From: Actinopolyspora lacussalsi subsp. righensis
GTDB lineage: Bacteria > Actinomycetota > Actinomycetes > Mycobacteriales > Pseudonocardiaceae
Length of the DNA stretch: 64,000 bases
Direction of reading: 5' to 3'
Assembly: GCF_900116555.1 (NCBI RefSeq)
Contig: NZ_FPAT01000010.1
Span: 62,001-126,000, forward strand
The notes beneath the pieces were generated by a model that saw only the letters and a list, made by a program, of their open reading frames with translations, did not search any database and had not been told where the DNA came from. Every line of letters starts with the position of its first letter. Within the stretch, counting starts at the first letter, position 1. Positions 1 to 64,000 of this stretch are shown here, one piece after another. The translations under genes were made by a program, and so were the position numbers.

Positions 1-171
1 GCCGAGCACGGCGACGTTGTTGCCGCACAGCTGGATCGGGACGGCGCTGATGTTGTTGTCGTTGAGCACGTTGATGCCGTCGTTGTCCTTGGAGTCGGCG
101 CTGGCCATGGGGGCCATGGCGACCATGCCGGCGGCGGCGATACCCATGGTGGCGGCGGTCTTCTTCAGCAT
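1..171 (-). CDS. chaplin-like small secreted protein (3' end missing)
   Basis: The reverse strand starts at ATG 171 and stays open to the window edge (57 codons seen). The N-terminus is a clear Sec signal peptide: MLKKTAA, then an Ala/Met-rich core, ending in an APMASA-type cleavage site. The visible mature part includes INVLNDNN and then VPIQLCGNNVAVLG. That last stretch resembles the core of chaplins, short surface-active actinomycete proteins with a conserved Cys and Asn-rich beta segments. A GGGAG-like ribosome site precedes the start. The role would be coating of aerial hyphae or spores. Only the first part is visible, so other small secreted proteins cannot be excluded. Confidence 0.6.
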   Translation of the reverse strand, partial: MLKKTAATMGIAAAGMVAMAPMASADSKDNDGINVLNDNNISAVPIQLCGNNVAVLG

Positions 172-487
172 TTTCTCGCTCCCTGTCGGTACGGGTGATT
201 CGTGGAACGCGGTTCGCACGACGGAACCCCAGAAAATTCCGCCGTGGGCGCGCACACGAAGGAAACCTATCGACTGCATGATCGCGAGGAAAGCTCGATA
301 ACACTATCGTGTAAATATCTAATTTGGTTTCTAAAGGTATCTTTCGGGTGACACACGAAAGGCGACGTTGGTGCTCGGAATGATTCGACGGAAGCTTTCC
401 GGTCGTGCGTCACCCTCGGGGGCGAACACCCCGATCCCCGCGGCGTGAACACGGCACGAAAGCCGCGAACTCCGCTATCCTGCCGAC
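172..487. promoter_or_regulatory. divergent promoter region with small dyad
   Basis: No gene is supported in these 316 bases between two divergent genes. The middle (about 290-350) is unusually AT-rich for this genome. It contains an inverted repeat with arms CGATA/TATCG (296-309), a candidate operator or start-site element for the chaplin-like gene. Next to the rightward gene, TATCCT (476-481) resembles a -10 box only six bases before the ATG, with no Shine-Dalgarno sequence, so that transcript may be leaderless or nearly so. Confidence 0.4.
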
Positions 488-1678
488 ATGCCCGAAGTGC
501 CGGTCGCCGAGTACCTCGTCCTCGGCCTGCGGTTCGGGCGGCTGTCCCTCGGCTTCGTGCAGAGCTACACCGGCGATCGTGCGCTGCGCGGGCAGGTGGA
601 CCGCGAGCCCGCACCGCTTCCCGGCTTGCTCGCCTCCCAGGCACGCGGACTGCGTCGAACCGTCCGGCGGGCCGCGCTGGATGCCGACCGTACTGATTTC
701 CTGCTCGGGCAGCTCGCCGCGCTGGACTGCGCCGCCCGTGGGCTCGCCGGGGGTCCCGTGTCGTTCGCGGGCAGGCTGCGCCGCTGCTTCCAGCTCGAGG
801 TGGACCGCACCGACCCCGAGCACTACGCGGCGGTCCACGACGAACTCGCCCACTGGCTGCCCCGGGGTGCCACGCTGGTCGAGCGGGTGGCGAACTTCCG
901 CGAACGCGAACGCGTTTCGGCGGAAGCGCTGCCCGACTGCGTGCGTGCCCTCTCCGAAGCCTTCCGAGTCCGGGCCCGAGCGGCGTTCCGGCTGCCGGTG
1001 CACGAGCGGGTGACGTACCGGTTCCGGCACGATCCTTCCTTCGGCGGGCTGCAGCACTACCTCGGCGGTGGCCGCTCCGTCGTCACCGTCAGCACCGCCG
1101 TGCCGCACCGCCTCAGCGATCTGCCCAGGCTGCTGGCGCACGAGAGCTATCCCGGCCACCACACCCAGCACTGTCGCGACACGCTTCCCGAACACGACAT
1201 CGCGCTCACCGACACCCCGCAGTGCACGATCTCGGAGGGACTGGCCGAACGGGCGCTGGACGTGCTGCTCGGTCCGGCCTGGGGAGCCCGGGTTCGTGAG
1301 GTGCTCCACGGGATCCTGCCGGTGCCGGCGGCGGAGGACCTCGAACGGATGGACGCCGCGCGGCGCGTGCTCGCCGGGGTACGGCGGGACGCCGCGCTGA
1401 TGCTGCACGAGCACGGCACCGATCCCCACCGGGTGCGCGAGTACCTGCGGCGCTGGTTGCTGCTGGACGACTCACGTGCCCGGGTGCTGCTGGAACGCCT
1501 CTCCGACCCTTCCACCGCCGCGTACGCCGTCGTCTGCCCAACCGCGTACGAGTTGACCGGTGCCTGGTTGGACGCCGAAGGTCCCGAACACCGCCGCGTT
1601 CGCTACGAACGGCTGCTGGATCGGCCGCTGCAGCCGCACACCCTGCGGTCCGAGCTCTCCGGCAGAATCGCCGCTTGA
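488..1678 (+). CDS. DUF885-like zinc metallopeptidase family protein
   Basis: A 396-residue protein with a gluzincin-like motif HESYPGHH (H218, E219, H224, H225), followed by a downstream Glu in SEGLAE that could complete the metal site. The HExYPGHH form and mostly helical composition match the DUF885 family, often annotated as uncharacterised metallopeptidases. No signal peptide or membrane segment is seen, so it should be cytoplasmic. The chosen ATG has no ribosome site but a -10-like TATCCT lies just upstream, as expected for a leaderless mRNA. The sugar-kinase gene follows 46 bases later. Substrate is unknown. Assignment rests on the motif and overall look only. Confidence 0.6.
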   Translation: MPEVPVAEYLVLGLRFGRLSLGFVQSYTGDRALRGQVDREPAPLPGLLASQARGLRRTVRRAALDADRTDFLLGQLAALDCAARGLAGGPVSFAGRLRRCFQLEVDRTDPEHYAAVHDELAHWLPRGATLVERVANFRERERVSAEALPDCVRALSEAFRVRARAAFRLPVHERVTYRFRHDPSFGGLQHYLGGGRSVVTVSTAVPHRLSDLPRLLAHESYPGHHTQHCRDTLPEHDIALTDTPQCTISEGLAERALDVLLGPAWGARVREVLHGILPVPAAEDLERMDAARRVLAGVRRDAALMLHEHGTDPHRVREYLRRWLLLDDSRARVLLERLSDPSTAAYAVVCPTAYELTGAWLDAEGPEHRRVRYERLLDRPLQPHTLRSELSGRIAA

Positions 1679-1683
1679 CTACT

Positions 1684-1706
1684 CCCCGACGTGAACGCCG
1701 GGGTTT
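1684..1706 (+). terminator. possible weak intrinsic terminator
   Basis: CCCCG (1684-1688) and CGGGG (1699-1703) form a five-base GC stem followed by TTT, in the gap between the metallopeptidase and the PfkB kinase genes. It is short, so read-through into the kinase is likely. Confidence 0.3.
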
Positions 1707-1724
1707 CCGCCGATCGGAGGACCG

Positions 1725-2603
1725 ATGAGCCGACGCGCCGTGCTGTGCTCCGGGATGGTCACGCTGGACCTGCTGCAGCGGGTGGCCGAGTTCCCGGGGC
1801 CGAACGAGAAGACCACCGCCGAGCGGGCAGAGCTGAGCGCGGGCGGTCCTGCCACCGGGGCCGCCGTCACCGCCGCCGCGCTCGGTTCGGAGGTGAGCCT
1901 GCTGACGGCACTGGGAAGTCATCCGATGGCCGGGGTGGTGGCGGACGAACTCGCCGAGCACGGAGTCGAACTGCTCGACGTCACTCCCGACAGCGGGACG
2001 CCGCCGGTGGTCTCCGCCGTGACGGTGCACAGCACGACCGGTAGCCGCAGCGTGGTCTCGCGCGCCCCGAAGGATGCCGATCCGGAGCCGGGCGCACTGC
2101 TGCGGACCGTCCCCGACGCGGTGCTCGTGGACGGTCATCGTCCCGTGCTCGCGCGAGCGGCCATGTGGCACGCCGGACAGGCCGGTGCTCCCGTGGTGCT
2201 CGACGGTGGCAGTTGGAAACCAGTGCTCGCCGAGATCCTCCCCCGAGTGGACCTCGCGGTCTGCTCCGCCGACTTCCGGGTTCCCGGCACCACCGAGCTC
2301 GACGAGCAGCCCGCCGCGCTGTTCGAACGCGGAGTGGGGGCCGTGGCGATCACCCGGGGTCCCCGCGACGTGCTCTGGTGGTTGCCGGACGGCGCGAGCG
2401 GCAGCGTTCCGGTGCCCGAGGTCGAGGCGGTGGACACGCTCGGCGCGGGCGATGTGTTCCACGGTGCGGTGGTTCACGCGGTCGCCGGTGGTGCCCCGCT
2501 GTCCGGCCTGCCCGACACGCTTTCGTTCGCGGCCGGGATCGCCGCCGACCGGGTGCGCCGTCCGGGGCGTGGGGAGTGGTTGCGCGGCATGTCCCCTCGC
2601 TGA
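1725..2603 (+). CDS. PfkB-family sugar/nucleoside kinase
   Basis: A 292-residue ribokinase-like protein. The N-terminal part carries the GGPATGAAVTAAALG segment typical of the PfkB substrate-binding region. The C-terminal part has DTLGAGDVFHGA, the PfkB signature 2 with the catalytic Asp and anion hole (GAGD). Such enzymes transfer the ATP gamma-phosphate to a sugar hydroxyl in the cytoplasm. The precise substrate (ribose, fructose, sulfofructose or another) cannot be told. The start is ATG 1725, preceded by CGGAGG at good spacing. It may be co-transcribed with the upstream gene. Confidence 0.85.
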   Translation: MSRRAVLCSGMVTLDLLQRVAEFPGPNEKTTAERAELSAGGPATGAAVTAAALGSEVSLLTALGSHPMAGVVADELAEHGVELLDVTPDSGTPPVVSAVTVHSTTGSRSVVSRAPKDADPEPGALLRTVPDAVLVDGHRPVLARAAMWHAGQAGAPVVLDGGSWKPVLAEILPRVDLAVCSADFRVPGTTELDEQPAALFERGVGAVAITRGPRDVLWWLPDGASGSVPVPEVEAVDTLGAGDVFHGAVVHAVAGGAPLSGLPDTLSFAAGIAADRVRRPGRGEWLRGMSPR

Positions 2604-2964
2604 CTCGGGGAGGCGGTGCGAACCGCGGGATCGATTCCGTGCGGCGTGCGGGGGCGAAACACCCCACGGCCCACGGTCGGGTGATGGGTTCACCGTAGGG
2701 GCCGTGCGGGTGTGCACACTGTGGCTTCCGGGTGACGATTCGTTTAATCACCTGTGTGGCTGCCTGCCAACGTCCGATCACACGGGTAGCGTCCGCGGTG
2801 ACGGGTCGTGCAGTTGCGGCCCGTCCGGGGAGGCCCTTCACCCGTGTCGAAGGTCGGATCGGGCTCCACCGGGTGGCTGCCCACGGCCCGACTCCGACGG
2901 GGTGCGGGGCGGCCCGGCCCGCCGACGAACGGGCGCGGTCGCTCGTGCCCGTTAGGGAGTAGCC
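2604..2964. other. gene-free interval upstream of the PIN-PhoH gene
   Basis: These 361 bases hold no convincing gene; the short open frames have no ribosome sites or recognisable motifs. A possible terminator hairpin sits near the left end (2645-2668). The remainder presumably holds the promoter of the PIN-PhoH gene, but no clear -35/-10 pair was found. Confidence 0.4.
2645..2668 (+). terminator. possible terminator after PfkB kinase gene
   Basis: A small hairpin has CGT...ACG outer pairs and a GGGG/CCCC inner stem around an eight-base loop, 40 bases after the kinase stop. There is no U-tract, so it is only a candidate. Confidence 0.3.
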
Positions 2965-4359
2965 GTGATGACACGACGTTCCCAGCAAGCGGAGCCCCTG
3001 TCCGGTTCCGAAAGCGTGAATTCCTCAGCTCCCGCACCGCGTCCGTCGGACGCGGCCGAGGGAAGGGGAGTGCGTAGCTACGTCCTGGACACTTCTGTGC
3101 TGTTGTCGGACCCCTGGGCTTTCACCAGGTTCGCCGAGCACAGTGTCGTCCTGCCACTGGTCGTGATCAGCGAGTTGGAAGGCAAGCGCCACCACCCCGA
3201 ACTGGGATGGTTCGCACGGGAGGCGCTGCGCGGTCTCGACGACCTGCGACTGCGACACGGCAAGTTGGACGAGCCGGTTCCGGTCGGTGAGTCGGGTGGT
3301 CGACTGCACGTCGAGTTGAACCACTCCGACCCCGAAGTGCTGCCTCCGGGGTTTCGCAACGAGTCCAACGACGCCCGCATCCTGGCGTGCGCGCTGAACC
3401 TGGCCGGTGACGGTCACCTGGTGACCCTGATCAGCAAGGACATGCCGCTGCGGGTCAAGGCCGCCGCGGTGGCGTTGGACGCGGACGAGTACCGGGCGCA
3501 GGACGTGATCTCCACCGGTTGGTCCGGCATGACCGATCTGGACGTGCCGCCCAATGAGGTGGACACGCTGTTCAAGTCCGGCTCGGTGGAGTTGGCCGAA
3601 GCCGCCGAACTCCCGGTCAACACCGGGTTGCGGCTGCTCGCGGGAACGAAGAACGCGCTGGGCCGGGTGACCCCGGACAAGACGGTGCGGCTGGTGCGCG
3701 GTGAGCGCGAGGCGTTCGGGCTGCACGGTCGCTCCGCCGAGCAGCGGATAGCCCTGGATCTGCTGCTGGACCCCGAGGTCGGCATCGTCTCGCTGGGCGG
3801 TCGGGCCGGAACCGGCAAGTCCGCGCTGGCGCTGTGCGCCGGGCTGGAATCCGTGATGGAACAGAACAGGCACCGCAAGGTGATGGTCTTCCGGCCGCTC
3901 TACGCGGTGGGCGGGCAGCAGCTCGGCTACCTGCCCGGCAGCGAGGACGACAAGATGCAGCCCTGGGGGCAGGCGGTCTACGACACGCTGGGCGCGCTCG
4001 CGGGGCAGAACGTCATCGACGAGGTCATCGACCGGGAGATGCTCGAAGTGCTGCCGTTGACCCACATCAGGGGGCGCTCGCTGCACGACTCCTTCGTGAT
4101 CGTCGACGAGGCGCAGTCGCTGGAGCGCAACGTGCTGCTGACGGTGCTGTCGCGGCTGGGTGCCAATTCGCGGGTGGTGCTCACCCACGACGTGGCGCAG
4201 CGCGACAACCTGCGCGTCGGCAGGCACGACGGTGTGGCGGCCGTGATCGAGAAGCTCAAGGGCCACCCGCTGTTCGCGCACGTCACACTGACCCGCTCCG
4301 AGCGGTCCCCGGTGGCGGCCCTGGTTACCGAGATGCTGGAGGGTGAGTTCATGAGCTGA
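2965..4359 (+). CDS. PIN-PhoH fusion protein (PhoH2-type RNA helicase/nuclease)
   Basis: A 464-residue protein with two domains. An N-terminal PIN nuclease-like domain begins at YVLDTSVLL (about residue 37), with acidic residues later in [11 protein letters not shown]-terminal PhoH P-loop ATPase has Walker [14 protein letters not shown] and Walker [10 protein letters not shown]. This arrangement is that of YlaK/PhoH2 proteins, reported to couple ATP-dependent RNA unwinding with PIN RNase activity. The start is uncertain: GTG 2965 or ATG 2968 after AGGGAG, while GTG 3070 after AAGGGGA, right before the PIN domain, is also possible. A strong hairpin terminator follows. It is probably a housekeeping gene unrelated to the biosynthetic cluster. 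Confidence 0.85.
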
Positions 4360-4395
4360 CGCCCCCGCCAGGGGCGAGCCCTCGAAGGACGGCGT

Positions 4396-4433
4396 GGCCG
4401 GGCGGCGATTTCGCGAGAAATCGACACCCGGCC
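4396..4433. terminator. bidirectional hairpin terminator
   Basis: A nested stem has outer arms GGCCGGG (4396-4402) and CCCGGCC (4427-4433) and inner arms CGATTTC (4406-4412) and GAAATCG (4417-4423) around a GCGA loop. It lies between the convergent PIN-PhoH and DUF397 genes and should serve both. Confidence 0.75.
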
Positions 4434-4481
4434 ACGGCCGGTCGTGTCAACTCCGCCCGGTCCGGCGGTGTCCCGGTGCTC

Positions 4482-4691
4482 TCATCGCCGGTGCTCGTCG
4501 AGGGTGGTCGCGGTGTGGAGGAAGGCGTGCCAGGCGTGGTGGGTGAAGGTGTGGACGGGGCCGTCGGGGTTCTTGGAGTCGCGGACGCCCACGGCGGTGT
4601 CGGTGAGTCGTACTTCCACGCAGTTGTCACTGGCTACCGCGCTGTAGGAGCTCTTCAGCCATCCACCCTGCTTATTGGTCGTCTGTGCCAT
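4482..4691 (-). CDS. DUF397 small protein (Scr1-partner type)
   Basis: A 69-residue protein with the DUF397 pattern: WLKSSYSAVASDNCVEVR followed by VRDSKNPDGPVHTF. These proteins are very common in actinomycetes, nearly always beside an XRE regulator with a DUF5753 domain, and in Streptomyces they are described as partners (toxin-like or signalling) of that regulator. Here it starts at ATG 4691, four bases after the stop of the XRE gene, with AAGGAG overlapping the end of that gene, so the two are translationally coupled. Its biochemical role is unresolved. Confidence 0.85.
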   Translation of the reverse strand: MAQTTNKQGGWLKSSYSAVASDNCVEVRLTDTAVGVRDSKNPDGPVHTFTHHAWHAFLHTATTLDEHRR

Positions 4692-4695
4692 GTTC

Positions 4696-5559
4696 TCAAT
4701 TCTCCTTCGCGAGGCGCTCGATGAACTCTAGGGAGGTTTCGTGCGGTGCGGTGAGCAGACTGAGTCGTTGTGAGACGGCGCGTAGCACTTCGATGTCTGA
4801 TCGCTCGTCGAAGTAGGTGGAGGGGCCGTAAACAACCGAGGAGAAACCGACCGGTGCTCCGTCGTTGCCGAAGTCGAACACGGTGAAACCACCACCTCTT
4901 GCCGGATTCGGAGCATCGCATCGCAACAGTCGCACGGTCGTGTCCGGTTGTTCGTCTACCAATCGGAGGATGTGCAGTGCCTGCTCGCGCCTTGTCTTGT
5001 CCCCTTTCGGGGTGAAACGCAGCGAGTCCTCGGTGACGAAGAAACACAGCTTTTTACCCGGTTCGGAGCGCAGTGTCCTGTTCTGGCGTTCCAACCGGAA
5101 GCTAACTCGTCGATCGATTTCGTCATCGTTGCTGTTCCGCCAGGTTCCGGCGGCTTCCTCCATGGCTGCTCTCAAGTACTCGGGTGATTGGAGCAGCCCT
5201 GGAACGACGCCGGGCTCGTAGCTGGTGATCTCGGTCGCGCTGGCTTCCAGATCGGCGAACCGTTGGTAAGCCCGGGGCAACACGTCGGTATAGGGCCGCC
5301 TCGGCTGTCTTTTTCGTGCTTCTGCGGCAAGGGCCAGCGCGGCATCGCGTTCCTCACCGTTGGTTTCGTAGAGATCCAACAGCTTTTCGAGGTCGCTGGG
5401 ACTGATGGTGCTTCTGCCCTCTTCCAGCTCCGCGATACGTGAGCGGACCTTGCCCAGCGTTGCGGCGGCCTCTTGGCGTGTTCGTCGGCTTGCTTCCCGA
5501 AGCCGCCGCAGCGTCAGGCCCAGTTGTCGACGTTCCAGCGTCTGACGTACGCGGCCCAT
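4696..5559 (-). CDS. XRE-family regulator with DUF5753 (Scr1-like)
   Basis: A 287-residue protein. Residues about 13-70 form an XRE helix-turn-helix (GLTLRRLREASRRTRQEAA, then SRIAELEEGRSTIS). The rest fits DUF5753: SYEPGVVPGLLQSPEYLRA is its hallmark. Such proteins are DNA-binding regulators paired with DUF397 proteins. The start is ATG 5559 after AGGAGG. The divergent intergenic region contains two near-identical palindromes (5615-5630 and 5644-5658) that are good operator candidates for this regulator, implying autoregulation and control of the small divergent gene. Members of this pair often affect development or antibiotic production, but no specific link is visible here. Confidence 0.9.
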   Translation of the reverse strand: MGRVRQTLERRQLGLTLRRLREASRRTRQEAAATLGKVRSRIAELEEGRSTISPSDLEKLLDLYETNGEERDAALALAAEARKRQPRRPYTDVLPRAYQRFADLEASATEITSYEPGVVPGLLQSPEYLRAAMEEAAGTWRNSNDDEIDRRVSFRLERQNRTLRSEPGKKLCFFVTEDSLRFTPKGDKTRREQALHILRLVDEQPDTTVRLLRCDAPNPARGGGFTVFDFGNDGAPVGFSSVVYGPSTYFDERSDIEVLRAVSQRLSLLTAPHETSLEFIERLAKEN

Positions 5560-5614
5560 TTCGAACCTCCTGTGTGCGGGCTGGACGGCTTCTCACTCGA
5601 TCAGTGTATTTCTA

Positions 5615-5658
5615 GGTCCGATAGCGGACCTTAAGCTGAGTAAGTCCGATATCGGATC
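5615..5658. promoter_or_regulatory. tandem palindromic operators
   Basis: Two related palindromes lie 28 bases apart (centre to centre) between the XRE gene and the divergent small gene. Site 1 is GGTCCGATAGCGGACC (5615-5630). Site 2 has the perfect core TCCGATATCGGA (5645-5656). The shared pattern GTCCGATAnCGGAnC suggests two dimers of one regulator, most likely the XRE protein. Confidence 0.7.
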
Positions 5659-5708
5659 AATTGTTTTGTTGTCGTGTCGAGCTTAGCCAACGTTCGGGAA
5701 GGTGGATC

Positions 5709-5942
5709 ATGAGTCTTTACCGGCACACCGGGGTATCGGTGGAGTCCTACGTGGAGATGGCCCGTGGGGTGGCGGTCCGCTGTGAGGTGGACCGGCTCAA
5801 CGAGCAGGCCAACCTCGCGTTCGGTTCCTCGGAGAGCTTCGTGCTCAGTCTGGATCGCGACGCGCTCGAACAGCTGGTGTCGCTGGGCAGCCGTGCCATC
5901 GCCGAACTCGACGTCGAGGGTGAGCCGTTGACTGTCATGTGA
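5709..5942 (+). CDS. small unknown protein divergent from XRE regulator
   Basis: A 77-residue soluble protein (MSLYRHTGVSVESYVEM to EGEPLTVM) of no family I recognise. It has no signal peptide or membrane helix; the composition is acidic with an Ala/Leu-rich C-terminal half. I chose ATG 5709 because GGAAGGTGG precedes it closely; a longer frame from 5661 would run through the promoter region. The shared operators with the XRE regulator imply co-regulation with the DUF397 pair. Confidence 0.6.
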   Translation: MSLYRHTGVSVESYVEMARGVAVRCEVDRLNEQANLAFGSSESFVLSLDRDALEQLVSLGSRAIAELDVEGEPLTVM

Positions 5943-5965
5943 GCGCGGTGTCCGCTGTCGCTGTT

Positions 5966-5997
5966 GTGTGGGTGCTGGCAGGGAGCGGTGCCCACAC
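5966..5997. terminator. possible terminator between convergent genes
   Basis: Arms GTGTGGG (5966-5972) and CCCACAC (5991-5997) enclose an 18-base loop between the small unknown gene and the convergent MarR gene. The loop is long and there is no T-tract, so confidence is modest. Confidence 0.35.
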
Positions 5998-6068
5998 GAG
6001 CGGTCGCTTACGCCGGGCGCGAGTTCCGCCCGTCGCACGGGTGCGCGTCTCTCCGAAGAGCGCCGGAC

Positions 6069-6548
6069 TCAGTCGGCAGCTCGGTCGGCGGCGGGGTTCC
6101 GGCCCGAGTCGTCGGTGGCCAGCACGCGCCCCAGCAGCTCGACCAGCGTGTCACGCTCCTCCTCCGTGAGGGGACTGAGCAGTTCTCGCTGCGCGGACCG
6201 GGCGACCGCTGCCATCTCCCCGGCGAGTTCCGCCCCGGCCGTGGTCAGCGTGACCCGGTGCCGACGTCGGTCCTCGGGGTCGCGCTCCCGGTGCACCAGT
6301 TCCCGTTGCTCCAGCTTGTCGAGGTAGCCGACGAGATGACTGCGGTTGAACCGGAGCCGATCGGCGAGCACGTGCTGCGTCAGCGGCCCGAAGTCCGAGA
6401 GCGCCGTGAGCACCGCGAAGTGCGGTAGCCGCAGTCCTCGTTCGGCGAGCGCCCCGTCCAGTTCCCGGTGGCCGATACGCGCGACGTGCCCCGCCAGGTA
6501 GGAGGGCAGCGAAAGCAGGCTCGGGGGACGTGTCTCGTGCTCGCTCAT
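6069..6548 (-). CDS. MarR-family transcriptional regulator
   Basis: A 159-residue winged-helix protein. The DNA-binding part is LTQHVLADRLRFNRSHLVGYLDKLEQRELVHRE, followed by the wing signature RDPEDRRRHRVTLT that marks MarR proteins. It probably represses a divergent target in response to a small molecule or oxidant. I chose ATG 6548; a GTG at 6566 would add six residues. A long imperfect dyad centred at 6592 lies immediately upstream. The divergent target appears to have been destroyed: only the tail of an FAD-dependent oxidoreductase remains at 6660. Confidence 0.9.
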   Translation of the reverse strand: MSEHETRPPSLLSLPSYLAGHVARIGHRELDGALAERGLRLPHFAVLTALSDFGPLTQHVLADRLRFNRSHLVGYLDKLEQRELVHRERDPEDRRRHRVTLTTAGAELAGEMAAVARSAQRELLSPLTEEERDTLVELLGRVLATDDSGRNPAADRAAD

Positions 6549-6567
6549 GAGTGCGACCCTGTCCACC

Positions 6568-6619
6568 CGCCAAATTCAGTCATACTGTAACTGTTACATA
6601 ATGACACTAATATTTGGCG
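6568..6619. promoter_or_regulatory. long dyad, probable MarR operator
   Basis: The core is the perfect repeat TGTAAC-T-GTTACA (6586-6598). Concentric with it are GTCAT (6579-6583) and ATGAC (6601-6605). A further outer pair is CGCCAAAT (6568-6575) and ATTTGGCG (6612-6619). The AT-rich 50-base dyad just before the marR start fits an autoregulatory operator. Confidence 0.75.
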
Positions 6620-6659
6620 CGGAACGAGCCGTTCCCGAACGCGAGGCGGGTGACGGTCC

Positions 6660-6845
6660 GTGGATATCGGAGTGGTGCCCACCAGCGGATACCTGGACGA
6701 GGAACTCGCGGCGGCCCGCCGGGAGGACGGCGCGCTCGACGCAACCCCCGGAACTCCGGCTGTCCGGGGCCGGGACCACGTGTTCGCCATAGGTGACCTC
6801 ACCTCGACTCCTGAGCGCCACAGCGGCTACGCGCGACGCGGTGCC
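6660..6845 (+). pseudogene. remnant of FAD-dependent oxidoreductase (C-terminal fragment)
   Basis: Translation from 6660 gives VVPTSGYLDEELAA, a spacer, then DHVFAIGDLTSTPE. That matches the C-terminal substrate/FAD-binding segment of AIF-like pyridine-nucleotide oxidoreductases, where a typical pattern is NSGYLDEELAA...VFALGDLT. An in-frame stop lies at 6651-6653 and there is no room for the FAD and NAD domains before the MarR operator. The frame then runs on into non-homologous sequence. I infer a deletion that removed the body of a gene formerly divergent from marR. Confidence 0.6.
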
Positions 6846-6882
6846 CGGCGAGCCTGCCGGGAACCGCCTCCTCGGAACTCCA

Positions 6883-6912
6883 TTCCCCGCGGAACAGGTT
6901 CCCCGCGGAACA
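6883..6912. repeat. short tandem repeat of a palindromic unit
   Basis: TTCCCCGCGGAACA occurs at 6883-6896 and again at 6899-6912, separated by GG. It lies in the debris between the oxidoreductase remnant and the end of the Nramp-like gene. Confidence 0.6.
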
Positions 6913-6962
6913 ACCGGGTCCGGCCCAGCGCCGGCCACGAGCACCGGAGTCCGGCGGCGGCA

Positions 6963-8255
6963 CTAGAACCAGCCCATGACCGCTTTGATGCTCACCCAGA
7001 TCGCCAGGGCGGTGGTCAGGACCAGGACGGTGTTCTCCGCGAGGCTCGCCTTGTGCTCGCCCAGATGGCTCGATTTGTTCACGAGGATCATGAGCCCGAT
7101 CGCCGTGATCGGCACGACGACGGCCTGCATCCCGGTGACGAAGATCGCCATCTCGACGAACCCGGGCATCCCGGGGATGGACCAGATGATGGGCGAGATC
7201 AGAATGAACAGGCTGAACCACTTGAACCACGGGTCGTCGTCGAACTTCCGTCCGAACTTCTCCCGGCGCTCCGGCCTGATCATGTGCAAACAGTCGATGA
7301 TGATTTTGGGGAAACCGTTCGCGTACCCGATCACGCTGCTGTAGAGGATTCCGAACGCCCCGAGGTAGAAGACGACGGCGCCGAACGTGCCCAGGTGCAG
7401 CGACAGTGCCTTGGAGATGTCCTCCAGGCTGTTGACCTCGATGTCGTTCGGGCTGAGGATCTCGGCGCCGACGACCCAGACCGTCAGGTTGATCACGATG
7501 GCGGCGCAGATGCCGAACAGGATGTCGTTACGCTGGATCCTCTTGTGGCGCACGCCCTTCCAGCCCTTCTCCTTCACGAAGTAGGGGTACAGGAAGTTGG
7601 CCATCGATCCCGCCACCGCTCCGATCAGTGAGAGGGCGACGGCGAAGACCCCGAACGCGCCGGTGTCGCTCGGAATGCCGAATCCCACCGTGCCCTTGAC
7701 GATCCCACCCACGTCGGGAACCGAGTAGATCGCCAGCCCCAGGAAGGCGGTCGTCATCAACACCAGGAGGAGTTTGAGGAGCTTCTCGATGGTGTTGTAG
7801 ACATTACGTCCGATGACGAACAGGCTGAGCAGCACCACGGCGCATGACCACAGGAACGGATGGCCGATACTGAATATCCAAGCGAGGGCCTCGCCCGCCC
7901 CGGTGATCATGTAGGCATTGAAGAAGTGCCCGCTGACGAGGATGGCGATTCCGATGAACCACGGGTAGTACTTGGAGACATCGTTGTAGCCCTCGACTAT
8001 CGTCTGCCCCTTCAGATTCAGAATCTGATACCTGCCCATGAGGTTCACGATGACGAACCGAACGATCAGGGAAAGGGCGAGCAGCCACATGAGGTTGTAC
8101 CCGTAGCTCGAGCCCGACACGGAGGCGGTGACGAGGTCACCGGCTCCCATCATGCTCAGGACGGCCACGATTCCCGGACCGAAGTTCCGGATTCGGACCA
8201 TGAATGATCTATCCGGGGTGTCCACGGCCGCATTGCCGCCTTCTTTTTGTTCCAT
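6963..8255 (-). CDS. Nramp-like membrane transporter, non-canonical
   Basis: A 430-residue integral membrane protein with about eleven hydrophobic segments. The start GPGIVAVLSMMGAGDLVTASVSG and overall layout resemble the Nramp/SLC11 fold. The metal-binding motif DPGN of helix 1 is replaced by GAGD. The MPH motif of helix 6 is also missing (SMANFLYPYF). It is therefore probably not a classical Mn/Fe importer but one of the Nramp-related transporters of other or unknown substrate. I take ATG 8255 (MEQKEGG), with CGAGG upstream; TTG 8261 is less likely. A 222-base leader with a hairpin separates it from the dehydrogenase gene upstream. Confidence 0.75.
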   Translation of the reverse strand: MEQKEGGNAAVDTPDRSFMVRIRNFGPGIVAVLSMMGAGDLVTASVSGSSYGYNLMWLLALSLIVRFVIVNLMGRYQILNLKGQTIVEGYNDVSKYYPWFIGIAILVSGHFFNAYMITGAGEALAWIFSIGHPFLWSCAVVLLSLFVIGRNVYNTIEKLLKLLLVLMTTAFLGLAIYSVPDVGGIVKGTVGFGIPSDTGAFGVFAVALSLIGAVAGSMANFLYPYFVKEKGWKGVRHKRIQRNDILFGICAAIVINLTVWVVGAEILSPNDIEVNSLEDISKALSLHLGTFGAVVFYLGAFGILYSSVIGYANGFPKIIIDCLHMIRPERREKFGRKFDDDPWFKWFSLFILISPIIWSIPGMPGFVEMAIFVTGMQAVVVPITAIGLMILVNKSSHLGEHKASLAENTVLVLTTALAIWVSIKAVMGWF

Positions 8256-8322
8256 CAGCAAAAACCTCGGTAATTCGTGGAATAGTAACTACTCGGTGCT
8301 GACGATTCGCGATGCTTTCGGT

Positions 8323-8347
8323 GATCTCCACCGACGTAGGTGAGATC
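8323..8347 (-). promoter_or_regulatory. leader hairpin upstream of Nramp-like gene
   Basis: GATCTC (8323-8328) pairs with GAGATC (8342-8347), extended by ACC/GGT across a one-base bulge, with a six-base loop. It lies in the 5' region of the Nramp-like gene, about 70-90 bases before the start codon. It could be a regulator site or an mRNA structure; no known riboswitch consensus was recognised. Confidence 0.4.
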
Positions 8348-8477
8348 GGGGTGCGGCAGCCGCGGCCAACCCTGGGTTATGGAGCTACCCGTTCCAAGGG
8401 AGTCGTCCCTGCGATAGGCGACATCGCCTCCTGCCGGGTGCGGAAGGATCCGGCGGAAAGTTCTTTCGAACCCCGCT

Positions 8478-10061
8478 TCAGTGCCGTCCCGGTTCACCGT
8501 CGACCCGACGCCACAGCTGTTCGGGGTTGCCCGTAGCGATCGAGCCGGGCAGCAATGCCTCGGGGACGTCCTGGTAGGCCACCGGACGCAGGAACCGCTC
8601 CACGGCCAGGGTGCCCACCGAGGTGCCGCGCGAGTCCGAAGTGGCCGGAAACGGCCCACCGTGGACCATCGCGTGACCCACCTGCACGCCGGTCGGCCAG
8701 CCGTCGAACAGGACGCGTCCCGCGCACCGTTCCAGCAGCGGCAGCAGCGCGGCGGCCTCGGGGTGGTCGGCCGTCGCGGCGTGCACCGTGGCGGTCAGCT
8801 GCCCCTCCAGGTTCCGCGCCACCTCGCGGAGCTGTTCGGCGTCGCGGCACCGGACCACCAGCGAGCACGCGCCGAACACCTCCTGGTGCAGCGACTCGTC
8901 GGCGAGGAACTCGCCCGCGTCGGTGGCCAGCAGGGCGGGGCGGCAGGTGTTCGGCCGGTCCGTCGCGGTTCCCCGAGCCAGCTCCTCGACCGAGGGGTGT
9001 GCCGCGAGCTCGCCCAGCCGGTCCGCGTAGGCGTGGGCGATGTCGGGGGTGAGCATCGTGCTCGGCTCGCTCGCCGCGACCGAGTCGGCGGCGGCGCTCA
9101 GGAACTCCCGCAGCTCCGGACCGTCGACCGCGACGAGCAGCCCCGGATTGGTGCAGAACTGACCGGCTCCCGAGGTCAGCGAGCCGACGAAACCGGTGGC
9201 GATGTCCCCGGCCCGCTCGGCGAGCGCGTTCGGCAGCAGGAACACCGGGTTGGTGCTGCTCATCTCCGCGAACACCGGGATCGGGCGCGGCCGGGACTGC
9301 GCCGCCGCCAGCAGCGCCAGTCCGCCGGAGCGGGAACCGGTGAAGCCGACCGCCTGGATCCGCGGATCAGTGACCAGTGCGGTGCCCAGCTCCGGCCCGG
9401 AGCCGAACAGCATCGAGAAGGTGCCGGCGGGCATGTCGAGCTCGGTGACCGCCCGGGTCACGGCTCGCGCGACCAGCTCGCAGGTGCCGGGGTGGGCGTC
9501 GTGCGCCTTGACCACCACCGGGCAACCGGCGGCCAGCGCGGAGGCGGTGTCACCGCCAGCCACGGAGAAGGCCAGCGGGAAGTTGCTCGCGCCGAACACC
9601 GCCACCGGTCCCAGCGGAATCCGGCGCTGCCTGATGTCGGGCCGTGAACCGGAGCCGTCGGCGGCGGGGGACGGGTCGACGCGTGGGGCCTCGAGGTCGC
9701 CCTGCCGGACCAGCGAGGCGAACATCCGGAGCTGCCCCGTGGTGCGGCCGACCTCGCCGGTCAGCCGTGCCTTCGGCAGACCGCTCTCGGAGTGCGCGCG
9801 TTCGACCAGCGTCTCGTCGAGCGCGTCGATGTTGTCGGCGATCCGGTCCAGCAGCGTCGCACGCTCGTTTCGCGGGGCGGTCCGGTAGGTTGGGAACGCC
9901 TTCTCGGCGGCGGCGCAGGCGCTGTCGACATCGGCGGGGGTGCCGTGGCCGAACTCCGGCTCCATTTCCTCCCCGGTGGCCGGATCGACGGCGCGGATCC
10001 CCGCGCCCTTGCCGAGGACCCCCGTTCCGGCGACGAGCATGTGTCCGGTGGGTCGCGTCAT
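8478..10061 (-). CDS. alpha-ketoglutarate semialdehyde dehydrogenase
   Basis: A 527-residue aldehyde dehydrogenase superfamily enzyme. Visible are FGASNFPLAFS (N-terminal Rossmann part), GFTGSRSGG (cofactor loop), the Glu region FAEMSSTNP and the catalytic Cys in GAGQFCTNPG. This FAEMSS/QFCTNPG form is typical of 2,5-dioxovalerate (ketoglutarate semialdehyde) dehydrogenases, which oxidise the product of the adjacent dehydratase to 2-oxoglutarate with NAD(P). The start is ATG 10061, five bases after the dehydratase stop, with GAGGAG upstream, so the two form an operon. A longer open frame extending upstream is not the real start. It acts in cytoplasmic glucarate/galactarate catabolism. Confidence 0.9.
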   Translation of the reverse strand: MTRPTGHMLVAGTGVLGKGAGIRAVDPATGEEMEPEFGHGTPADVDSACAAAEKAFPTYRTAPRNERATLLDRIADNIDALDETLVERAHSESGLPKARLTGEVGRTTGQLRMFASLVRQGDLEAPRVDPSPAADGSGSRPDIRQRRIPLGPVAVFGASNFPLAFSVAGGDTASALAAGCPVVVKAHDAHPGTCELVARAVTRAVTELDMPAGTFSMLFGSGPELGTALVTDPRIQAVGFTGSRSGGLALLAAAQSRPRPIPVFAEMSSTNPVFLLPNALAERAGDIATGFVGSLTSGAGQFCTNPGLLVAVDGPELREFLSAAADSVAASEPSTMLTPDIAHAYADRLGELAAHPSVEELARGTATDRPNTCRPALLATDAGEFLADESLHQEVFGACSLVVRCRDAEQLREVARNLEGQLTATVHAATADHPEAAALLPLLERCAGRVLFDGWPTGVQVGHAMVHGGPFPATSDSRGTSVGTLAVERFLRPVAYQDVPEALLPGSIATGNPEQLWRRVDGEPGRH

Positions 10062-10066
10062 CGTTC

Positions 10067-10987
10067 TCACTCCTCTGAGATCCGTCGCACGAGGTCGTCG
10101 AGCATCGCCTGTTCGGTTTCGTCCAGATCCACCAGCGGCGTCCGCACCGGTCCCGCGGGGCGGCCGATCACCCGCATGCCCGCCTTGACGATGCTGACCG
10201 CGTAACCGGCCCGGCGGTCCCTGATCTCGCAGTAGGGCAGTACGAACTCGTTCAGATAGCGGTAGACCGTGTTCCGGTCCCGGCGTTGCACCGCGTCGTA
10301 GAACCGCAGGGCGAACTCGGGCACGAAGTTGAACATCGCCGAGGAGTACGTGCTCACACCCATTTCCAGATAGGGCAGTGCGAACGTCTCGGCGGTGGGC
10401 AGTCCTCCGATGTAGGTGAGGCGGTCGCCCAGGCGGGAGTAGATGCGCGTCATCCGTTCGATGTCGCCGACGCCGTCCTTGAAACCGATCAGGTTCGGGC
10501 AGTCCTCGGCCAGTCGCGCCACCGTGGTGTCGGTGAAGATCGCGTTGGCACGGCTGTAGATGATCACACCGAGGTCGGTGGCGGCGCAGACGCGGCGAAC
10601 GTGCGCCGCGAGCCCCTCCTGGTCGGCCTCGGTGAGGTAGGGCGGCAGCAACAGCAGTCCGTGCGCTCCCGACCGCTCGGCGGCCCGGGCCATCTCCACC
10701 GCCGTGGCCGTGCCGTATCCGGCGGGAGCGATCACCGGCAGGTCCCGTGGCACCTCCTCGACCGCGGCGGTGACCGCCCTCTCGACCTCGGCCGGGGTGA
10801 GGGAGAAGAACTCCCCGGTCCCGCCCGCCGCGAACAGCCCGGCGGCGCCGTACCCACCCAGCCATCGGATGTTCTCGCGGTAGGCGGACTCGTCGAGGCT
10901 CAGGTCCTGCCGAAAGTGGGTCACCGGGAACGAGAGCAGCCCGGAAGCCAGCCGTCGGGCGACCTCGGATGGTGAGAGGTGGGGCAT
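10067..10987 (-). CDS. kdgD: 5-dehydro-4-deoxyglucarate dehydratase
   Basis: A 306-residue DapA/N-acetylneuraminate lyase family TIM barrel. Key features are [10 protein letters not shown] near residue 55, the Tyr in IIYSRAN, and the Schiff-base Lys in GFKDGVGD. These signatures and its position before a ketoglutarate-semialdehyde dehydrogenase indicate KDG dehydratase/decarboxylase, converting 5-dehydro-4-deoxyglucarate to 2,5-dioxopentanoate. The start is ATG 10987. It is divergent from a LysR-type gene, the usual regulatory arrangement for this pathway. Confidence 0.9.
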
Positions 10988-11033
10988 CGGTTCGTCTTCC
11001 TCCGGTTACGAACGTTGGTTGGAGGTGACGCTA

Positions 11034-11061
11034 GAGTTAACCATCGATGCACGTCTAACTC
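11034..11061. promoter_or_regulatory. candidate LysR operator dyad
   Basis: GAGTTA (11034-11039) and TAACTC (11056-11061) form an inverted repeat with 16 bases between the arms. It sits in the 108-base divergent region between kdgD and the LysR gene, about 35 bases before the LysR start. Confidence 0.5.
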
Positions 11062-11095
11062 CGATTAAGCATCCACCAATACCCCGAAAGCATCG

Positions 11096-11968
11096 ATGTT
11101 CACACTGACCCAGCTGTCCGGTTTCGTCGCGGTCGCCGAGGAAGGCCACTTCGGGAGGGCCGCGCAGCGGCTGCGCATGACCCAGCCCCCGCTGAGCCGG
11201 CAGATCCAGCAACTGGAGAAGGAACTACAGGTCCGGCTGTTCCACCGGGACAGCCGGACGGTGTGGCTCACCCCGGCCGGGCGCGCGTTCCTACCGGACG
11301 CGCGGAGGCTGCTCTACGAGGCCGACAGCGCCGCGCTCTCGGCTCGTCGGGTGACCGCGGGCCAGGAAGGGGTGGTGCGGGTGGGATTCACCGCGACCTC
11401 GGCCTACGGTGTGCTGGGCGGGATGATCGACACGGCTCGACAGCACCTGCCGCACGTCGAGCTCGTGCTGCGCGAACTGGTCACCAGGGAGCAGCTCGAA
11501 CGGCTCTCCTCCGGAGCGCTCGACCTCGGGCTGGTGCGACCACCGGGCAGGCAGGACCTGCGGTCCCGACTGCTGCGCCGCGAGCCGCTGCTGGCGGCGC
11601 TGCCCGCGAACCACCCGCTGGCCTCGGAACCCGGACCGTTGGAGTTGAGCGCCTTCGACGGCGCCGACGTGGTGACCTACTCGCCCTCCGAGGCGCGCTA
11701 CTTCCACGAGTTGCTGGTGGGCGTCTTCCGGGATGCCGCGGTGCGGCCGAACTACGTGCAGTACGTGAGCCAGGTGCACACCCTGCTGGCGCTGGTGGAG
11801 GTGGGGCTGGGGATCACCCTCGTGCCGTCCATCGCCACCCGGCTCCGGCTGGACGGCGTCGTGTTCCGGGAGGTGCGCCTGCCCGAACCGGAACCGGTGG
11901 AGCTGCACCTGGCCTGGCGGGACGGCAACGACAACCCGGCGCTGCACGCGCTGCTGGAGTCGCTGTGA
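11096..11968 (+). CDS. LysR-family regulator of the glucarate cassette
   Basis: A 290-residue protein with a classical N-terminal LysR helix-turn-helix (LSGFVAVAEEGHFGRAAQRLRMTQPPLSRQIQQLE) and a periplasmic-binding-like effector domain (GVVRVGFTATSAYGVL, then LVEVGLGITLVPSIA). The divergent position next to kdgD and the aldehyde dehydrogenase suggests it controls that operon, probably with a sugar acid as inducer. The start is ATG 11096; only a weak GAAAG precedes it. Its target sites are probably in the 10,988-11,095 region. Confidence 0.9.
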   Translation: MFTLTQLSGFVAVAEEGHFGRAAQRLRMTQPPLSRQIQQLEKELQVRLFHRDSRTVWLTPAGRAFLPDARRLLYEADSAALSARRVTAGQEGVVRVGFTATSAYGVLGGMIDTARQHLPHVELVLRELVTREQLERLSSGALDLGLVRPPGRQDLRSRLLRREPLLAALPANHPLASEPGPLELSAFDGADVVTYSPSEARYFHELLVGVFRDAAVRPNYVQYVSQVHTLLALVEVGLGITLVPSIATRLRLDGVVFREVRLPEPEPVELHLAWRDGNDNPALHALLESL

Positions 11969-12326
11969 TACCTCGCTCGGGTCGAGCCGATCCATCGCCC
12001 AGACATGTCGGACGGGATCCGCTCGTCGGTGAGCGACCGCTCTCGGGAACCGGGTGTTGCCGGAAGCTGCAGGGTGAGCTTCGTTCGCTTCCCGCGTCGT
12101 GCCGAGCTGGTCTAGCGTTCGTTGCCGAGTCGACGAACAGTAAGTGACTCCGGCGGCTCACCGGCCTTGACCGGGGACGGCATCCGGAACCCGACACCGT
12201 TCGACGGCGGGAACCGCCGGGATTCGGGGACGAGAACAGTGTGATGAGCGGAGCGACCCGACACCGGGCGAGCCCGGTCCGCGGCACGGAGGGTGCCGAT
12301 CGTTTTCGAAGGGCGGGCAGTTATTC
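11969..12326. promoter_or_regulatory. boundary region upstream of the biosynthetic cluster
   Basis: There is no credible gene in 358 bases. The interval holds a dyad GTTCGT-N10-ACGAAC (12117-12138) and a tight hairpin CGGCGG-GAA-CCGCCG (12205-12219). One or both may belong to the promoter of the operon that begins with the CLF-like gene, or to the terminator of the LysR gene. No clear -35/-10 pair was found. Confidence 0.35.
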
Positions 12327-13394
12327 GTGATTATCTCCGGGTTTTCCGTGATTTCCTCCTACGGTATCGGCTTCTCCGCATTCGAGTCGGGAATCGGTGA
12401 CGAACGATGCGCGCTGTCCACAATTGATTCGGATGACGGTGGATCCGTTCCCGGGGTGGGGCGGGTCCCGGAATTCGACGTGCGTTCCGTGCTCGGCGAC
12501 GACTCCGTCAAAATCGACAGGCTGGGCAGGCCAGCTGCCCTGGCGATGGGAACCGTCGGATTGCTGCTCGACGAGTACGACACCGAAAATACTGTCGCCG
12601 AGCGACGTGGCATCGTGCTGGGCGGTGCCATGATGACGGCGGATCGGTCGATGAGCATCATGCGGGAGTCACTGACCGGAGCGGCGCCGTACCACGTGGA
12701 TCCCAAGCTGCTGCCCGGCAGCGCGATGAACTATCCGAGTTCGCAGTGCGCGATCCGCTACGGCCTCAAGGGACTCAACTCGACCGTGACCACGGGCAGG
12801 CTCACCGGGCTCTCCGCTCTCAACTACACGCGGCGGATGCACGCGCGTGGCCGCGCGGACGTCGTCCTGGCAGGCGCGGTCGAGGATCTCAACCAGCAGC
12901 GTTGTCGCCTGGTCGGGCAGGCTCACGGGCAGCGTCGCTCACCGCTCGGTGAAGGCGCGTGCGTCTTCCTGACCGAATCCGAGGAGTCCGCCCGGCGACA
13001 CGGTCGCTCGAACCTGGTCGAGGTTCTCTCGCTCGAGTTCGGGACGGCGACGTCGGTGGAGTCGGTGGGTGAGGTGCTGGCCCACCGGATCACGAGGGCA
13101 CTGCACCGTTCCGGACTGGTCGCCGAGGACGTGTGGGCCGTCGCCGTGTCCGCCCCGGACGGCCCCGCGCGGATCGAGGAGTTGAACGCCGTCAGCACCA
13201 CGATCCGTGACCAGCCCAGGGTGTTCGCCGTCGATCACCTGATCGGCGATACCGATGGGGCGTCCAGCTGTTTCCAACTGCTGGGCGGACTCGTCCGGGC
13301 GAGACGCGATCCGGTTCCGGGCGGAAACATTCTTCTCGTCACTTCGGTGGATCCCGATGGGCAAGTCGGCTGCGGATTGTTCCGTATCCACTGA
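12327..13394 (+). CDS. chain-length-factor-like ketosynthase partner (orphan)
   Basis: A 355-residue thiolase-fold protein of the type II PKS KS-beta/CLF kind. NYPSSQCAIRYGLKGLN precedes the nucleophile elbow, where STVTTGRLTG replaces the usual TACSSG, so the active-site Cys is absent. The C-terminal part retains the fold but lacks the HGTGT and GH-type His motifs. CLFs heterodimerise with a KS and set chain length. It is similar to the CLF at 25446 and may pair with the KS at 26579, which otherwise lacks a partner. The start is GTG 12327 after GGGCGGG. It is the first gene of the PAL/ligase/isomerase operon. Confidence 0.75.
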   Translation: MIISGFSVISSYGIGFSAFESGIGDERCALSTIDSDDGGSVPGVGRVPEFDVRSVLGDDSVKIDRLGRPAALAMGTVGLLLDEYDTENTVAERRGIVLGGAMMTADRSMSIMRESLTGAAPYHVDPKLLPGSAMNYPSSQCAIRYGLKGLNSTVTTGRLTGLSALNYTRRMHARGRADVVLAGAVEDLNQQRCRLVGQAHGQRRSPLGEGACVFLTESEESARRHGRSNLVEVLSLEFGTATSVESVGEVLAHRITRALHRSGLVAEDVWAVAVSAPDGPARIEELNAVSTTIRDQPRVFAVDHLIGDTDGASSCFQLLGGLVRARRDPVPGGNILLVTSVDPDGQVGCGLFRIH

Positions 13395-13446
13395 TGTCCC
13401 GGAAAGAAATTCTTCACGGAGAACGAACAGTTACGCAGGGGCGCGC

Positions 13447-15060
13447 ATGACACAATCGCTCGTTCCGTGCCAGCACGTCGGCAGCACGACGCTGGACGGT
13501 CACGACGTGGCACTCGAAGACATCGTCCGCCTCGCCCGGGACCCGCGGGCCGGGACAGTGGAACTGTCCGAGTGGGCCAGGCAGCGGATCGCCGGATCCG
13601 ACGAATTCAAACACCAGCTCATCGACACCGGAGTGCCCATCTACGGAGTGACCTCGGGCTTCGGTGACAGCAACACTCGCCAGATCTCCAAACGGAAGTC
13701 CGGTGCGCTGCAGCACAGCCTGGTCCGTTTCCTCTCCTGCGGTACCGGGCCGTACGCGACACACGATGTGATCAGGGCGACCATGATCGTGCGGGCGAAC
13801 TGCCTGGCGAGGGGATGGTCGGGCGTGCGTCCGGAACTGGTCCAGCTCCTGGTGGACTGCATCAACGAGCGGATCCTCCCGCGGATTCCGGAACGGGGAT
13901 CCGTGGGTGCCAGCGGCGACCTGGTCCCGTTGGCCTATTTGGCGGGAATGCTGACCGGCGAGTCGACCGTCTGGCATCGCGAGGAGAGCAAACCGGCGTG
14001 GCAGGCGCTACGCGAATCCGGGCTGGAGCCGGTGTCGCTGGCGCCGAAGGAAGGGCTGGCGCTGGTCAACGGCACTTCGTTCATGTCCGGCTATGCCGTG
14101 TTGGCCGCGCACGACGCCGAACAGCTGGCCTACGCGGCCGAGGTGTGCACCGCGCTCGCTTCCCAGGTGCTGCTCGGAAACCCCGGACACTTCGCCGGTT
14201 TCCTGGCCGAGCAGAAGCCGCACCCGGGGGTGATCACCAGTGCCGAGACCGTCCGGAACATGCTGGTCGACGAGGCGGAGTACCTGGCCGGGCAGTCCGA
14301 AGCGGCTCCGGACGTGGACTTCCGGGTTCTGGAACGACCCATCCAGGATCGCTACTCGGTCCGTTGCTGTCCGCACGTCGCCGGGGTGCTGCGGGACACG
14401 GTCGACTGGGTGAACAAGTGGCTCGCGGTCGAGGTGAACTCCTCCAACGACAATCCGCTTTTCGACGTGCAGCACTCGGTCGTCCGCAACGGGGGCAACT
14501 TCTACGGCGGCCACGTCGGACAGGCCATGGACTCACTGAAGACGGCCGTCGCCAGTGTCGCCGACATGCTGGATCGGCAGCTCGAACTGGTCGTCGACGA
14601 GAAGTTCAACAACGGTCTTACTCCGAATCTGGTGCCCAGGACGGAAGCCGAGGACTACGAGGCCGGGCTGTGCCACGGGTTCAAGGGAATGCAGCTCACG
14701 GCCTCCGCCCTCACCGCCGAGGCGCTCAAGCTGACCAATCCCGCGACTTCGTTCTCGCGCTCCACCGAAGCCCACAACCAGGACAAGGTCAGCATGGGCA
14801 CCATCGCCGCGCGCGACGCCCGTTCGGTGGTGGAGCTCGCCCAGCAGGTCACCGCGATTCACCTGATCGCGTTGTGCCAGGCCGTGGATCTTCGCGGAAC
14901 CGAGGTGCTCACCAACGCCACTCGCGCGGTTTACGAACGGGTCCGCGGTGTGTCGGACTTCCTCGAGTGGGACAGGCCGCTGGACAGCGACATCGAGGCA
15001 GTGACCTCACTGATCACTTCCGGGCAGCTGCGCACCGCCGCGTTCGAAGGAGGTGCGTGA
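13447..15060 (+). CDS. MIO-dependent aromatic amino acid ammonia-lyase, PAL-like
   Basis: A 537-residue member of the HAL/PAL/TAL superfamily. The self-forming MIO cofactor triad is A155-S156-G157 in GSVGASGDLVPLAYLAG, and the catalytic Tyr lies in YGVTSGFGD. The selectivity pair in LQHSLVRFLSCG is F95-L96; Phe-Leu marks Phe-specific enzymes, whereas His-Leu marks Tyr lyases and Ser-His histidases. I therefore predict Phe to trans-cinnamate plus ammonia. A 2,3-aminomutase giving beta-Phe is the main alternative. The start is ATG 13447; an upstream extension overlaps the CLF gene out of frame. It abuts the CoA-ligase gene (TGATG), which supports a cinnamate to cinnamoyl-CoA route as in EncP/EncN of enterocin. 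Confidence 0.85.
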   Translation: MTQSLVPCQHVGSTTLDGHDVALEDIVRLARDPRAGTVELSEWARQRIAGSDEFKHQLIDTGVPIYGVTSGFGDSNTRQISKRKSGALQHSLVRFLSCGTGPYATHDVIRATMIVRANCLARGWSGVRPELVQLLVDCINERILPRIPERGSVGASGDLVPLAYLAGMLTGESTVWHREESKPAWQALRESGLEPVSLAPKEGLALVNGTSFMSGYAVLAAHDAEQLAYAAEVCTALASQVLLGNPGHFAGFLAEQKPHPGVITSAETVRNMLVDEAEYLAGQSEAAPDVDFRVLERPIQDRYSVRCCPHVAGVLRDTVDWVNKWLAVEVNSSNDNPLFDVQHSVVRNGGNFYGGHVGQAMDSLKTAVASVADMLDRQLELVVDEKFNNGLTPNLVPRTEAEDYEAGLCHGFKGMQLTASALTAEALKLTNPATSFSRSTEAHNQDKVSMGTIAARDARSVVELAQQVTAIHLIALCQAVDLRGTEVLTNATRAVYERVRGVSDFLEWDRPLDSDIEAVTSLITSGQLRTAAFEGGA

Positions 15061-16874
15061 TGACTCTCGCGACCTTCACGCACCACGACGTCCTGGACGA
15101 GGAACGGCCGGACGGCACGCGGGTGCTGCGCACCGCGGAACCACTGGCCGCGCACCCGGACTCGCTCGGCGAGGTACTCCGGTACTGGGCGGAGCGCACC
15201 CCCGATCGGGTCCTGGCCGCCGAGCGGGACTCCACGGGACAATGGTGTTCGTCGAGCTATGCCGACAGCTCGGCCCGCGCCCTGCGTATCGCCGCCTCGC
15301 TGCTCGATCGAGGGCTGGACGGCACACGTCCGGTGATGGTGCTGTCCGGAAACTCGCTCGAACATCTGATGATCACGCTCGCCTGCTACACCGTCGGCAT
15401 CCCGGTTGTGCCGGTCAGCGTCGCCTACTCGCTGCGCTCCGGTGACCACGAGCGGTTGCGGGCCATTACGGAACTCGTCACGCCCGGGGCGGTGTACGCC
15501 GAGGACGGTGAGACCTACCGGCAAGCACTTCGCACGGTGGTATCCGCCACGGCGGGAGGCTGCGTCCCCGTCGTTTCGCGTTCCCCGGGGGAAGGGCAGC
15601 TCAGCTACGAGGAACTGTGTGACACCGAACCCGCCGAGGCGGTGTGGCGGGCACGTCGGGCGGTCACTCCGGAGACCGTGGCCAAGATCCTTTTCACATC
15701 CGGATCCACCGGTACGCCGAAGGGGGTGCGCAACACTCATCGGATGTTGTGCGCCAACCAGCAGATGCTGCGGCAGATATGGCCGTTCCTGGCGGAGGAA
15801 CCACCGGTACTCACCGATTGGCTGCCCTGGAGTCACACCTTCGGCGGCAACCACAATCTCCACCTGGCGCTCTACAACGGCGGCAGCATCCACCTGGACG
15901 ACGGCAAACCGAGCGATGCGGACTTCGAACGCACGATCGAAGCCCTGCGAGACGTTCCTCCGACCATCTGCGTGAACGTGCCCTCCGGTTATGCCATGTT
16001 GGCCGATCGCGTGGAACGCGATCCCGCGCTCGGTGAGCGGATCTTCTCCGCGGCGAGGATCCTGCTCTACGCCGGCGCGGACATGCCGGGGGAACTCCGT
16101 ACCCGGCTGGCGAGGCTCGCGAGCACCACCAGCGGGCGCGACATAGCCGTGGTGTCCTCGTGGGGAGCGACCGAAACGGGACCCGCGGCCACCTCGACCC
16201 ACGGGCGGGCCGAGTCCGGGATCGGCATTCCGCTTCCCGGCGTCTCGGTCAAGCTCGTACCGCACGGGACCGGGCTGGAAACCCGGGTGCACGGTCCCTC
16301 GGTCACTCCTGGCTACCTCGGCGGTCGATCGCTGGACCTCGACGAGGAGGGGTACTACCGCACGGGTGACCTCACTCGGTTCGTCGACGAGAACGTCCCC
16401 GGCCGGGGGTTGGTGTTCGAGGGCAGGGCGGCCGAGAACTTCAAGCTGAGCAACGCCACCTGGATATCCACGGCGCGAGTACGCCGCTCCCTGTTGGACG
16501 CGACCGCCCTCATCACCGATGTCGTACTGCTCGGTACGAATCGGCCTTACGTCGTGGCACTCGGTTGGATCAGCCTGGATCAGGCGAACGAGTTGCTGGG
16601 AACCTCCTCCTCCGACATCGCCGAGCTGCTCGGGCACGAGACGCTGCGAAAGGCGCTGGCCGAGGCCCTGCGAGAGGCCAACGCGGAGTCGGCTCCCTCC
16701 GCACGAGTGCGACGGTTCCTGCCGCTGGCCGGTCCGCCTCGGATCGAGGCGGGCGAGATCACCGACAAGGGTTATGTGAACGCGACCGCCGTCGTCGACA
16801 ACCGGGCAGAACTCGTCGAGGCGCTGTACCGGGACCACGTTGCCCCATCGGTGGTCACCCCGATCGGAGAGTGA
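15060..16874 (+). CDS. feruloyl-CoA-synthetase-like aryl acid ligase
   Basis: A 604-residue ANL-superfamily adenylating enzyme. Core motifs are the P-loop FTSGSTGTPKGV, SWGATETGPAATST, YYRTGDLTRF and EGRAAENFKLSNATWIS. The C-terminal GEITDKGYVNATAV, with its catalytic Lys, is characteristic of feruloyl-CoA synthetases (Fcs). It should activate cinnamate or another phenylpropenoic acid as the CoA thioester, or load it on the ACP. The ATG at 15060 overlaps the PAL stop by one base, so expression is coupled and the lyase product is the natural substrate. It would provide the aromatic primer for the ketosynthases. No aryl-ring hydroxylase is seen in the window. Confidence 0.85.
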   Translation: MTLATFTHHDVLDEERPDGTRVLRTAEPLAAHPDSLGEVLRYWAERTPDRVLAAERDSTGQWCSSSYADSSARALRIAASLLDRGLDGTRPVMVLSGNSLEHLMITLACYTVGIPVVPVSVAYSLRSGDHERLRAITELVTPGAVYAEDGETYRQALRTVVSATAGGCVPVVSRSPGEGQLSYEELCDTEPAEAVWRARRAVTPETVAKILFTSGSTGTPKGVRNTHRMLCANQQMLRQIWPFLAEEPPVLTDWLPWSHTFGGNHNLHLALYNGGSIHLDDGKPSDADFERTIEALRDVPPTICVNVPSGYAMLADRVERDPALGERIFSAARILLYAGADMPGELRTRLARLASTTSGRDIAVVSSWGATETGPAATSTHGRAESGIGIPLPGVSVKLVPHGTGLETRVHGPSVTPGYLGGRSLDLDEEGYYRTGDLTRFVDENVPGRGLVFEGRAAENFKLSNATWISTARVRRSLLDATALITDVVLLGTNRPYVVALGWISLDQANELLGTSSSDIAELLGHETLRKALAEALREANAESAPSARVRRFLPLAGPPRIEAGEITDKGYVNATAVVDNRAELVEALYRDHVAPSVVTPIGE

Positions 16875-16882
16875 GGAACGAA

Positions 16883-17584
16883 ATGCCGGAGGAACCACAG
16901 GCGAAGTTCTTCTTCTCGTTGCGCAGTCCGTACTCGTGGCTCTCCTATCTGCGGTTCGTCGAGTGTCACGGGGATCTGGTTCACAAGCTGCGGTGGATCC
17001 CCACCTGGGAGCCGGACGGGTCCACCGAGAGTGCGTTGCGCGCCGTGGGCGGTTCGGTCGTCTACACGGAGATGTCCCGTGCGAAGAACCTCTACATCCT
17101 GCGCGACGTCACGCGCCGCACCCGGGAATCCGGTACTGCGATGAAGTGGCCGCTGGACAGGCAGCCGGTGTGGGAGGTGCCGCATCTGGCGTACCTGCGT
17201 GCCCACGATCACGGGCGCGGAGCCGAGTACGTGGCGGCGGCGTATCGAGCTCGATGGGAACAGGGACGCGACATCTGCGATCGCTCGACGGTGGCCGAGA
17301 TCGGCGAATCGCTGGGGCTGGATCCGGACGAGCTGGCCACCGCCTCGGACGATCCCGGGTTGCGCGAGCGCGGGGTACGGTGCTTGCTGGAAGTCGGGGC
17401 CGAGGAGGTCTTCGGAGTGCCGTTCTTCGTCACCGGTTCCGCCCGCTTCTGGGGAGTGGACCGCTTGGAGGAGTTCGTCGAGGAGGTCCGCTCTCCCCGG
17501 GTGTCGTCCGGGAGCACGGCTGACGACGAGTCGGGGCGAGTCACGTGGACCCTGGACTACGGTCACGCCGGGGGGTGTGGCTGA
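16883..17584 (+). CDS. DsbA/HCCA-isomerase-like protein 1
   Basis: A 233-residue thioredoxin-fold protein of the DsbA / 2-hydroxychromene-2-carboxylate isomerase group: FFFSLRSPYSWLSY at the start, VPFFVTGSARFWGVDRLEEF (cis-Pro and C-terminal region) at the end. The residue corresponding to the catalytic Ser of HCCA isomerases is S15 in RSPYSW. Proteins of this type recur in cinnamoyl-lipid and polyene type II PKS clusters, where they are implicated in cis/trans double-bond isomerisation. The start is ATG 16883 after GTGAGGA. It shares ancestry with the second copy at 23405 (both have a VWEVPHLAYL/RWEVPHLAYL segment and a YRARWE segment). Confidence 0.75.
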   Translation: MPEEPQAKFFFSLRSPYSWLSYLRFVECHGDLVHKLRWIPTWEPDGSTESALRAVGGSVVYTEMSRAKNLYILRDVTRRTRESGTAMKWPLDRQPVWEVPHLAYLRAHDHGRGAEYVAAAYRARWEQGRDICDRSTVAEIGESLGLDPDELATASDDPGLRERGVRCLLEVGAEEVFGVPFFVTGSARFWGVDRLEEFVEEVRSPRVSSGSTADDESGRVTWTLDYGHAGGCG

Positions 17585-17621
17585 GGCGGAACAGGGGCTC
17601 ACGACTCCGGTGATCACGACT

Positions 17622-17652
17622 CCGGTGCCCGCGTCGCCGACGCGGGCACCGG
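17622..17652. terminator. strong bidirectional terminator
   Basis: A perfect 14-base stem (CCGGTGCCCGCGTC at 17622-17635 with its complement at 17639-17652) has a three-base loop. It lies between the convergent isomerase and ACP genes. Confidence 0.85.
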
Positions 17653-17672
17653 TTCGTCGTGCGGTGAGCGAT

Positions 17673-17921
17673 TCATCCCATCTCGCGGTCCACGACGGTG
17701 TAGACGCTTTCCAGGTTCACCAGTCGCGGCAGCTCGGACTGGTCGATGGTTATGCCGAATTCCTTTTCGAGGGAGGCCAGAATCTCTATGGCTCGCAGCG
17801 AGTCCGCCTCGTGGTCCTCGATGAACAGGCTGGTGTCGGTTACTTCCCCCTGATCGAGTTCGAGGACCTCGCACACGAGTTCCTTGATCCGAGCGTGGCG
17901 CTCGTTCACCGAAGTCGTCAT
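17673..17921 (-). CDS. acyl carrier protein
   Basis: An 82-residue four-helix ACP. The phosphopantetheine Ser is S41 in EADSLRAIEILASLEKEFGI, close to the canonical DSL motif. It starts at ATG 17921 and is transcribed against its neighbours, ending at a strong shared terminator. It is the only free-standing carrier protein in the window, so it should carry the growing acyl chain for all ketosynthases and deliver it to the starter condensation domain of the NRPS. The activating phosphopantetheinyl transferase is not in the window. Confidence 0.9.
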   Translation of the reverse strand: MTTSVNERHARIKELVCEVLELDQGEVTDTSLFIEDHEADSLRAIEILASLEKEFGITIDQSELPRLVNLESVYTVVDREMG

Positions 17922-18404
17922 GTTCCTCGGTCTCCTGTTCTGTTCGAACCGCTTGTCGTGTCGGGACGGAATGTGGGATCTCATCGAGAAACCGGAAGGA
18001 ATTCCTCGTGAATCTTCTGATCCCGTTCGAAGGGCCGGTACGTGATCCCTGTTGTACCGTTCCGGTGACGGAATCCACCACGCCCGTTTTCCTGCCGCTG
18101 CCGGAACCTGCAACGCTTTCCCGTCCCTTCCGGTGGTCGGATCGACTCCTGCGGACCGCCCGTCCGATGGATTCGGTCCGTCGAGTGCCGTGGGCAGCGA
18201 GGCGACGAAGTTCTCTTAGCACGGTGTCGGGCCGAACACCAACGCTCGTTGCCGCAAACGGAATACGCGCTGGACGCGACGCCCGTTTCGGGTGATTCTC
18301 CACTTCGTGCGATACGGCTCCGGAAACGGGTACACGTGCTTTTCCGACTCACGCTCGTCGTGCCTTCCGGGATTTCGGCACGACGGGGTGGAAGGAGTGG
18401 CCGA
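17922..18404. promoter_or_regulatory. divergent promoter region between ACP and KS operon
   Basis: The 483 bases contain only unsupported short frames. The interval separates the leftward ACP from the rightward KS/CLF operon and should hold both promoters. The KS ribosome site GAAGGAG is at its right end. I could not identify unambiguous -35/-10 boxes or dyads. Confidence 0.45.
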
Positions 18405-19559
18405 ATGACGGTGGGAATAACCGGTCTCGGCGCGGTGGCCGGTGTCGGCACCGATGTCGACACCGTTTTCGAGGAGCTCAGCTCGGGACGGGACGCCCTC
18501 GCGGAGATGCGTGGATTCGACCGGACCAGGTACAACGCGCAGCGGTTGTTCGAGATAGACGATCGTCCCGCGCCCGGAGCGGACGTGCCGCGACGTGCGA
18601 CCGGATTCCTGCTGCGGGTCGTCGAGGAAGCCCTCGCCGATGCCGGGATCGACCTCGACGGTTCGTACCCGGGACCGACCGGGATCCCGGTGCTGGTCGG
18701 AACCGGCCTCCGCGAGCTGCGCTCCGCCGAGCTCTGGTGGCGCGGCGAGGCCGAGTTCCGGGCCGAGCACCTGCACTTCGGCACAGCACTCCGCCGACGG
18801 CTGGGAGCGGCCGACACGCACACCCTCTCCGGTGCCTGTTCGGCTTCGCTGTACGCGCTCGCGCTGGGCACCGATCTGATCGAACTGGGAGAGGCCGAAA
18901 CCGTCGTCGTGGCGGGTGCCGATGTGATCACCGAGAGCATGTTCGGCCTCACCGACAGGTTCCAACCGGTGCCGACCGAAGGACTGCGCCCGTTCGATCA
19001 GGAACGGAAGGGCGCCATCATGGGGGAGGGCGCCGCCGCGGTGGTGCTGCGCGCATCCGACCCGGTCGGTGCCGGTCCCCGAGCCTCGGTGCGTTCGGTG
19101 GGGATCAACTGCGACGCGCACCACGTAACCGCCCCGGATCCGGACGGTGTGGCGGAGAGCATTCGTCAGGCGCACCGGCGAGCGGCAGTAGAACCCTCCG
19201 AAGTGGACATGGTGATGCTGCACGCCACCGGCACTCCGATGAACGACAAGGTGGAGGCCGAGTCGCTGCACCGGGTGTTCGGGGGCAGCGTCGGTCGGCC
19301 GCTGGTGACCGGCATCAAGTCGATGACCGGGCACACCTCCGGCTCCGCCGGTCTGCTCGGTCTGGTCACGGCGGTGCGCTCGCTGGAAACGGGTGTGGTT
19401 CCACCGATCACGGGATTGACCACGCCGACGCCGGAAGCCGAGGGGATCCGGCTGGTGAGCGAGCGGTCGGCCACCGAGTCGATGTCGTTGGCACAGGTGC
19501 ACGCCTTCGGCTTCGGCGGTGTGAACGCCGTGGCGATCCTGGAGGTGGCGGGCCGATGA
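18405..19559 (+). CDS. ketosynthase alpha (type II PKS), copy 1
   Basis: A 384-residue beta-ketoacyl-ACP synthase with an intact triad: Cys145 in LSGACSASLYA, His in MLHATGTPMND and His in SMTGHTSGSAG. It performs decarboxylative Claisen condensation on ACP-bound chains. Start ATG 18405 after GAAGGAG was preferred over longer upstream frames. The next gene, a Cys-less partner, overlaps by four bases (ATGA), the classic KS/CLF arrangement. This pair is more distant from the KS at 24208 and 26579 than those two are from each other, so it may act at a different chain length or step. Confidence 0.85.
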   Translation: MTVGITGLGAVAGVGTDVDTVFEELSSGRDALAEMRGFDRTRYNAQRLFEIDDRPAPGADVPRRATGFLLRVVEEALADAGIDLDGSYPGPTGIPVLVGTGLRELRSAELWWRGEAEFRAEHLHFGTALRRRLGAADTHTLSGACSASLYALALGTDLIELGEAETVVVAGADVITESMFGLTDRFQPVPTEGLRPFDQERKGAIMGEGAAAVVLRASDPVGAGPRASVRSVGINCDAHHVTAPDPDGVAESIRQAHRRAAVEPSEVDMVMLHATGTPMNDKVEAESLHRVFGGSVGRPLVTGIKSMTGHTSGSAGLLGLVTAVRSLETGVVPPITGLTTPTPEAEGIRLVSERSATESMSLAQVHAFGFGGVNAVAILEVAGR

Positions 19560-20494
19560 ACGTGATCACGGGAACGTTTCCGATGCTGCCGGGGGTTTCG
19601 GAAGCGGCCGATCTGCTGACCCGGCAGCCGACCGGCGACCGTGTCGATCCGGCCGCCGTCCTCGGAAGGAAGGGACTGCGCTACAAGGACCGTGCGACGA
19701 CCCTGGGGTTGGCCACCGCGCTGCTGACACTGCGGGACGCCGAGCTGCTCGGTGACGACGGCGAGGTCGATCCGGCCACAGCGGTGGTGATCAGCTCGAA
19801 CTTCGGGAATCTGGACACCGTCTGTCGGGTGGCTCGGACCATAGCGGACGAGACCACCCGTGGGGTGAGTCCGATGGACACCGCGAACGCGTCCAGCAAC
19901 GTGATCGCCTCCGAGATCGCGATCAGGTTCGGGCTGCGCGGGCCGAACCTGACGCTGTGCAACGGCCCCACCTCCGGGCTGGACGCCGTGCGGTGGGCGA
20001 GTCTGCTGCTGCGGGCCGAACGGGCCGATCGGGTTCTGGTACTCGGAGCGGAACCGGACAACGAGACGGTGCGCTCCCTCACGGGGAGACAACGGTGTCT
20101 CGACGGCGCGGCCGGGATGGTCCTGGAACGCGTCGAGGCGGCGCGGGAGCGCGGCGCGCGGACGCGCGCGGGGTTGGTGAGCTGTGTCCGTTCGTCGGGC
20201 GTGTCCGAATGCCTCGAACTGCTGGGCGGGAACGCCCGAACTCGGCCCGACCTGTGGTTGGTGCCGGAAACGGACGGTGAATCGCTACCGGAGTGGTTGT
20301 TGCCGGGAGTGGCGCGAACCGATCTCTCCACCACCTGGGGGTCGGCCTCGGGCGCGCTCGGGGTGCTGCAGTGCGTGGCCGCCGTGGGCCGGTTCGACTC
20401 GGGAACGCACGGATCGGTCCATGCCGTAGCCGGAAGTGACGCGGACGACGCGAGCGCGGGCGTCGTCCTGGAGTCGGCGGGAGAGTACCGGTGA
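19556..20494 (+). CDS. chain-length-factor-like partner of KS copy 1
   Basis: A 312-residue KS-like protein, translationally coupled to KS copy 1. At the nucleophile elbow LTLCNGPTSGLDA aligns with TLSGACSASLYA of its partner, putting Pro where the catalytic Cys should be. The C-terminal His motifs are missing and the protein is about 70 residues shorter than a full KS. This fits a CLF or a reduced KS subunit that shapes the pocket. The alignment is by eye. TANASSNVIASEIAIRFGLRGPN is the conserved stretch before the elbow. Confidence 0.75.
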   Translation: MNVITGTFPMLPGVSEAADLLTRQPTGDRVDPAAVLGRKGLRYKDRATTLGLATALLTLRDAELLGDDGEVDPATAVVISSNFGNLDTVCRVARTIADETTRGVSPMDTANASSNVIASEIAIRFGLRGPNLTLCNGPTSGLDAVRWASLLLRAERADRVLVLGAEPDNETVRSLTGRQRCLDGAAGMVLERVEAARERGARTRAGLVSCVRSSGVSECLELLGGNARTRPDLWLVPETDGESLPEWLLPGVARTDLSTTWGSASGALGVLQCVAAVGRFDSGTHGSVHAVAGSDADDASAGVVLESAGEYR

Positions 20495-21405
20495 AAGGCG
20501 AAGAACCGGAACCGATCGAATCATCGGAGCGGGGAAACGGTGCCGAAGCGGCCGTGCGACTGCATCGGACGGGGGAGACGGAACGTCCGCGTCGCCGCGT
20601 GCTGCTGCTGCACGGACTGTCCAACAGCGCGGCGGTGTGGAACGCCGTGTCGCGGGGTTGGCCGGAGGACACCGAGGTTTGGGCGGCCGATCTGCCCTGG
20701 CGGGGTGGCTTCGACGCGACGTGGTCGTTGACCGGAGACTCCTCCCGGTGGCTACGTACGGCGATGGGACTCGTTCCCGGTGGGCTCGATCTGGTGGTGG
20801 CCCACTCGTTGTCCGCCAGCCTGCTGCTGGACGCGTTGGGCAACGGTTCGCTCGATCCCGCCGAGTACGCCGCATCCGGTCCCGGAGACGTCGAACCGTG
20901 CCGGCGGAGACCACCGGGAACCATGTTCGTCTCCCCCTTCTACCGTCCCGATCCCGGCGATTTCGAGTGGGAGTCCATCGCGAGCTCGCTGCACGATTTC
21001 GAACGAACGATCCGGGACGGCATCCGACTGCACGCGGGAGGGCGCCTCTCCGACGAGAAGTCGGAGGAGCTCGGACGACTGATGTGCCGCAAGATCGGGC
21101 CCTACGGCTGGTTGAGCTTTTTCAACCTGTATCTGAGCACCCCCTGGCTGCTCACCGAGCGGATCACCTCGCCGTGTCGGGTGCTGGTCGGCGATTCCGA
21201 CGCGGCAGCTCCTCCGGAGGAGGGATTCCGGCTGGCCGAGAACCTGCCGGACGCGAGTGCTCGGTCGCTTTCCGACTGCGGTCACTTCCCGATGATCGAG
21301 GCTCCCGAGGAGTTCGTAGCCGTCGCGAGTCGATTCCTGGCCGAACTGGACGACACAGGGGCTCCGCGAGCCGTCCCCGAAACACTGAACGAGGTGAGCG
21401 CATGA
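20491..21405 (+). CDS. alpha/beta hydrolase
   Basis: A 304-residue alpha/beta-hydrolase-fold protein. The oxyanion region is LLLHGLSNSAAVW, the nucleophile is S106 in VVAHSLSAS (an AxSxS variant of GxSxG), the Asp is in VLVGDSDAA and the His in SDCGHFPMIEAPEEF. A full triad is present. It may be an editing or releasing type II thioesterase for ACP-bound intermediates, or tailor the acyl chain. GTG 20491 overlaps the CLF stop (GTGA), so it belongs to the same operon. Its substrate cannot be deduced. Confidence 0.75.
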   Translation: MKGEEPEPIESSERGNGAEAAVRLHRTGETERPRRRVLLLHGLSNSAAVWNAVSRGWPEDTEVWAADLPWRGGFDATWSLTGDSSRWLRTAMGLVPGGLDLVVAHSLSASLLLDALGNGSLDPAEYAASGPGDVEPCRRRPPGTMFVSPFYRPDPGDFEWESIASSLHDFERTIRDGIRLHAGGRLSDEKSEELGRLMCRKIGPYGWLSFFNLYLSTPWLLTERITSPCRVLVGDSDAAAPPEEGFRLAENLPDASARSLSDCGHFPMIEAPEEFVAVASRFLAELDDTGAPRAVPETLNEVSA

Positions 21406-22466
21406 CCGCCGTACCGACTTCGAGTACACCGGAAACCACCGAGCACGACTCCGACGGGCGATGGGACGAAGCCGTCCGGACACTGCTGGAGACCAGCGGC
21501 AGTACCCGATCGCGTCCCGGCTACGAGGGGTGCACCGTCAGTACCTCGCTCGGTTTCCGACACATCAACTACCTGGCGGAGGCCGCGGTGCTGGAGCACT
21601 TCCGCTCCGCCGGGCTGGCTCCGGGGATGCTCTACGACGAGTTCGGGCTCGGGTTGGACGTCGTCCACATCGACACTCGGTTGCCGAAGAACCTGCACGT
21701 GGACGATCTGGCCACACTGTTCGTCAAGCCGGTGCACACTCCGGACGACACGCGGATGCGGTTCGACGTCACCTCCACGGTCTCCCGTGCGGGGCGGTCC
21801 GTCACCAATGCCAGGAGCACACTCGAAGTGCTGCTGCGGGTGGAGCCCGGTGTCGACGCGCGGTTAACCGTGCCGGCCGGGCTCAAGCGGTTCGTGACCG
21901 AGCGACTGGGCACGGCCGAGCCGGTCGAACTCACCGTGGACCCGGCGCCGCGTCCGGATCTCGGCTCGGGACGCGGCACCACGGTGGGCCGGGACTCCCG
22001 GAGGGATCCCGTGCTGGACGAGTTGATCGGTGAGAACAACGCGTTCGGGTGGAAGTGGCGAGTGCCCTACTTCTACTGTCACTTCGGTGATCGGATGCCG
22101 ATGTCCGGTTTCCTGCGGCAGCTCGAGGAAGTCGTCGATCTGTTCCTCGCGGATCGGGGACTCGACGTCAAACGCGTGTTGGACGAACGGCACTGGATTC
22201 CGGTGGTGACCCACTCGCGGCTCGACCTGCTGGACGAAGTGCGGATGGAAGAGGACCTCTACACCGTCTACACCGTGGAGGAGGTGTTCAAGAGCCTGCT
22301 CTACACCTCGCGGATGGACTGTTACGTGGTTCGTGACGGGCGGCTGGTGCCCACCGCCACCGGGCGAATCACGCACGGTTACATGACCCAGCGGTCCAAC
22401 GGAACGTGGGAGCTGGTCACCTTCGACGAACCGACGCTGCGCGCCCTGTCCGGAGAACACCGGTGA
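21402..22466 (+). CDS. double-hotdog dehydratase/thioesterase-like protein
   Basis: A 354-residue protein with the look of two fused hotdog domains. The first half contains FRHINYLAEAAVLEHFR and VTSTVSRAGRSVTNARSTLEV; the second contains MPMSGFLRQLEEVVDLFL and VFKSLLYTSRMDCYVVRDGR. Hotdog proteins in type II polyene clusters act as dehydratases or thioesterases on ACP-bound beta-hydroxyacyl chains, but I cannot point to a certain catalytic residue. ATG 21402 overlaps the hydrolase stop (ATGA). The gene has one in-frame TTA codon (21864-21866), implying dependence on the rare bldA leucyl-tRNA. Confidence 0.55.
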   Translation: MTAVPTSSTPETTEHDSDGRWDEAVRTLLETSGSTRSRPGYEGCTVSTSLGFRHINYLAEAAVLEHFRSAGLAPGMLYDEFGLGLDVVHIDTRLPKNLHVDDLATLFVKPVHTPDDTRMRFDVTSTVSRAGRSVTNARSTLEVLLRVEPGVDARLTVPAGLKRFVTERLGTAEPVELTVDPAPRPDLGSGRGTTVGRDSRRDPVLDELIGENNAFGWKWRVPYFYCHFGDRMPMSGFLRQLEEVVDLFLADRGLDVKRVLDERHWIPVVTHSRLDLLDEVRMEEDLYTVYTVEEVFKSLLYTSRMDCYVVRDGRLVPTATGRITHGYMTQRSNGTWELVTFDEPTLRALSGEHR

Positions 22467-22509
22467 TCCCGGGAACCACGGAGCCGCACACCGTCCTCGG
22501 GAGCTCACG

Positions 22510-22911
22510 GTGAACAGCACGATCCGGACCTCGGTCTCGCCCGTAACGGCACCGGTGCGGTTGGACGAGCCCGCGGAGCTCGGCCACCCGGTACGCGCGG
22601 AGATCGATGTCGCGCCCGAGGAACCGGTCTTCGCCGGCCACTACCCCGGTTTCCCCGTCTTCCCCGGGGTGTGCGTTCTCGACCTCGTGCACCGGACGGC
22701 GGTGCGGGCGGGGCCGCCGGGACGGAGCGTAAGGCTGAACGGAGTGCGCAGCGTCAAATTCGGCGCCGCGGTGTACCCCGGTGATCACCTGACGATCGAG
22801 CTGCGTTGGACCGAACCGACCGGACGGGAAGAGCCCTGGTCGGTATCCGCCTCGGTCCACCGTGCCGAGCTCGCCGTGGCCAACATGCGGTTGTCGTACC
22901 GGGAGGAGTAG
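22510..22911 (+). CDS. FabA/FabZ-like dehydratase subunit carrying the catalytic His
   Basis: A 133-residue single hotdog protein. VFAGHYPGFPVFPGVCVLD reproduces the FabZ/FabA active-site strand: H44 is the catalytic His, and D58 occupies the acid position (Asp as in FabA rather than Glu as in FabZ). It should dehydrate 3-hydroxyacyl-ACP to the enoyl form during polyene assembly. GTG 22510 follows a GGGAG site. The next gene, two bases downstream, encodes a second hotdog that lacks the His, suggesting an obligate heterodimer. Confidence 0.8.
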   Translation: MNSTIRTSVSPVTAPVRLDEPAELGHPVRAEIDVAPEEPVFAGHYPGFPVFPGVCVLDLVHRTAVRAGPPGRSVRLNGVRSVKFGAAVYPGDHLTIELRWTEPTGREEPWSVSASVHRAELAVANMRLSYREE

Positions 22912-22913
22912 TC

Positions 22914-23375
22914 GTGCTGTCCGTCCAACGGATCCGTGCCCTGCTGCCGCACCGCTATCCGATGCTGCTCGTCGACCGGGTCGTCGAGGCGGTACCGGGC
23001 GAGAGGCTCGTGGCGCGCAAGGCGGTCACGATCAACGAGCCTTGCTACGCCGATGTCGCGGACGACACGGACCCGAGGTACCCCGCCTCGTTGCTCGTCG
23101 AGTCCTGGGGGCAGTCGGCCGCGCTGCTCGCCGCGCTCGGTGGTGAACGAGCCGGAGGATTCGGTGACAAAGTGTTGCTGTTCGGCTCCATGGCCGGAGC
23201 GGAGTTCCACGGCGACGTCCATCCCGGCGACGTGCTGGAGCATCACGTCTCGCTCTCCCGCGAAGCGGGCGACACGTTGTTGTTCGAAGGACACACCGAA
23301 GTGAGCGGCAACCGAGTGTTCGAGTTGGAACGCGCCGTGCTGGCCCTGCGCCCCTCGGAAGGGGTGCTCGGCTGA
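22914..23375 (+). CDS. FabZ-like dehydratase subunit lacking the catalytic His
   Basis: A 153-residue FabZ homolog: LLPHRYPMLLVDRVVEA near the N-terminus is a FabZ hallmark. The active-site strand reads NEPCYADVADDTDPRYPASLL instead of NEPFFQGHFP-type sequence, so the catalytic His is gone, while Glu63 in LLVESWGQSAALL is kept. In FabZ dimers each active site takes His from one chain and Glu from the other, so this chain could complement the preceding subunit. GTG 22914 starts two bases after the previous stop, with GGGAGGAG upstream. Confidence 0.75.
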   Translation: MLSVQRIRALLPHRYPMLLVDRVVEAVPGERLVARKAVTINEPCYADVADDTDPRYPASLLVESWGQSAALLAALGGERAGGFGDKVLLFGSMAGAEFHGDVHPGDVLEHHVSLSREAGDTLLFEGHTEVSGNRVFELERAVLALRPSEGVLG

Positions 23376-23404
23376 CCGGCCGGAATGTGAACTGCGAGGA
23401 GAAC

Positions 23405-24019
23405 GTGAACACGAACGGCAACCGAGCTCGCTGGTATTTCTCGTTCCACAACCCGTACTGCCGGTTCGCGTTCGAGGAGCTGAGCGAATCCTTCCCGGAA
23501 CGGTTCCGAGCGATCGAGTGGTTGCCGGTGTGGGACACCGCGGACACCGCGCGGCGATGCGGGCGGCGAGTCGAGCTGCCCGTGGGTGAGATGTCGGCCG
23601 CCAAGGAGCGCTATGTGTGGCAGGACGTGAGTCGGATCGCTCAAAAGCGTGGTTTGACGATGACCCGGCCGAGCGGGGGATCGGGGCGTTGGGAGGTCCC
23701 CCACCTGGCCTATCTCGTCGCCGAACGCCACGGTCGTGGTGTGGAGTTCGCCGGCGCGGTTTACCGGGCCCGATGGGAGTGTGGCCGCGATGTGTGCGCC
23801 ACGGAGGAGATAAGCGGTATCGCCGAGGAGTTCGGCTTCGGTTCGGAGGTGCGACGTGCCGTTTCCGACGATGCCCTCCTGAACGAACGGGCCGGGAGTG
23901 TTCTCGAACGGGCGGAACGCGACGGCGTGTTCGGCACCCCCTTCTTCGTCGTCGGTAGGGAGAAGTTCTGGGGTGTGGAATGGCTACGGAGCTTCGCCGC
24001 GATGTTGGGTGATGGCTAG
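23405..24019 (+). CDS. DsbA/HCCA-isomerase-like protein 2
   Basis: A 204-residue paralog of the protein at 16883, with the same thioredoxin-fold layout: WYFSFHNPYCRFAFEEL at the N-terminus, RWEVPHLAYLVAERHGRG in the middle, and FGTPFFVVGREKFWGVEWL at the end. The catalytic-Ser position of HCCA isomerases is Asn16 here (HNPYC instead of SPY). It may act as a heteromeric partner of copy 1 or have different chemistry. The start is uncertain: GTG 23405 follows GAGGAG at short spacing, GTG 23387 is six codons longer. Confidence 0.7.
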   Translation: MNTNGNRARWYFSFHNPYCRFAFEELSESFPERFRAIEWLPVWDTADTARRCGRRVELPVGEMSAAKERYVWQDVSRIAQKRGLTMTRPSGGSGRWEVPHLAYLVAERHGRGVEFAGAVYRARWECGRDVCATEEISGIAEEFGFGSEVRRAVSDDALLNERAGSVLERAERDGVFGTPFFVVGREKFWGVEWLRSFAAMLGDG

Positions 24020-24068
24020 CGGGTGGCTCGTCCCGTCGGATCGCCTTCCACACCTCCCGAGGCGGGCT

Positions 24069-24089
24069 CGGTACCCGTTGCAGGTACCG
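24069..24089. promoter_or_regulatory. hairpin in KS operon leader
   Basis: Perfect arms CGGTACC (24069-24075) and GGTACCG (24083-24089) lie in the 188-base gap before the second KS gene. This could be an operator or a terminator of the preceding operon; the gap probably contains a separate promoter. Confidence 0.4.
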
Positions 24090-24207
24090 GCAATTCCGGA
24101 GTCGTGGGACGGAGTGCGTACCTAGACTTCGTGCCGACCCCGACGCACGGACCGATCACTCGGTTCGGAGTGGACCGGCGGCACTCCGATCGGCGACTGG
24201 AGTTGTG

Positions 24208-25449
24208 ATGACTTTTCCGGCTCGTGACGACACCGGTGAGCGGGTCGTGGTGACAGGTATGGGAGTGGTGTCTCCCACCGCCACCGAGTTGGCCGACTAC
24301 GTCGCGGCGTTACGAGCCGGACGTACCGGTGCCGCCCCGATCACCGGCTTCGATACCACCGGTTTCGATCACCCGGTCGGCTGCGAGGTGAACGGTTTCC
24401 GGCCCGAGCGATGGATTCGGCGCCTACCTGTCGAACGACTCGGCCGAGCGGCGCGTTTCGCGGTGGCCGCTGCTCGGATGGCTGTGCGCGATGCGCGGCC
24501 GTCCGAGGACACGCTCCGTGGTGATGGGGTGATCTCGGTAGGTACCACCAACGGTGGCGGGCCGCAGCTCGAACGTCTCGTGGAAACCGAGGCGCTGCCC
24601 GGTGGGGGAGCTCGCGATCCACTGCCGACCGGGACGGTTCTCCCGCACAACCTCGCCACTTCGATCTCGCAGGAGTTGGACCTGCCCTCGGCGCTCCCGT
24701 CCGTGCTGGGCACGGCGTGTGCGGCTGGTAATCACGCCATCGGTGAGGGCGTCGACGCGGTTCGCTCCGGCGTTGCCGAGTTCGCGCTCTGCGGGGGAGC
24801 CGATGCCATGAGCCGCAAACTGTTCAGCGGATTCTCGCGGCTGGGATTACTGGCACCCGACGCGTGCCGCCCGTTCGACAGCAACAGGGCGGGCATCCTC
24901 CTCTCGGAAGGGGCGGGGATGCTCCTGCTGGAGAGCAGGCGTGCCGCACTGGCGCGCGGTGCTCCCATCCACGCCGAGGTGCTCGGTTACGGGCTCAACT
25001 GCGACGCCCTGCATCCCGTCGCACCCGACCGGGCGAGCGTCGCCTCCTGCACTCGTACGGCCCTGCGGGACGCGGGGATCTCTCCTCGGGACGTCGATCT
25101 CATCTCGGCGCACGGCACCGGAACCGGTCGTAACGACGTCACCGAGGCGGGAGCGGTGCTCGACGTGTACGGCGAGACACCGCCGCCGACCGTTTCGGTG
25201 AAGTCGATGCTGGGGCACGCCATGGGAGCGGCGAGTGCGCTGGCGGCGATAGCGTGTGTCTCCGCGATCACCCACGGGTTCGCCCCGCCCACCATCAACC
25301 ACCGGGAGCTCGACCCGGAGTGCCCGATCGACTGCGTACCCAACCGTGCGGTGGAAGCCGATCTACGGATAGTGCAGAGCAACGGGCTGGCCTTTGGTGG
25401 CAGCAACGCCGTCGTGATCTTCGGAGAACACGACGGGAGGACACGATGA
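24208..25449 (+). CDS. ketosynthase alpha, copy 2
   Basis: A 413-residue KS with an intact triad: Cys in VLGTACAAGNHA, His in SAHGTGTGRND, His in SMLGHAMGAASA. VVVTGMGVVSPTA at the N-terminus is typical of FabF-like KS. The start is ATG 24208 with GGAG five bases upstream. It is coupled by ATGA overlap to the CLF at 25446 and is closely related to KS copy 3. Two in-frame TTA codons (24310-24312 and 24847-24849) make its translation sensitive to bldA tRNA supply. It probably extends the polyene chain on the discrete ACP. Confidence 0.9.
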   Translation: MTFPARDDTGERVVVTGMGVVSPTATELADYVAALRAGRTGAAPITGFDTTGFDHPVGCEVNGFRPERWIRRLPVERLGRAARFAVAAARMAVRDARPSEDTLRGDGVISVGTTNGGGPQLERLVETEALPGGGARDPLPTGTVLPHNLATSISQELDLPSALPSVLGTACAAGNHAIGEGVDAVRSGVAEFALCGGADAMSRKLFSGFSRLGLLAPDACRPFDSNRAGILLSEGAGMLLLESRRAALARGAPIHAEVLGYGLNCDALHPVAPDRASVASCTRTALRDAGISPRDVDLISAHGTGTGRNDVTEAGAVLDVYGETPPPTVSVKSMLGHAMGAASALAAIACVSAITHGFAPPTINHRELDPECPIDCVPNRAVEADLRIVQSNGLAFGGSNAVVIFGEHDGRTR

Positions 25450-26582
25450 CCCCCGCCGCCGCACCCGGTGGACCTCCCTGTATCAGCGCCTGGTCAGCCC
25501 TGTCTCCCGGGGGAATCGGCCGCGCGGCTTTCGTCGACGGCCTGCGCGCCGCTGCCGGTGGTCCCACGAGTATCGAGTGGGAGTGGCCGTTGGACTCCTA
25601 CGGTCGAGCTCATCTCGTTCCCGGATTCGACATTCCCACGTTGTTGGGACGCAAGGGCGCTCGCTCACTTGATCGACTGACCGGGCTGGCGGCCGCCACC
25701 GTGAGTCGACTGCTGGGTGGCGATGCCGGGATGGCCGAGACCGATGGGGTCGGCCTGGTACTGGGCACCACGGCGGGCAGCTCGCAGAGTGCGATGGATT
25801 TCACCCGCCAGGGGCTCACCGGACGTAGGCCCCACGAGGTCGATCCGGCGCTGCTGCCGAACGCCATCATGAACCGTGCCGCCGCTGAGTGCGCCATTCG
25901 CCACGGTCTCACCGGCCCCAACACGACCGTCGCCGGTGGCCGGGTGGCCGGGCTGCTCGCGCTCGCCCAGGCGAGTCGGTTTCTCGGAGCGGGCAGAGCC
26001 GAGCGCGTCCTCGTCGGTGCCGCCGAGGAGTGCTCGCCGGCCAGGGTGTGGTTGTCCCGGCGTGACACGGATGCTGTGGCCCCTCCGGGCGAGGGCTGCG
26101 GGCTGCTGGTGCTGGATCGTCCCGACTCGACGGTAGCTCTGGCCGAGGAAGCGGGACGGGCCGAAGTGGTGGCGACGGAGACCAGAACGCGATTGCCGGA
26201 TGAGATCGGGACCGCGCTGACCGAGTGCGTGCACGCGCTGCTCGCTCGTTCCCGTACCGAACCGGCGGAGGTATGGGCCGCGGTGGGCAGCGGTGCGTCG
26301 GGCTCCCTCGGACTCCTGGAGACCCGGGCACTGCGAGGGGTGTTCGGCGACAGCGCGCTGGCCCGAGTGCCGAGCGTGGACCGCTTCGGTGAGCTCGACT
26401 CGGTGTCGAGCGTCTTCGCGATCCTGGCCGCACTCGTCTCCGCCGAACGGGAAACGGCGGTGCGGGAGAAAACCGCGGTGATCTGCGCGGTCGACCCCTG
26501 CGGTACGGCAGCGGCCACCCTGCTGCGGCTGTCGAACGGTCGGACCTCCGGCCACCCCCACGTGAAGGGAGAGGGAAGATGA
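25446..26582 (+). CDS. chain-length-factor-like partner of KS copy 2
   Basis: A 378-residue KS-beta. The elbow region NTTVAGGRVAGLLAL lacks Cys, and the C-terminal His motifs are absent. AIMNRAAAECAIRHGLTGPN matches the equivalent stretch of the orphan CLF at 12327, showing these two are paralogs. It is coupled to KS copy 2 by ATGA at its start and to KS copy 3 by ATGA at its end, so it could pair with either. Its role is pocket formation and chain-length control. Confidence 0.85.
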   Translation: MTPAAAPGGPPCISAWSALSPGGIGRAAFVDGLRAAAGGPTSIEWEWPLDSYGRAHLVPGFDIPTLLGRKGARSLDRLTGLAAATVSRLLGGDAGMAETDGVGLVLGTTAGSSQSAMDFTRQGLTGRRPHEVDPALLPNAIMNRAAAECAIRHGLTGPNTTVAGGRVAGLLALAQASRFLGAGRAERVLVGAAEECSPARVWLSRRDTDAVAPPGEGCGLLVLDRPDSTVALAEEAGRAEVVATETRTRLPDEIGTALTECVHALLARSRTEPAEVWAAVGSGASGSLGLLETRALRGVFGDSALARVPSVDRFGELDSVSSVFAILAALVSAERETAVREKTAVICAVDPCGTAAATLLRLSNGRTSGHPHVKGEGR

Positions 26583-27838
26583 CCACGTCCACGCCCGTCC
26601 CGCTGGACCGTGCGAACTCGACGCGGCGCGTCGTGGTCACCGGTCTGGGAGTTGTATCGAGCATCGGCAGCGGTCGCGAGGCGTATCTGGCTGGGCTGCG
26701 CGAGGGCAGGTGCGGTACCGGGCCGATATCGCTGTTCGACACCACGGGATTCCGGCACGGGAACGGCTGTGAGGTAACCGACTTCGATCCCGCGGAGGTG
26801 CTGCGTACCGTCCGTGCCGAGGAGTTCGGCAGGGTCGGTCGGTTCTCGGCGGCCGCTGCCAGAATGGCCGCGACGGACGCGGGACTTCCCGAGGGCCCGA
26901 CGGGATCCGGGCTAGTCGCGGTGGGAACCACGGATGGTGAGTCGCTCGATCTGGACGAGTTGGCGGCATCGTTCTCCGGATACGGTTCGTCCGACGGTGC
27001 GGAGTCGACCAGAGCGGGGCGGATTCGGCCGGCCCGCTTGTCCACGGCGGCGGCGCGTGAACTGGGACTGTCCGATGTCGAAGTGGTCACGATGCCCACC
27101 GTGTGCGCCGCGGGCAACTACACCCTCGGGTACGGACTGGACGCGCTTCGGGCAGGCGACGTCGACTTCGCGTTGTGTGGCGGGGCCGAGTCCGTCTGCC
27201 GCCGAACGTTCGCGTCGTTCTACCGGATGGGAGCGCTCTCTCCGGATCTGTGCAGACCGTTCGACCGGGATCGCGCCGGCGTGGTTTTCGGTGAGGGTGC
27301 GGCGGTCCTGGTACTGGAATCGCTCGAATCGGCGTCGGCCCGCGGGGCGCGGGTGTTGGCCGAGGTGCTGGAATACCACCTCAACTGCGACGCGATGCAC
27401 CCCACCAGACCCGATGAGGACAGCGTGACCGCGTGCGTGGCCGGCGCGGTGCGGAATGCGGGGATCTCCCCGGCGGAAGTCGACCTGGTCCTCGCGCACG
27501 GAACGGGAACCCCCATCAACGACTCCCTGGAGTCCAGGGCCTTCGGTCGCGTGTTCGGCTTCGACGGGATACCGCCGGTCTCGGCGCCGAAGTCGATGAT
27601 CGGTCACACCATGGGAGCCGCCGCCGCGCACAGTTGCACCGCCGCGGTTCTCGCGCTGGAGCACGGTTTTCTGCCGCCCACCGTCAATCACGGCACCACG
27701 GATCCGGACTGTCCGGTGGACTGCGTGCCGAACCGCTCCCGTGCCGCCGATCCGCGCACGATTCTGGTGAATTCCCTGGGTTTCGGTGGTGGCAACGCGG
27801 CGATGGTGCTACGGCGCTGGGAAGGTGGAGAGCCGTGA
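26579..27838 (+). CDS. ketosynthase alpha, copy 3
   Basis: A 419-residue KS with an intact triad: Cys in MPTVCAAGNYT, His in LAHGTGTPIND, His in SMIGHTMGAAAA. It shares long identical stretches with KS copy 2 (VVVTGLGVVS, CEV, CAAGN, the LNCDAMHP segment and the DCPVDCVPNR segment), so they arose by duplication. It is the last gene of the operon and starts by ATGA overlap. No CLF follows it; the best partner candidate is the orphan CLF at 12327. Confidence 0.9.
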   Translation: MTTSTPVPLDRANSTRRVVVTGLGVVSSIGSGREAYLAGLREGRCGTGPISLFDTTGFRHGNGCEVTDFDPAEVLRTVRAEEFGRVGRFSAAAARMAATDAGLPEGPTGSGLVAVGTTDGESLDLDELAASFSGYGSSDGAESTRAGRIRPARLSTAAARELGLSDVEVVTMPTVCAAGNYTLGYGLDALRAGDVDFALCGGAESVCRRTFASFYRMGALSPDLCRPFDRDRAGVVFGEGAAVLVLESLESASARGARVLAEVLEYHLNCDAMHPTRPDEDSVTACVAGAVRNAGISPAEVDLVLAHGTGTPINDSLESRAFGRVFGFDGIPPVSAPKSMIGHTMGAAAAHSCTAAVLALEHGFLPPTVNHGTTDPDCPVDCVPNRSRAADPRTILVNSLGFGGGNAAMVLRRWEGGEP

Positions 27839-27881
27839 CACGGCGGTACCCGGCGTCCGGCGTTGCGAGTGCGCTACCGGT

Positions 27882-27897
27882 TCCCGGACTTCCGGGA
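27882..27897 (+). terminator. possible terminator of the KS operon
   Basis: TCCCGG and CCGGGA form a six-base stem with an ACTT loop, 43 bases after the KS stop. It is followed by TTCTCG rather than a real T-tract. Confidence 0.35.
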
Positions 27898-28029
27898 TTC
27901 TCGACCTCGCGGCGAGCTCGGGAGTGCCCGGCTTCCGGGGTGGGACACCGGTCGTCGGACGATCGACGGCGGAGTTTAACAGCGTGAATCCCGTGGGCGA
28001 ACGGCGCACGGATATCGTCCCGGAAATCC

Positions 28030-30696
28030 GTGTTCATCTCCGGGATCCGGTTGGCCCGTAACCACGAATGGACTAGAAATGCGATTGTGCTGGATCGTGA
28101 ACCATTCGTGGGCAGAGAAGCCGAACTCGCCGAGGTGCACGAGGGGCTGACCGATCCCCGGTGTTCGGTGATCGCGATCACCGGTTGCCGGGGCACAGGC
28201 AGATCCCGGATGCTCGACGCCACCCTGCGAATGTCGCAGGAGCTCGGTGCGTCGGCGGAACTATCCCGTGCCACCTCCGCCGCGCGGAACATCCCGTTCG
28301 GCGCCGTGGCACGGATGCTGCCGCAACAGGTCTCGGGATGGTCGGCACCCACCGAACTGATTCGCACCATGGTCGCGTTGTACGCCGAGCAGTCCTCGCG
28401 AACCCGTCAAGTGGTCGCTGTCGACGACGCGCATCTGCTCGACCCCGAGTCGGCGACGTTGCTGCACGCGCTCGCGGCGAGCGGCCACGCGCTCGTCGTA
28501 CTGACGCTGGACGCCGACGTGGAGTGTCCGGACACGGTGACCGCCTCGTGGAAGGATCTGGGCGGACGGTTGGTCTCCCTGCGCCCGTTACGGATCACCG
28601 AGGTCTCCACTTATCTGCACGAGGCCCTCGAAGGACCGGTGAACGGTGCTCTGGTGCGCTCGATCGCGGAGGCGACCGAGGGCAACCTGCTCTGGATGCG
28701 GGAGTTGCTGCGCGGTGCGTTGGAAGTCGGCGCCATCGCTCGCAACCAGGACGGTCTTTGGGAGTTGATCGAAGCCCTGCCGTTGTCGGACCGGCTGCAG
28801 CAACTGTTGACCGCTCGGTTGCGCCACGCTTCGCCGGAAGCCCTCGAAGTGGCGACGTGGTTGGCGATGGCGGGAGACATGTTGCCGTTATCGGCGTTGG
28901 AGAGGGCGTTGCAACACCCCGTTCCGTCCGCGGCCGAGGCGGAGGGGGTCGTTCGGTTGGAGGGGCGTAACTCGGTCCGGCTCACCCATCCCCTCTACGG
29001 AGTACTGCTGCGCGAACGCACCCCTCGGCTGGAGCGTCGCAGGCGGCACTCCGCGCTCGTCCGTTCGATGCTCGCCGATACGCCCATCGCCAGCGCGGAA
29101 CTGGTTCACGTGCTGTGCGACGGCGAGGAGTGCGGTGAGCAGATCGATACGGAGCTCGTGCTGCGGGCCGCGCGCGCCGCGATGGACGCAGGGGATTACG
29201 GAATCGGTTGGGAACTCAGCCGCTTCGCGGGAGCGGACTCGCCCGACGCGACTTCCGAGGCACTGGCCATCGCCGGTGAGTGCGGGCTGTGGTTGGGACG
29301 CGTGGACGAGGCGGAGAGTTACTTCAGACGGGCCAGATGTCGTACCTCGGACACGAACGTGCGTGCCGACCTCACGTTGGGGCTGGCCGCCAACCTGTTC
29401 ATGGTCGCGGGCCGTACCAAAGCCGCAGGGGAGCTGGTGAACGAGATCACCGCACAGCTACCGCCCGAGGACTCGCGATATCAGTACGCGGTGGCGCTGC
29501 GTGTGGGCATGGCGGCCAACGCGGGACGGATGTACGAGCTCCTCGCGGAGCTCGCGGAAGTCGACGTGCCCTCGCTCCCTGCACTGGCCGCATCCAGGGT
29601 CAGCGCGTTGACCTGGACGGGTCGGTTGCACGAGGCGATCGACGCCGTCGGTTCCCTGACACGCGTTTCCGGCCCGGACCAGCGTCCGCCGTCGGATCTC
29701 GATCAGATCGTTTCCGTTACCGCGTTCGCCTATGCGGGAGAATTCCAGGAAGCCCGTCGACGTGCTCGTTCCGGCTACTACGAGACGCTGCGCAATCGCA
29801 GGCTTCCGGAGCAGGCGATGTGGGCCACGGCGTGGGGTGAAGTGGAGATGCTCACCGGGAATCTACGGACGGCCATGTCGTGTCTGCTGGAGGCCGCGGG
29901 CATCATGCGGCGTCGCCCGACGAGTCTCGGCCCCGCCGTGCACGGTTCTTGCCTGGGAAATCTGGCTCAGGTCGCTGCCATGTGCGGGGAGTCGGAGCAG
30001 GCGGAACGCGCACTGAGTGAGGGTGAGGAGCTGCCCCTGCGGGAGTGCTTCGTGCCCGAACTCGCCAGTGCCAGGGCATGGATGGAGAGCGGTACCGACC
30101 CGAGCAGGGGGCGGCGAGAACTGTGGGACTGCGTCGTCGAGGCCAGGAACTCGGGCGCGTTGCTGTGTGCAGCACGCACGTCGCTCGATTTGGCACGACT
30201 CGGCTGGGGGAAGGACGCGTCTCGTGTGCTGTCCGAGATCGAGGACGAGCTGCAGGGCGTGGTCGTGGCGAGTTGGATCCGGTACGCGCGAGCGATCGCA
30301 GCCGGGGAGCCGGATGGGCTGGTGCGGATCTCCGAAGAGTTGGAGGCGAACGGGATGCGGCTGCTGGCCGCGGAGGCTCTGCTGTTTGCGGGCGGCGAGT
30401 TCCGCGCTCGTGGTCGTACGGTCGCCGCCACGGGAGTGGAGCACTCCGGTGCCGGACTGGCGGAGTCGGTGGGCGCCAGAAGTCTGCTCACTGCCGCCCG
30501 ATCGGCCGAAGTGCCGCTGACCAAACGGGAGAAGCAGATCGTGCGTCGGGTGCTCGCGGGGTGCCCGTCGGCGGACGTCGCCGGTTCCCTGGGAATATCC
30601 ACTCGTACGGTCGAGTCGCATCTGCAGAACGCCTATCGCAAACTGGGAGTACATTCCAGGGACGAGCTCGCGCGGATCTACGGCGACTTCCTGTGA
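28030..30696 (+). CDS. LuxR-family ATPase regulator (LAL type)
   Basis: An 888-residue large ATP-binding regulator. Near the N-terminus FVGREAELAEV opens an AAA/STAND ATPase with a P-loop ITGCRGTGRS (Arg replaces the usual Lys) and Walker B VVAVDDAHLLD. A long helical-repeat region follows. The C-terminus is a LuxR helix-turn-helix: LTKREKQIVRRVLAGCPSADVAGSLGISTRTVESHLQNAYRKLGV. LAL proteins are usually cluster-specific activators. Two in-frame TTA codons (28588-28590 and 28888-28890) point to bldA control. The start is uncertain: GTG 28030 or GTG 28087 (VLDREPFVGREAE). Confidence 0.9.
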   Translation: MFISGIRLARNHEWTRNAIVLDREPFVGREAELAEVHEGLTDPRCSVIAITGCRGTGRSRMLDATLRMSQELGASAELSRATSAARNIPFGAVARMLPQQVSGWSAPTELIRTMVALYAEQSSRTRQVVAVDDAHLLDPESATLLHALAASGHALVVLTLDADVECPDTVTASWKDLGGRLVSLRPLRITEVSTYLHEALEGPVNGALVRSIAEATEGNLLWMRELLRGALEVGAIARNQDGLWELIEALPLSDRLQQLLTARLRHASPEALEVATWLAMAGDMLPLSALERALQHPVPSAAEAEGVVRLEGRNSVRLTHPLYGVLLRERTPRLERRRRHSALVRSMLADTPIASAELVHVLCDGEECGEQIDTELVLRAARAAMDAGDYGIGWELSRFAGADSPDATSEALAIAGECGLWLGRVDEAESYFRRARCRTSDTNVRADLTLGLAANLFMVAGRTKAAGELVNEITAQLPPEDSRYQYAVALRVGMAANAGRMYELLAELAEVDVPSLPALAASRVSALTWTGRLHEAIDAVGSLTRVSGPDQRPPSDLDQIVSVTAFAYAGEFQEARRRARSGYYETLRNRRLPEQAMWATAWGEVEMLTGNLRTAMSCLLEAAGIMRRRPTSLGPAVHGSCLGNLAQVAAMCGESEQAERALSEGEELPLRECFVPELASARAWMESGTDPSRGRRELWDCVVEARNSGALLCAARTSLDLARLGWGKDASRVLSEIEDELQGVVVASWIRYARAIAAGEPDGLVRISEELEANGMRLLAAEALLFAGGEFRARGRTVAATGVEHSGAGLAESVGARSLLTAARSAEVPLTKREKQIVRRVLAGCPSADVAGSLGISTRTVESHLQNAYRKLGVHSRDELARIYGDFL

Positions 30697-31171
30697 CGCT
30701 CTTCCGGCGGGGCGGTTCCGGGACGTTCGAGGATTTTCGTTCCGGCGCATCCTGCTCGATAAAAAATTTCCATATGGATTTTTTCGTGGTGTCGCTCCGT
30801 GTTCGGTGCTACTGTCGGTGTTTTCCGGTCGATCCGTTGAACAGCTGATTCTTTCGTGGTGCTCGGCTCGTTTTCGCGGGGTTAACTTCTTGGGGGGCCG
30901 TGTTTCGGTTGTTCGGTTTGACATTAGCGATGGGCCGTGTTTCTCTCTCTGTCGAGAGTGGTTCGGGTTTCTCGGGCCTTCGGCCGCCCGACCGATTCGT
31001 CCTCGTGCGGAACGCTTTCCGCGCGAAAGGTTTTTCGGTGGGAAGAATCGCCGATGATGCCCGGCGGGGGAGTTCGAAAAATTCGATGGAACCTGGTTTC
31101 CCGCGGTAACCGACAGGACCACCTCGATACCTGTGAGCAATGAGCACACACGAATCATCCGTGGGGGCTAC
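30697..31171. promoter_or_regulatory. AT-rich intergenic region with CCATATGG dyad
   Basis: These 475 bases between two regulatory genes hold no convincing gene. The composition is far more T-rich than elsewhere. At 30761-30784 an A-run and a T-run flank CCATATGG (30770-30777), an interrupted dyad that may bind a regulator. TTGACA at 30918-30923 could be a -35 box, but no good -10 follows. The region probably carries the promoter of the HTH regulator gene. Confidence 0.45.
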
Positions 31172-32173
31172 GTGACAGTCTTTACCGAGTCGCCGTTACG
31201 TCCGGACCGGCAGGAGCACGTCGATCACGTGCCCCTCGGGCTCTCCCGGTCGAGTGAAACCGTTTACCGGGCCATGCTCGGTTCGCCGCGCTTCCGACTC
31301 TCGGAGCTGGCCGAGTGCCTGGGCTACGACGTGGAACGACTGGCGGAGGTCGTCGAGGAGTTGCGGCTGGAAGGAATGGTTGCCGATTCCGCTGATGAGT
31401 CGGAAGCCGTCCGGGCCGTCGAACCCTGCCTGGCCCTGCGTGCGCTGGCTGCTCGACGCCTGTGCGCCACCCGCGGGATCGATCCGGTTCCTCGTCCCGA
31501 GGCAGTCGAGAGATTGATCAACCTGCGTGAACAACGACGTTCCGAACGTGAGTTCGAGAGTGCCGGACTCGACGAGCTCGCGGCGGTGGTGGAGCGTCTC
31601 GTGGCACACGCCGACCGTGAAGTGGTCATGCTGGTGCCGGAGAGCGAGCGGACCTCCTGCGAGTTCTCCCGGCTGATTCCGGAGTGGGCCTCGCGTCGTG
31701 GCCTGACCGTGCGGAGTGTCTGGCGGGCCGACGTGATCCGGTCGGCAGCGCGGCGAGCACACGGCGCCTGGCTGGGCCGTCAGGGCTTCGAGGTACGCGT
31801 GGTGCGGTCGGTTCCGCTTCGCGCGGTGCTGGTCGACGACGCCGTCGCCGTGCTGGGTGATGACGAGGAAGTGCGCGTGCTTCGCGGCACGCGACAGGTG
31901 ACCGAGGTCCGCAGGATCGCCGCGGAGCTGTGGAACTCGGCCAGTCCTGTCCGGTCGGGAAGCACTTCCGACCGCGGTGCGGAAGTCGCGGGCTCGCGGC
32001 ACGCGACGGTGCTGCGGTTGTTGGCGGAGGGGTTGACCGACGACGGCATCGCGCGCCGGACCGGCGTGAGTGTCCGCACCGTTCGCAACGATGTGGCCTC
32101 GGCCATGAGCAGACTGGATTCCCGAAGCCGATTCCAGGCGGGTGTCCGGGCGGCTCGGCTGGGACTGTTCTAG
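31172..32173 (+). CDS. HTH transcriptional regulator (TrmB-like N-terminus, LuxR-type C-terminus)
   Basis: A 333-residue protein. The N-terminal part (RLSELAECLGYDVERLAEVVEELRLEGMV) looks like a TrmB/winged helix. The middle resembles the phospholipase-D-like domain of TrmB relatives (LVDDAVAVLGD). The C-terminus is a LuxR-like helix-turn-helix (LRLLAEGLTDDGIARRTGVSVRTVRNDV). This layout is common among actinomycete antibiotic-cluster regulators. GTG 31172 is preferred because GGGGG lies just upstream; GTG 31133 is an alternative. An in-frame TTA codon at codon 9 (31196-31198) gives bldA dependence right at the start of translation. Confidence 0.8.
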   Translation: MTVFTESPLRPDRQEHVDHVPLGLSRSSETVYRAMLGSPRFRLSELAECLGYDVERLAEVVEELRLEGMVADSADESEAVRAVEPCLALRALAARRLCATRGIDPVPRPEAVERLINLREQRRSEREFESAGLDELAAVVERLVAHADREVVMLVPESERTSCEFSRLIPEWASRRGLTVRSVWRADVIRSAARRAHGAWLGRQGFEVRVVRSVPLRAVLVDDAVAVLGDDEEVRVLRGTRQVTEVRRIAAELWNSASPVRSGSTSDRGAEVAGSRHATVLRLLAEGLTDDGIARRTGVSVRTVRNDVASAMSRLDSRSRFQAGVRAARLGLF

Positions 32174-32184
32174 CGGTGCTTCGT

Positions 32185-32221
32185 GGGCTCGGGGGTGGTC
32201 GGCCTGACCGACCCCGAGCCC
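32185..32221. terminator. bidirectional terminator
   Basis: GGGCTCGGGG (32185-32194) pairs with CCCCGAGCCC (32212-32221), with an inner GGTC/GACC stem. It lies between the HTH regulator and the convergent SbnB-like gene. Confidence 0.8.
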
Positions 32222-32238
32222 CGCTTCCGCCCTCGACG

Positions 32239-33255
32239 TCATCCGGCCGCGCCCGTGAAGAAACCCGGGATGGCAGTGCCACCAGCCGCGGCTGTCACAC
32301 GTTCGTGTACCCACTTGCCCACCGCGAGGTCCAGTGCGCCCAATCCGAAGGGAGAGAAGATCGTGGCTCGGTCCTCGGCACGTTCGATCTTGCCGTTCAG
32401 TAGCTCGCCGATCGTGCCGTGGACGAACTCGCGGTGCCCGTCCGCCTGTTCGGTCAGGTGCAACGAGGTCTGCTCCCGCACGGCGTGGGCCACGTCGTCG
32501 GTGATGTTGAACGAGTTCCGGATCAGTTCCGGGCCCAGGTCACGCAACGAGACGTGCAGGACGACGGGATTGTGTTCCAGAAGAGCCGGATCGTGCAGGT
32601 GCGGTCGTCCCGCCACGGTGGTCAGAACCACCACGTCGGCGCCGAAGGCGTCCTCGGGGGAGTCGACGATCTCCACTTCCTCCGCGCCGTCCTCGGCCAG
32701 CAGTCCCGCGAACTTCTCGGCCGCCGTCGGATCGAGGTCGAAGAGTCGGTAGTCACCGACTTCCCAGTCGAGGTCACGGAAGAATCTCCGGACGTGATCC
32801 GCGATGAGACCGGTGCCGATGAAGCCGATCGATGTGGTCTCCCTCGAGCCCGACAGCGTTTCCGCGGCCAGTACGGCGGACGCCGCGGTGCGGGTGGCGG
32901 AGATGATGGACGCCTCCAGACAACCGAAGGGGTAGCCGTTCGTGCAGTCGTTGAGCAGCAACGCCGCTGAGGCACGCGGTATACCCTGTTCCGTGTTTCC
33001 CGGAAAGCTCGCGATCCACTTGATACCCGCTACATCGAACTCGCCTCCCAAGTAGGAGGGCAACGAAATGATCCGGTCCGATTCCCGGTGCGGGAACCGC
33101 AGGAAGCCGCTGTGGGGGACCACGCTCTCGAGGTCGTCGTGCGCGAGGTAACCACGCCGCACCATGTCGACGCAGGCCGGTCTGTCGGCGGCCACCTGTG
33201 CCAGTACCTCCTCGGCGGAAATGACGCGAAACGGCAGTTCGGAAAGTTCGGGCAT
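32239..33255 (-). CDS. sbnB: SbnB-like dehydrogenase for 2,3-diaminopropionate
   Basis: A 338-residue member of the ornithine cyclodeaminase/mu-crystallin family. The NAD-binding loop is IGFIGTGLIADHVRRFF, and GIKWIASFPGN with LLLNDCTNGYPFGCLEAS is typical of SbnB. In staphyloferrin B biosynthesis SbnB oxidises N-(1-amino-1-carboxy-2-ethyl)-glutamate to release 2,3-diaminopropionate plus 2-oxoglutarate. The start is ATG 33255, six bases after GGGAG; ATG 33261 is too close. It follows the SbnA-like gene by 22 bases, so the two form a Dap-supplying unit for the NRPS. Confidence 0.9.
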   Translation of the reverse strand: MPELSELPFRVISAEEVLAQVAADRPACVDMVRRGYLAHDDLESVVPHSGFLRFPHRESDRIISLPSYLGGEFDVAGIKWIASFPGNTEQGIPRASAALLLNDCTNGYPFGCLEASIISATRTAASAVLAAETLSGSRETTSIGFIGTGLIADHVRRFFRDLDWEVGDYRLFDLDPTAAEKFAGLLAEDGAEEVEIVDSPEDAFGADVVVLTTVAGRPHLHDPALLEHNPVVLHVSLRDLGPELIRNSFNITDDVAHAVREQTSLHLTEQADGHREFVHGTIGELLNGKIERAEDRATIFSPFGLGALDLAVGKWVHERVTAAAGGTAIPGFFTGAAG

Positions 33256-33277
33256 GTTCATCTCCCGGGATGACGGA

Positions 33278-34291
33278 TCAGGCTGGCAAGATCTGCGGGT
33301 ACTGGGCGGAAAGGTCCACGTCCTCACCGAAGTTCGCGGAGACCCACGACGAGTCGTAGACGGTGTCGGCATAGGCGTTGCCACGATCGGCGCACAGGAA
33401 AGCCACCACCGGATGATCGTCCGGGCGATTTCCCACGCCTCCGGCGAAGTACCGTGAGATAGCGGCGTACACGCTTCCCGTGGAGCCTCCCGCGTAGAGC
33501 CCGTATTCACGGAGCAGGGCGTGACAGCCGCGGACGGCCTCCAGCTCGGGTACCAGCACCACGTCGTCGATCAGTGCCCGTTCGCACAACGGGGGACGGA
33601 TACTGGAGCCCAGGCCGGGAAGTCGGCGCACTCCCGGTTCACCGCCGAAGATCGCCGATCCCTCCGCATCCACCGCGATCACCCGTACGTCGGGCCAGCG
33701 CTCCTTGGCACGTATCGAGAGACCGCTGATGGTTCCGCCCGTGCTCGTGCCGACGAACAGGTAGTCGATGTGACTCAGCTCGTCGCAGATCTCTTCGCCG
33801 GTGAGCCGGTAGTGCGCCGACAGCGCGTCGGGGTTGCCGTACTGATTGGGCCAGTAGACCTCCGCCAGTTCGGAGCGCAGCTGTGCGACCCGGGTCAGCC
33901 TCGTACTGAGGAAACCGCCCGAATCGTCGCGCTCGGTCACCTTTTCCACGCGGTCGCACAGCATTCGCAGGAAGGTTTCGGTGGAGGCGTTCACGTTGGG
34001 GTCGATCACCGGGACGAAACCGATCCCCAGTACGCGGCAGAACGATGCCAGCGACAGCGCGAAATTGCCCGAGGAGGATTCGACCACGGTGGTCCCCTCG
34101 GTGATCTCCCCGCGCTCGATCGCGTTTTTCAGGATCCAGAACGCGGAGCGGTCCTTGGAGCTTCCGTTGGGGTTGCAGTACTCCAGCTTGGCCCGCAGAT
34201 CCAGTCGGCCGTGCGGTAGGTGGGAGATCGGCGTGCGCGGCATCGCACCGCGGAGCCCCGCGAGACGCTGCAGCAGGGGACGAGGGGTCAT
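33278..34291 (-). CDS. sbnA: SbnA-like 2,3-diaminopropionate synthase (PLP)
   Basis: A 337-residue PLP enzyme of the cysteine-synthase fold. K46 in NPNGSSKDRSAF is the PLP Lys, VVESSSGNFALSLA binds the carboxylate, and VGTSTGGTISGL binds the PLP phosphate. SbnA condenses O-phosphoserine with glutamate to N-(1-amino-1-carboxy-2-ethyl)-glutamate, which SbnB then cleaves. Pairing with the adjacent SbnB homolog makes the assignment firm and predicts a Dap residue in the peptide. The start is ATG 34291 with CGGAG about ten bases upstream. Confidence 0.9.
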   Translation of the reverse strand: MTPRPLLQRLAGLRGAMPRTPISHLPHGRLDLRAKLEYCNPNGSSKDRSAFWILKNAIERGEITEGTTVVESSSGNFALSLASFCRVLGIGFVPVIDPNVNASTETFLRMLCDRVEKVTERDDSGGFLSTRLTRVAQLRSELAEVYWPNQYGNPDALSAHYRLTGEEICDELSHIDYLFVGTSTGGTISGLSIRAKERWPDVRVIAVDAEGSAIFGGEPGVRRLPGLGSSIRPPLCERALIDDVVLVPELEAVRGCHALLREYGLYAGGSTGSVYAAISRYFAGGVGNRPDDHPVVAFLCADRGNAYADTVYDSSWVSANFGEDVDLSAQYPQILPA

Positions 34292-34445
34292 CGTGTGGTG
34301 CTCCGGTGATTGATCGGAATGTCTCCGGCGGGCGGGAATCGTCCGATCCGTTCCCACGGTCGCCCGCTCGCGGGGGAGGCGAGGTCCTTCGTCGGGCGGC
34401 TTGGGGTTACCGCACCCCGCGCCCGCTGCATGTGTCCGGCACCGG

Positions 34446-35237
34446 TCATCCGGTTGCGGCTTTCCGGTAGGCGCGGACAGTCAGCGGCGCCATGATCGCC
34501 GAGAGGGCTACCGTGAGCAGCAGTGCGCGGGGTTCCGGGTTCCGGACCACCAGCGCTCCGGCCTCCGAGGTGGCGATGTCGTTGCCGAAGAGCTTCCGGC
34601 AGGCGGCGACCACCACGCTCAACGGATTCCACTGGCAGATCGTGCGCAACCAGCTCGGTAACCCGTTCAGCGGTATGAAAGCGTTCGAGAGGAAGGTCAG
34701 CGGCATGATCACCATGAAGGTGACCGGGTTGATCACTTCCGGGCTGCGGAGCACCAGACCCAGCCACGCACCCACCCACGACATGCCGATACCGAGCAGC
34801 AGGAGGAGGCCGAAACCGCCGAGCACCGACAGTACGCCCGCCTCGGTGCGCCAACCGATGGCGAATCCGACCACGGACATGGCGATGCTGGACAGCACGG
34901 TCAACAGCACGTTGGAGGTGGTGCGCGCGATCATCACCGGAGTGCTGGTGATCGGCAGGGAGCGGAATCGGTCCACCAAGCCGTTGTTCAGGTCGTCGGC
35001 CACGCCCAGGCCCGTTCCGGAAACGTTCATGAGCATCGTCTGCGCGAAGATCCCGGCCATCAGGTAGTCGTGGTACTCGGCACCGGGCAGGGATATCGCG
35101 CTGCCGAACAGCACTCCGAACACCGCGACGTAGGCCACGGGCATGACGGTCATGCTGATCAGCTTCTCCGGCATCCGCACCAGGTGTCGGATGTGCCGTC
35201 CCAGCAGTGCCCAGGAATCGTTCATCAGTTCGATCAC
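34446..35237 (-). CDS. ABC-2 type transporter permease (DrrB-like)
   Basis: A 263-residue membrane protein with about six hydrophobic helices and the ABC-2 signature region LRSPEVINPVTFMVIMPLTFLSNAFIPLNGLPSWLR. It resembles DrrB, the permease of daunorubicin-type exporters. GTG 35237 overlaps the ATPase stop (GTGA), with GGAGAGG upstream. It probably exports the lipopeptide and may confer self-resistance. A 154-base gap separates it from the downstream sbnA-like gene. Confidence 0.9.
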   Translation of the reverse strand: MIELMNDSWALLGRHIRHLVRMPEKLISMTVMPVAYVAVFGVLFGSAISLPGAEYHDYLMAGIFAQTMLMNVSGTGLGVADDLNNGLVDRFRSLPITSTPVMIARTTSNVLLTVLSSIAMSVVGFAIGWRTEAGVLSVLGGFGLLLLLGIGMSWVGAWLGLVLRSPEVINPVTFMVIMPLTFLSNAFIPLNGLPSWLRTICQWNPLSVVVAACRKLFGNDIATSEAGALVVRNPEPRALLLTVALSAIMAPLTVRAYRKAATG

Positions 35238-36208
35238 GTTCGGGCCTCTCCTCGCGCCGACCGATCGGTGACTGTGTTGTCGCCGATCAGTGAAAGGAAC
35301 ACGTCGTCGAGTGAAGGGCGGTACAACCCGAATTCGCCGGGTTCGACGTCGGCCCTGCGAAGCGCCTCGGCCGCCTGGGCGAGCGACTCGACGCCGTTGC
35401 GCAACTCGATCGACACTTCGCCGGTCGCGGTGTCCACACCGGGTTCTTCGAGCGCGATCGGAGCCAGTGCGCTCACCGTCCCCGGCAACTCGCTCCGCTC
35501 GCGAACCACGACCCGCAGTCGCTCACCGCCGACCCTGGACTTGAGCTCGTTCGGTTTGCCCTCGGCGATCACCGAACCCTCGTCGATCACGACCACCCGC
35601 TCGGCCAGCCGGTCGGCCTCCTCCAGGTACTGCGTGGTCAGCAACACGCTCGTACCCGCTTCGACCTGCTCGGTGATGCTGTCCCACAGCACCTGTCGGC
35701 TCGCCGGATCCAGCCCGGTTGTCGGCTCGTCCAGAAACAGCACCATCGGCTCGCCGATGAGGCTGGCCGCGAGATCCACCCGCCTGCGCATCCCGCCGGA
35801 GTAGGTTCCGACGTACCGGTCGGCGGCGTCGAGCAGATCGAACCGTCGCAACAGTTCGTCGCCGCGGCGCTCTGCCGCGAACCGGTCCAGGTGATGCAGT
35901 CGCCCGATCAGCCTGAGGTTCTCGCGTGCGGTCAGTCGGGCGTCGACAGCCGCGTACTGGCCGGTCAGCCCGATCCTTTCCCGTACCTTTCTGGGATGCC
36001 GGGCGACGTCGTACCCGGCGACCTCGGCATGTCCACCGTCGATGTCCAACAGCGTCGCCAGCATTCGCACCAGCGTCGTCTTGCCCGCGCCGTTGGGTCC
36101 GAGCACACCGAGCACGCTGCCTCCGGGCACCGATAGATCGACCGATCGCACGGCGAGTCGATCACCGTAGTTCTTGCGGAGTCCCTCCGCCTGGATGACG
36201 TTGTCCAA
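35234..36208 (-). CDS. ABC transporter ATP-binding protein (DrrA-like)
   Basis: A 324-residue ABC ATPase. Walker A is GPNGAGKTT, the signature is YSGGMRRRVDLA, Walker B is VLFLDEPTTGLDP, and the H-loop position holds Gln (LLTTQYLEEAD) as in DrrA. The C-terminal extension with SLDDVFLSLIG is typical of the daunorubicin-resistance family. I take TTG 36208 (LDNVIQAEGLRKNYG), which has GCGAGG eight bases upstream; the longer in-frame extension to 36439 overlaps the NRPS start and has no good start site. It is divergent from the NRPS genes. Confidence 0.9.
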   Translation of the reverse strand: MDNVIQAEGLRKNYGDRLAVRSVDLSVPGGSVLGVLGPNGAGKTTLVRMLATLLDIDGGHAEVAGYDVARHPRKVRERIGLTGQYAAVDARLTARENLRLIGRLHHLDRFAAERRGDELLRRFDLLDAADRYVGTYSGGMRRRVDLAASLIGEPMVLFLDEPTTGLDPASRQVLWDSITEQVEAGTSVLLTTQYLEEADRLAERVVVIDEGSVIAEGKPNELKSRVGGERLRVVVRERSELPGTVSALAPIALEEPGVDTATGEVSIELRNGVESLAQAAEALRRADVEPGEFGLYRPSLDDVFLSLIGDNTVTDRSARGEART

Positions 36209-36437
36209 ACTGGTTACCTCGCCTGCGGTCGTCGAAGCGGGCGCATCCCAGGCAACAGGATCGACACGGCGCGTGAGAAGTGAGCGGACGAAACCTTCCT
36301 GTTGCTGCAAGCCAGGTTGTTCGGTGGGCGCGGTCCGGATGGGATGAGATCGACCAACTCGCGCGCAGCTTCGTCCTCCACACGACGGGCCCGTGCGAAC
36401 CGAGCGGGGAAATTCGGTGAATCGAGGCTGAACGAAC
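36209..36437. promoter_or_regulatory. divergent promoter between exporter and NRPS operons
   Basis: 229 bases separate the leftward ABC-exporter/Dap genes from the rightward NRPS operon. Both need a promoter here. GAGG (36424-36427) is the NRPS ribosome site. No clear boxes were found. Confidence 0.45.
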
Positions 36438-39400
36438 ATGCCCGAAATCCGACGAACAGTGCCGTTGACGGCGGCACAGCGCGGGATCTTCTTCGCGCAG
36501 CGGCTCGATCCGTCGAATCCGATCTACAACGTCGCCGAGTGCGTGCGGATTCCGGGATCGGTCGACGTCACGCTTTTCCGTGAGGCGTTGCGGCGCACCG
36601 TCGCGGATGCCGAGGTGCTGCGTTCACGTGTCGTCGTGGACGAGAGTACCGGGGAAACCGCTCTGGAGCTCGTACCGTGGGTCGAACCGCCGTTCGAGCA
36701 CATCGATCTCTCCGGTGAACCCGATCCCGAGACCGCCGCCGCCGAACGGATGCGTTCCGCGCTCGACGAACCGATCGATCCACGCGATCCCGCTCCGTTC
36801 TCGTTCACCCTGCTGACGCTCTCCGCTACGGAGACCCGTTGGTTCCAGCGCTACCACCACGTGCTGCTCGACGGGGTCGGCATGTCGCTGATCGAACGGC
36901 GAGTGGCCAGCGTGTACTCCGCCCTGGTGGCGGGGGAAACGGTGCCCGAGGCCGAGTTCGAGGAGCTGCAGACGCTCGTCGATGCCGAGACGCTGTACCG
37001 CGAGTCCGAGCAGTACCGACGGGACCGGGCTTACTGGAACGAACTCCTGTCCGACACGCCCGCTCCTGCCACGCTCGCCGACCAGCCGCCCCGGATGCCC
37101 ACCCGCCTCTCGCGCGGTGTGGTGAGTCTCAGCGCTGATCGGATCGAGGCCGTGCACGCACTGGCCCGCCGGTTCGGAATGGGCTGGCCCACGGTGCTGG
37201 TCGCGGCGTTCGGGCTGTATCTGAACCGGGCGTCCGGTGGGGAGCAGGTAGTGCTGGGGCTCCCGGTGGCGGCCCGGCGTGGTGCGGCGCGGAACTCGGT
37301 GCCCGGGATGATGTCGAACATCGTGCCGCTGCGTTTGGACGTGCGGCAGGAAATCACCCTGCGCGAGTGGGTGAGCGAGGTGTCCGGGGCGCTGCACGAG
37401 GCCACACGGCACCAGCGCTACCGCTACGAGGACCTGCGCCACGACCTGAACCTGCTCGCCGAGGACCAGCGGTTGGTCGGCCCGCACGTGAACATCGTGC
37501 TCACCGACTACGAGTTGGATTTCGCCGGGATCCCCGGCAGCGCCCGGAACCTGGCGGGCGGTCCGGTGGAGGACTTGTCACTGGTGATCGATCGGAGAGG
37601 TGGGGACGGCGGTGCCGACCTCGTCTTCGACGTCAACCCCGAGCTTTACCGGCCCGACGAGTTCGAGCTCATGCGCGAGCGATTCGTCGAACTGATCGGT
37701 GACATCACCACCCGCGATCCGGATCGGTTGTTGGCCGAGATCGACATGGCCGGACGCTGGGAACGCCACCAGGTGCTGACCGAGTTCGCGGGAAAGACCC
37801 GCCCCGTGGCGGCGACGACGCTCTACGACGCCGTCGCCGAGCAGGCCGCGCGTACACCTTCGGCCACCGCGGTGGTGGCGGACGAGGTGGAGTTGAGCTA
37901 CGCCCGACTGCTCGGCCGGGCCAACCGATTCGCGCGACTGCTGGCCGAACGGGGAGTCGGCAGCGAGGATCTCGTGGCACTGGCGGTTCCCCGCTCGGCC
38001 GAGATGATGGTCGCCCTGCTGGGGATCCTGGGTTCCGGTGCGGGTTACGTTCCGATCGATCCGGAGTATCCGGCCGACCGGGTCGCGGTCATGCTCACCG
38101 AGTCCGCTCCCGCGCTGGTAATCACCGCCGCTCCCCGTGAACTGCCCGATACCGAGGTGCCGGTACTCGATTCGCGCAACTTGGCGGGGGAACTGGCACG
38201 GTTGTCCGAAGCACCACTGTCCGACGCCGATCGAATTCGTCCACTACGGCCGGACAATCCCGCCTACACCATCTACACCTCGGGTTCGACGGGACGTCCC
38301 AAGGGCGTTGTCGTGTCGCACCGCAGTGCCGCCGACCTGGCACGCTGGGCCAGGGAGACGATCGGTCCCGACAAGTTGGCCAGGACCCTGGCCGCCACGT
38401 CGCTGAACTTCGACGTCTCGGTATTCGAAATGTTCGGTCCGCTGACCTGCGGCGGTCGTATCGAAGTGGTCCGCGATGTGCTCGCCCTGGCCGAACGATC
38501 GGACCGGAGCTTTCACGGAACACTCGTCAGCGCCGTTCCCTCGGCGCTGTCGGCGCTGCTCGCCCACGGTGACGTGGACGTGCGCGCCGACATGGTCGTG
38601 CTGGCAGGCGAGCCGCTGTCGGCGCACAACCTGGATTCGATCCGCGCCGCGGTACCGAAAGCAGCGGTGGCCAACATCTACGGTCCTACCGAAGCCACCG
38701 TGTACGCGACCGCCTGGTTCGACGGCGGAAACGGTTCCGAGGTGCCCAACATCGGCCACCCGTTGAGCAACACCCGCACGTACGTGCTGGACGCGGCGTT
38801 GCGACCGGTCCCCGTCGGTTTCTCCGGTGAGCTGTACCTGGCGGGGGTGGGGCTGGCCAGAGGATACCTGCACCGCCCGGAACTCACCGCGCACCGGTTC
38901 GTCGCCGATCCGTTGGGCGGACCGGGAGAGCGCATGTACCGCACCGGAGACATCGTCCGTTGGAACGCCCTGGGCGAGCTCGAGTACCTGGGCCGTGCGG
39001 ACGATCAGGTCAAGGTACGCGGTTTCCGGGTTGAACTCGGGGAGATCGAGAACGCGCTGCTCACGCACGAGGACGTGTCGCGGGCCGCCGCGGTGGTGCG
39101 GACGGACGGCTCGGGCGGCAAGCAACTCGTCGCCTATGTGGTTCGTGCGGCCGACAGCGATCCGGAACCGGATCGGCTGCGCGGTCATCTCGCCGCGCGG
39201 CTGCCCGACTACATGGTTCCGGCCGCGGTGGTGGTGCTCGAGTCCTTCCCGCTGAATCCCAGCGGAAAGCTCGATCGTGCCGCACTACCCGCGCCCGACT
39301 ACTCGGCCGTGGTCTCCGACCGTCTCCCGCGCACCAGTGGCGAAGAAGTGTTGTGCCGGTTGGTGAGCGAGGTGCTCGATCTGCGTTCGGTCTCACCGGA

Positions 39401-42400
39401 GCAGAACTTCTTCGACCTCGGTGGCGACAGTATCGTCGCCATCCAGCTCGTCAGCCGTGCTCGTTCGGTCGGGCTGTCCATCACGCCGCGCGACGTGTTC
39501 GACCACAAGACCGTGGAACGGTTGGCCATCGCGGCCCAGTACGAGAGAGCTCCGGTCGAGTACTCGGAGGCCGCCACCGGCGAAGTCCCCCCACCGCCCA
39601 TCGTGCACTGGCTGCGCGAGCGCGGCGACGCCGTGGACGGTTTCAATCAGTCCGTGCTGTTGGAGGCCCCCTCCGCGCTGGATCGCGAGAATCTGGTCAC
39701 CCTGCTCGGCAGGCTGGTGGACCAGCATCACGTACTGCGAATGCGGCTGACGGTCGCGGAGGACTCCACCTGGGGTCTGTTCGTGGAAGAGCCGGGGTCG
39801 GTCCACGTCGACGACCAGGTCCGGGTGGTGGATGCTTCCGGGATTCCGCGCTCCGAGGTGGCTGAACTGGTCGAATCTGAGGCCGAGTCCGCGCGTGGGA
39901 GGCTGCGGCCACGCGCGGCCGGGATGGTGCAAGCGGTCCTGTTCGAGGGGTGCGGTGACGACGGGAACGGCAAACAGCTGCTGCTCGTGGCACATCACCT
40001 CGTGGTCGACGGTGTGTCCTGGCGCATCCTGTTCGACGACCTGGAGGAAGGCTGGTCGGCCCTGGCCGACGGCAGGCGACCGCGTTACGAGCACGGCGGG
40101 ATGTCCTACCGGCACTGGGCACTCCGCCTGCCCGAACTGGCACGACAGCCCGAAGTGGTCGCCGAGCTCGATCACTGGCGGGAAGTGTTGTCCGCGCCGG
40201 TGGCGGAACCTCCCGTGTCGGCCCGGCAGGGTTCCGGTGAGGTACACGCTCGCATGGTGTCGTTACCGGACGTCCTGTCCGAGGCACTGCTCAACGAGAT
40301 GCCCGCTGAGACGCACGCGGGTGTGGACGAACTGCTGCTGACGGGGCTGGCACGCGCGATGCGGGATGCCGGGATCGACACCGCCGGGCGGCCGCTGCTG
40401 GTCGACGTGGAACGCCACGGTCGCGAGGAGGTCGCTCCGGGAGAGGCCCCTTACCGCACGCTCGGTTGGTTCACCAGCATCCACCCGATTCGACTGGACC
40501 TCACCGGATCCGAGGGCGACGGGGTGCTCGGTGCACTACGTCGCGTCAAGGAACGTGTTCGCGCCGTCCCCGGTAACGGCATCGGTTTCGGTCTGCTGCG
40601 TTACCTCAACACCGACACGGCTCCGGAGCTGGCCGAGGCGAAACACCCCTGGCTCGGCTTCAACTACCTCGGAAGGCTCGTCCACTCCGGGGCGGGGTGG
40701 ACGCTACGACGCGCGGGAGCGACGGTCTCCTCCGACGACGAGCTCTCTCCCGCGCACGCCCTGGAAATCGACGTGTTGGCAGAGGGCGGTACGGACGAGC
40801 CGCGTCTTACCGCTCGGCTCACCTATCTCGACACCGTCCTCGACGAAACCGGAATCGACGGAATCGTGACCGCTTGGCTGCGCGAACTCGAGGAGCTGCG
40901 TCGATGGTGCGGGACCCGTTCCGGGCGTACCGGTGGGGCGCTCACGCCCAGTGATTTCGACCTGGTCGATCTCGATCGCGACGAGGTCGCCGCGATCGAG
41001 ACGGGTGTCGGTGACGTCCGGGACCTGTTCCGCCCCGCACCGCTCGCGGAGGGACTGCTGTTCCACGCGCTCTACGATGACGGCGACGTGGATGTCTACA
41101 CCGTGCAGGTGTGCTTCGATCTGAGCGGTCCGGTCGAATCCGAGCTGCTGCAGCGCTGTGCACGACAGCTGTTGCGTCGTCACCCCGCCCTGCGTGGTGC
41201 GTTCCGGCACGAGGACCTCCGCCGACCACTGCAATACGTGCTCGCCGAGGTCGATGTTCCGTGGGAGGAGCACGACTTCGCGGAACTCCCCGACGCGGCC
41301 GCGGAGCTGCGCGCGCTGCGTCAGGAACACCGAGTGCGCCGCTTCGACCTGTCCACCCCACCGCTGTTGCGGTTCGCCCTGGTACGTACCGCACGGCAGC
41401 GCCACACGCTCGTGCTCACCTGCCACCACATCCTGTTGGACGGGTGGTCGCTGCCCGTGCTCGCCTCGGAGCTGTTTCGGCTCTACGCCGCCGACGGCGA
41501 CGAGTCGGTGCTGCCCACGGCCCCGGACCACCGCGGTTACCAGCGCTGGTTGGCCGCCAGAGACCGGGAATCAGCGGAACTGGCCTGGGCGAACTATCTG
41601 GCCGGGGCGATCCCGACCCTGGTCAGCGAGGGAAACCCGCACGACCGGCTACCGGAGGCCAACACGCTCGAGCTCCCCGAAGCGGTGACCATCCAGCTCA
41701 CCACCACCGCACGCAGGAACGGACTGACACTGAACACGGTGTTGCGCGGTGCCTGGGCGGTGTTGTTGGCGTTCGTGACCGGTAGGGACGACGTAGTCTT
41801 CGGCGCCACGGTCTCCGGACGTCCCGCGGAACTGCCGGACGTCGAGTGGATGGTCGGGTTGTTCATCAACACCGTCCCGGTACGGGCGCTGATGGATCCG
41901 GAACGCCCGCTGCACGAAGTGCTGCACGAACTGCAGCGCGATCACAGCGAGCTGATGGAACACCAGCACCTCGGACCCGCAGACGTTCAGCGTGCCGCCG
42001 GATTCGACGAGCTGTTCGACACCCTCGTGGTCTTCGAGAACTATCCGCTCAGCGACGGCACTTTCACCCCGGAGCACGCGTCCATCGAAGTGACCGACGT
42101 GCACGGCACCGACTCCACCCACTACCCGTTGACGTTGAACATCACGCCGGGGGAACGGTTGAGGCTGCGGTTGGACCACCGGCCGGGCGCGGTGGGAGCC
42201 ACTACCGCGCGACGGATGCTGGACGGGCTTCGGCGGGTCCTCAACGTGTTCACGCAGGCCCCGGACACGCTGGTCGGACGGATCGATCCGCTCGAACCGG
42301 AGGAGAGACACCGGCTGCAGACCGAGCTAAACCGAACCGAGCGGGACGTGCCCGCGGCCACCCTTCCCGAATTGTTCGAACGGCGGGTACGTCTCGATCC

Positions 42401-45400
42401 GGCGGCGCGGGCCGTGACCTTCGGTGGTCAAAGCCGCACCTATGAGAGGTTCAACGCCGATGTGAACCGGCTGGCCCGGCTGCTGCTCGCTCGTGGGGTG
42501 GGTCGCGGTACGCGAGTGGCGGTCGCCTTACCACGCTCCTTCGAACTGATAACGGCGCTGTACGCGGTGCACAAGACCGGTGCGGCCTATGTGCCTGTGG
42601 ACCCGGACCACCCTGCCGAGCGGATCGAGTACGTGCTCTCGGACTGCGCTCCCACGCTGTTGCTCGGCACCACCGGCACCGTCGGCGGGATCGAAGTCGA
42701 GGTCCCCCGGCTGTGGGTGGACACCGAGTGGTTCCGTGCCGCCGTTTCACGGCAGTCCGCCGACGACATCTCGGACGATGAGCGCGGCACGGCGCTTTCC
42801 GGACTCGACCCGGCTTACCTGATCTACACCTCCGGTTCCACCGGACGGCCCAAAGGCGTCGTCGTGCCGCACCGCGGCATCGTCAACCGGTTGCTGTGGA
42901 TGCGTGACCACTACGGGATCGACGCCACCGATCGCGTGTTGCAGAAGACCCCGTCCGGTTTCGACGTCTCGGTCTGGGAGTTCTTCCTACCGCTGATCTC
43001 GGGCGCCTCGGTGGTGCTGGCCGAGCCGGAGGGGCACAGGGACGCCGAGTACCTTTCCGAACTCATCGCCGCCGCGGGGATCACCACCCTGCACTTCGTC
43101 CCGTCCATGCTGTGGGCGTTCCTGTCGGAGGCCGATCCGGCTGCCTGCTCGAGTCTGCGGCGGGTGATCTGCAGCGGTGAAGCACTTCCGGAATCGGCGC
43201 GCCAACGGTTCCGCGCGACGTTCGACTCGGAGCTGCACAACCTCTACGGACCGACCGAGGCCTCGGTGGACGTGACCGCTTGGGACTGTGTCGAGCAGGC
43301 GGGGACAACAGTCCCGATCGGGTATCCGGTGTGGAACACCCGGGTCCACGTGCTCGACGCCGCATTGCGCCCGGTTCCACCGGGAACCCCCGGTGAGCTG
43401 TACTTGGCGGGCGAACAGCTGGCGCACGGATACCTGAACCGTCCCGGGCTCACCGCCGAGCGGTTCGTCGCGAACCCGTTCGACACCTCCGGCGGCCGGC
43501 TCTATCGGACAGGGGATCTGGTCACGCGGCGCGAGGACGGTGCGCTGGAGTTTCTCGGCAGGGTCGACGAGCAGGTCAAGATCCGCGGGTTCCGCGTCGA
43601 GCTCGGCGAGATCGAGTCGGTGCTCACCGGGCATCCGAGCGTGTCGGCGGCGGTGGTGCTGGATCGAGAGGACACCAGCGGCAATCGGCGACTCGTCGGA
43701 TACGTGGTCGGTGAGCGGTTGGACCCCTCCGAACTGCGGACGTATCTCGCGGGCACGCTCCCCGAGTACATGGTGCCGCGGTTCCTCGTGCCGATCGGGA
43801 CGCTTCCCGTCACCGCGAACGGCAAACTCGACCGTGCCGCGCTTCCCTCTCCCGAGGTCGGTACCCGGGAGAGTTTGCCCACCCGCCCACGGACGGCCGT
43901 GGAGGCGCGGCTGTGCGAACTGTTCGCGAGCGTGCTCGGCCTCGACGAGGTCGGCGTCGACGACGGGTTCTTCGCACTCGGAGGCGACAGCATCATGTCG
44001 CTCCAACTCGTTTCCCGAGCACGTGGACACGAGCTGCACTTCAAACCGAAGGACGTCTTCGAGCGCGGCACACCGTCCCTGCTGGCGGGGGTGTGCACGA
44101 GCACCGCACGAGTTCGCCCCGAATCCGATGACGCGGGTGTCGGCGACGTAGTGCTCCCGCCGATCGCGCGGCGACTCACCGCACTACCCGGTCCGATCTC
44201 CGGTTACCACCAGTCGATGCTCGTCCGGACTCCGTCCGGGACGGACAGGCAGACACTGGTGCGCTCGCTGCGAGCGCTACTGGATCACCACGACATGCTT
44301 CGCGCCGCGCTCGTCGACGACGGTCCGCGACCCGTGCTGCGAGTACCACCGCCCGGCGAGATCGACGTCGAAGCCGTGGTCCGGCGGGTGGACGTCTCCG
44401 ACGTGGCCGATGCCACCGAACGGATCCGTGCCGAGCACCTGGTCGCGCGGCGGGAACTCGATCCGCGTCGAGCGGCGATGGTTCGCGCGGTCTGGTTCGA
44501 CTTCGGAACCGACGAACCGGGACGACTGCTCCTGTTGATTCACCACCTCGTCGTCGACGGGGTTTCCTGGCGTGTCCTGCTCCCTGATCTGGAGCTCGCC
44601 CACCGAGCGCTCGCGGAGGGGACGGAGCCCGAGCTGGAGCCGGTGCCGACGTCCTTCCGGAGCTGGTCCACCCGGCTCGTCGAGCTGGCGCGGTCACCGT
44701 CGGTGCGAGAGCAGGAACCGTTCTGGCAACGGGTGCTGCGCGGAGGTGACGAGGCACGTGTGGCGGAGCGGAAACCGGATTCGTCCGACACGGTGGGCAC
44801 GTTGCGGCGGCACGATTCGGGGCTCTCCGTCGAAGCCACCCGTGAGTTGCTGAGCATCGTGGCCCCCGCGTTCCACGCGGGAATGGACGAGGTGCTGCTC
44901 ACCGGGTTCGTCGTCGCGGTCGAGGCCTGGCGCGAGCGCCACGGGCGATCGCGCGGGCCCGTCCTCGTCGATCTGGAGGGGCACGGGCGGGAGGAGCTCG
45001 TGAGCGGTCTGGACGTTTCACGCACCGTGGGGTGGTTCACCAACATCCATCCCGTCCGGCTCGAAGTGTCCGAGCCGGACGTCGAGGAAGTATTTTCCGC
45101 GGGTTCCGCGACCGGCAGGGTTCTGAAGCGGATAAAGGAACAACTGCGTTCGGTCCCGGGAACGGGGGTCGGCTTCGGTCTGCTCGGTTCTCCGGAGACC
45201 GAGCCCGCCGATCCGCCGTCCGAGTCACCGGACGTCTGCTTCAACTATCTCGGCAGGCTCCCCGCGAACGAGTCCGGTGACTTCGGCCCAGTGCCGGAGT
45301 CACCGGGACCGGACGGCGGAGCCGATGCCGACATGCCGGTCACCCACGCGCTGGACATCACGGCGGCCGTGGCGGAGGGGCCCGCCGGACCCGAGCTGAC

Positions 45401-45614
45401 GCTCACCGCGCTCCGACCGAAGGAGTTGCTGAGCGACTCGGCCGGAGCCGAACTGTTCGCACTGTGGGAGCGGACGTTGCACGCGTTTATCGAGCACGCG
45501 AGCCGGACGAACGCGGGCGGACACACACCGTCGGACCTGACTCTCGTCGGGCTCGACCAGGACGAGATCGACTTGTTCGAGGACGAACTGGAAGCGGAGG
45601 GCGAACTGTGGTGA
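36438..45614 (+). CDS. NRPS 1: starter C-A-T-E, C-A-T-E
   Basis: A 3058-residue dimodular synthetase. Order with approximate key positions: starter condensation (HHVLLDG near 139); A1 ([11 protein letters not shown] near 612); carrier GGDSIVAI near 994; epimerase (HHLVVDG near 1185, FNYLG near 1407); condensation (HHILLDG near 1663); A2 (near 2130); carrier GGDSIMSL near 2514; epimerase (near 2700 and 2934). The leading C domain with no donor module implies N-acylation by the ACP-bound polyketide. By-eye Stachelhaus codes: A1 DVFSVAIVYK (unassigned; start resembles piperazate-type codes); A2 DVWHISLVDK (Ser-like). Both residues should be D. Two in-frame TTA codons (40263-40265, 42528-42530). 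ATG 36438 follows GAGG. Confidence 0.95.
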
Positions 45615-48600
45615 AGCGTGCCCGAGTCGAGGATGTTCTGCCGCTGTCCGGGCTGCAGGAGGGGTTTCACTTCCACGCCGTCTACGACGAAGGCGCGGAC
45701 GACGTCTACACGGTACAGCTCGTGCTCGATCTGGCCGGTGCACTGGACGGTGAACGCCTCCGCGACTCGATGTACCGGGTGCTTTCCAGGCACCCCAACC
45801 TGCGGGCGGCCTTCAGACAGCGCAAGAGCGGTGAGACGGTGCAGGTCATCGCCTCCGAGGTCGAACTGCCGTGGCACGAGGTCGATCTGCGGGGCCTGCC
45901 GGCTCCGGAGCAGGAGGAGACGGCCACCAGTACCGAGGTCGAGGAGACCGGCCGGTTCCGCCTCGACGTGGCTCCCCTGCTGCGGTGCTCGCTGCTGCGG
46001 TTCGACGAACGTCGTTACCGGTTCGTGATCACCGCGCATCACATCCTGCTGGACGGTTGGTCGCTCCCGCTGCTGGTGCGTGAGTTGTTCACGTTCTACG
46101 CGGGGGAGTCCGCTTCCGACCCGCTACCCGAGAGCGCTTCCTACCGGGACTACGTACGCTGGCTCGATCAGCGTGACACCGCCGAGGCGACAGCGGTCTG
46201 GCGACGAGCGCTGGAGGGAGTGGATCAGCCGACCTTGTTGGCCGATCCGGAGTCGCAACGCTCCCCCGGACGGCCCGAGAGCGTGAAGCTCGAACTCCCC
46301 GACGAACTGGTCGATCGGGTGCACGCGTTCGCCCGGGCGGAGGGCATCACTCCCAACACGCTGGTGCAGGCGGCCTGGGGAACGTTGCTGGGAACCCTGA
46401 CCGGTGAGTGGGACGTGCTGTTCGGCTCGACAGTCTCCGGCAGACCGCCCGAGCTGGCCGGTTCGGAGTCGATGATCGGGCTGTTCATCAACACCGTTCC
46501 GGTAAGAGTGCTGCTGGACCCGGCCGAGTCCACCTCCGCGCTGGTGCGCCGCGTGCGGCGAGAGCAGGCGGAGCTGTTGGAGCAGCAGTACACCCCGTTG
46601 CGGGAGATCCAGCGCGCCGTGGGGCTCGGGGAGCTGTTCGACACCCTCGTCGTCTTCGAGAACTACCCGTTGGACTCGGAAGCGCTGGCGCTGCCGGGCA
46701 CGGGGCTGGAGCTGACCGGTGTCCGCGGTGAGGACGCCGCGCACTATCCGCTCACCCTGGTAGTGCTGCCCGGGGAGCGCCTCACGCTCCGGTTGGACCA
46801 TCGACCCGAGCTGTTCGATCGGGAACAGGCGAGTTCCGCGTTGAACAGGCTGCGTCTCCTGCTGGAGCGGATGCTCGACGCGCCGTGGCGTCCCATCGGG
46901 TCGCTGGATCTCCTCGACGAGACGGAACGAGATCTGCTGCGAACGCGCAACGCCACCGAACGCCCGACCGGTGCCCGCACACTGCCCGAACTGTTCCGGC
47001 GAGGTGCGCACGGCGGATCCGACGCCTTGGCGGTGGTCGACGAGTCCGCGGCGGTGTCCTACGGGGAGTTGGACGCCGGATCGAACCGGCTCGCCCGACT
47101 GCTGATCGATTACGGCGTCGGACCGGAGAGCCGCGTCGCGTTGGCCCTGCGGACCTCGATCGAGTCGGTGAAGGCGAGCCTGGCGGTGGTCAAGGCGGGC
47201 GCTGCCTGGCTGCCGATCGATCCGAACCATCCCGAGGAACGGGTGTCGTTCCTGCTCGACGACGCCCGTCCCGAAGTCGTGCTGTCCACCAGTGACTCGG
47301 AACTTCCCGCCCACGTGACCGACGTGATGGTCCTCGACGACCCGAACACGCTGGAGGCGCTGGACTCGTACTCCCCCGCGGAGGTGAGCGACAGGGATCG
47401 AGTTGCCCCGTTGCGCACGGACAATCCGGCTTATCTCATCTACACCTCGGGTTCGACGGGTCTGCCCAAGGGAGTGGTGGTCACCCACGCGGGACTGCTC
47501 GACTTCGCCGAGACCGAAGTGGAACGCTTCGACGTGCGGCACGATTCGAGAGTCCTCCGTTTCTCCGCGCCGAGTTTCGACGCCTCGGTGCTGGAGATGT
47601 GCATGGCCTGGTACGCGGGAGCGACCCTGGTCGTGCCTCCCGGTGAGGCAGTAGCCGGGGAGCCGCTGGCCCGGGTCCTCGCGGAAACGGGCGTCACGCA
47701 CGCCCTGATTCCGCCTGCCGTGCTGGCGACTCTGCCGGAGGCGGAGCTGCCCGACTTCCGCTGCCTGATCGTGGGTGGCGACGCGTGTTCCGCGGAGCTG
47801 GTGGACCGGTGGGCACGAGGACGCGAGATGCGCAACGCGTACGGCCCCACGGAGATCACGGTCGCCGCCACCATCAGCGACCGGCTTTCGCCGGGGGAGA
47901 CACCTCCCATCGGGCGTCCGCTGCCCAACACCCGGTCCCATGTGCTCGATGCGGCCCTGCGACCGGTACCACCCGGCGCGGAGGGCGAACTCTATGTCGC
48001 CACGACCGGGTTGGCACGAGGCTATTCGGGACGCCGCGGCCTGACAGCCACCCGGTTCGTCGCCGACCCGTTCGGCACCCCCGGTTCCCGGCTCTACCGA
48101 ACCGGTGACCTCGTGCGCTGGCGTGCCGACGGGCAACTCGACTTCCTGGGGCGCGCCGACGACCAGGTCAAGATCCGCGGCTTCCGGATAGAACCGGGTG
48201 AGATCGAAACCGTGGTCTCGGCTCATCCCGACGTCTCCCGCTGCGCGGTCGTGGCGTGCGAGGACGGTTCCGGCGGGAAGCGACTCGTCGGTTATGTCGT
48301 CGGTACCGAGGGGACGAGGCCGCAGAACGACAAACTACGCTCCCACGTCGGGGCGCGGTTGCCCGAGCACATGGTGCCCGCGGTGTTCGTGCCGATGGAT
48401 ACGCTTCCGATGACCGCCAACGGCAGCAAACTGGATCGCAACGCCCTGCCGGCTCCGGTGTTCGAATCCACCACGAAGGGAACCGCCCCGCGTACCGACA
48501 CCGAGCAATCGCTGGCTGAGCTGTTCACCGAGGTCCTCAACCTCTCCGAGGTCGGGGTGCACGACAGCTTCTTCGAGCTGGGCGGCGACAGCATCACCTC

Positions 48601-51600
48601 GATCCAACTGGTGAGCAGGGCACGGAAGTCCGGGATACACCTCACCCCCAAGGACGTGTTCACGCACCGGACCGTCGCCGAGCTGGCCGCCGTGGCCGGT
48701 GCCGCCGTCCCGGCGGGCTCTTCCGGCGGCGGGGAGGAACACGACTCCGGTGTGGGGACAGTGCCGCTCACCCCGATCATGCACTGGCTGCGCGAACGCG
48801 GCGGCCCCATCGGGGAGTTCTGTCAGTCCGTACTGCTCAACGCCCCGGAGGGACTGTCCGAAGCGGATCTGCTGACCGCGGTGCGGGCGGTGGTCGACCG
48901 GCACGACGCGCTGCGCGCGCGGCTGACCACGACGGGGGGACTGTGGGGGCTGTACGTTCCCGAACCCGGCTCACCGCACGCCCGCGACAGTGTGCGGCGG
49001 GTGGACGCGACCGATGGGAGAGACACGGCCACCCACGTCGCCGAGCAGGAAAGGATCGCCGCCTCGGAACTGGACCCCGAAGCGGGCGAGATGATCCGGG
49101 TGGTCTGGATCGACACCGGCTCGCGGTCGTCCGGACGGTTGCTCGTCGTCGTCCATCACCTGGTGGTGGACGGTGTGTCCTGGCGCATCCTGGTGCCGGA
49201 TCTGCGGGCGGCCTGGCAGGACGCCGTGGCGGGGCGGGACCCCTCGCTCGAACCGGTCCCCACCTCACTCCGCCGGTGGTCCGAGAAACTCACGGCGCAC
49301 GCGCACGATCCGACCGTGCTCGCCGAGCTGGAAACCTGGACGGATGTCCTCTCGTCGGGCGGGGGGCAGCTCGGAGAACGCGCGCTCGATCCGGAACGGG
49401 ACACCGTTTCCTCGTTGTGTGGCACCACGCTACGGCTTCCCGGTGAGCTGGCCGAACCACTGCTGACCACCGTACCCGCCGCGTACCACGCGGGGGTGGA
49501 CGAGGTGCTGCTCACCGGGTTCGCGATGGCGATGGCACGGTGGCTGGCGAGCCGGGGACGCGAGGGTACGTCCCTGTTGCTGGACCTGGAGGGGCACGGC
49601 CGAGCCGGCGAGGTGTCCGATACGGACCTGTCACGGACGGTGGGTTGGCTCACCACCATGTATCCGGCAAGGCTCGACGTCTCCGGCGTCGATCTGGGCG
49701 AGGCGTTCTCGGGGGGAACGGCCGCAGCACGAGCCGTGAAACAGGTCAAGGAGCAGCTCAGGGCGCTTCCCGACGGGATCGGCTACGGCCTGCTGCGTTA
49801 CCTGAATCCGCAGGCCGCTGTCACGTTGGCGGGCAGAGCCGCTCCCCAGGTCGGATTCAACTACCTCGGCCGGTTCGGCGCGGGAGGTAATGACGCGGCT
49901 TTCGAACCGGCCGCCGAAAGCGGCGCGATCGGTGGGCGGATGGACGAGAGCGCGGCGGTTCCGCACGCTCTGGACGTCACCACTACGGCCTACGACGGTG
50001 CGGACGGATCGACGCTGGTCGCCGAGCTTTCCTGGCCACGGGAGCTTTTCGGGGCAGCGCAGGTCGAGCGACTGACCGTTCTGTGGCGGGAGGCGCTGTC
50101 GGCGATCGTCGACAGCACGAATCGCTCGGACACGACAGGCCACACACCCTCGGACTTCCCCCTCGTCGAACTCGAGCAGTACGAACTCGACGCCCTGCAG
50201 CGGGCGGTTCCCTCGCTCGTCGATGTGCTGCCGCTGTCCCCCCTCGCAGCGGGACTGCACTTCCACGCCGCCTACGGCGACAGCGGATCGGACGCCTACA
50301 CGGTGCAGCTCGCCCTGGAGCTGAGCGGGCCGCTGGATGTGGATTCACTGCGGAAGTCCGCGCGTGCGCTGCTGGCCCGGCATCCCAACCTCCGTGGCGG
50401 GTTCCGGCACGAGGAACTGCGTGCCCCCGTGCAGTTCGTCCCGGACGACGTCGACGTCGATTGCACGGAGATCGACCTCCGCGACAGCGACCGGACAGAG
50501 CTCACTCGGCTGCTGGACGAGGATCGTGCACGCGGGTTCGACGTGACCGATCCGCCGCTGCTTCGGCTGACGGTTTTCCGGCTGGACTCCGAGATCAGCC
50601 GTGTCGTGCTTACGCACCATCACATCCTGCTGGACGGCTGGTCGGCTCCGCTGCTGTTCCGCGAACTGTTCGACATCTACGCGGCCGAGGGCGACGCGTC
50701 CGCCCTGCCCGAACCCGCTCCCTACCGTGAGTACCTCGGATGGCTGGCCACCCGTCCCCGTGACGAGTCGGAACGGGCCTGGCGCTCGGCACTGTCCGGA
50801 GTGGACGAACCCACCCTGTTGGCGGGAACCCGGACGACCACGGAGGAATCGGCCCTACCGGAGCGGGTCACCCTGCGGCTGTCGGAGACCACCACCGCCC
50901 GCATCAACGAGTTGGCCGGTTCGTCGGGGCTGACCGGCAACACCGTGGTTCAGGCGCTGTGGGCGCTGTTGCTCGGGAGGATGACCGGACGCCAGGACGT
51001 CGTCTTCGGGGCCACCGTATCCGCACGTCCCCCCGAACTTCCCGACGCGGAGTCCATGATCGGCCTGTTCATCAACACCATCCCGGTGCGCGTACGACTG
51101 GCTCCCGACGAGTCGCTGCGCCAGCTGCTGGAGCGGTTGCAGTCCGAGCAGGCCGATCTGATGGCACACCACTACACCGGACTCACCGAGATCCAGCGGT
51201 TCACCGGTACCGGCGAGCTGTTCGACACGCTCACCGTCTACGAGAACTATCCGTTGGGCCCGGAGACGTTGCGACTGCCGGGAACCGGGCTGCGGGTCAC
51301 CGGAGTACACGGTCGCGACGCGACGCACTATCCGCTGACCCTGGTCGCCTTGCCGGGAAACGCTCTGGAGCTGCGGCTCAACTACCGCCCGGACGTGCTC
51401 GACGAATCGTTCGTGAACGCGATCGCACAACGGTTGCGAGGACTCGTCGAGCTGCTGCTCGACGACCCCGAGGTCCCACTCGCGGCGGTGGACGCGCTGA
51501 CCGATCGGGACAACGAGCTGCTCGCGCGTTACTCCGAGGGCACATCGGCGGACGTCGGTACGACGACGGTGCACGGCCGGTTCGTCGAGCGGGTGCGACG

Positions 51601-54600
51601 TTCTCCCGAGACCACCGCTCTGCTCGCGGGGGAGGAGCGGATCACCTACCGCGAGCTCGATCGGCGAGCGAACGCCCTGGCGAACCGGCTGCTCCGCCTC
51701 GGAGTGAGTAGTGAGCAGCCGGTGGCGATTCTGCAGCAGCGTTCCGTGGAACTGGTCGTCTCGACACTGGCCGTGCTCAAGGCGGGCGGTGCCTACGTGC
51801 CCCTCGACTCCCGGAGTCCGGCCGAACGGCTGGAACGGATCCTCTCGCGCACGAGTGCGGCGATCCTGTTGACCGATCCGGCGTTGTGCGAACTGCCGTT
51901 GACCCACGAGGCGGAGATCGTCGTCCTCGGGCGTGCGGAGCTCTCCGACGAGTCCGAGACCGACCCCCGAGTCCCCGTTCACCCGGAACAACTGGCCTAC
52001 GTGATGTTCACCTCGGGGTCCACCGGCGAGCCGAAGGGAGTCGCGGTTAGCCACCGGGACGTCGTGAGCCTCGCGGGCGACGGCAGTTGGGAAACCGAGC
52101 GACAACAGCGGGTTCTGCTGCACTCGCCGCACGCTTTCGACGCCTCCACCTACGAACTGTGGGTCCCGCTGCTGTCGGGACGCGAACTGGTCGTGGCACC
52201 CGCTGGTGAGCTGGACATCGCCGAACTGGCCGCCACGATCACCGACAGCGGGATCACCGCCCTGTGGCTGACGGCAGGCCTGTTCCGGCTGCTGGCCGAG
52301 GAATGCCCGGAATGCTTCGCGGGCGTCCGGGAGGTGTGGACGGGTGGTGACGTGGTGCCCGCCGCGATGGTGCGCAGGGTGTTGGAGGTCAACCCGTCCC
52401 TGGTCGTCGGAGACGGCTACGGCCCCACCGAGACCACCACCTTCGCGACCCGGTACCTGATGGATTCCTCGACGAGCGTTCCGAACAACGTGCCGATCGG
52501 TTCCCCGCTGGACAACATGCGCGTTTCCGTCCTGGACACCAACCTGCTTCCGGCTCCGCCGGGCGTACCCGGCGAGCTCTTCATCGCGGGGGAAGGGGTG
52601 GCACGCGGTTATCTGGACAATCCGCGACTGACCGCGAGTTGGTTCGTCGCAGACCCGTTCGGGATGCCGGGCACCCGGATGTACCGAACCGGCGACATCG
52701 TGCGGTGGAACTCCGAGGGAGCGCTGGAGTTCGTCGGACGCGTCGATGAGCAGGTCAAGGTGCGCGGCTTCCGGATCGAGCTCGGCGAGATCGAGACCGC
52801 CCTCGCCGAACGACCCGAGGTGGCGCAGGTGGCGGTGCTCGCCCGTGAGGACGTGCCGGGGGACAAACGCCTGGTCGCCTACGTGGTCCCCACCGACGAG
52901 GGAATCGACACCGGTCTGCTGCGTTCCGTGGCCGAAACCGCGCTGCCCGAGTACATGGTGCCCTCGGCCTTCGTGGAACTGGAGTCGCTGCCGATCACCG
53001 CCAACGGCAAGCTGGACCGCGCCGAGCTGCCCGCTCCCACCCTCACCGCGGGCGGCGGAAGGCGTCCGCGCACTTCGGAGGAGGAGGTTCTGTGCGGTCT
53101 GTTCGCCGACGTCCTCGGCGCGCCCTCGGTGGGCATCGACGACAACTTCTTCGCGCTGGGCGGGCACTCCCTGCTCGCCACTCGGCTCATCAGCCGCGTA
53201 CGTTCCACCTTCGGCGTGGAACTGGCCGTGCGAAACCTCTTCGAAACCCCCACGGTGGCCGGAATCGCCCAGGCGATGACCGGAGCGGCCGCTGCCCGCA
53301 CCCCGTTGCGGGCGATGCCCCGTGGCGAACTGGTACCGGCCTCCTACGGGCAGCGCAGGTTGTGGTTCCTGAACGCGTTGGAAGGCGCGGGCTCGCCCTA
53401 CAAGATCCCGGTAGGGATCCGGCTCAGCGGCTCGCTCGACGTCGAAGCGCTGCGTGGTGCCTTCCGGGACGTGGTCGAGCGGCACGAGGTGCTGCGAACG
53501 GTTTATTCCGACGTGGACGGCGAGCCCCACCAGCGCGCGTTGAGTGTTTCGGATGCGGTTCCGGACATCGAACGTGTCACCGCGACCGAGGAGGAACTGC
53601 GGCAGGTGATGCTGGACCGCGTCGCGATCGGGTTCGACCTGCGGGTCGATCCACCGATGCGTGTGACGTTGTTCGAACTCGGGCAGCGGGAACAGGTATT
53701 GCTGATCGTGCTGCACCACATCGCGGGTGACGGTTGGTCTATGGCGCCGCTGGCCGACGACCTGTCCCGGGCGTACACCGCGAGGCTGACGGGTGAACGA
53801 GCCGAGCGCGAACCGCTGGAGGTGCAGTACGCCGACTACAGCATGTGGCAGCGTGAGGTGCTGGGCAGTGAGAACGATCCGAACAGCACGATCGCCCGGC
53901 AGGTCGCGTTCTGGAAGTCCGAACTGGCCGATCTTCCCGAGGAACTACCGCTCCCCACGGACCGCCCACGCCCGCTCGCTCCCACCTACCGCGGCGGCAC
54001 CGAGCTGTTCGAGATTTCGGCTGGGGTGCATGGGGGGTTGTTGGGGTTGGCCGCTGGGGAGCGGGCGAGTTTGTTCATGGTGTTTCAGGCCGCGTTGGCG
54101 GGGTTGTTGACGCGGTTGGGTGCTGGGGTGGATGTGCCGGTTGGTTCGCCGGTGGCGGGGCGGACCGATGAGGCGTTGGACGGGTTGGTCGGGTTTTTCG
54201 TGAATACGTTGGTGTTGCGGACGGATACGGGTGGGGATCCGAGTTTTCGGGAGTTGTTGGCTCGGGTGCGTCGGTCGGATTTGGCGGCGTATGCGCATCA
54301 GGATTTGCCGTTCGAGCGGTTGGTGGAGGAGATCAACCCACCCCGAGCGCTGGGACGCAACCCACTGTTCCAGGTCATGTTGGTGCTGCAGAACAACGCC
54401 GAGCCCGAGCTCGATCTCCCCGGCCTGCGGAGCCGCCCCGAGCCCGTCGGGGCCTATGCCTCGCAGTTCGACCTCTCCCTGGACCTCACCGAGCGACACG
54501 ACGACGCTCCCGCGGGAGTGAGCGCGCGGTTGGACTACAGTGCGGAGCTGTTCGATCCGAGCACCGCACGATCGTTCGTCGAGCGTTTCCGACGGTTCGT

Positions 54601-57600
54601 CGAAGCCGTCGTGGCCGATCCGGACCGGCCGATCGGGGAAGTCGATCTGTTGGGAGCGGACGAGCGACATCGACTGTTGGTCGAGCGCAACCGCAGCGAA
54701 CGCGCGACTGATACCTTCGATCTGGTCGCCAGGGTGCGGGAGCACGCGGTGCGTTCCCCCGCGGCGGTCGCACTCGCCGACGACGATTCCGAACTGGACT
54801 ACCGAACCCTGGTTCGTCGGGCGAGTGCGCTCTCCCGGCGCCTCCTGGAGGCAGGAGCGGGGCGCGGCAGTCTGGTCGCCCTCTGTGCCGAGCGCCGGGT
54901 GGGTGTTCCGGTGGCCGTTCTCGGAGTGCTCGGGGCGGGAGCCGCGTTCCTGCCGGTGGATCCGAACGCACCGCGTGCTCGTAACGAGCGGATCCTCGCG
55001 CGCAGCGGTGCGAGGGTGGTGCTCGCCGACGAGCACCACCACGAACTCGCCACTCGGCTGGCCGACGTCGCCTCGGCCGAGGTGCTGCCGCTCGACGAGA
55101 GCCAGGACGGTCCCGAAGAGCTGCTCGAACCGAGGGGCGGCCCGGACGACCTCGCCTATGTGCTGTACACCTCGGGTTCGACCGGGGCTCCCAAGGGAGC
55201 ACTGGTACACCGTCGCGGCATGGTCAACCACCTGTTCGCGAAGGTGGAGGACCTGGCCGTGACCGAGTCGGACAGCCTGGTGCAGAACGCGCCGCTGACC
55301 TTCGACATCTCGGTGTGGCAGATGCTCGCGCCGCTTCTCGTCGGTGGTCGTACCCGCGTCGTCGGGGACGGGACGGCCCGCGACCCGGAACGGTTGTTCC
55401 GGGTGGTCGCCGAGGAGCGGATCACGGTGCTCGAGGTGGTGCCCTCCTTGCTGCGTGCCGCGCTCGACACCTGGGACACCGTGGCGAGCACGTCGGGGTC
55501 GGAAAGTCGTGAAGCCGGTGGTTCTGCCCCGAGCGACCTCCGGTGGTTGATGGTCACGGGCGAGGCACTGCCCCCGGACCTGTGCACCCGGTGGTTCGAG
55601 TACGAACCCGCCGTACCCCTGGTCAACGCGTACGGACCGACCGAGTGCTCGGACGACGTCACGCACGCGGTGATCACACCCGAGTCCCGCACCGACGACG
55701 TGCGGATCCCCATCGGTCGTGTGGTGCGCAACACCAGGCTCTATGTCCTCGACGAAGCGCTGCGTCCGGTTCCGGACGGCATCCCGGGGGAACTCTGCGT
55801 CGGCGGTGCGGGAGTCGGCCACGGTTATCTCGGGGATCCGGTGAAAACAGCGCTGGCGTTCGTGCCCGACCCGTTGTCCGGGGAGGCGGGAGCCCGGCTG
55901 TACCGCACCGGAGACCGGGTGCGATACCGGGCGGACGGACAGCTGGAGTTCCTCGGCCGCGACGATCAGCAGGTCAAGATCCGCGGGCAGCGAATCGAGC
56001 TCGGTGAGGTCGAGGCGGCGTTGCGCGCCGCCGAGGAAGTGCGTGACGCGGTGGTCACGGTTCATCGGGACTCCGGCGGGCAAGCCAGGCTCGCGGGCTA
56101 CGTCACCGGTACCTCCGACACGACGGCCGTACGCGCCGCCCTGGTGGGGAACCTGACCGAGGCGATGACCCCAGCGGTGCTCGTGCCGTTGGAGACGCTG
56201 CCGTTGAGTCCCAACGGCAAGGTTGATCGCAACCGGTTGCCCGAGCCCGAGTTCCCCACCTCCGCATCCGGACGCGAGCCCGCGACACCGCAGGAGGAGG
56301 TGCTGTGCCAGCTGTTCGCCGAGGTGCTCGGGGTGGAACGGGTCGATGTCGACGACGACTTCTTCGCGCTGGGCGGGCACTCCCTGCTGGCCACGCGACT
56401 GGTGAACCGGATCCGTTCCGTCACCGGCGCGGAAGTGCCGATGCGCGCCCTGTTCGAAACCCCGACCGTGACGGGTGTGGCCGAGCACCTCGGTAACCCC
56501 TCGCACGTACGGAGCGCCCCCCGACGGTTCGAACGTCCGGAACGTGTCCCGCTCTCGTTCGCGCAGCGCAGGCTGTGGTTTCTGAACCGTTTCTCGGAAA
56601 CGGCCGGGGCCTACAACGTCCCGTTGGCGCTACGGCTGACCGGCGAACTCGACGTGGCCGCGCTGCGAGCCGCGATCGGTGACGTCGTGGACAGGCACGA
56701 GAGCCTGCGCACCGTCTTTCCGCAGCACGGTGAGGAGCCGCACCAGGTCGTGCTGGCCGACGCCCGGCCGGAGACACCGCTCGAAACGCTCGACAACGCC
56801 GAGCTGACCGGACGGTTGGACGAGCTGGTGCGGACCGAGTTCGACCTGACCACCGAGACACCGCTGCGGAGCCGGCTGTTCCGCACCGGTGAACGGGAGC
56901 ACGTGCTGCTGCTGCTGATGCACCACATCGCCAGTGACGGTGGTTCCGCGGCTCCACTGGCCCGGGATCTGTCGACGGCCTACAGAGCGCGCGGCGTGGG
57001 ACAGGAGCCGTCGCCTGCGCCGCTGGAGGTGCAGTACGCCGACTTCACCCTGTGGCAGCGCGAGGCCCTCGGGGACGAGCAGGACCCCGACAGTCCGTTG
57101 TCCCGCCAGCTTCGGTTCTGGGAACACGCCCTCAGCGGAATCCCCGAGGAACTCGACCTGCCCACCGACCGCGCCCGCCCCGCTGTGCCGAGCCACCGCG
57201 GCGCACGCGTGCCGATCGAGATTTCGGCTGGGGTGCATGGGGGGTTGTTGGGGTTGGCCGCTGGGGAGCGGGCGAGTTTGTTCATGGTGTTTCAGGCCGC
57301 GTTGGCGGGGTTGTTGACGCGGTTGGGTGCTGGGGTGGATGTGCCGGTTGGTTCGCCGGTGGCGGGGCGGACCGATGAGGCGTTGGACGGGTTGGTCGGG
57401 TTTTTCGTGAATACGTTGGTGTTGCGGACGGATACGGGTGGGGATCCGAGTTTTCGGGAGTTGTTGGCTCGGGTGCGTCGGTCGGATTTGGCGGCGTATG
57501 CGCATCAGGATTTGCCGTTCGAGCGGTTGGTGGAGGAGATCAACCCACCCCGAGCGCTTTCCCGGCACCCGTTGTTCCAGGTCATGCTCTCCTTCCGCAA

Positions 57601-60487
57601 TCACGACACCGTGGATGCGGAGATGGACGGACTCGACGTGGAAACGCTTCCGCTCGATCCCGGCTCGGCCAAGTTCGACCTGTCGTTGAACCTGGCCGAG
57701 CGGCGCGAGTCGGATGGCGCGGCCGCGGGAATCATCGGTGACCTGCAGTACAGCACCGACCTCTACGACCGCGGCACGGTGCTACGCATGGTGGACGGGC
57801 TGCTTCACATGCTGGAGTCCTTCGTCACCGATCCCGACCGGCGCATCGGAGCGGTGGAACTGTTGCGCGGCGAGCGGCGTGAGCGGGTACTCGGTGAGTG
57901 GAACGACACCTCCACGGCGGGCGCCGACCGAACGCTGCCCGAGATGTTGACCGTCCAGGCGCACAGAACTCCGGACGCGCCCGCCGTCCGTACCGTGCGA
58001 GGTGAACTGTCCTACTCGGAACTGACGGAACGCGTGAGTCGGCTCGCACGGCGACTGGCCGCGTTCGGAGTCGGACCGGAACGGTTCGTCGCCGTGGCAC
58101 TACCACGTTCGGCCGAGATGGTGGTGGCGCTGCTGGCGGTACTCGAAGCGGGCGGTGCCTACCTGCCCGTGGATCCGGACTACCCGGCCGACCGCATCGG
58201 TTTCATGCTCGCCGACGCCGCTCCCGAGCTGCTGCTCACCGACGGCGATGTGCTCGCGGAGCTGCGTCGATCCGGCGTCGAGACGGCGGATGAGCGTACG
58301 GTCCTGTTCGAGGACACCGCCGAGTTGCCCGAGGCGGAACCGAGCGCACCCGCGTTCGCGAACCCCGCCTACGTCATCTACACCTCGGGGTCCACCGGCC
58401 GCCCCAAGGGAGTCGTGGTCGAGCACCGCTCCCTGTCGGATTACCTGGTCTTCGGGGGCAACGACTACGAAGGGGTTCGCGGTGTCGTTCCGCTGCACTC
58501 GCCGGTGTCGTTCGACCTGAGTGTGACGGCCATGTTCGTGCCGCTCACCGTCGGTGGAACCGTGCACGTGACCGAACTCGACGACTCCGATCCGCGGACC
58601 GTGGAGCTGCTTCGCGACCATCCGCCCAACTTCCTGAAGGGAACCCCGAGCCACCTGCCGCTGCTGAACACCCTTCCCGAGGAGTTCTCCCCGGACGGGG
58701 AACTGCTGCTCGGAGGTGAGTTGCTGCTCGGCGAACGTGTCGACGAGTGGCGCGAGCGAAACCCCGGCGTAACGGTGTTCAACATGTACGGTCCCACCGA
58801 GACGACGGTCAACTGCACCGAGTACCGGGTGGAACCGGATCAGCCGATTCCCTCCGGGCCGCTGCCGATCGGCGAGCCGTTGGACAACACCCGTGTCTAC
58901 GTCCTCGACGAGAACCTGCTGCCGGTGGAGATCGGCGTGGCCGGTGAGCTCTACATCGCGGGTACGGGTCTCGCGCGCGGGTATCTCCACCGTCCCGGTG
59001 CGACGGCGAGTAGGTTCGTGGCGAATCCGTTCGGACCCCCCGGCGAGCGCATGTACCGCAGCGGCGACATCGTGCGGTGGCGAGCCGACGGGCAGCTGGT
59101 TTTCGTGCGACGCGTCGATGATCAGGTCAAACTGCGCGGCTTCCGGGTGGAACCGGGCGAGATCGAGGCGTTGCTGACCGCCCGGCCGGATATCGCCTCG
59201 GCTGCCGCGGTCGTGCGTGAGGACCACCCGGGAGATCAACGTCTGGTCGCCTATGTCGTCCCACGCGACGGCGCCGACCTCGACACTTCCGATCTGCGGC
59301 GAACGTTGTCCGAGGTGCTGCCCACCTACATGGTCCCCACCGCTTTCGTCGAGCTCGACGAGCTGCCGACGACTCCGAACCGCAAACTCGACCGCGAGGC
59401 ACTACCCCCACCCGAGTTCGAGGGGACGGTGGAGACGCGGGGACCTCGTAACCAGACCGAACGCGTCCTCCGCGAACTGTTCGCCGAAGTCCTGGACACA
59501 ACCACGATCGGCGTGCACGACGGTTTCTTCGAACTGGGCGGTCATTCACTACTGACCACCAGGTTGATATCCAGGGTGCGCTCGGCGTTCGGGGTACGTA
59601 CCGCGATGCGCACGCTGTTCGAGGCCCCCACCGTCGCAGCGTTGGCCGACAGGTTGGGCGAGGACGACGACTCCGACGGTTTCGACGTGCTGCTGCCATT
59701 GCGAGCGAGCGGAGAGCGGCCCGCGTTGTTCTGCGTGCATCCGGCCAGTGGTTTCGCCTGGTCGTACGCGGGCCTGATGAAGCACCTCGAACCGGACGTG
59801 CCGATCTACGGACTGCAGTCCCGCGGTCTCGACGGTGCGGAGACGCTCCCCGAAACGGTGACAGAGGTGGCACGCGACTACATCGAACGGATCCGCACCG
59901 TACAACCTCACGGCCCCTACCGACTCCTCGGCTGGTCCTTCGGCGGACTGATAGCTCAGGAGATGGCGGTCCTGCTGCGGAAGGAGGGCGAGGACGTCGA
60001 GCTGCTGGCCATGTTGGACAGCTTCCCGAAAACCCCCGAGGAGTCGGAGGAGGATCACGTCGAGGAGTCCGAACTCTATCTCGCGATGCTCGATCTCGCG
60101 GGATACGACCGGGCCGGGCTGAGTGAGCGGGATCTGGACGCCGAGTCCACGGCACGTCTGGTGCGGGAACAGGGCGGTGTCTTCGGCGATCTCACCGAGG
60201 ACCGGCTCCGCGCGTTGCATCGGGTGTTTCTGAACAACACCAGGTTGGCGCGCCGACACGTGCCGAGCCACTACACCGGTGACGCGCTCCTGTTCGTGGC
60301 GACCGGCGACGAAGAACCCGGTCCGGGCAAGATGGCCTGGCACCCACATGTGGATGGCGAGATCACCGAGTGTCCCGTCGAGGCCCGGCACAACGACATG
60401 ACCCGTGCGGAACCGCTGGCTCGTATCGGTCGCGTACTGGCCGAACGAATGGACACGCAACCATCGGAAGGAAAGGAAGACCAATGA
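45608..60487 (+). CDS. NRPS 2: C-A-T-E, C-A-T, C-A-T, C-A-T-TE
   Basis: A 4959-residue tetramodular synthetase. Domains with approximate positions: C3 (HHILLDG 143), A3 (614), T (GGDSITSI 991), E (HHLVVDG 1182); C4 (1670), A4 (2134), T (GGHSLL 2517); C5 (HHIAGDG 2703), A5 (3188), T (3588); C6 (HHIASDG 3771), A6 (4259), T (4644), thioesterase (GWSFGG 4774, His in ARHNDM). By-eye codes: A3 DALLIGAVAK (hydrophobic, unassigned), A4 DAYWWGGTFK (Val-like), A5 DIWEMTADDK (acidic pocket, diamino acid), A6 DLTKLGMVNK (Asp/Asn type). C3 and C4 follow epimerases and share the DCL-like subtype; C5 and C6 look LCL. GTG 45608 is used, seven bases after GGAGG; GTG 45611 is possible. A 343-bp perfect repeat lies in C5 and C6. 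Confidence 0.95.
54009..54351 (+). repeat. 343-bp perfect direct repeat, copy 1 (in C5)
   Basis: Every base from 54009 to 54351 is identical to 57216-57558. It encodes residues about 2800-2914 of NRPS 2, the segment from [12 protein letters not shown] through [10 protein letters not shown], in the C-terminal lobe of condensation domain 5. Codon use is aberrant: TTG for Leu, GGG/GGT for Gly and T- or G-ending codons in place of the C-rich codons around it. Confidence 0.95.
57216..57558 (+). repeat. 343-bp perfect direct repeat, copy 2 (in C6)
   Basis: The second copy lies 3207 bases downstream at the equivalent place in condensation domain 6 (residues about 3869-3983). The flanks diverge sharply at both ends: GTELF versus RVPI before, LGRNP versus LSRHP after. 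Recent gene conversion or unequal recombination between modules is the simplest reading. Confidence 0.95.
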
Positions 60488-60693
60488 GCACCAACCCCTT
60501 CGACAACGAGAACGGAAGCTTTCTGGTGCTGATCAACGAAGAGGGGCAGTACTCGCTCTGGCCGGAATTCATCGAGGTTCCCGCGGGCTGGACGAGCGTT
60601 CACAGCGGGGACCGGGACTCCTGCCTGGAGTACATCGAACGGAACTGGACCGACATGCGCCCCCGCAGCCTCGTCGAGGCGATGGCGGAATAA
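60484..60693 (+). CDS. mbtH: MbtH-like NRPS accessory protein
   Basis: A 69-residue MbtH-like protein with the conserved pattern [33 protein letters not shown] and [10 protein letters not shown]. These proteins bind A domains and support their folding and activity. The ATG at 60484 overlaps the NRPS 2 stop (ATGA), so it is made with the synthetase. It is full length, with all three conserved Trp residues (SLWP, GW and NWTDMRP). Confidence 0.95.
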
Positions 60694-60905
60694 GAACCAG
60701 TGAGGGGAAGGTGCGAGCGGCCGAACAGTTTCGCGGCACCGGCTACCGGCCGGTCGGGTTGCCGAAAACTGCAATCCGATTCCTCACGGATTCTGTTCGC
60801 CCGCTCGCACGACTACGGTTCCTGTCGAACCGGGTGCTTTGCCCCCTCCGCACGGACGGTCCGACGTCTCGTGCCGGTGGTGATCGGATTACGGAAGTAG
60901 GTGCC

Positions 60906-61646
60906 ATGTCCAGCAGAAGGCGAGCGGTAGTGACCGGCGCGTCTCGCGGGATCGGCAGAGCCGTCGCCGAGCGGATGGCCGGTGAGGGATTCGACATCGC
61001 GTTTTGCTACCGTTCGGAATCCGAGTCGGCGCGAGACGTGGCAGAATCGTTGAGCCGTTCCGGGGCACGGGTGCATCACGCGGCGTGTGACGTCACCGAC
61101 GCGGATGCGGTAGGGGCGTTTCTGGGCGAGGCCGAGCAGGAAATCGGCCCGTTCGACACCTTGGTGAACTGTGCCGGAGTGGTTCGTGACAACCCGATGG
61201 TACGAATGGGAATCGATGAGTGGAACACCGTGTTGGACACCAATCTGAACGGCACGTTCCACTTCTGCAGATCCATGGTTTTCGGTCTGATGAAACGCAA
61301 GGGCGGCGCGATCGTGAATGTTTCCTCGGTCGCGGGCGTGAGCGCCAGTCCGACACAGACGAACTATTCCGCGGCCAAGGCGGGGATCAACGGCATGAGC
61401 AGATCCCTGGCAAAGGAAGTGGCCTCGTTCGGTATCCGGGTCAATGTGGTGGCTCCCGGTTTCATCGACACCGACATGACCGCCGAAGTCTCGGAGAAAG
61501 CCCGGGCCAGGACGCTCGAAGCGATCCCGCTGGGCCGGGTCGGAGAACCGTACGAGGTGGCCGACCTGGTGTCCTATCTGGTCTCCGATCGGGCGAGCTA
61601 CATAACCGGACAGGTGTTGCGCGTCGACGGAGGCATCACGTTATGA
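60906..61646 (+). CDS. fabG: FabG-like ketoreductase (SDR)
   Basis: A 246-residue short-chain dehydrogenase: cofactor loop VVTGASRGIGRA, NCAGVVRD, catalytic Ser in IVNVSSVAG, YSAAKAG with Tyr and Lys, and APGFIDTDM. The closeness to FabG suggests reduction of 3-oxoacyl-ACP. As the only KR in the window it is the likely reductase for the polyene PKS, even though it lies 33 kb from the KS genes. ATG 60906 follows GGAAGTAGG. The final codon is TTA (61641-61643), overlapping the start of the mutase gene. Confidence 0.85.
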   Translation: MSSRRRAVVTGASRGIGRAVAERMAGEGFDIAFCYRSESESARDVAESLSRSGARVHHAACDVTDADAVGAFLGEAEQEIGPFDTLVNCAGVVRDNPMVRMGIDEWNTVLDTNLNGTFHFCRSMVFGLMKRKGGAIVNVSSVAGVSASPTQTNYSAAKAGINGMSRSLAKEVASFGIRVNVVAPGFIDTDMTAEVSEKARARTLEAIPLGRVGEPYEVADLVSYLVSDRASYITGQVLRVDGGITL

Positions 61647-62137
61647 CCGGTTCCGGACTCGCGCGCCCGACGGGTTCCACCGGGGACGAGGGGATGCGCG
61701 TTCTGCTGTCCAGCGTTCCCTCTGACGCGCACACCTGGAATCTGGTTTTCCTGCAGCTGGCTCTGGAACAGGCCGGTATCCGGGTGCGGAACCTGGGAGC
61801 GTGCGTTCCCACCGCGTCACTGTTGGACGCCGCGTGCGACTGGCAGCCCGACGCGGTCGTGATCAGTACGGTCAACGGACACGGTTACCCCGACGGCAGG
61901 CATCTCATCGGCGAATTCCGCGCTCGCCCCCCGCTGAGGTCGATACCGATCGTTATCGGTGGAAAACTCGGCATCGCCGGTGCTTCGGACGGGCATCGCA
62001 TCCGGGAGATGGTTCGACTCGGGTTCGACGCCGTGTTCCCCGATGACGCGGACTTCACCGAGCTCGAGAGCTTTCTCCGCGGCCTGCCTGCCACAACCGC
62101 GAGGGCGATGCGCTCGGAGGGGGGACCGGCGTGCTGA
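61643..62137 (+). CDS. glutamate mutase sigma subunit (B12-binding)
   Basis: A 164-residue cobalamin-binding protein. SVPSDAHTWNLVFLQLALEQ holds the B12 lower-ligand His (DxH; the usual following Gly is Asn), VVISTVNGHGYPDG corresponds to the SxL region and IVIGGKLGIAG to the GG turn. With the epsilon subunit it forms methylaspartate (glutamate) mutase, converting L-glutamate to L-threo-3-methylaspartate, as in friulimicin-type lipopeptides. ATG 61643 overlaps the FabG stop (ATGA). The product would feed the Asp-type A6 domain. Confidence 0.85.
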   Translation: MTGSGLARPTGSTGDEGMRVLLSSVPSDAHTWNLVFLQLALEQAGIRVRNLGACVPTASLLDAACDWQPDAVVISTVNGHGYPDGRHLIGEFRARPPLRSIPIVIGGKLGIAGASDGHRIREMVRLGFDAVFPDDADFTELESFLRGLPATTARAMRSEGGPAC

Positions 62138-63441
62138 CGTATCCGCCCTCCTCCTTCGCGGGATACGTCGACTCCGCTTACCGCTCCGGAAGTCTGATCG
62201 TGCAGCCCCGGATGGGGTTCGGCGACCCGGAGACGATGCGACGGGGACTGGTCGAGGTCAGGCGGTCGGGGGTGCGGGCCGTTGGAACGATCACACTGGA
62301 CAGCTACACCAGAACCGGTGATTACGAGGCGTTGCGCCGTGCGCTGGACGACGGCGTGCCGTTGAACGGTTTCCCGCTCGTCACTTATCCCCACGAGGTG
62401 ACCGCGAGCGTTCTCGAAGGGGTCTGGGACAGTGAGTTCCCGGTACAGGTGAGGCACGGTTGCCCACTTCCGGGAGACATTTTCGCGGCCATCTCCGATC
62501 TGGGGCTGGACGCGAGCGAGGGGGGACCGGTCTCCTACTGTCTGCCGTACAGCAGAGTACCGCTCGAAGAGTCCATCGCGGCGTGGTCCAGAGCCTGTGA
62601 ACGGTTCGCCGTGACGTCGGAACGCGGTGTGCTGCCACACGTGGAGAGCTTCGGTGGCTGCATGCTGGGGCAGTTGTGCCCGCCGAGCCTGCTGCTGACC
62701 CTTACGGTTCTCGAGGGGATGTTCTTCCGTGCGCACGGACTTACCAGCGTTTCGCTGAGCTACGCTCAGCAGACCCATTTCGAACAGGATCTGGAGGCGC
62801 TGGCGGCGCTTCGCCGGTTGGGGGAGGAGTTCCTCCCCGACATCGACTGGCACACGGTCGTCTACGCCTACATGGGGGTCTATCCCTTCGAACGCCTCGC
62901 TGCCGAGGCGTTGCTCCGCGACGCGGCGGAGCTGGCCGTCCGTGGCGGTGCCGGGAGGTTGCTCGTGAAAACCCCCGCGGAGGCGCACCGGATTCCCACC
63001 ATCGCCGAGAACGTCCGATCGCTCCGACTCGCCGCCGCGGCGGCCGCGAGGGTGGAGAACGCCGGAGCGGCCGGTGTTCGGCGGGAAACCGGGATCTACG
63101 AGGAAGCCAGAGCGCTCATCGAAGCGGTACTCGAACTCGGTGAGGATCCGGGAACGGCGTTGGGACGAGCCTTCGAGCGCGGGCTGCTCGACGTGCCGTA
63201 CTGCCTGCACCCGGACAATCCGGGCCGCGCTCGCAGCTATGTGGACGAGACCGGTCGCTTGCGGTGGGCCTCGGTCGGTGCGATGCCGATCGGGCCGGTA
63301 CCGGGTACCCGCGAGATCACCGGCTCGGACCTGCTGGCCTCGCTCTATTACGTTCAGCGAAAATACGACCGACACGCGCTGCGCGAGGTGCGCGTGGAAC
63401 CCGAGGGAAACGAACCCGGGGGAGACCTGACGATCCGATGA
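62131..63441 (+). CDS. glutamate mutase epsilon (catalytic) subunit
   Basis: A 436-residue TIM-barrel subunit: LIVQPRMGFGDPETMRRGL near the N-terminus, GVRAVGTITLDSYTRTGDY, FPLVTYPHEVT, VQVRHGCPLPGDIF, GCMLGQLCPPSLLLTLTVLEGMFF and VKTPAEAHRIPTIAEN are all hallmarks of methylaspartate mutase E. With the sigma subunit it makes 3-methylaspartate in the cytoplasm. GTG 62131 overlaps the sigma stop by seven bases; the two are tightly coupled. Confidence 0.9.
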   Translation: MLTYPPSSFAGYVDSAYRSGSLIVQPRMGFGDPETMRRGLVEVRRSGVRAVGTITLDSYTRTGDYEALRRALDDGVPLNGFPLVTYPHEVTASVLEGVWDSEFPVQVRHGCPLPGDIFAAISDLGLDASEGGPVSYCLPYSRVPLEESIAAWSRACERFAVTSERGVLPHVESFGGCMLGQLCPPSLLLTLTVLEGMFFRAHGLTSVSLSYAQQTHFEQDLEALAALRRLGEEFLPDIDWHTVVYAYMGVYPFERLAAEALLRDAAELAVRGGAGRLLVKTPAEAHRIPTIAENVRSLRLAAAAAARVENAGAAGVRRETGIYEEARALIEAVLELGEDPGTALGRAFERGLLDVPYCLHPDNPGRARSYVDETGRLRWASVGAMPIGPVPGTREITGSDLLASLYYVQRKYDRHALREVRVEPEGNEPGGDLTIR

Positions 63442-64000
63442 ACGAACTGCTCGAACGAGTCATGCCCGAGTACGATTACCGCGAACGTCATCGGAAGTGG
63501 GTTCCGGCCGGGAAGGTGGAAACCTTCGAAGCGCTGCTCGGGCTGCGCATGGGCGAACTGCGCGTCACCGGTCTGCTGTTGCGTGCCCGCGGTGGGCCGT
63601 CCGCCTGGCGACACGGTGTGGGCGAGGTCGGTGATCTCCTCGTCCTGAACTCGATGGGGCCGCGACGACTGATCGAGGATCCACCGCGGGAGATCCTGCA
63701 CGCGGACGTGGCTCGTTACACCCGGGCGCGGCCCGTCCGACCCGAGCGAGCTCCGCGGGACGACGCGGAATTCCGCGCCTTCTCCGAACCGGGGTGGACC
63801 AAGGTAGTGATGAACTTCGAACTGCGTAGTCAGGATTCCGGAACCCTTGTCTCCACCGAGACCCGCGTTCACGCCACCGACCAGGCCACTCGGCGGAAGT
63901 TCGCGCTCTACTGGCTGATGATCCGGGCAGGCAGCGGCTTGATTCGTCGAGACATGCTCGCCGCGCTGTCCCGACGTCTCCGAACCCGGGGAGATCGGAC
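63438..64000 (+). CDS. uncharacterised protein of the lipopeptide operon (3' end missing)
   Basis: 187 complete codons are visible and the frame is still open at the window edge. ATG 63438 overlaps the mutase stop (ATGA), so it belongs to the same operon. The protein (MNELLERVMPEYDYRERHRKW onward) has no signal peptide. The stretch ETRVHATDQATRRKFALYWLMIRAGSGLIRR is reminiscent of DUF2867 or SRPBCC-type proteins of actinomycetes, but I do not recognise a function. It seems close to complete. Confidence 0.6.
   Translation, partial: MNELLERVMPEYDYRERHRKWVPAGKVETFEALLGLRMGELRVTGLLLRARGGPSAWRHGVGEVGDLLVLNSMGPRRLIEDPPREILHADVARYTRARPVRPERAPRDDAEFRAFSEPGWTKVVMNFELRSQDSGTLVSTETRVHATDQATRRKFALYWLMIRAGSGLIRRDMLAALSRRLRTRGDR

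Follow-up and report, generated by a model that had tools for sequence, protein, structure and literature searches.

What does a phenylalanine ammonia-lyase (PAL)-like gene contribute to a cluster that also holds a polyene type II PKS and an NRPS? The question is raised by a 64,000-nucleotide stretch of Actinopolyspora lacussalsi subsp. righensis (contig NZ_FPAT01000010.1; hereafter the window, in whose numbering all positions are given), where a four-gene run with PAL and CoA ligase genes adjoins a polyene type II PKS and a six-module NRPS. The run comprises, on the plus strand, a chain length factor (CLFa, 12327..13394), a Phe-type MIO lyase, a feruloyl-CoA-synthetase-like ligase and an HCCA/DsbA-type isomerase ending at 17584, in agreement with the initial annotation, which had read these genes as one operon. 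That annotation had also placed three KS genes, dehydratases and an ACP next to the run; the three KS genes (KS1-KS3) and the dehydratases are present, but its inventory was incomplete, as the cluster also contains three CLF genes (CLFa, CLFb and CLFc) and a second DsbA-like gene, and the ACP gene lies on the minus strand. Syntenic genes occur in A. alba DSM 45004 (80-98% amino acid identity) and in a third Actinopolyspora genome (91-100%), so the grouping is not due to chance, and the observed gene arrangement is confirmed as real.

The lyase gene (13447..15060, plus strand; ATG at 13447, stop at 15060) encodes 537 amino acids and was assigned on profile, PDB and motif evidence, including a Pfam Lyase_aromatic match of 534 bits. 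The MIO triad A155-S156-G157 and the F95-L96 dyad are present as first described, and the F-L dyad is the same as that of the aligned PAL 1w27. The score against the phenylalanine ammonia-lyase model TIGR01226 was 368 bits, under the cut-off of 519; our guess is that this model is tuned to eukaryotic enzymes. The genome holds two members of the PF00221 family, one in the window and one on another contig. The ligase (15060..16874, plus strand; AMP-binding, 175 bits) starts on the third base of the PAL stop codon, giving the one-base overlap noted previously, and its top model is the acyl-CoA synthetase PRK12582 (636 bits, under the cut-off of 777), consistent with a feruloyl/cinnamoyl-CoA synthetase-like enzyme. 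In a survey of the dyad, F-L was found in 37 of 81 PAL rows, and a ligase lay in the same stretch in 13 of these 37 (window counted) versus 1 of 38 Y-H rows. Neighbouring PAL and ligase genes are also found in further genera, in one case (Streptomyces sp. S465) flanked by type I PKS genes. In enterocin biosynthesis, PAL and a ligase supply the starter of a type II PKS, which is an aromatic PKS primed with benzoyl after chain shortening; by contrast, no chain-shortening genes were recognised in the window, and no beta-oxidation genes, as for an enterocin-type benzoyl starter, were found beside PAL among the window proteins scanned.

Most of the PKS, together with the starter C domain of the NRPS, matches the ordinary gene set of cinnamoyl-containing nonribosomal peptide (CCNP) clusters (skyllamycin, kitacinnamycin, epoxinnamide), which share polyene-type KS/CLF pairs, two dehydratases, a KR, a cis-trans isomerase, an ACP, a LuxR pair and an NRPS. 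The window contains polyene-type KS/CLF pairs, a starter C domain, and an ACP, KR, two dehydratases and an isomerase with an NRPS; the same parts recur together in loci L136, L137, L147 and L149. On the plus strand lie KS1 (18405..19559; EpcR-like as judged by gene order, with profile and PDB evidence), which falls in a 15-row clade with KS1-type rows (support 100/100), and its partner CLFb (19556..20494), a short CLF in a 13-row clade (100/100). These are followed by an alpha/beta hydrolase (20491..21405) and a thioesterase-like 4HBT_2 protein (21402..22466), both of which occur in CCNP-type loci according to profiles and locus comparison, by two dehydratases assigned by profile, DHa (FabA/FabZ-like, 22510..22911) and DHb (FabA-like, 22908..23375), and by KS2 (24205..25449; EpcS-like as judged by gene order, with profile, PDB and KS tree evidence) and its partner CLFc (25446..26582), which falls in an 11-row clade with CCNP-type CLFs (99/94). 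KS1, CLFb and CLFc each thus sit in clades with CCNP-type loci, and KS2 groups with L142 (97/94), a KS/CLF locus with no NRPS within its 20 kb, a grouping not starred in the 47- and 54-row KS trees.

The remaining parts are a FabG-like ketoreductase (60906..61646, plus), two LuxR-type regulators (28030..30696, with an ATPase domain, and 31133..32173, both plus), all three assigned by profile, an ACP (about 17673..17921, minus; ORF and sequence) whose homologues adjoin KS genes in many polyene-PKS loci, and the isomerase ISO1 (16883..17584 with stop, plus), which matches the HCCA isomerase 3fz5 and carries the common RSPYS run. An F variant of this motif also occurs. The CCNP likeness rests on published descriptions, as far as the available text of PMC9381841, PMC6510318 and PMC9321520 goes, and on our own locus comparison, which included plasmid loci; youssoufene and globisporamic acid are described in such text as related cinnamoyl lipids. 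Unlike these clusters, the window additionally encodes PAL and the ligase, KS3/CLFa as a third KS/CLF pair, and ISO2 (23387..24019, plus), a second but diverged isomerase-like, DsbA-like protein in which HNPYC replaces RSPYS. The ordinary set alone is thought to build the aromatic acyl group without PAL, and the words "ammonia" and "phenylalanine ammonia" are absent from the searched text of PMC9381841, PMC6510318 and PMC9321520. Models from the cispentacin pathway matched KS1 (AmcF, 194 bits) and CLFb (AmcG, 41 bits) under their cut-offs, and the former match is not specific, because KS3 also scores 194 bits with AmcF; AmcF-AmcG elongate once by C2 and close a five-membered ring, according to the available text of PMC10698177, whereas KS1/CLFb lie in a polyene-type cluster.

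We then considered the added pair. KS3 (26579..27838, plus) carries the C-H-H motifs, and CLFa has a ketoacyl-synt domain without KS motifs. The top PDB match of CLFa (6kxd_B, 158 bits), like that of KS2 (475 bits), is 6kxd, which we take to be the ishigamide KS/CLF pair Iga11-Iga12. The ishigamide pair makes an alkyl polyene, and to our knowledge its cluster contains no PAL. In a 54-row KS tree, one clade (100/100) united KS3 of the window with Actinomadura kijaniata and with five PAL/ligase loci of other Actinomadura; it was recovered in 100% of 200 bootstrap trees and again in a 47-row tree (100/99), and the eight matching rows of a 43-row CLF tree likewise grouped together (100/99). The clade mates are KS/CLF pairs of six Actinomadura genomes, each adjoining a related ligase, with a related PAL also adjoining in five of the six; those five loci had been found through their PAL, and the ligase-linked A. 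kijaniata locus through a KS search. In Actinomadura kijaniata, PAL is on a different contig from the ligase-KS-CLF block, and the Actinomadura darangshiensis ligase is incomplete, its match covering residues 16-369 only.

The 40 KS rows of the 47-row tree outside the clade consist of KS2 of the window and 39 rows from 38 stretches (14-41 kb), and none of these 38 stretches holds a PAL or ligase match of at least 50 bits. Among 250 genomes of the Actinomadura family, a KS3 match was found in 22 (taken to E 1e-105, with mostly the best few candidates per genome scored), of which three fell in the clade; a PAL with 62% identity or more was present in 3/3 KS3-clade genomes versus 6/250 of the family, giving a hypergeometric value of 8e-6 (3e-4 when the centre genome is excluded), with no correction for kinship in either. 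No KS match was found in three PAL-bearing genomes with PALs of the same branch (G840, G756, G817), and in four further PAL-bearing genomes all seven KS rows lay outside the clade. The two Actinomadura clusters that were read closely have a different make-up in other respects (type I KS-AT, a type III PKS-like gene, inositol synthase).

We rejected the idea that PAL, ligase, KS3 and CLFa were inherited together as one cassette, because the PAL and ligase trees depart from the KS3/CLFa trees: the window PAL (100/94) and ligase (100/100) group with Streptomyces and Amycolatopsis, not with Actinomadura. Neither PAL nor ligase was found in the three plasmid records followed out of 30 plasmid matches. 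A correspondence of KS3/CLFa to the third pair of youssoufene, YsfJ/K, which is said to accept ring-bearing intermediates (via the available text of PMC9321520 and PMC9381841), was also considered. Five loci with what we read as a three-pair-like gene order (L133, L140, L184, L186 and L189) carry an extra KS only 36-42% identical to KS3.

Downstream, NRPS1 (36438..45614, plus) has the layout starter C-A-T-E-C-A-T-E and NRPS2 (45608..60487, start estimated, plus) the layout C-A-T-E-C-A-T-C-A-T-C-A-T-TE, as read from motifs. The first C domain of NRPS1, the only starter-group C domain in the cluster, forms a group (100/100) with the corresponding first domains from five further polyene-PKS/NRPS loci, L131, L138, L139, L143 and L149; in L147 and L148, the first NRPS gene does not begin with a C domain. 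The codes of the A domains were taken manually from the residues surrounding the motifs, at what we take to be the code positions and with substrate meanings that we likewise assume: modules 1 (DVFSVAIVY) and 3 (DALLIGAVA) were assigned no substrate, module 2 (DVWHISLVD) is Ser-like, module 4 (DAYWWGGTF) Val-like, module 5 (DIWEMTADD) perhaps basic and not called, and module 6 (DLTKLGMVN) Asp-like. Building-block genes include SbnB (32239..33261, minus; TIGR03944, 384 bits) and SbnA (33278..34357, minus; TIGR03945, 379 bits) for 2,3-diaminopropionate synthesis, both above cut-off, a B12-binding protein taken as the glutamate mutase small subunit (61643..62137, plus; PF02310, 55 bits) and a methylaspartate (glutamate) mutase E chain (62131..63441, plus; PF06368, 293 bits, above cut-off; TIGR01503, 172 bits, below). 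The hexapeptide probably holds D-Ser, Val, 2,3-diaminopropionate and one residue that is either Asp or 3-methyl-Asp. Also encoded are an ABC-2 transporter membrane protein (34446..35237, minus) and an ABC transporter ATPase (35234..36439, ORF start uncertain, minus), both identified by profile, an MbtH-like protein (60484..60693, plus; ORF) with homologues in CCNP-type loci, and a protein of unknown function (63438..63998, plus) that extends beyond the window, has no Pfam family and has weak homologues in L143 and L149.

Taken as a whole, we judge it reasonably probable that this is a CCNP-type pathway that gained a phenylalanine-derived starter module, and the cluster probably turns Phe into the start of an unsaturated fatty tail that is joined to a six-residue peptide. 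PAL would deaminate Phe to cinnamate and the ligase would convert cinnamate to cinnamoyl-CoA, the favoured starter for KS3/CLFa, which, with the ACP, KR and dehydratases, would add malonyl units to give a phenyl-polyenoyl-ACP. In the order that we infer for the KS pairs, KS2/CLFc and KS1/CLFb would then extend this chain, ISO1 would set a Z double bond, and the starter C domain of NRPS1 would couple the acyl chain with the first residue of the hexapeptide. The proposal in the initial annotation that a cinnamoyl-CoA-primed PKS feeds the starter C domain fits the KS3/CLFa clade and the C-domain grouping, but it had overlooked the ordinary CCNP set; with this set present, the acyl group may be something other than an open aryl polyene, or may bear two rings. 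KS3/CLFa could represent a polyene type II PKS branch dedicated to aryl-CoA starters, which in Actinopolyspora feeds an otherwise complete CCNP pathway and so yields a tail with two benzene rings, one derived from Phe and a second, if it closes, from the polyene, as in an ortho-styryl cinnamoyl group; we put this version forward tentatively.

The further statement of the initial annotation, that this combination is known from no described pathway, is too strong. The butuanimide cluster btm of the gamma-proteobacterium Teredinibacter sp. 2052S (2026) is similar in that a PAL (BtmG) and a CoA ligase are proposed to make a Phe-derived starter and an aryl-polyene type II PKS chain is passed to an NRPS, and it differs in its gamma-proteobacterial host, arylpolyene-type PKS and andrimid-like Val-succinimide part (available text of PMC13151354), whereas the window has CCNP-type KS/CLF pairs, isomerases and a hexapeptide NRPS. 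The window shares with it a PAL and a CoA ligase in one cluster with discrete KS genes and an NRPS, and the general starter logic therefore has a precedent; for a CCNP version of such priming, none was found in the literature searched. In flexirubin biosynthesis (Chitinophaga pinensis), the ammonia-lyase FlxA and the CoA ligase FlxY, both characterised in vitro, likewise begin an aryl polyene, although the lyase is a tyrosine lyase and the polyene is esterified to a dialkylresorcinol (available text of PMC3992019).

The acyl chain might instead be an ordinary malonyl-built cinnamoyl lipid, its benzene ring closed as proposed for skyllamycin and kitacinnamycin, with cinnamoyl-CoA from PAL and the ligase used elsewhere, such as for acylation of the 2,3-diaminopropionate side chain or a peptide hydroxyl. 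L147 indeed has counterparts of KS2/CLFc, KS1/CLFb, the hydrolase, the 4HBT-like protein, the dehydratases, KR, ISO1 and ACP, but this account offers no explanation for KS3/CLFa or for its link with the ligase and PAL, and no acyltransferase besides the NRPS C domains was found among the window proteins scanned, although the last gene, from 63438 onward, belongs to no known family; we regard it as unlikely. It is more doubtful that PAL and the ligase prime the PKS from a substrate other than Phe, such as Tyr via coumaroyl-CoA: the top NCBIfam model of the lyase is the BagA/FevW tyrosine ammonia-lyase of bagremycin/ferroverdin, yet its 651 bits are under the cut-off of 1000, and the window enzyme has the F-L dyad of a PAL where many related lyases carry Y-H. 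Direct loading of cinnamoyl-CoA onto the NRPS, with the PKS making a further acyl group or some other compound, seems improbable; PAL stands by an AMP ligase and an NRPS with no type II KS/CLF within 10 kb in Streptomyces sp. NBC_00249 (L042), but here the sole starter-group C domain groups with polyene-PKS/NRPS loci and CLFa shares one gene run with PAL and the ligase. Finally, an aminomutase role, in which the MIO enzyme would provide the NRPS with a beta-aryl amino acid or make an aryl amino acid for some other purpose, is very improbable: the best PDB matches do include tyrosine aminomutases (272 bits versus 286 for a PAL), and MIO lyases and aminomutases have one common fold, but the lyase scores under the cut-offs of three aminomutase models (353/501, 348/800 and 253/1250 bits), all six A domains retain, by motif reading at its presumed position, the Asp that binds the alpha-amino group, and the overlapping ligase would be left without a role.

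If the reading of a CCNP-type pathway with a Phe-derived starter is true, two routes to an aryl acyl tail, one Phe-derived and one through a closed polyene, would be joined in one pathway. It would also point to a KS/CLF clade by which aryl-CoA priming could be recognised, which may be of use in genome mining and in the engineering of lipopeptide tails.

The window (C4:62001-126000) lies in a genome of 4.92 Mb, and the PAL/KS stretch described in the initial annotation was borne out, with PAL, ligase, CLF, isomerase, three KS genes, dehydratases and an ACP all present. This stretch carries the chain length factor CLFa (12327-13394), the ammonia-lyase PAL (13447-15060), the CoA ligase (15060-16874) and the isomerase ISO1 (16883-17584), and the ACP is encoded on the minus strand. 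Further along come KS1-CLFb, genes for an alpha/beta hydrolase and a 4HBT-like protein, a pair of FabA-like dehydratases, the second isomerase-like gene ISO2 (23387-24019), KS2-CLFc (24205-26582) and, after this pair, KS3. Downstream lie a pair of LuxR-type regulators, the 2,3-diaminopropionate proteins SbnB and SbnA (both above curated cut-offs), an ABC transporter and two NRPS genes followed by MbtH, a ketoreductase, a B12-binding protein with a methylaspartate mutase E chain, and lastly a gene of unknown function that extends past the window edge. The genes that follow, judged by eye, look like one for a small membrane protein, then a LysR-type regulator gene and a GuaB-like one, so this gene, which crosses the window edge, appears to be the last of the cluster. 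CLFa was present in three of the ten genomes of the genus searched and absent from one labelled as the same species. Synteny was checked in genome G204 over 23 window genes, taking in NRPS2 in part only and nothing beyond it, and gene order was also checked in genome G652.

Both the MIO triad and, as had been claimed, the Phe-type selectivity dyad F95-L96 are present in the lyase. Across 81 aligned lyases (the window plus 80 loci from the PAL scan), the dyad was F-L in 37, Y-H in 38 and other in 6; a window-like ligase (at least 43% identity and at least 250 bits) occurred in the stretches of 13/37 F-L rows, window included, 1/38 Y-H rows and 1/6 others. The top curated model for PAL was a tyrosine lyase, with a score under its cut-off, aminomutase models scored much lower, and the top PDB matches by sequence were 1w27, a phenylalanine ammonia-lyase, and 2rjr, a tyrosine aminomutase. 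Judged by the dyad, the curated scores and the PDB matches, the lyase would be likely, not certain, to act on Phe. The ligase matches PRK12582, which we take to be feruloyl-CoA-synthetase-like, and resembles solved ligases weakly (best 63 bits). Three separate, apparently frame-shifted pieces at locus L014 (12742-14107) make up a lyase gene with 43-70% identity to the window PAL; that genome is 74% complete, and the breaks are either real damage or assembly error.

Much of the surrounding PKS is of the CCNP type. Searching 394 genomes of the class with KS3 gave 17 genomes at E <=1e-105, the window's own included, and gene runs were read around these matches and three plasmid matches. A frequent run comprised, in order, ACP, KS2-like, KS1-like, CLFb-like, hydrolase, 4HBT-like, CLFc-like, two dehydratases, KR and DsbA-type isomerase genes and then an NRPS; it was full in L147 and L149 and partial or reordered in L134-L137 and L139, and a second run (ACP, KS, CLF, KR, isomerase, NRPS) occurred in L129, L131, L138 and L148. 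Gene sets described for cinnamoyl lipids and CCNPs are runs of this kind (PMC9381841, PMC6510318, PMC9321520). Most of the window PKS is not new. For epoxinnamide, the KS/CLF pair EpcS/P has been proposed as the one that starts the chain, with EpcR/Q lengthening it from C10 to C12; by gene order alone, KS2/CLFc would correspond to EpcS/P and KS1/CLFb to EpcR/Q. Branches are long for KS2 (0.7-0.96) and for CLFc (1.04-1.22), the pair at 24205-26582, a possible sign of an altered substrate. The polyene-PKS/NRPS cluster on a plasmid of Streptomyces sp. NBC_01243 (L148 9656-41146) also has sbnA and sbnB, and further holds a tryptophan halogenase and anthranilate genes.

A first motif of RSP plus Y (23) or F (4) was found in 27 of 31 aligned isomerase rows, ISO1 included. 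The other four rows, all ISO2 proteins from the genus with the window gene counted twice among them, have HNPYC and lie on a long branch (1.39); ISO2 lacks the Ser-Pro run kept in all 27 non-ISO2 rows, and even so three genomes of the genus have kept the gene. We infer that ISO1 is probably the working isomerase and that ISO2 has an altered role or activity.

The two synthetases hold six modules, with E domains after modules 1, 2 and 3 and a TE motif closing NRPS2. The first C domain of the window groups with those of L131, L138, L139, L143 and L149 (100/100, six rows); the first NRPS gene of L147 and L148 begins without a C domain. The C domains of modules 2-4 cluster with post-E-domain C domains of other loci, and in modules 5 and 6 they fall with ordinary C domains. 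The Asp of the alpha-amino pocket is kept in 6/6 A domains, which argues against an MIO enzyme acting as an aminomutase that feeds the NRPS a beta-amino acid, a reading we regard as very improbable. SbnA and SbnB and the mutase belong to families of established function, and these genes point to 2,3-diaminopropionate and 3-methyl-aspartate among the residues; the mutase E chain scores below the TIGR01503 cut-off.

Beyond the CCNP-type set, the window has PAL, the ligase, KS3/CLFa and one surplus isomerase. Identity is 48% between KS3 and KS2 and 35% between CLFa and CLFc. The PAL scan yielded five loci from Actinomadura (A. darangshiensis, A. sp. WMMA1423, A. mexicana, A. barringtoniae and A. 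macra), in each of which a PAL, a ligase, a CLFa-like CLF and a KS sharing 57-60% identity with KS3 lie within 10 kb; the A. darangshiensis ligase match covers residues 16-369 only. KS3 and the five KS formed one group (97/100, 44 rows), as did CLFa and the five CLF (100/100, 41 rows). Because these loci had been reached via PAL, KS3 was used as the query in 250 genomes of Actinomadura's family, giving matches at E <=1e-105 in 22, all covered by 18 added stretches and five genomes already analysed (L044 and L046 included). This search added one clade member, A. kijaniata (G904, L050), in which the ligase adjoins the clade KS and CLF and PAL lies on a different contig, 6.7 kb short of where it ends. 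With it, the clade comprised 7/47 KS rows (100/99) and 8/43 CLF rows (100/99). The 40 KS rows outside it comprised the window KS2 plus 39 others drawn from 38 stretches (14-41 kb), and none of these stretches had a PAL or ligase match of at least 50 bits. PAL was found at E <=1e-150 in 8/250 family genomes, with identity of at least 62% in six; all three KS3-clade genomes of this sample fall among the six, and the other three had no KS3 match. The clade stayed at 7/54 rows (100/100) when seven KS rows were added from four further genomes with a PAL (Streptomyces S465, Goodfellowiella, Streptomyces ODS25 and Streptomyces NRRL WC-3742), all seven falling outside it. A genome with PAL need not have KS3.

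The trees of PAL and ligase are congruent and conflict with those of KS3/CLFa: the window PAL (100/94) and ligase (100/100) group with pairs from Streptomyces sp. S465, S. hygroscopicus and Amycolatopsis, apart from Actinomadura. This placement disfavours a single inherited PAL-ligase-KS3-CLFa cassette. Given the conflict, the PAL-ligase and KS3/CLFa pairs were joined more than once, or the PAL-ligase pair was replaced; if anything, this favours a working link between PAL-ligase and KS3/CLFa. In S465 (L031 67-21541), PAL and ligase lie between genes with type I PKS motifs, which suggests that a type I PKS is primed with cinnamoyl there; around the Amycolatopsis pair no PKS was observed. The Actinomadura clusters read in detail, L043 and L044 (2290-21566), are otherwise unlike the window, with a type I KS-AT, a separate acyltransferase, a type III PKS-like gene, inositol-1-phosphate synthase and a DegT aminotransferase; L046, L047 and L048 resemble them by BLAST. 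The stretches of the five Actinomadura loci gave no isomerase match; isomerase homologues lie on other contigs in 3/5 of those genomes. In Streptacidiphilus jiangxiensis (L081 3060-11572), KS1-like, CLFb-like and KR genes are followed, after about 4 kb, by a lyase that shares 54% identity with the window PAL; the stretch has no KS3-like KS and is a second, different lyase/type II KS neighbourhood.

In the pathway judged most likely, Phe would be converted to cinnamate and cinnamoyl-CoA, which KS3/CLFa would take as starter; a phenyl-polyene would form with KR and the dehydratases, be lengthened and shaped by KS2/CLFc, KS1/CLFb and ISO1, and be passed to the peptide by the starter C domain. The ordinary CCNP machinery might in addition close a second ring. 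The earlier view that no described pathway has this combination has to be softened. No ammonia-lyase was mentioned in the portions of the CCNP papers where it was sought, coverage of this literature being incomplete and absence in print not established. The butuanimides of Teredinibacter are the deciding precedent: their authors propose that a PAL was recruited to supply the starter unit for an aryl-polyene PKS whose chain feeds an NRPS (PMC13151354, April 2026), which resembles the PAL-primed PKS and NRPS proposed here. Flexirubin likewise starts with a characterised ammonia-lyase and CoA ligase, the lyase there being a TAL (PMC3992019). The window reads as CCNP logic to which an aryl-CoA starter module with its own KS/CLF clade has been added.
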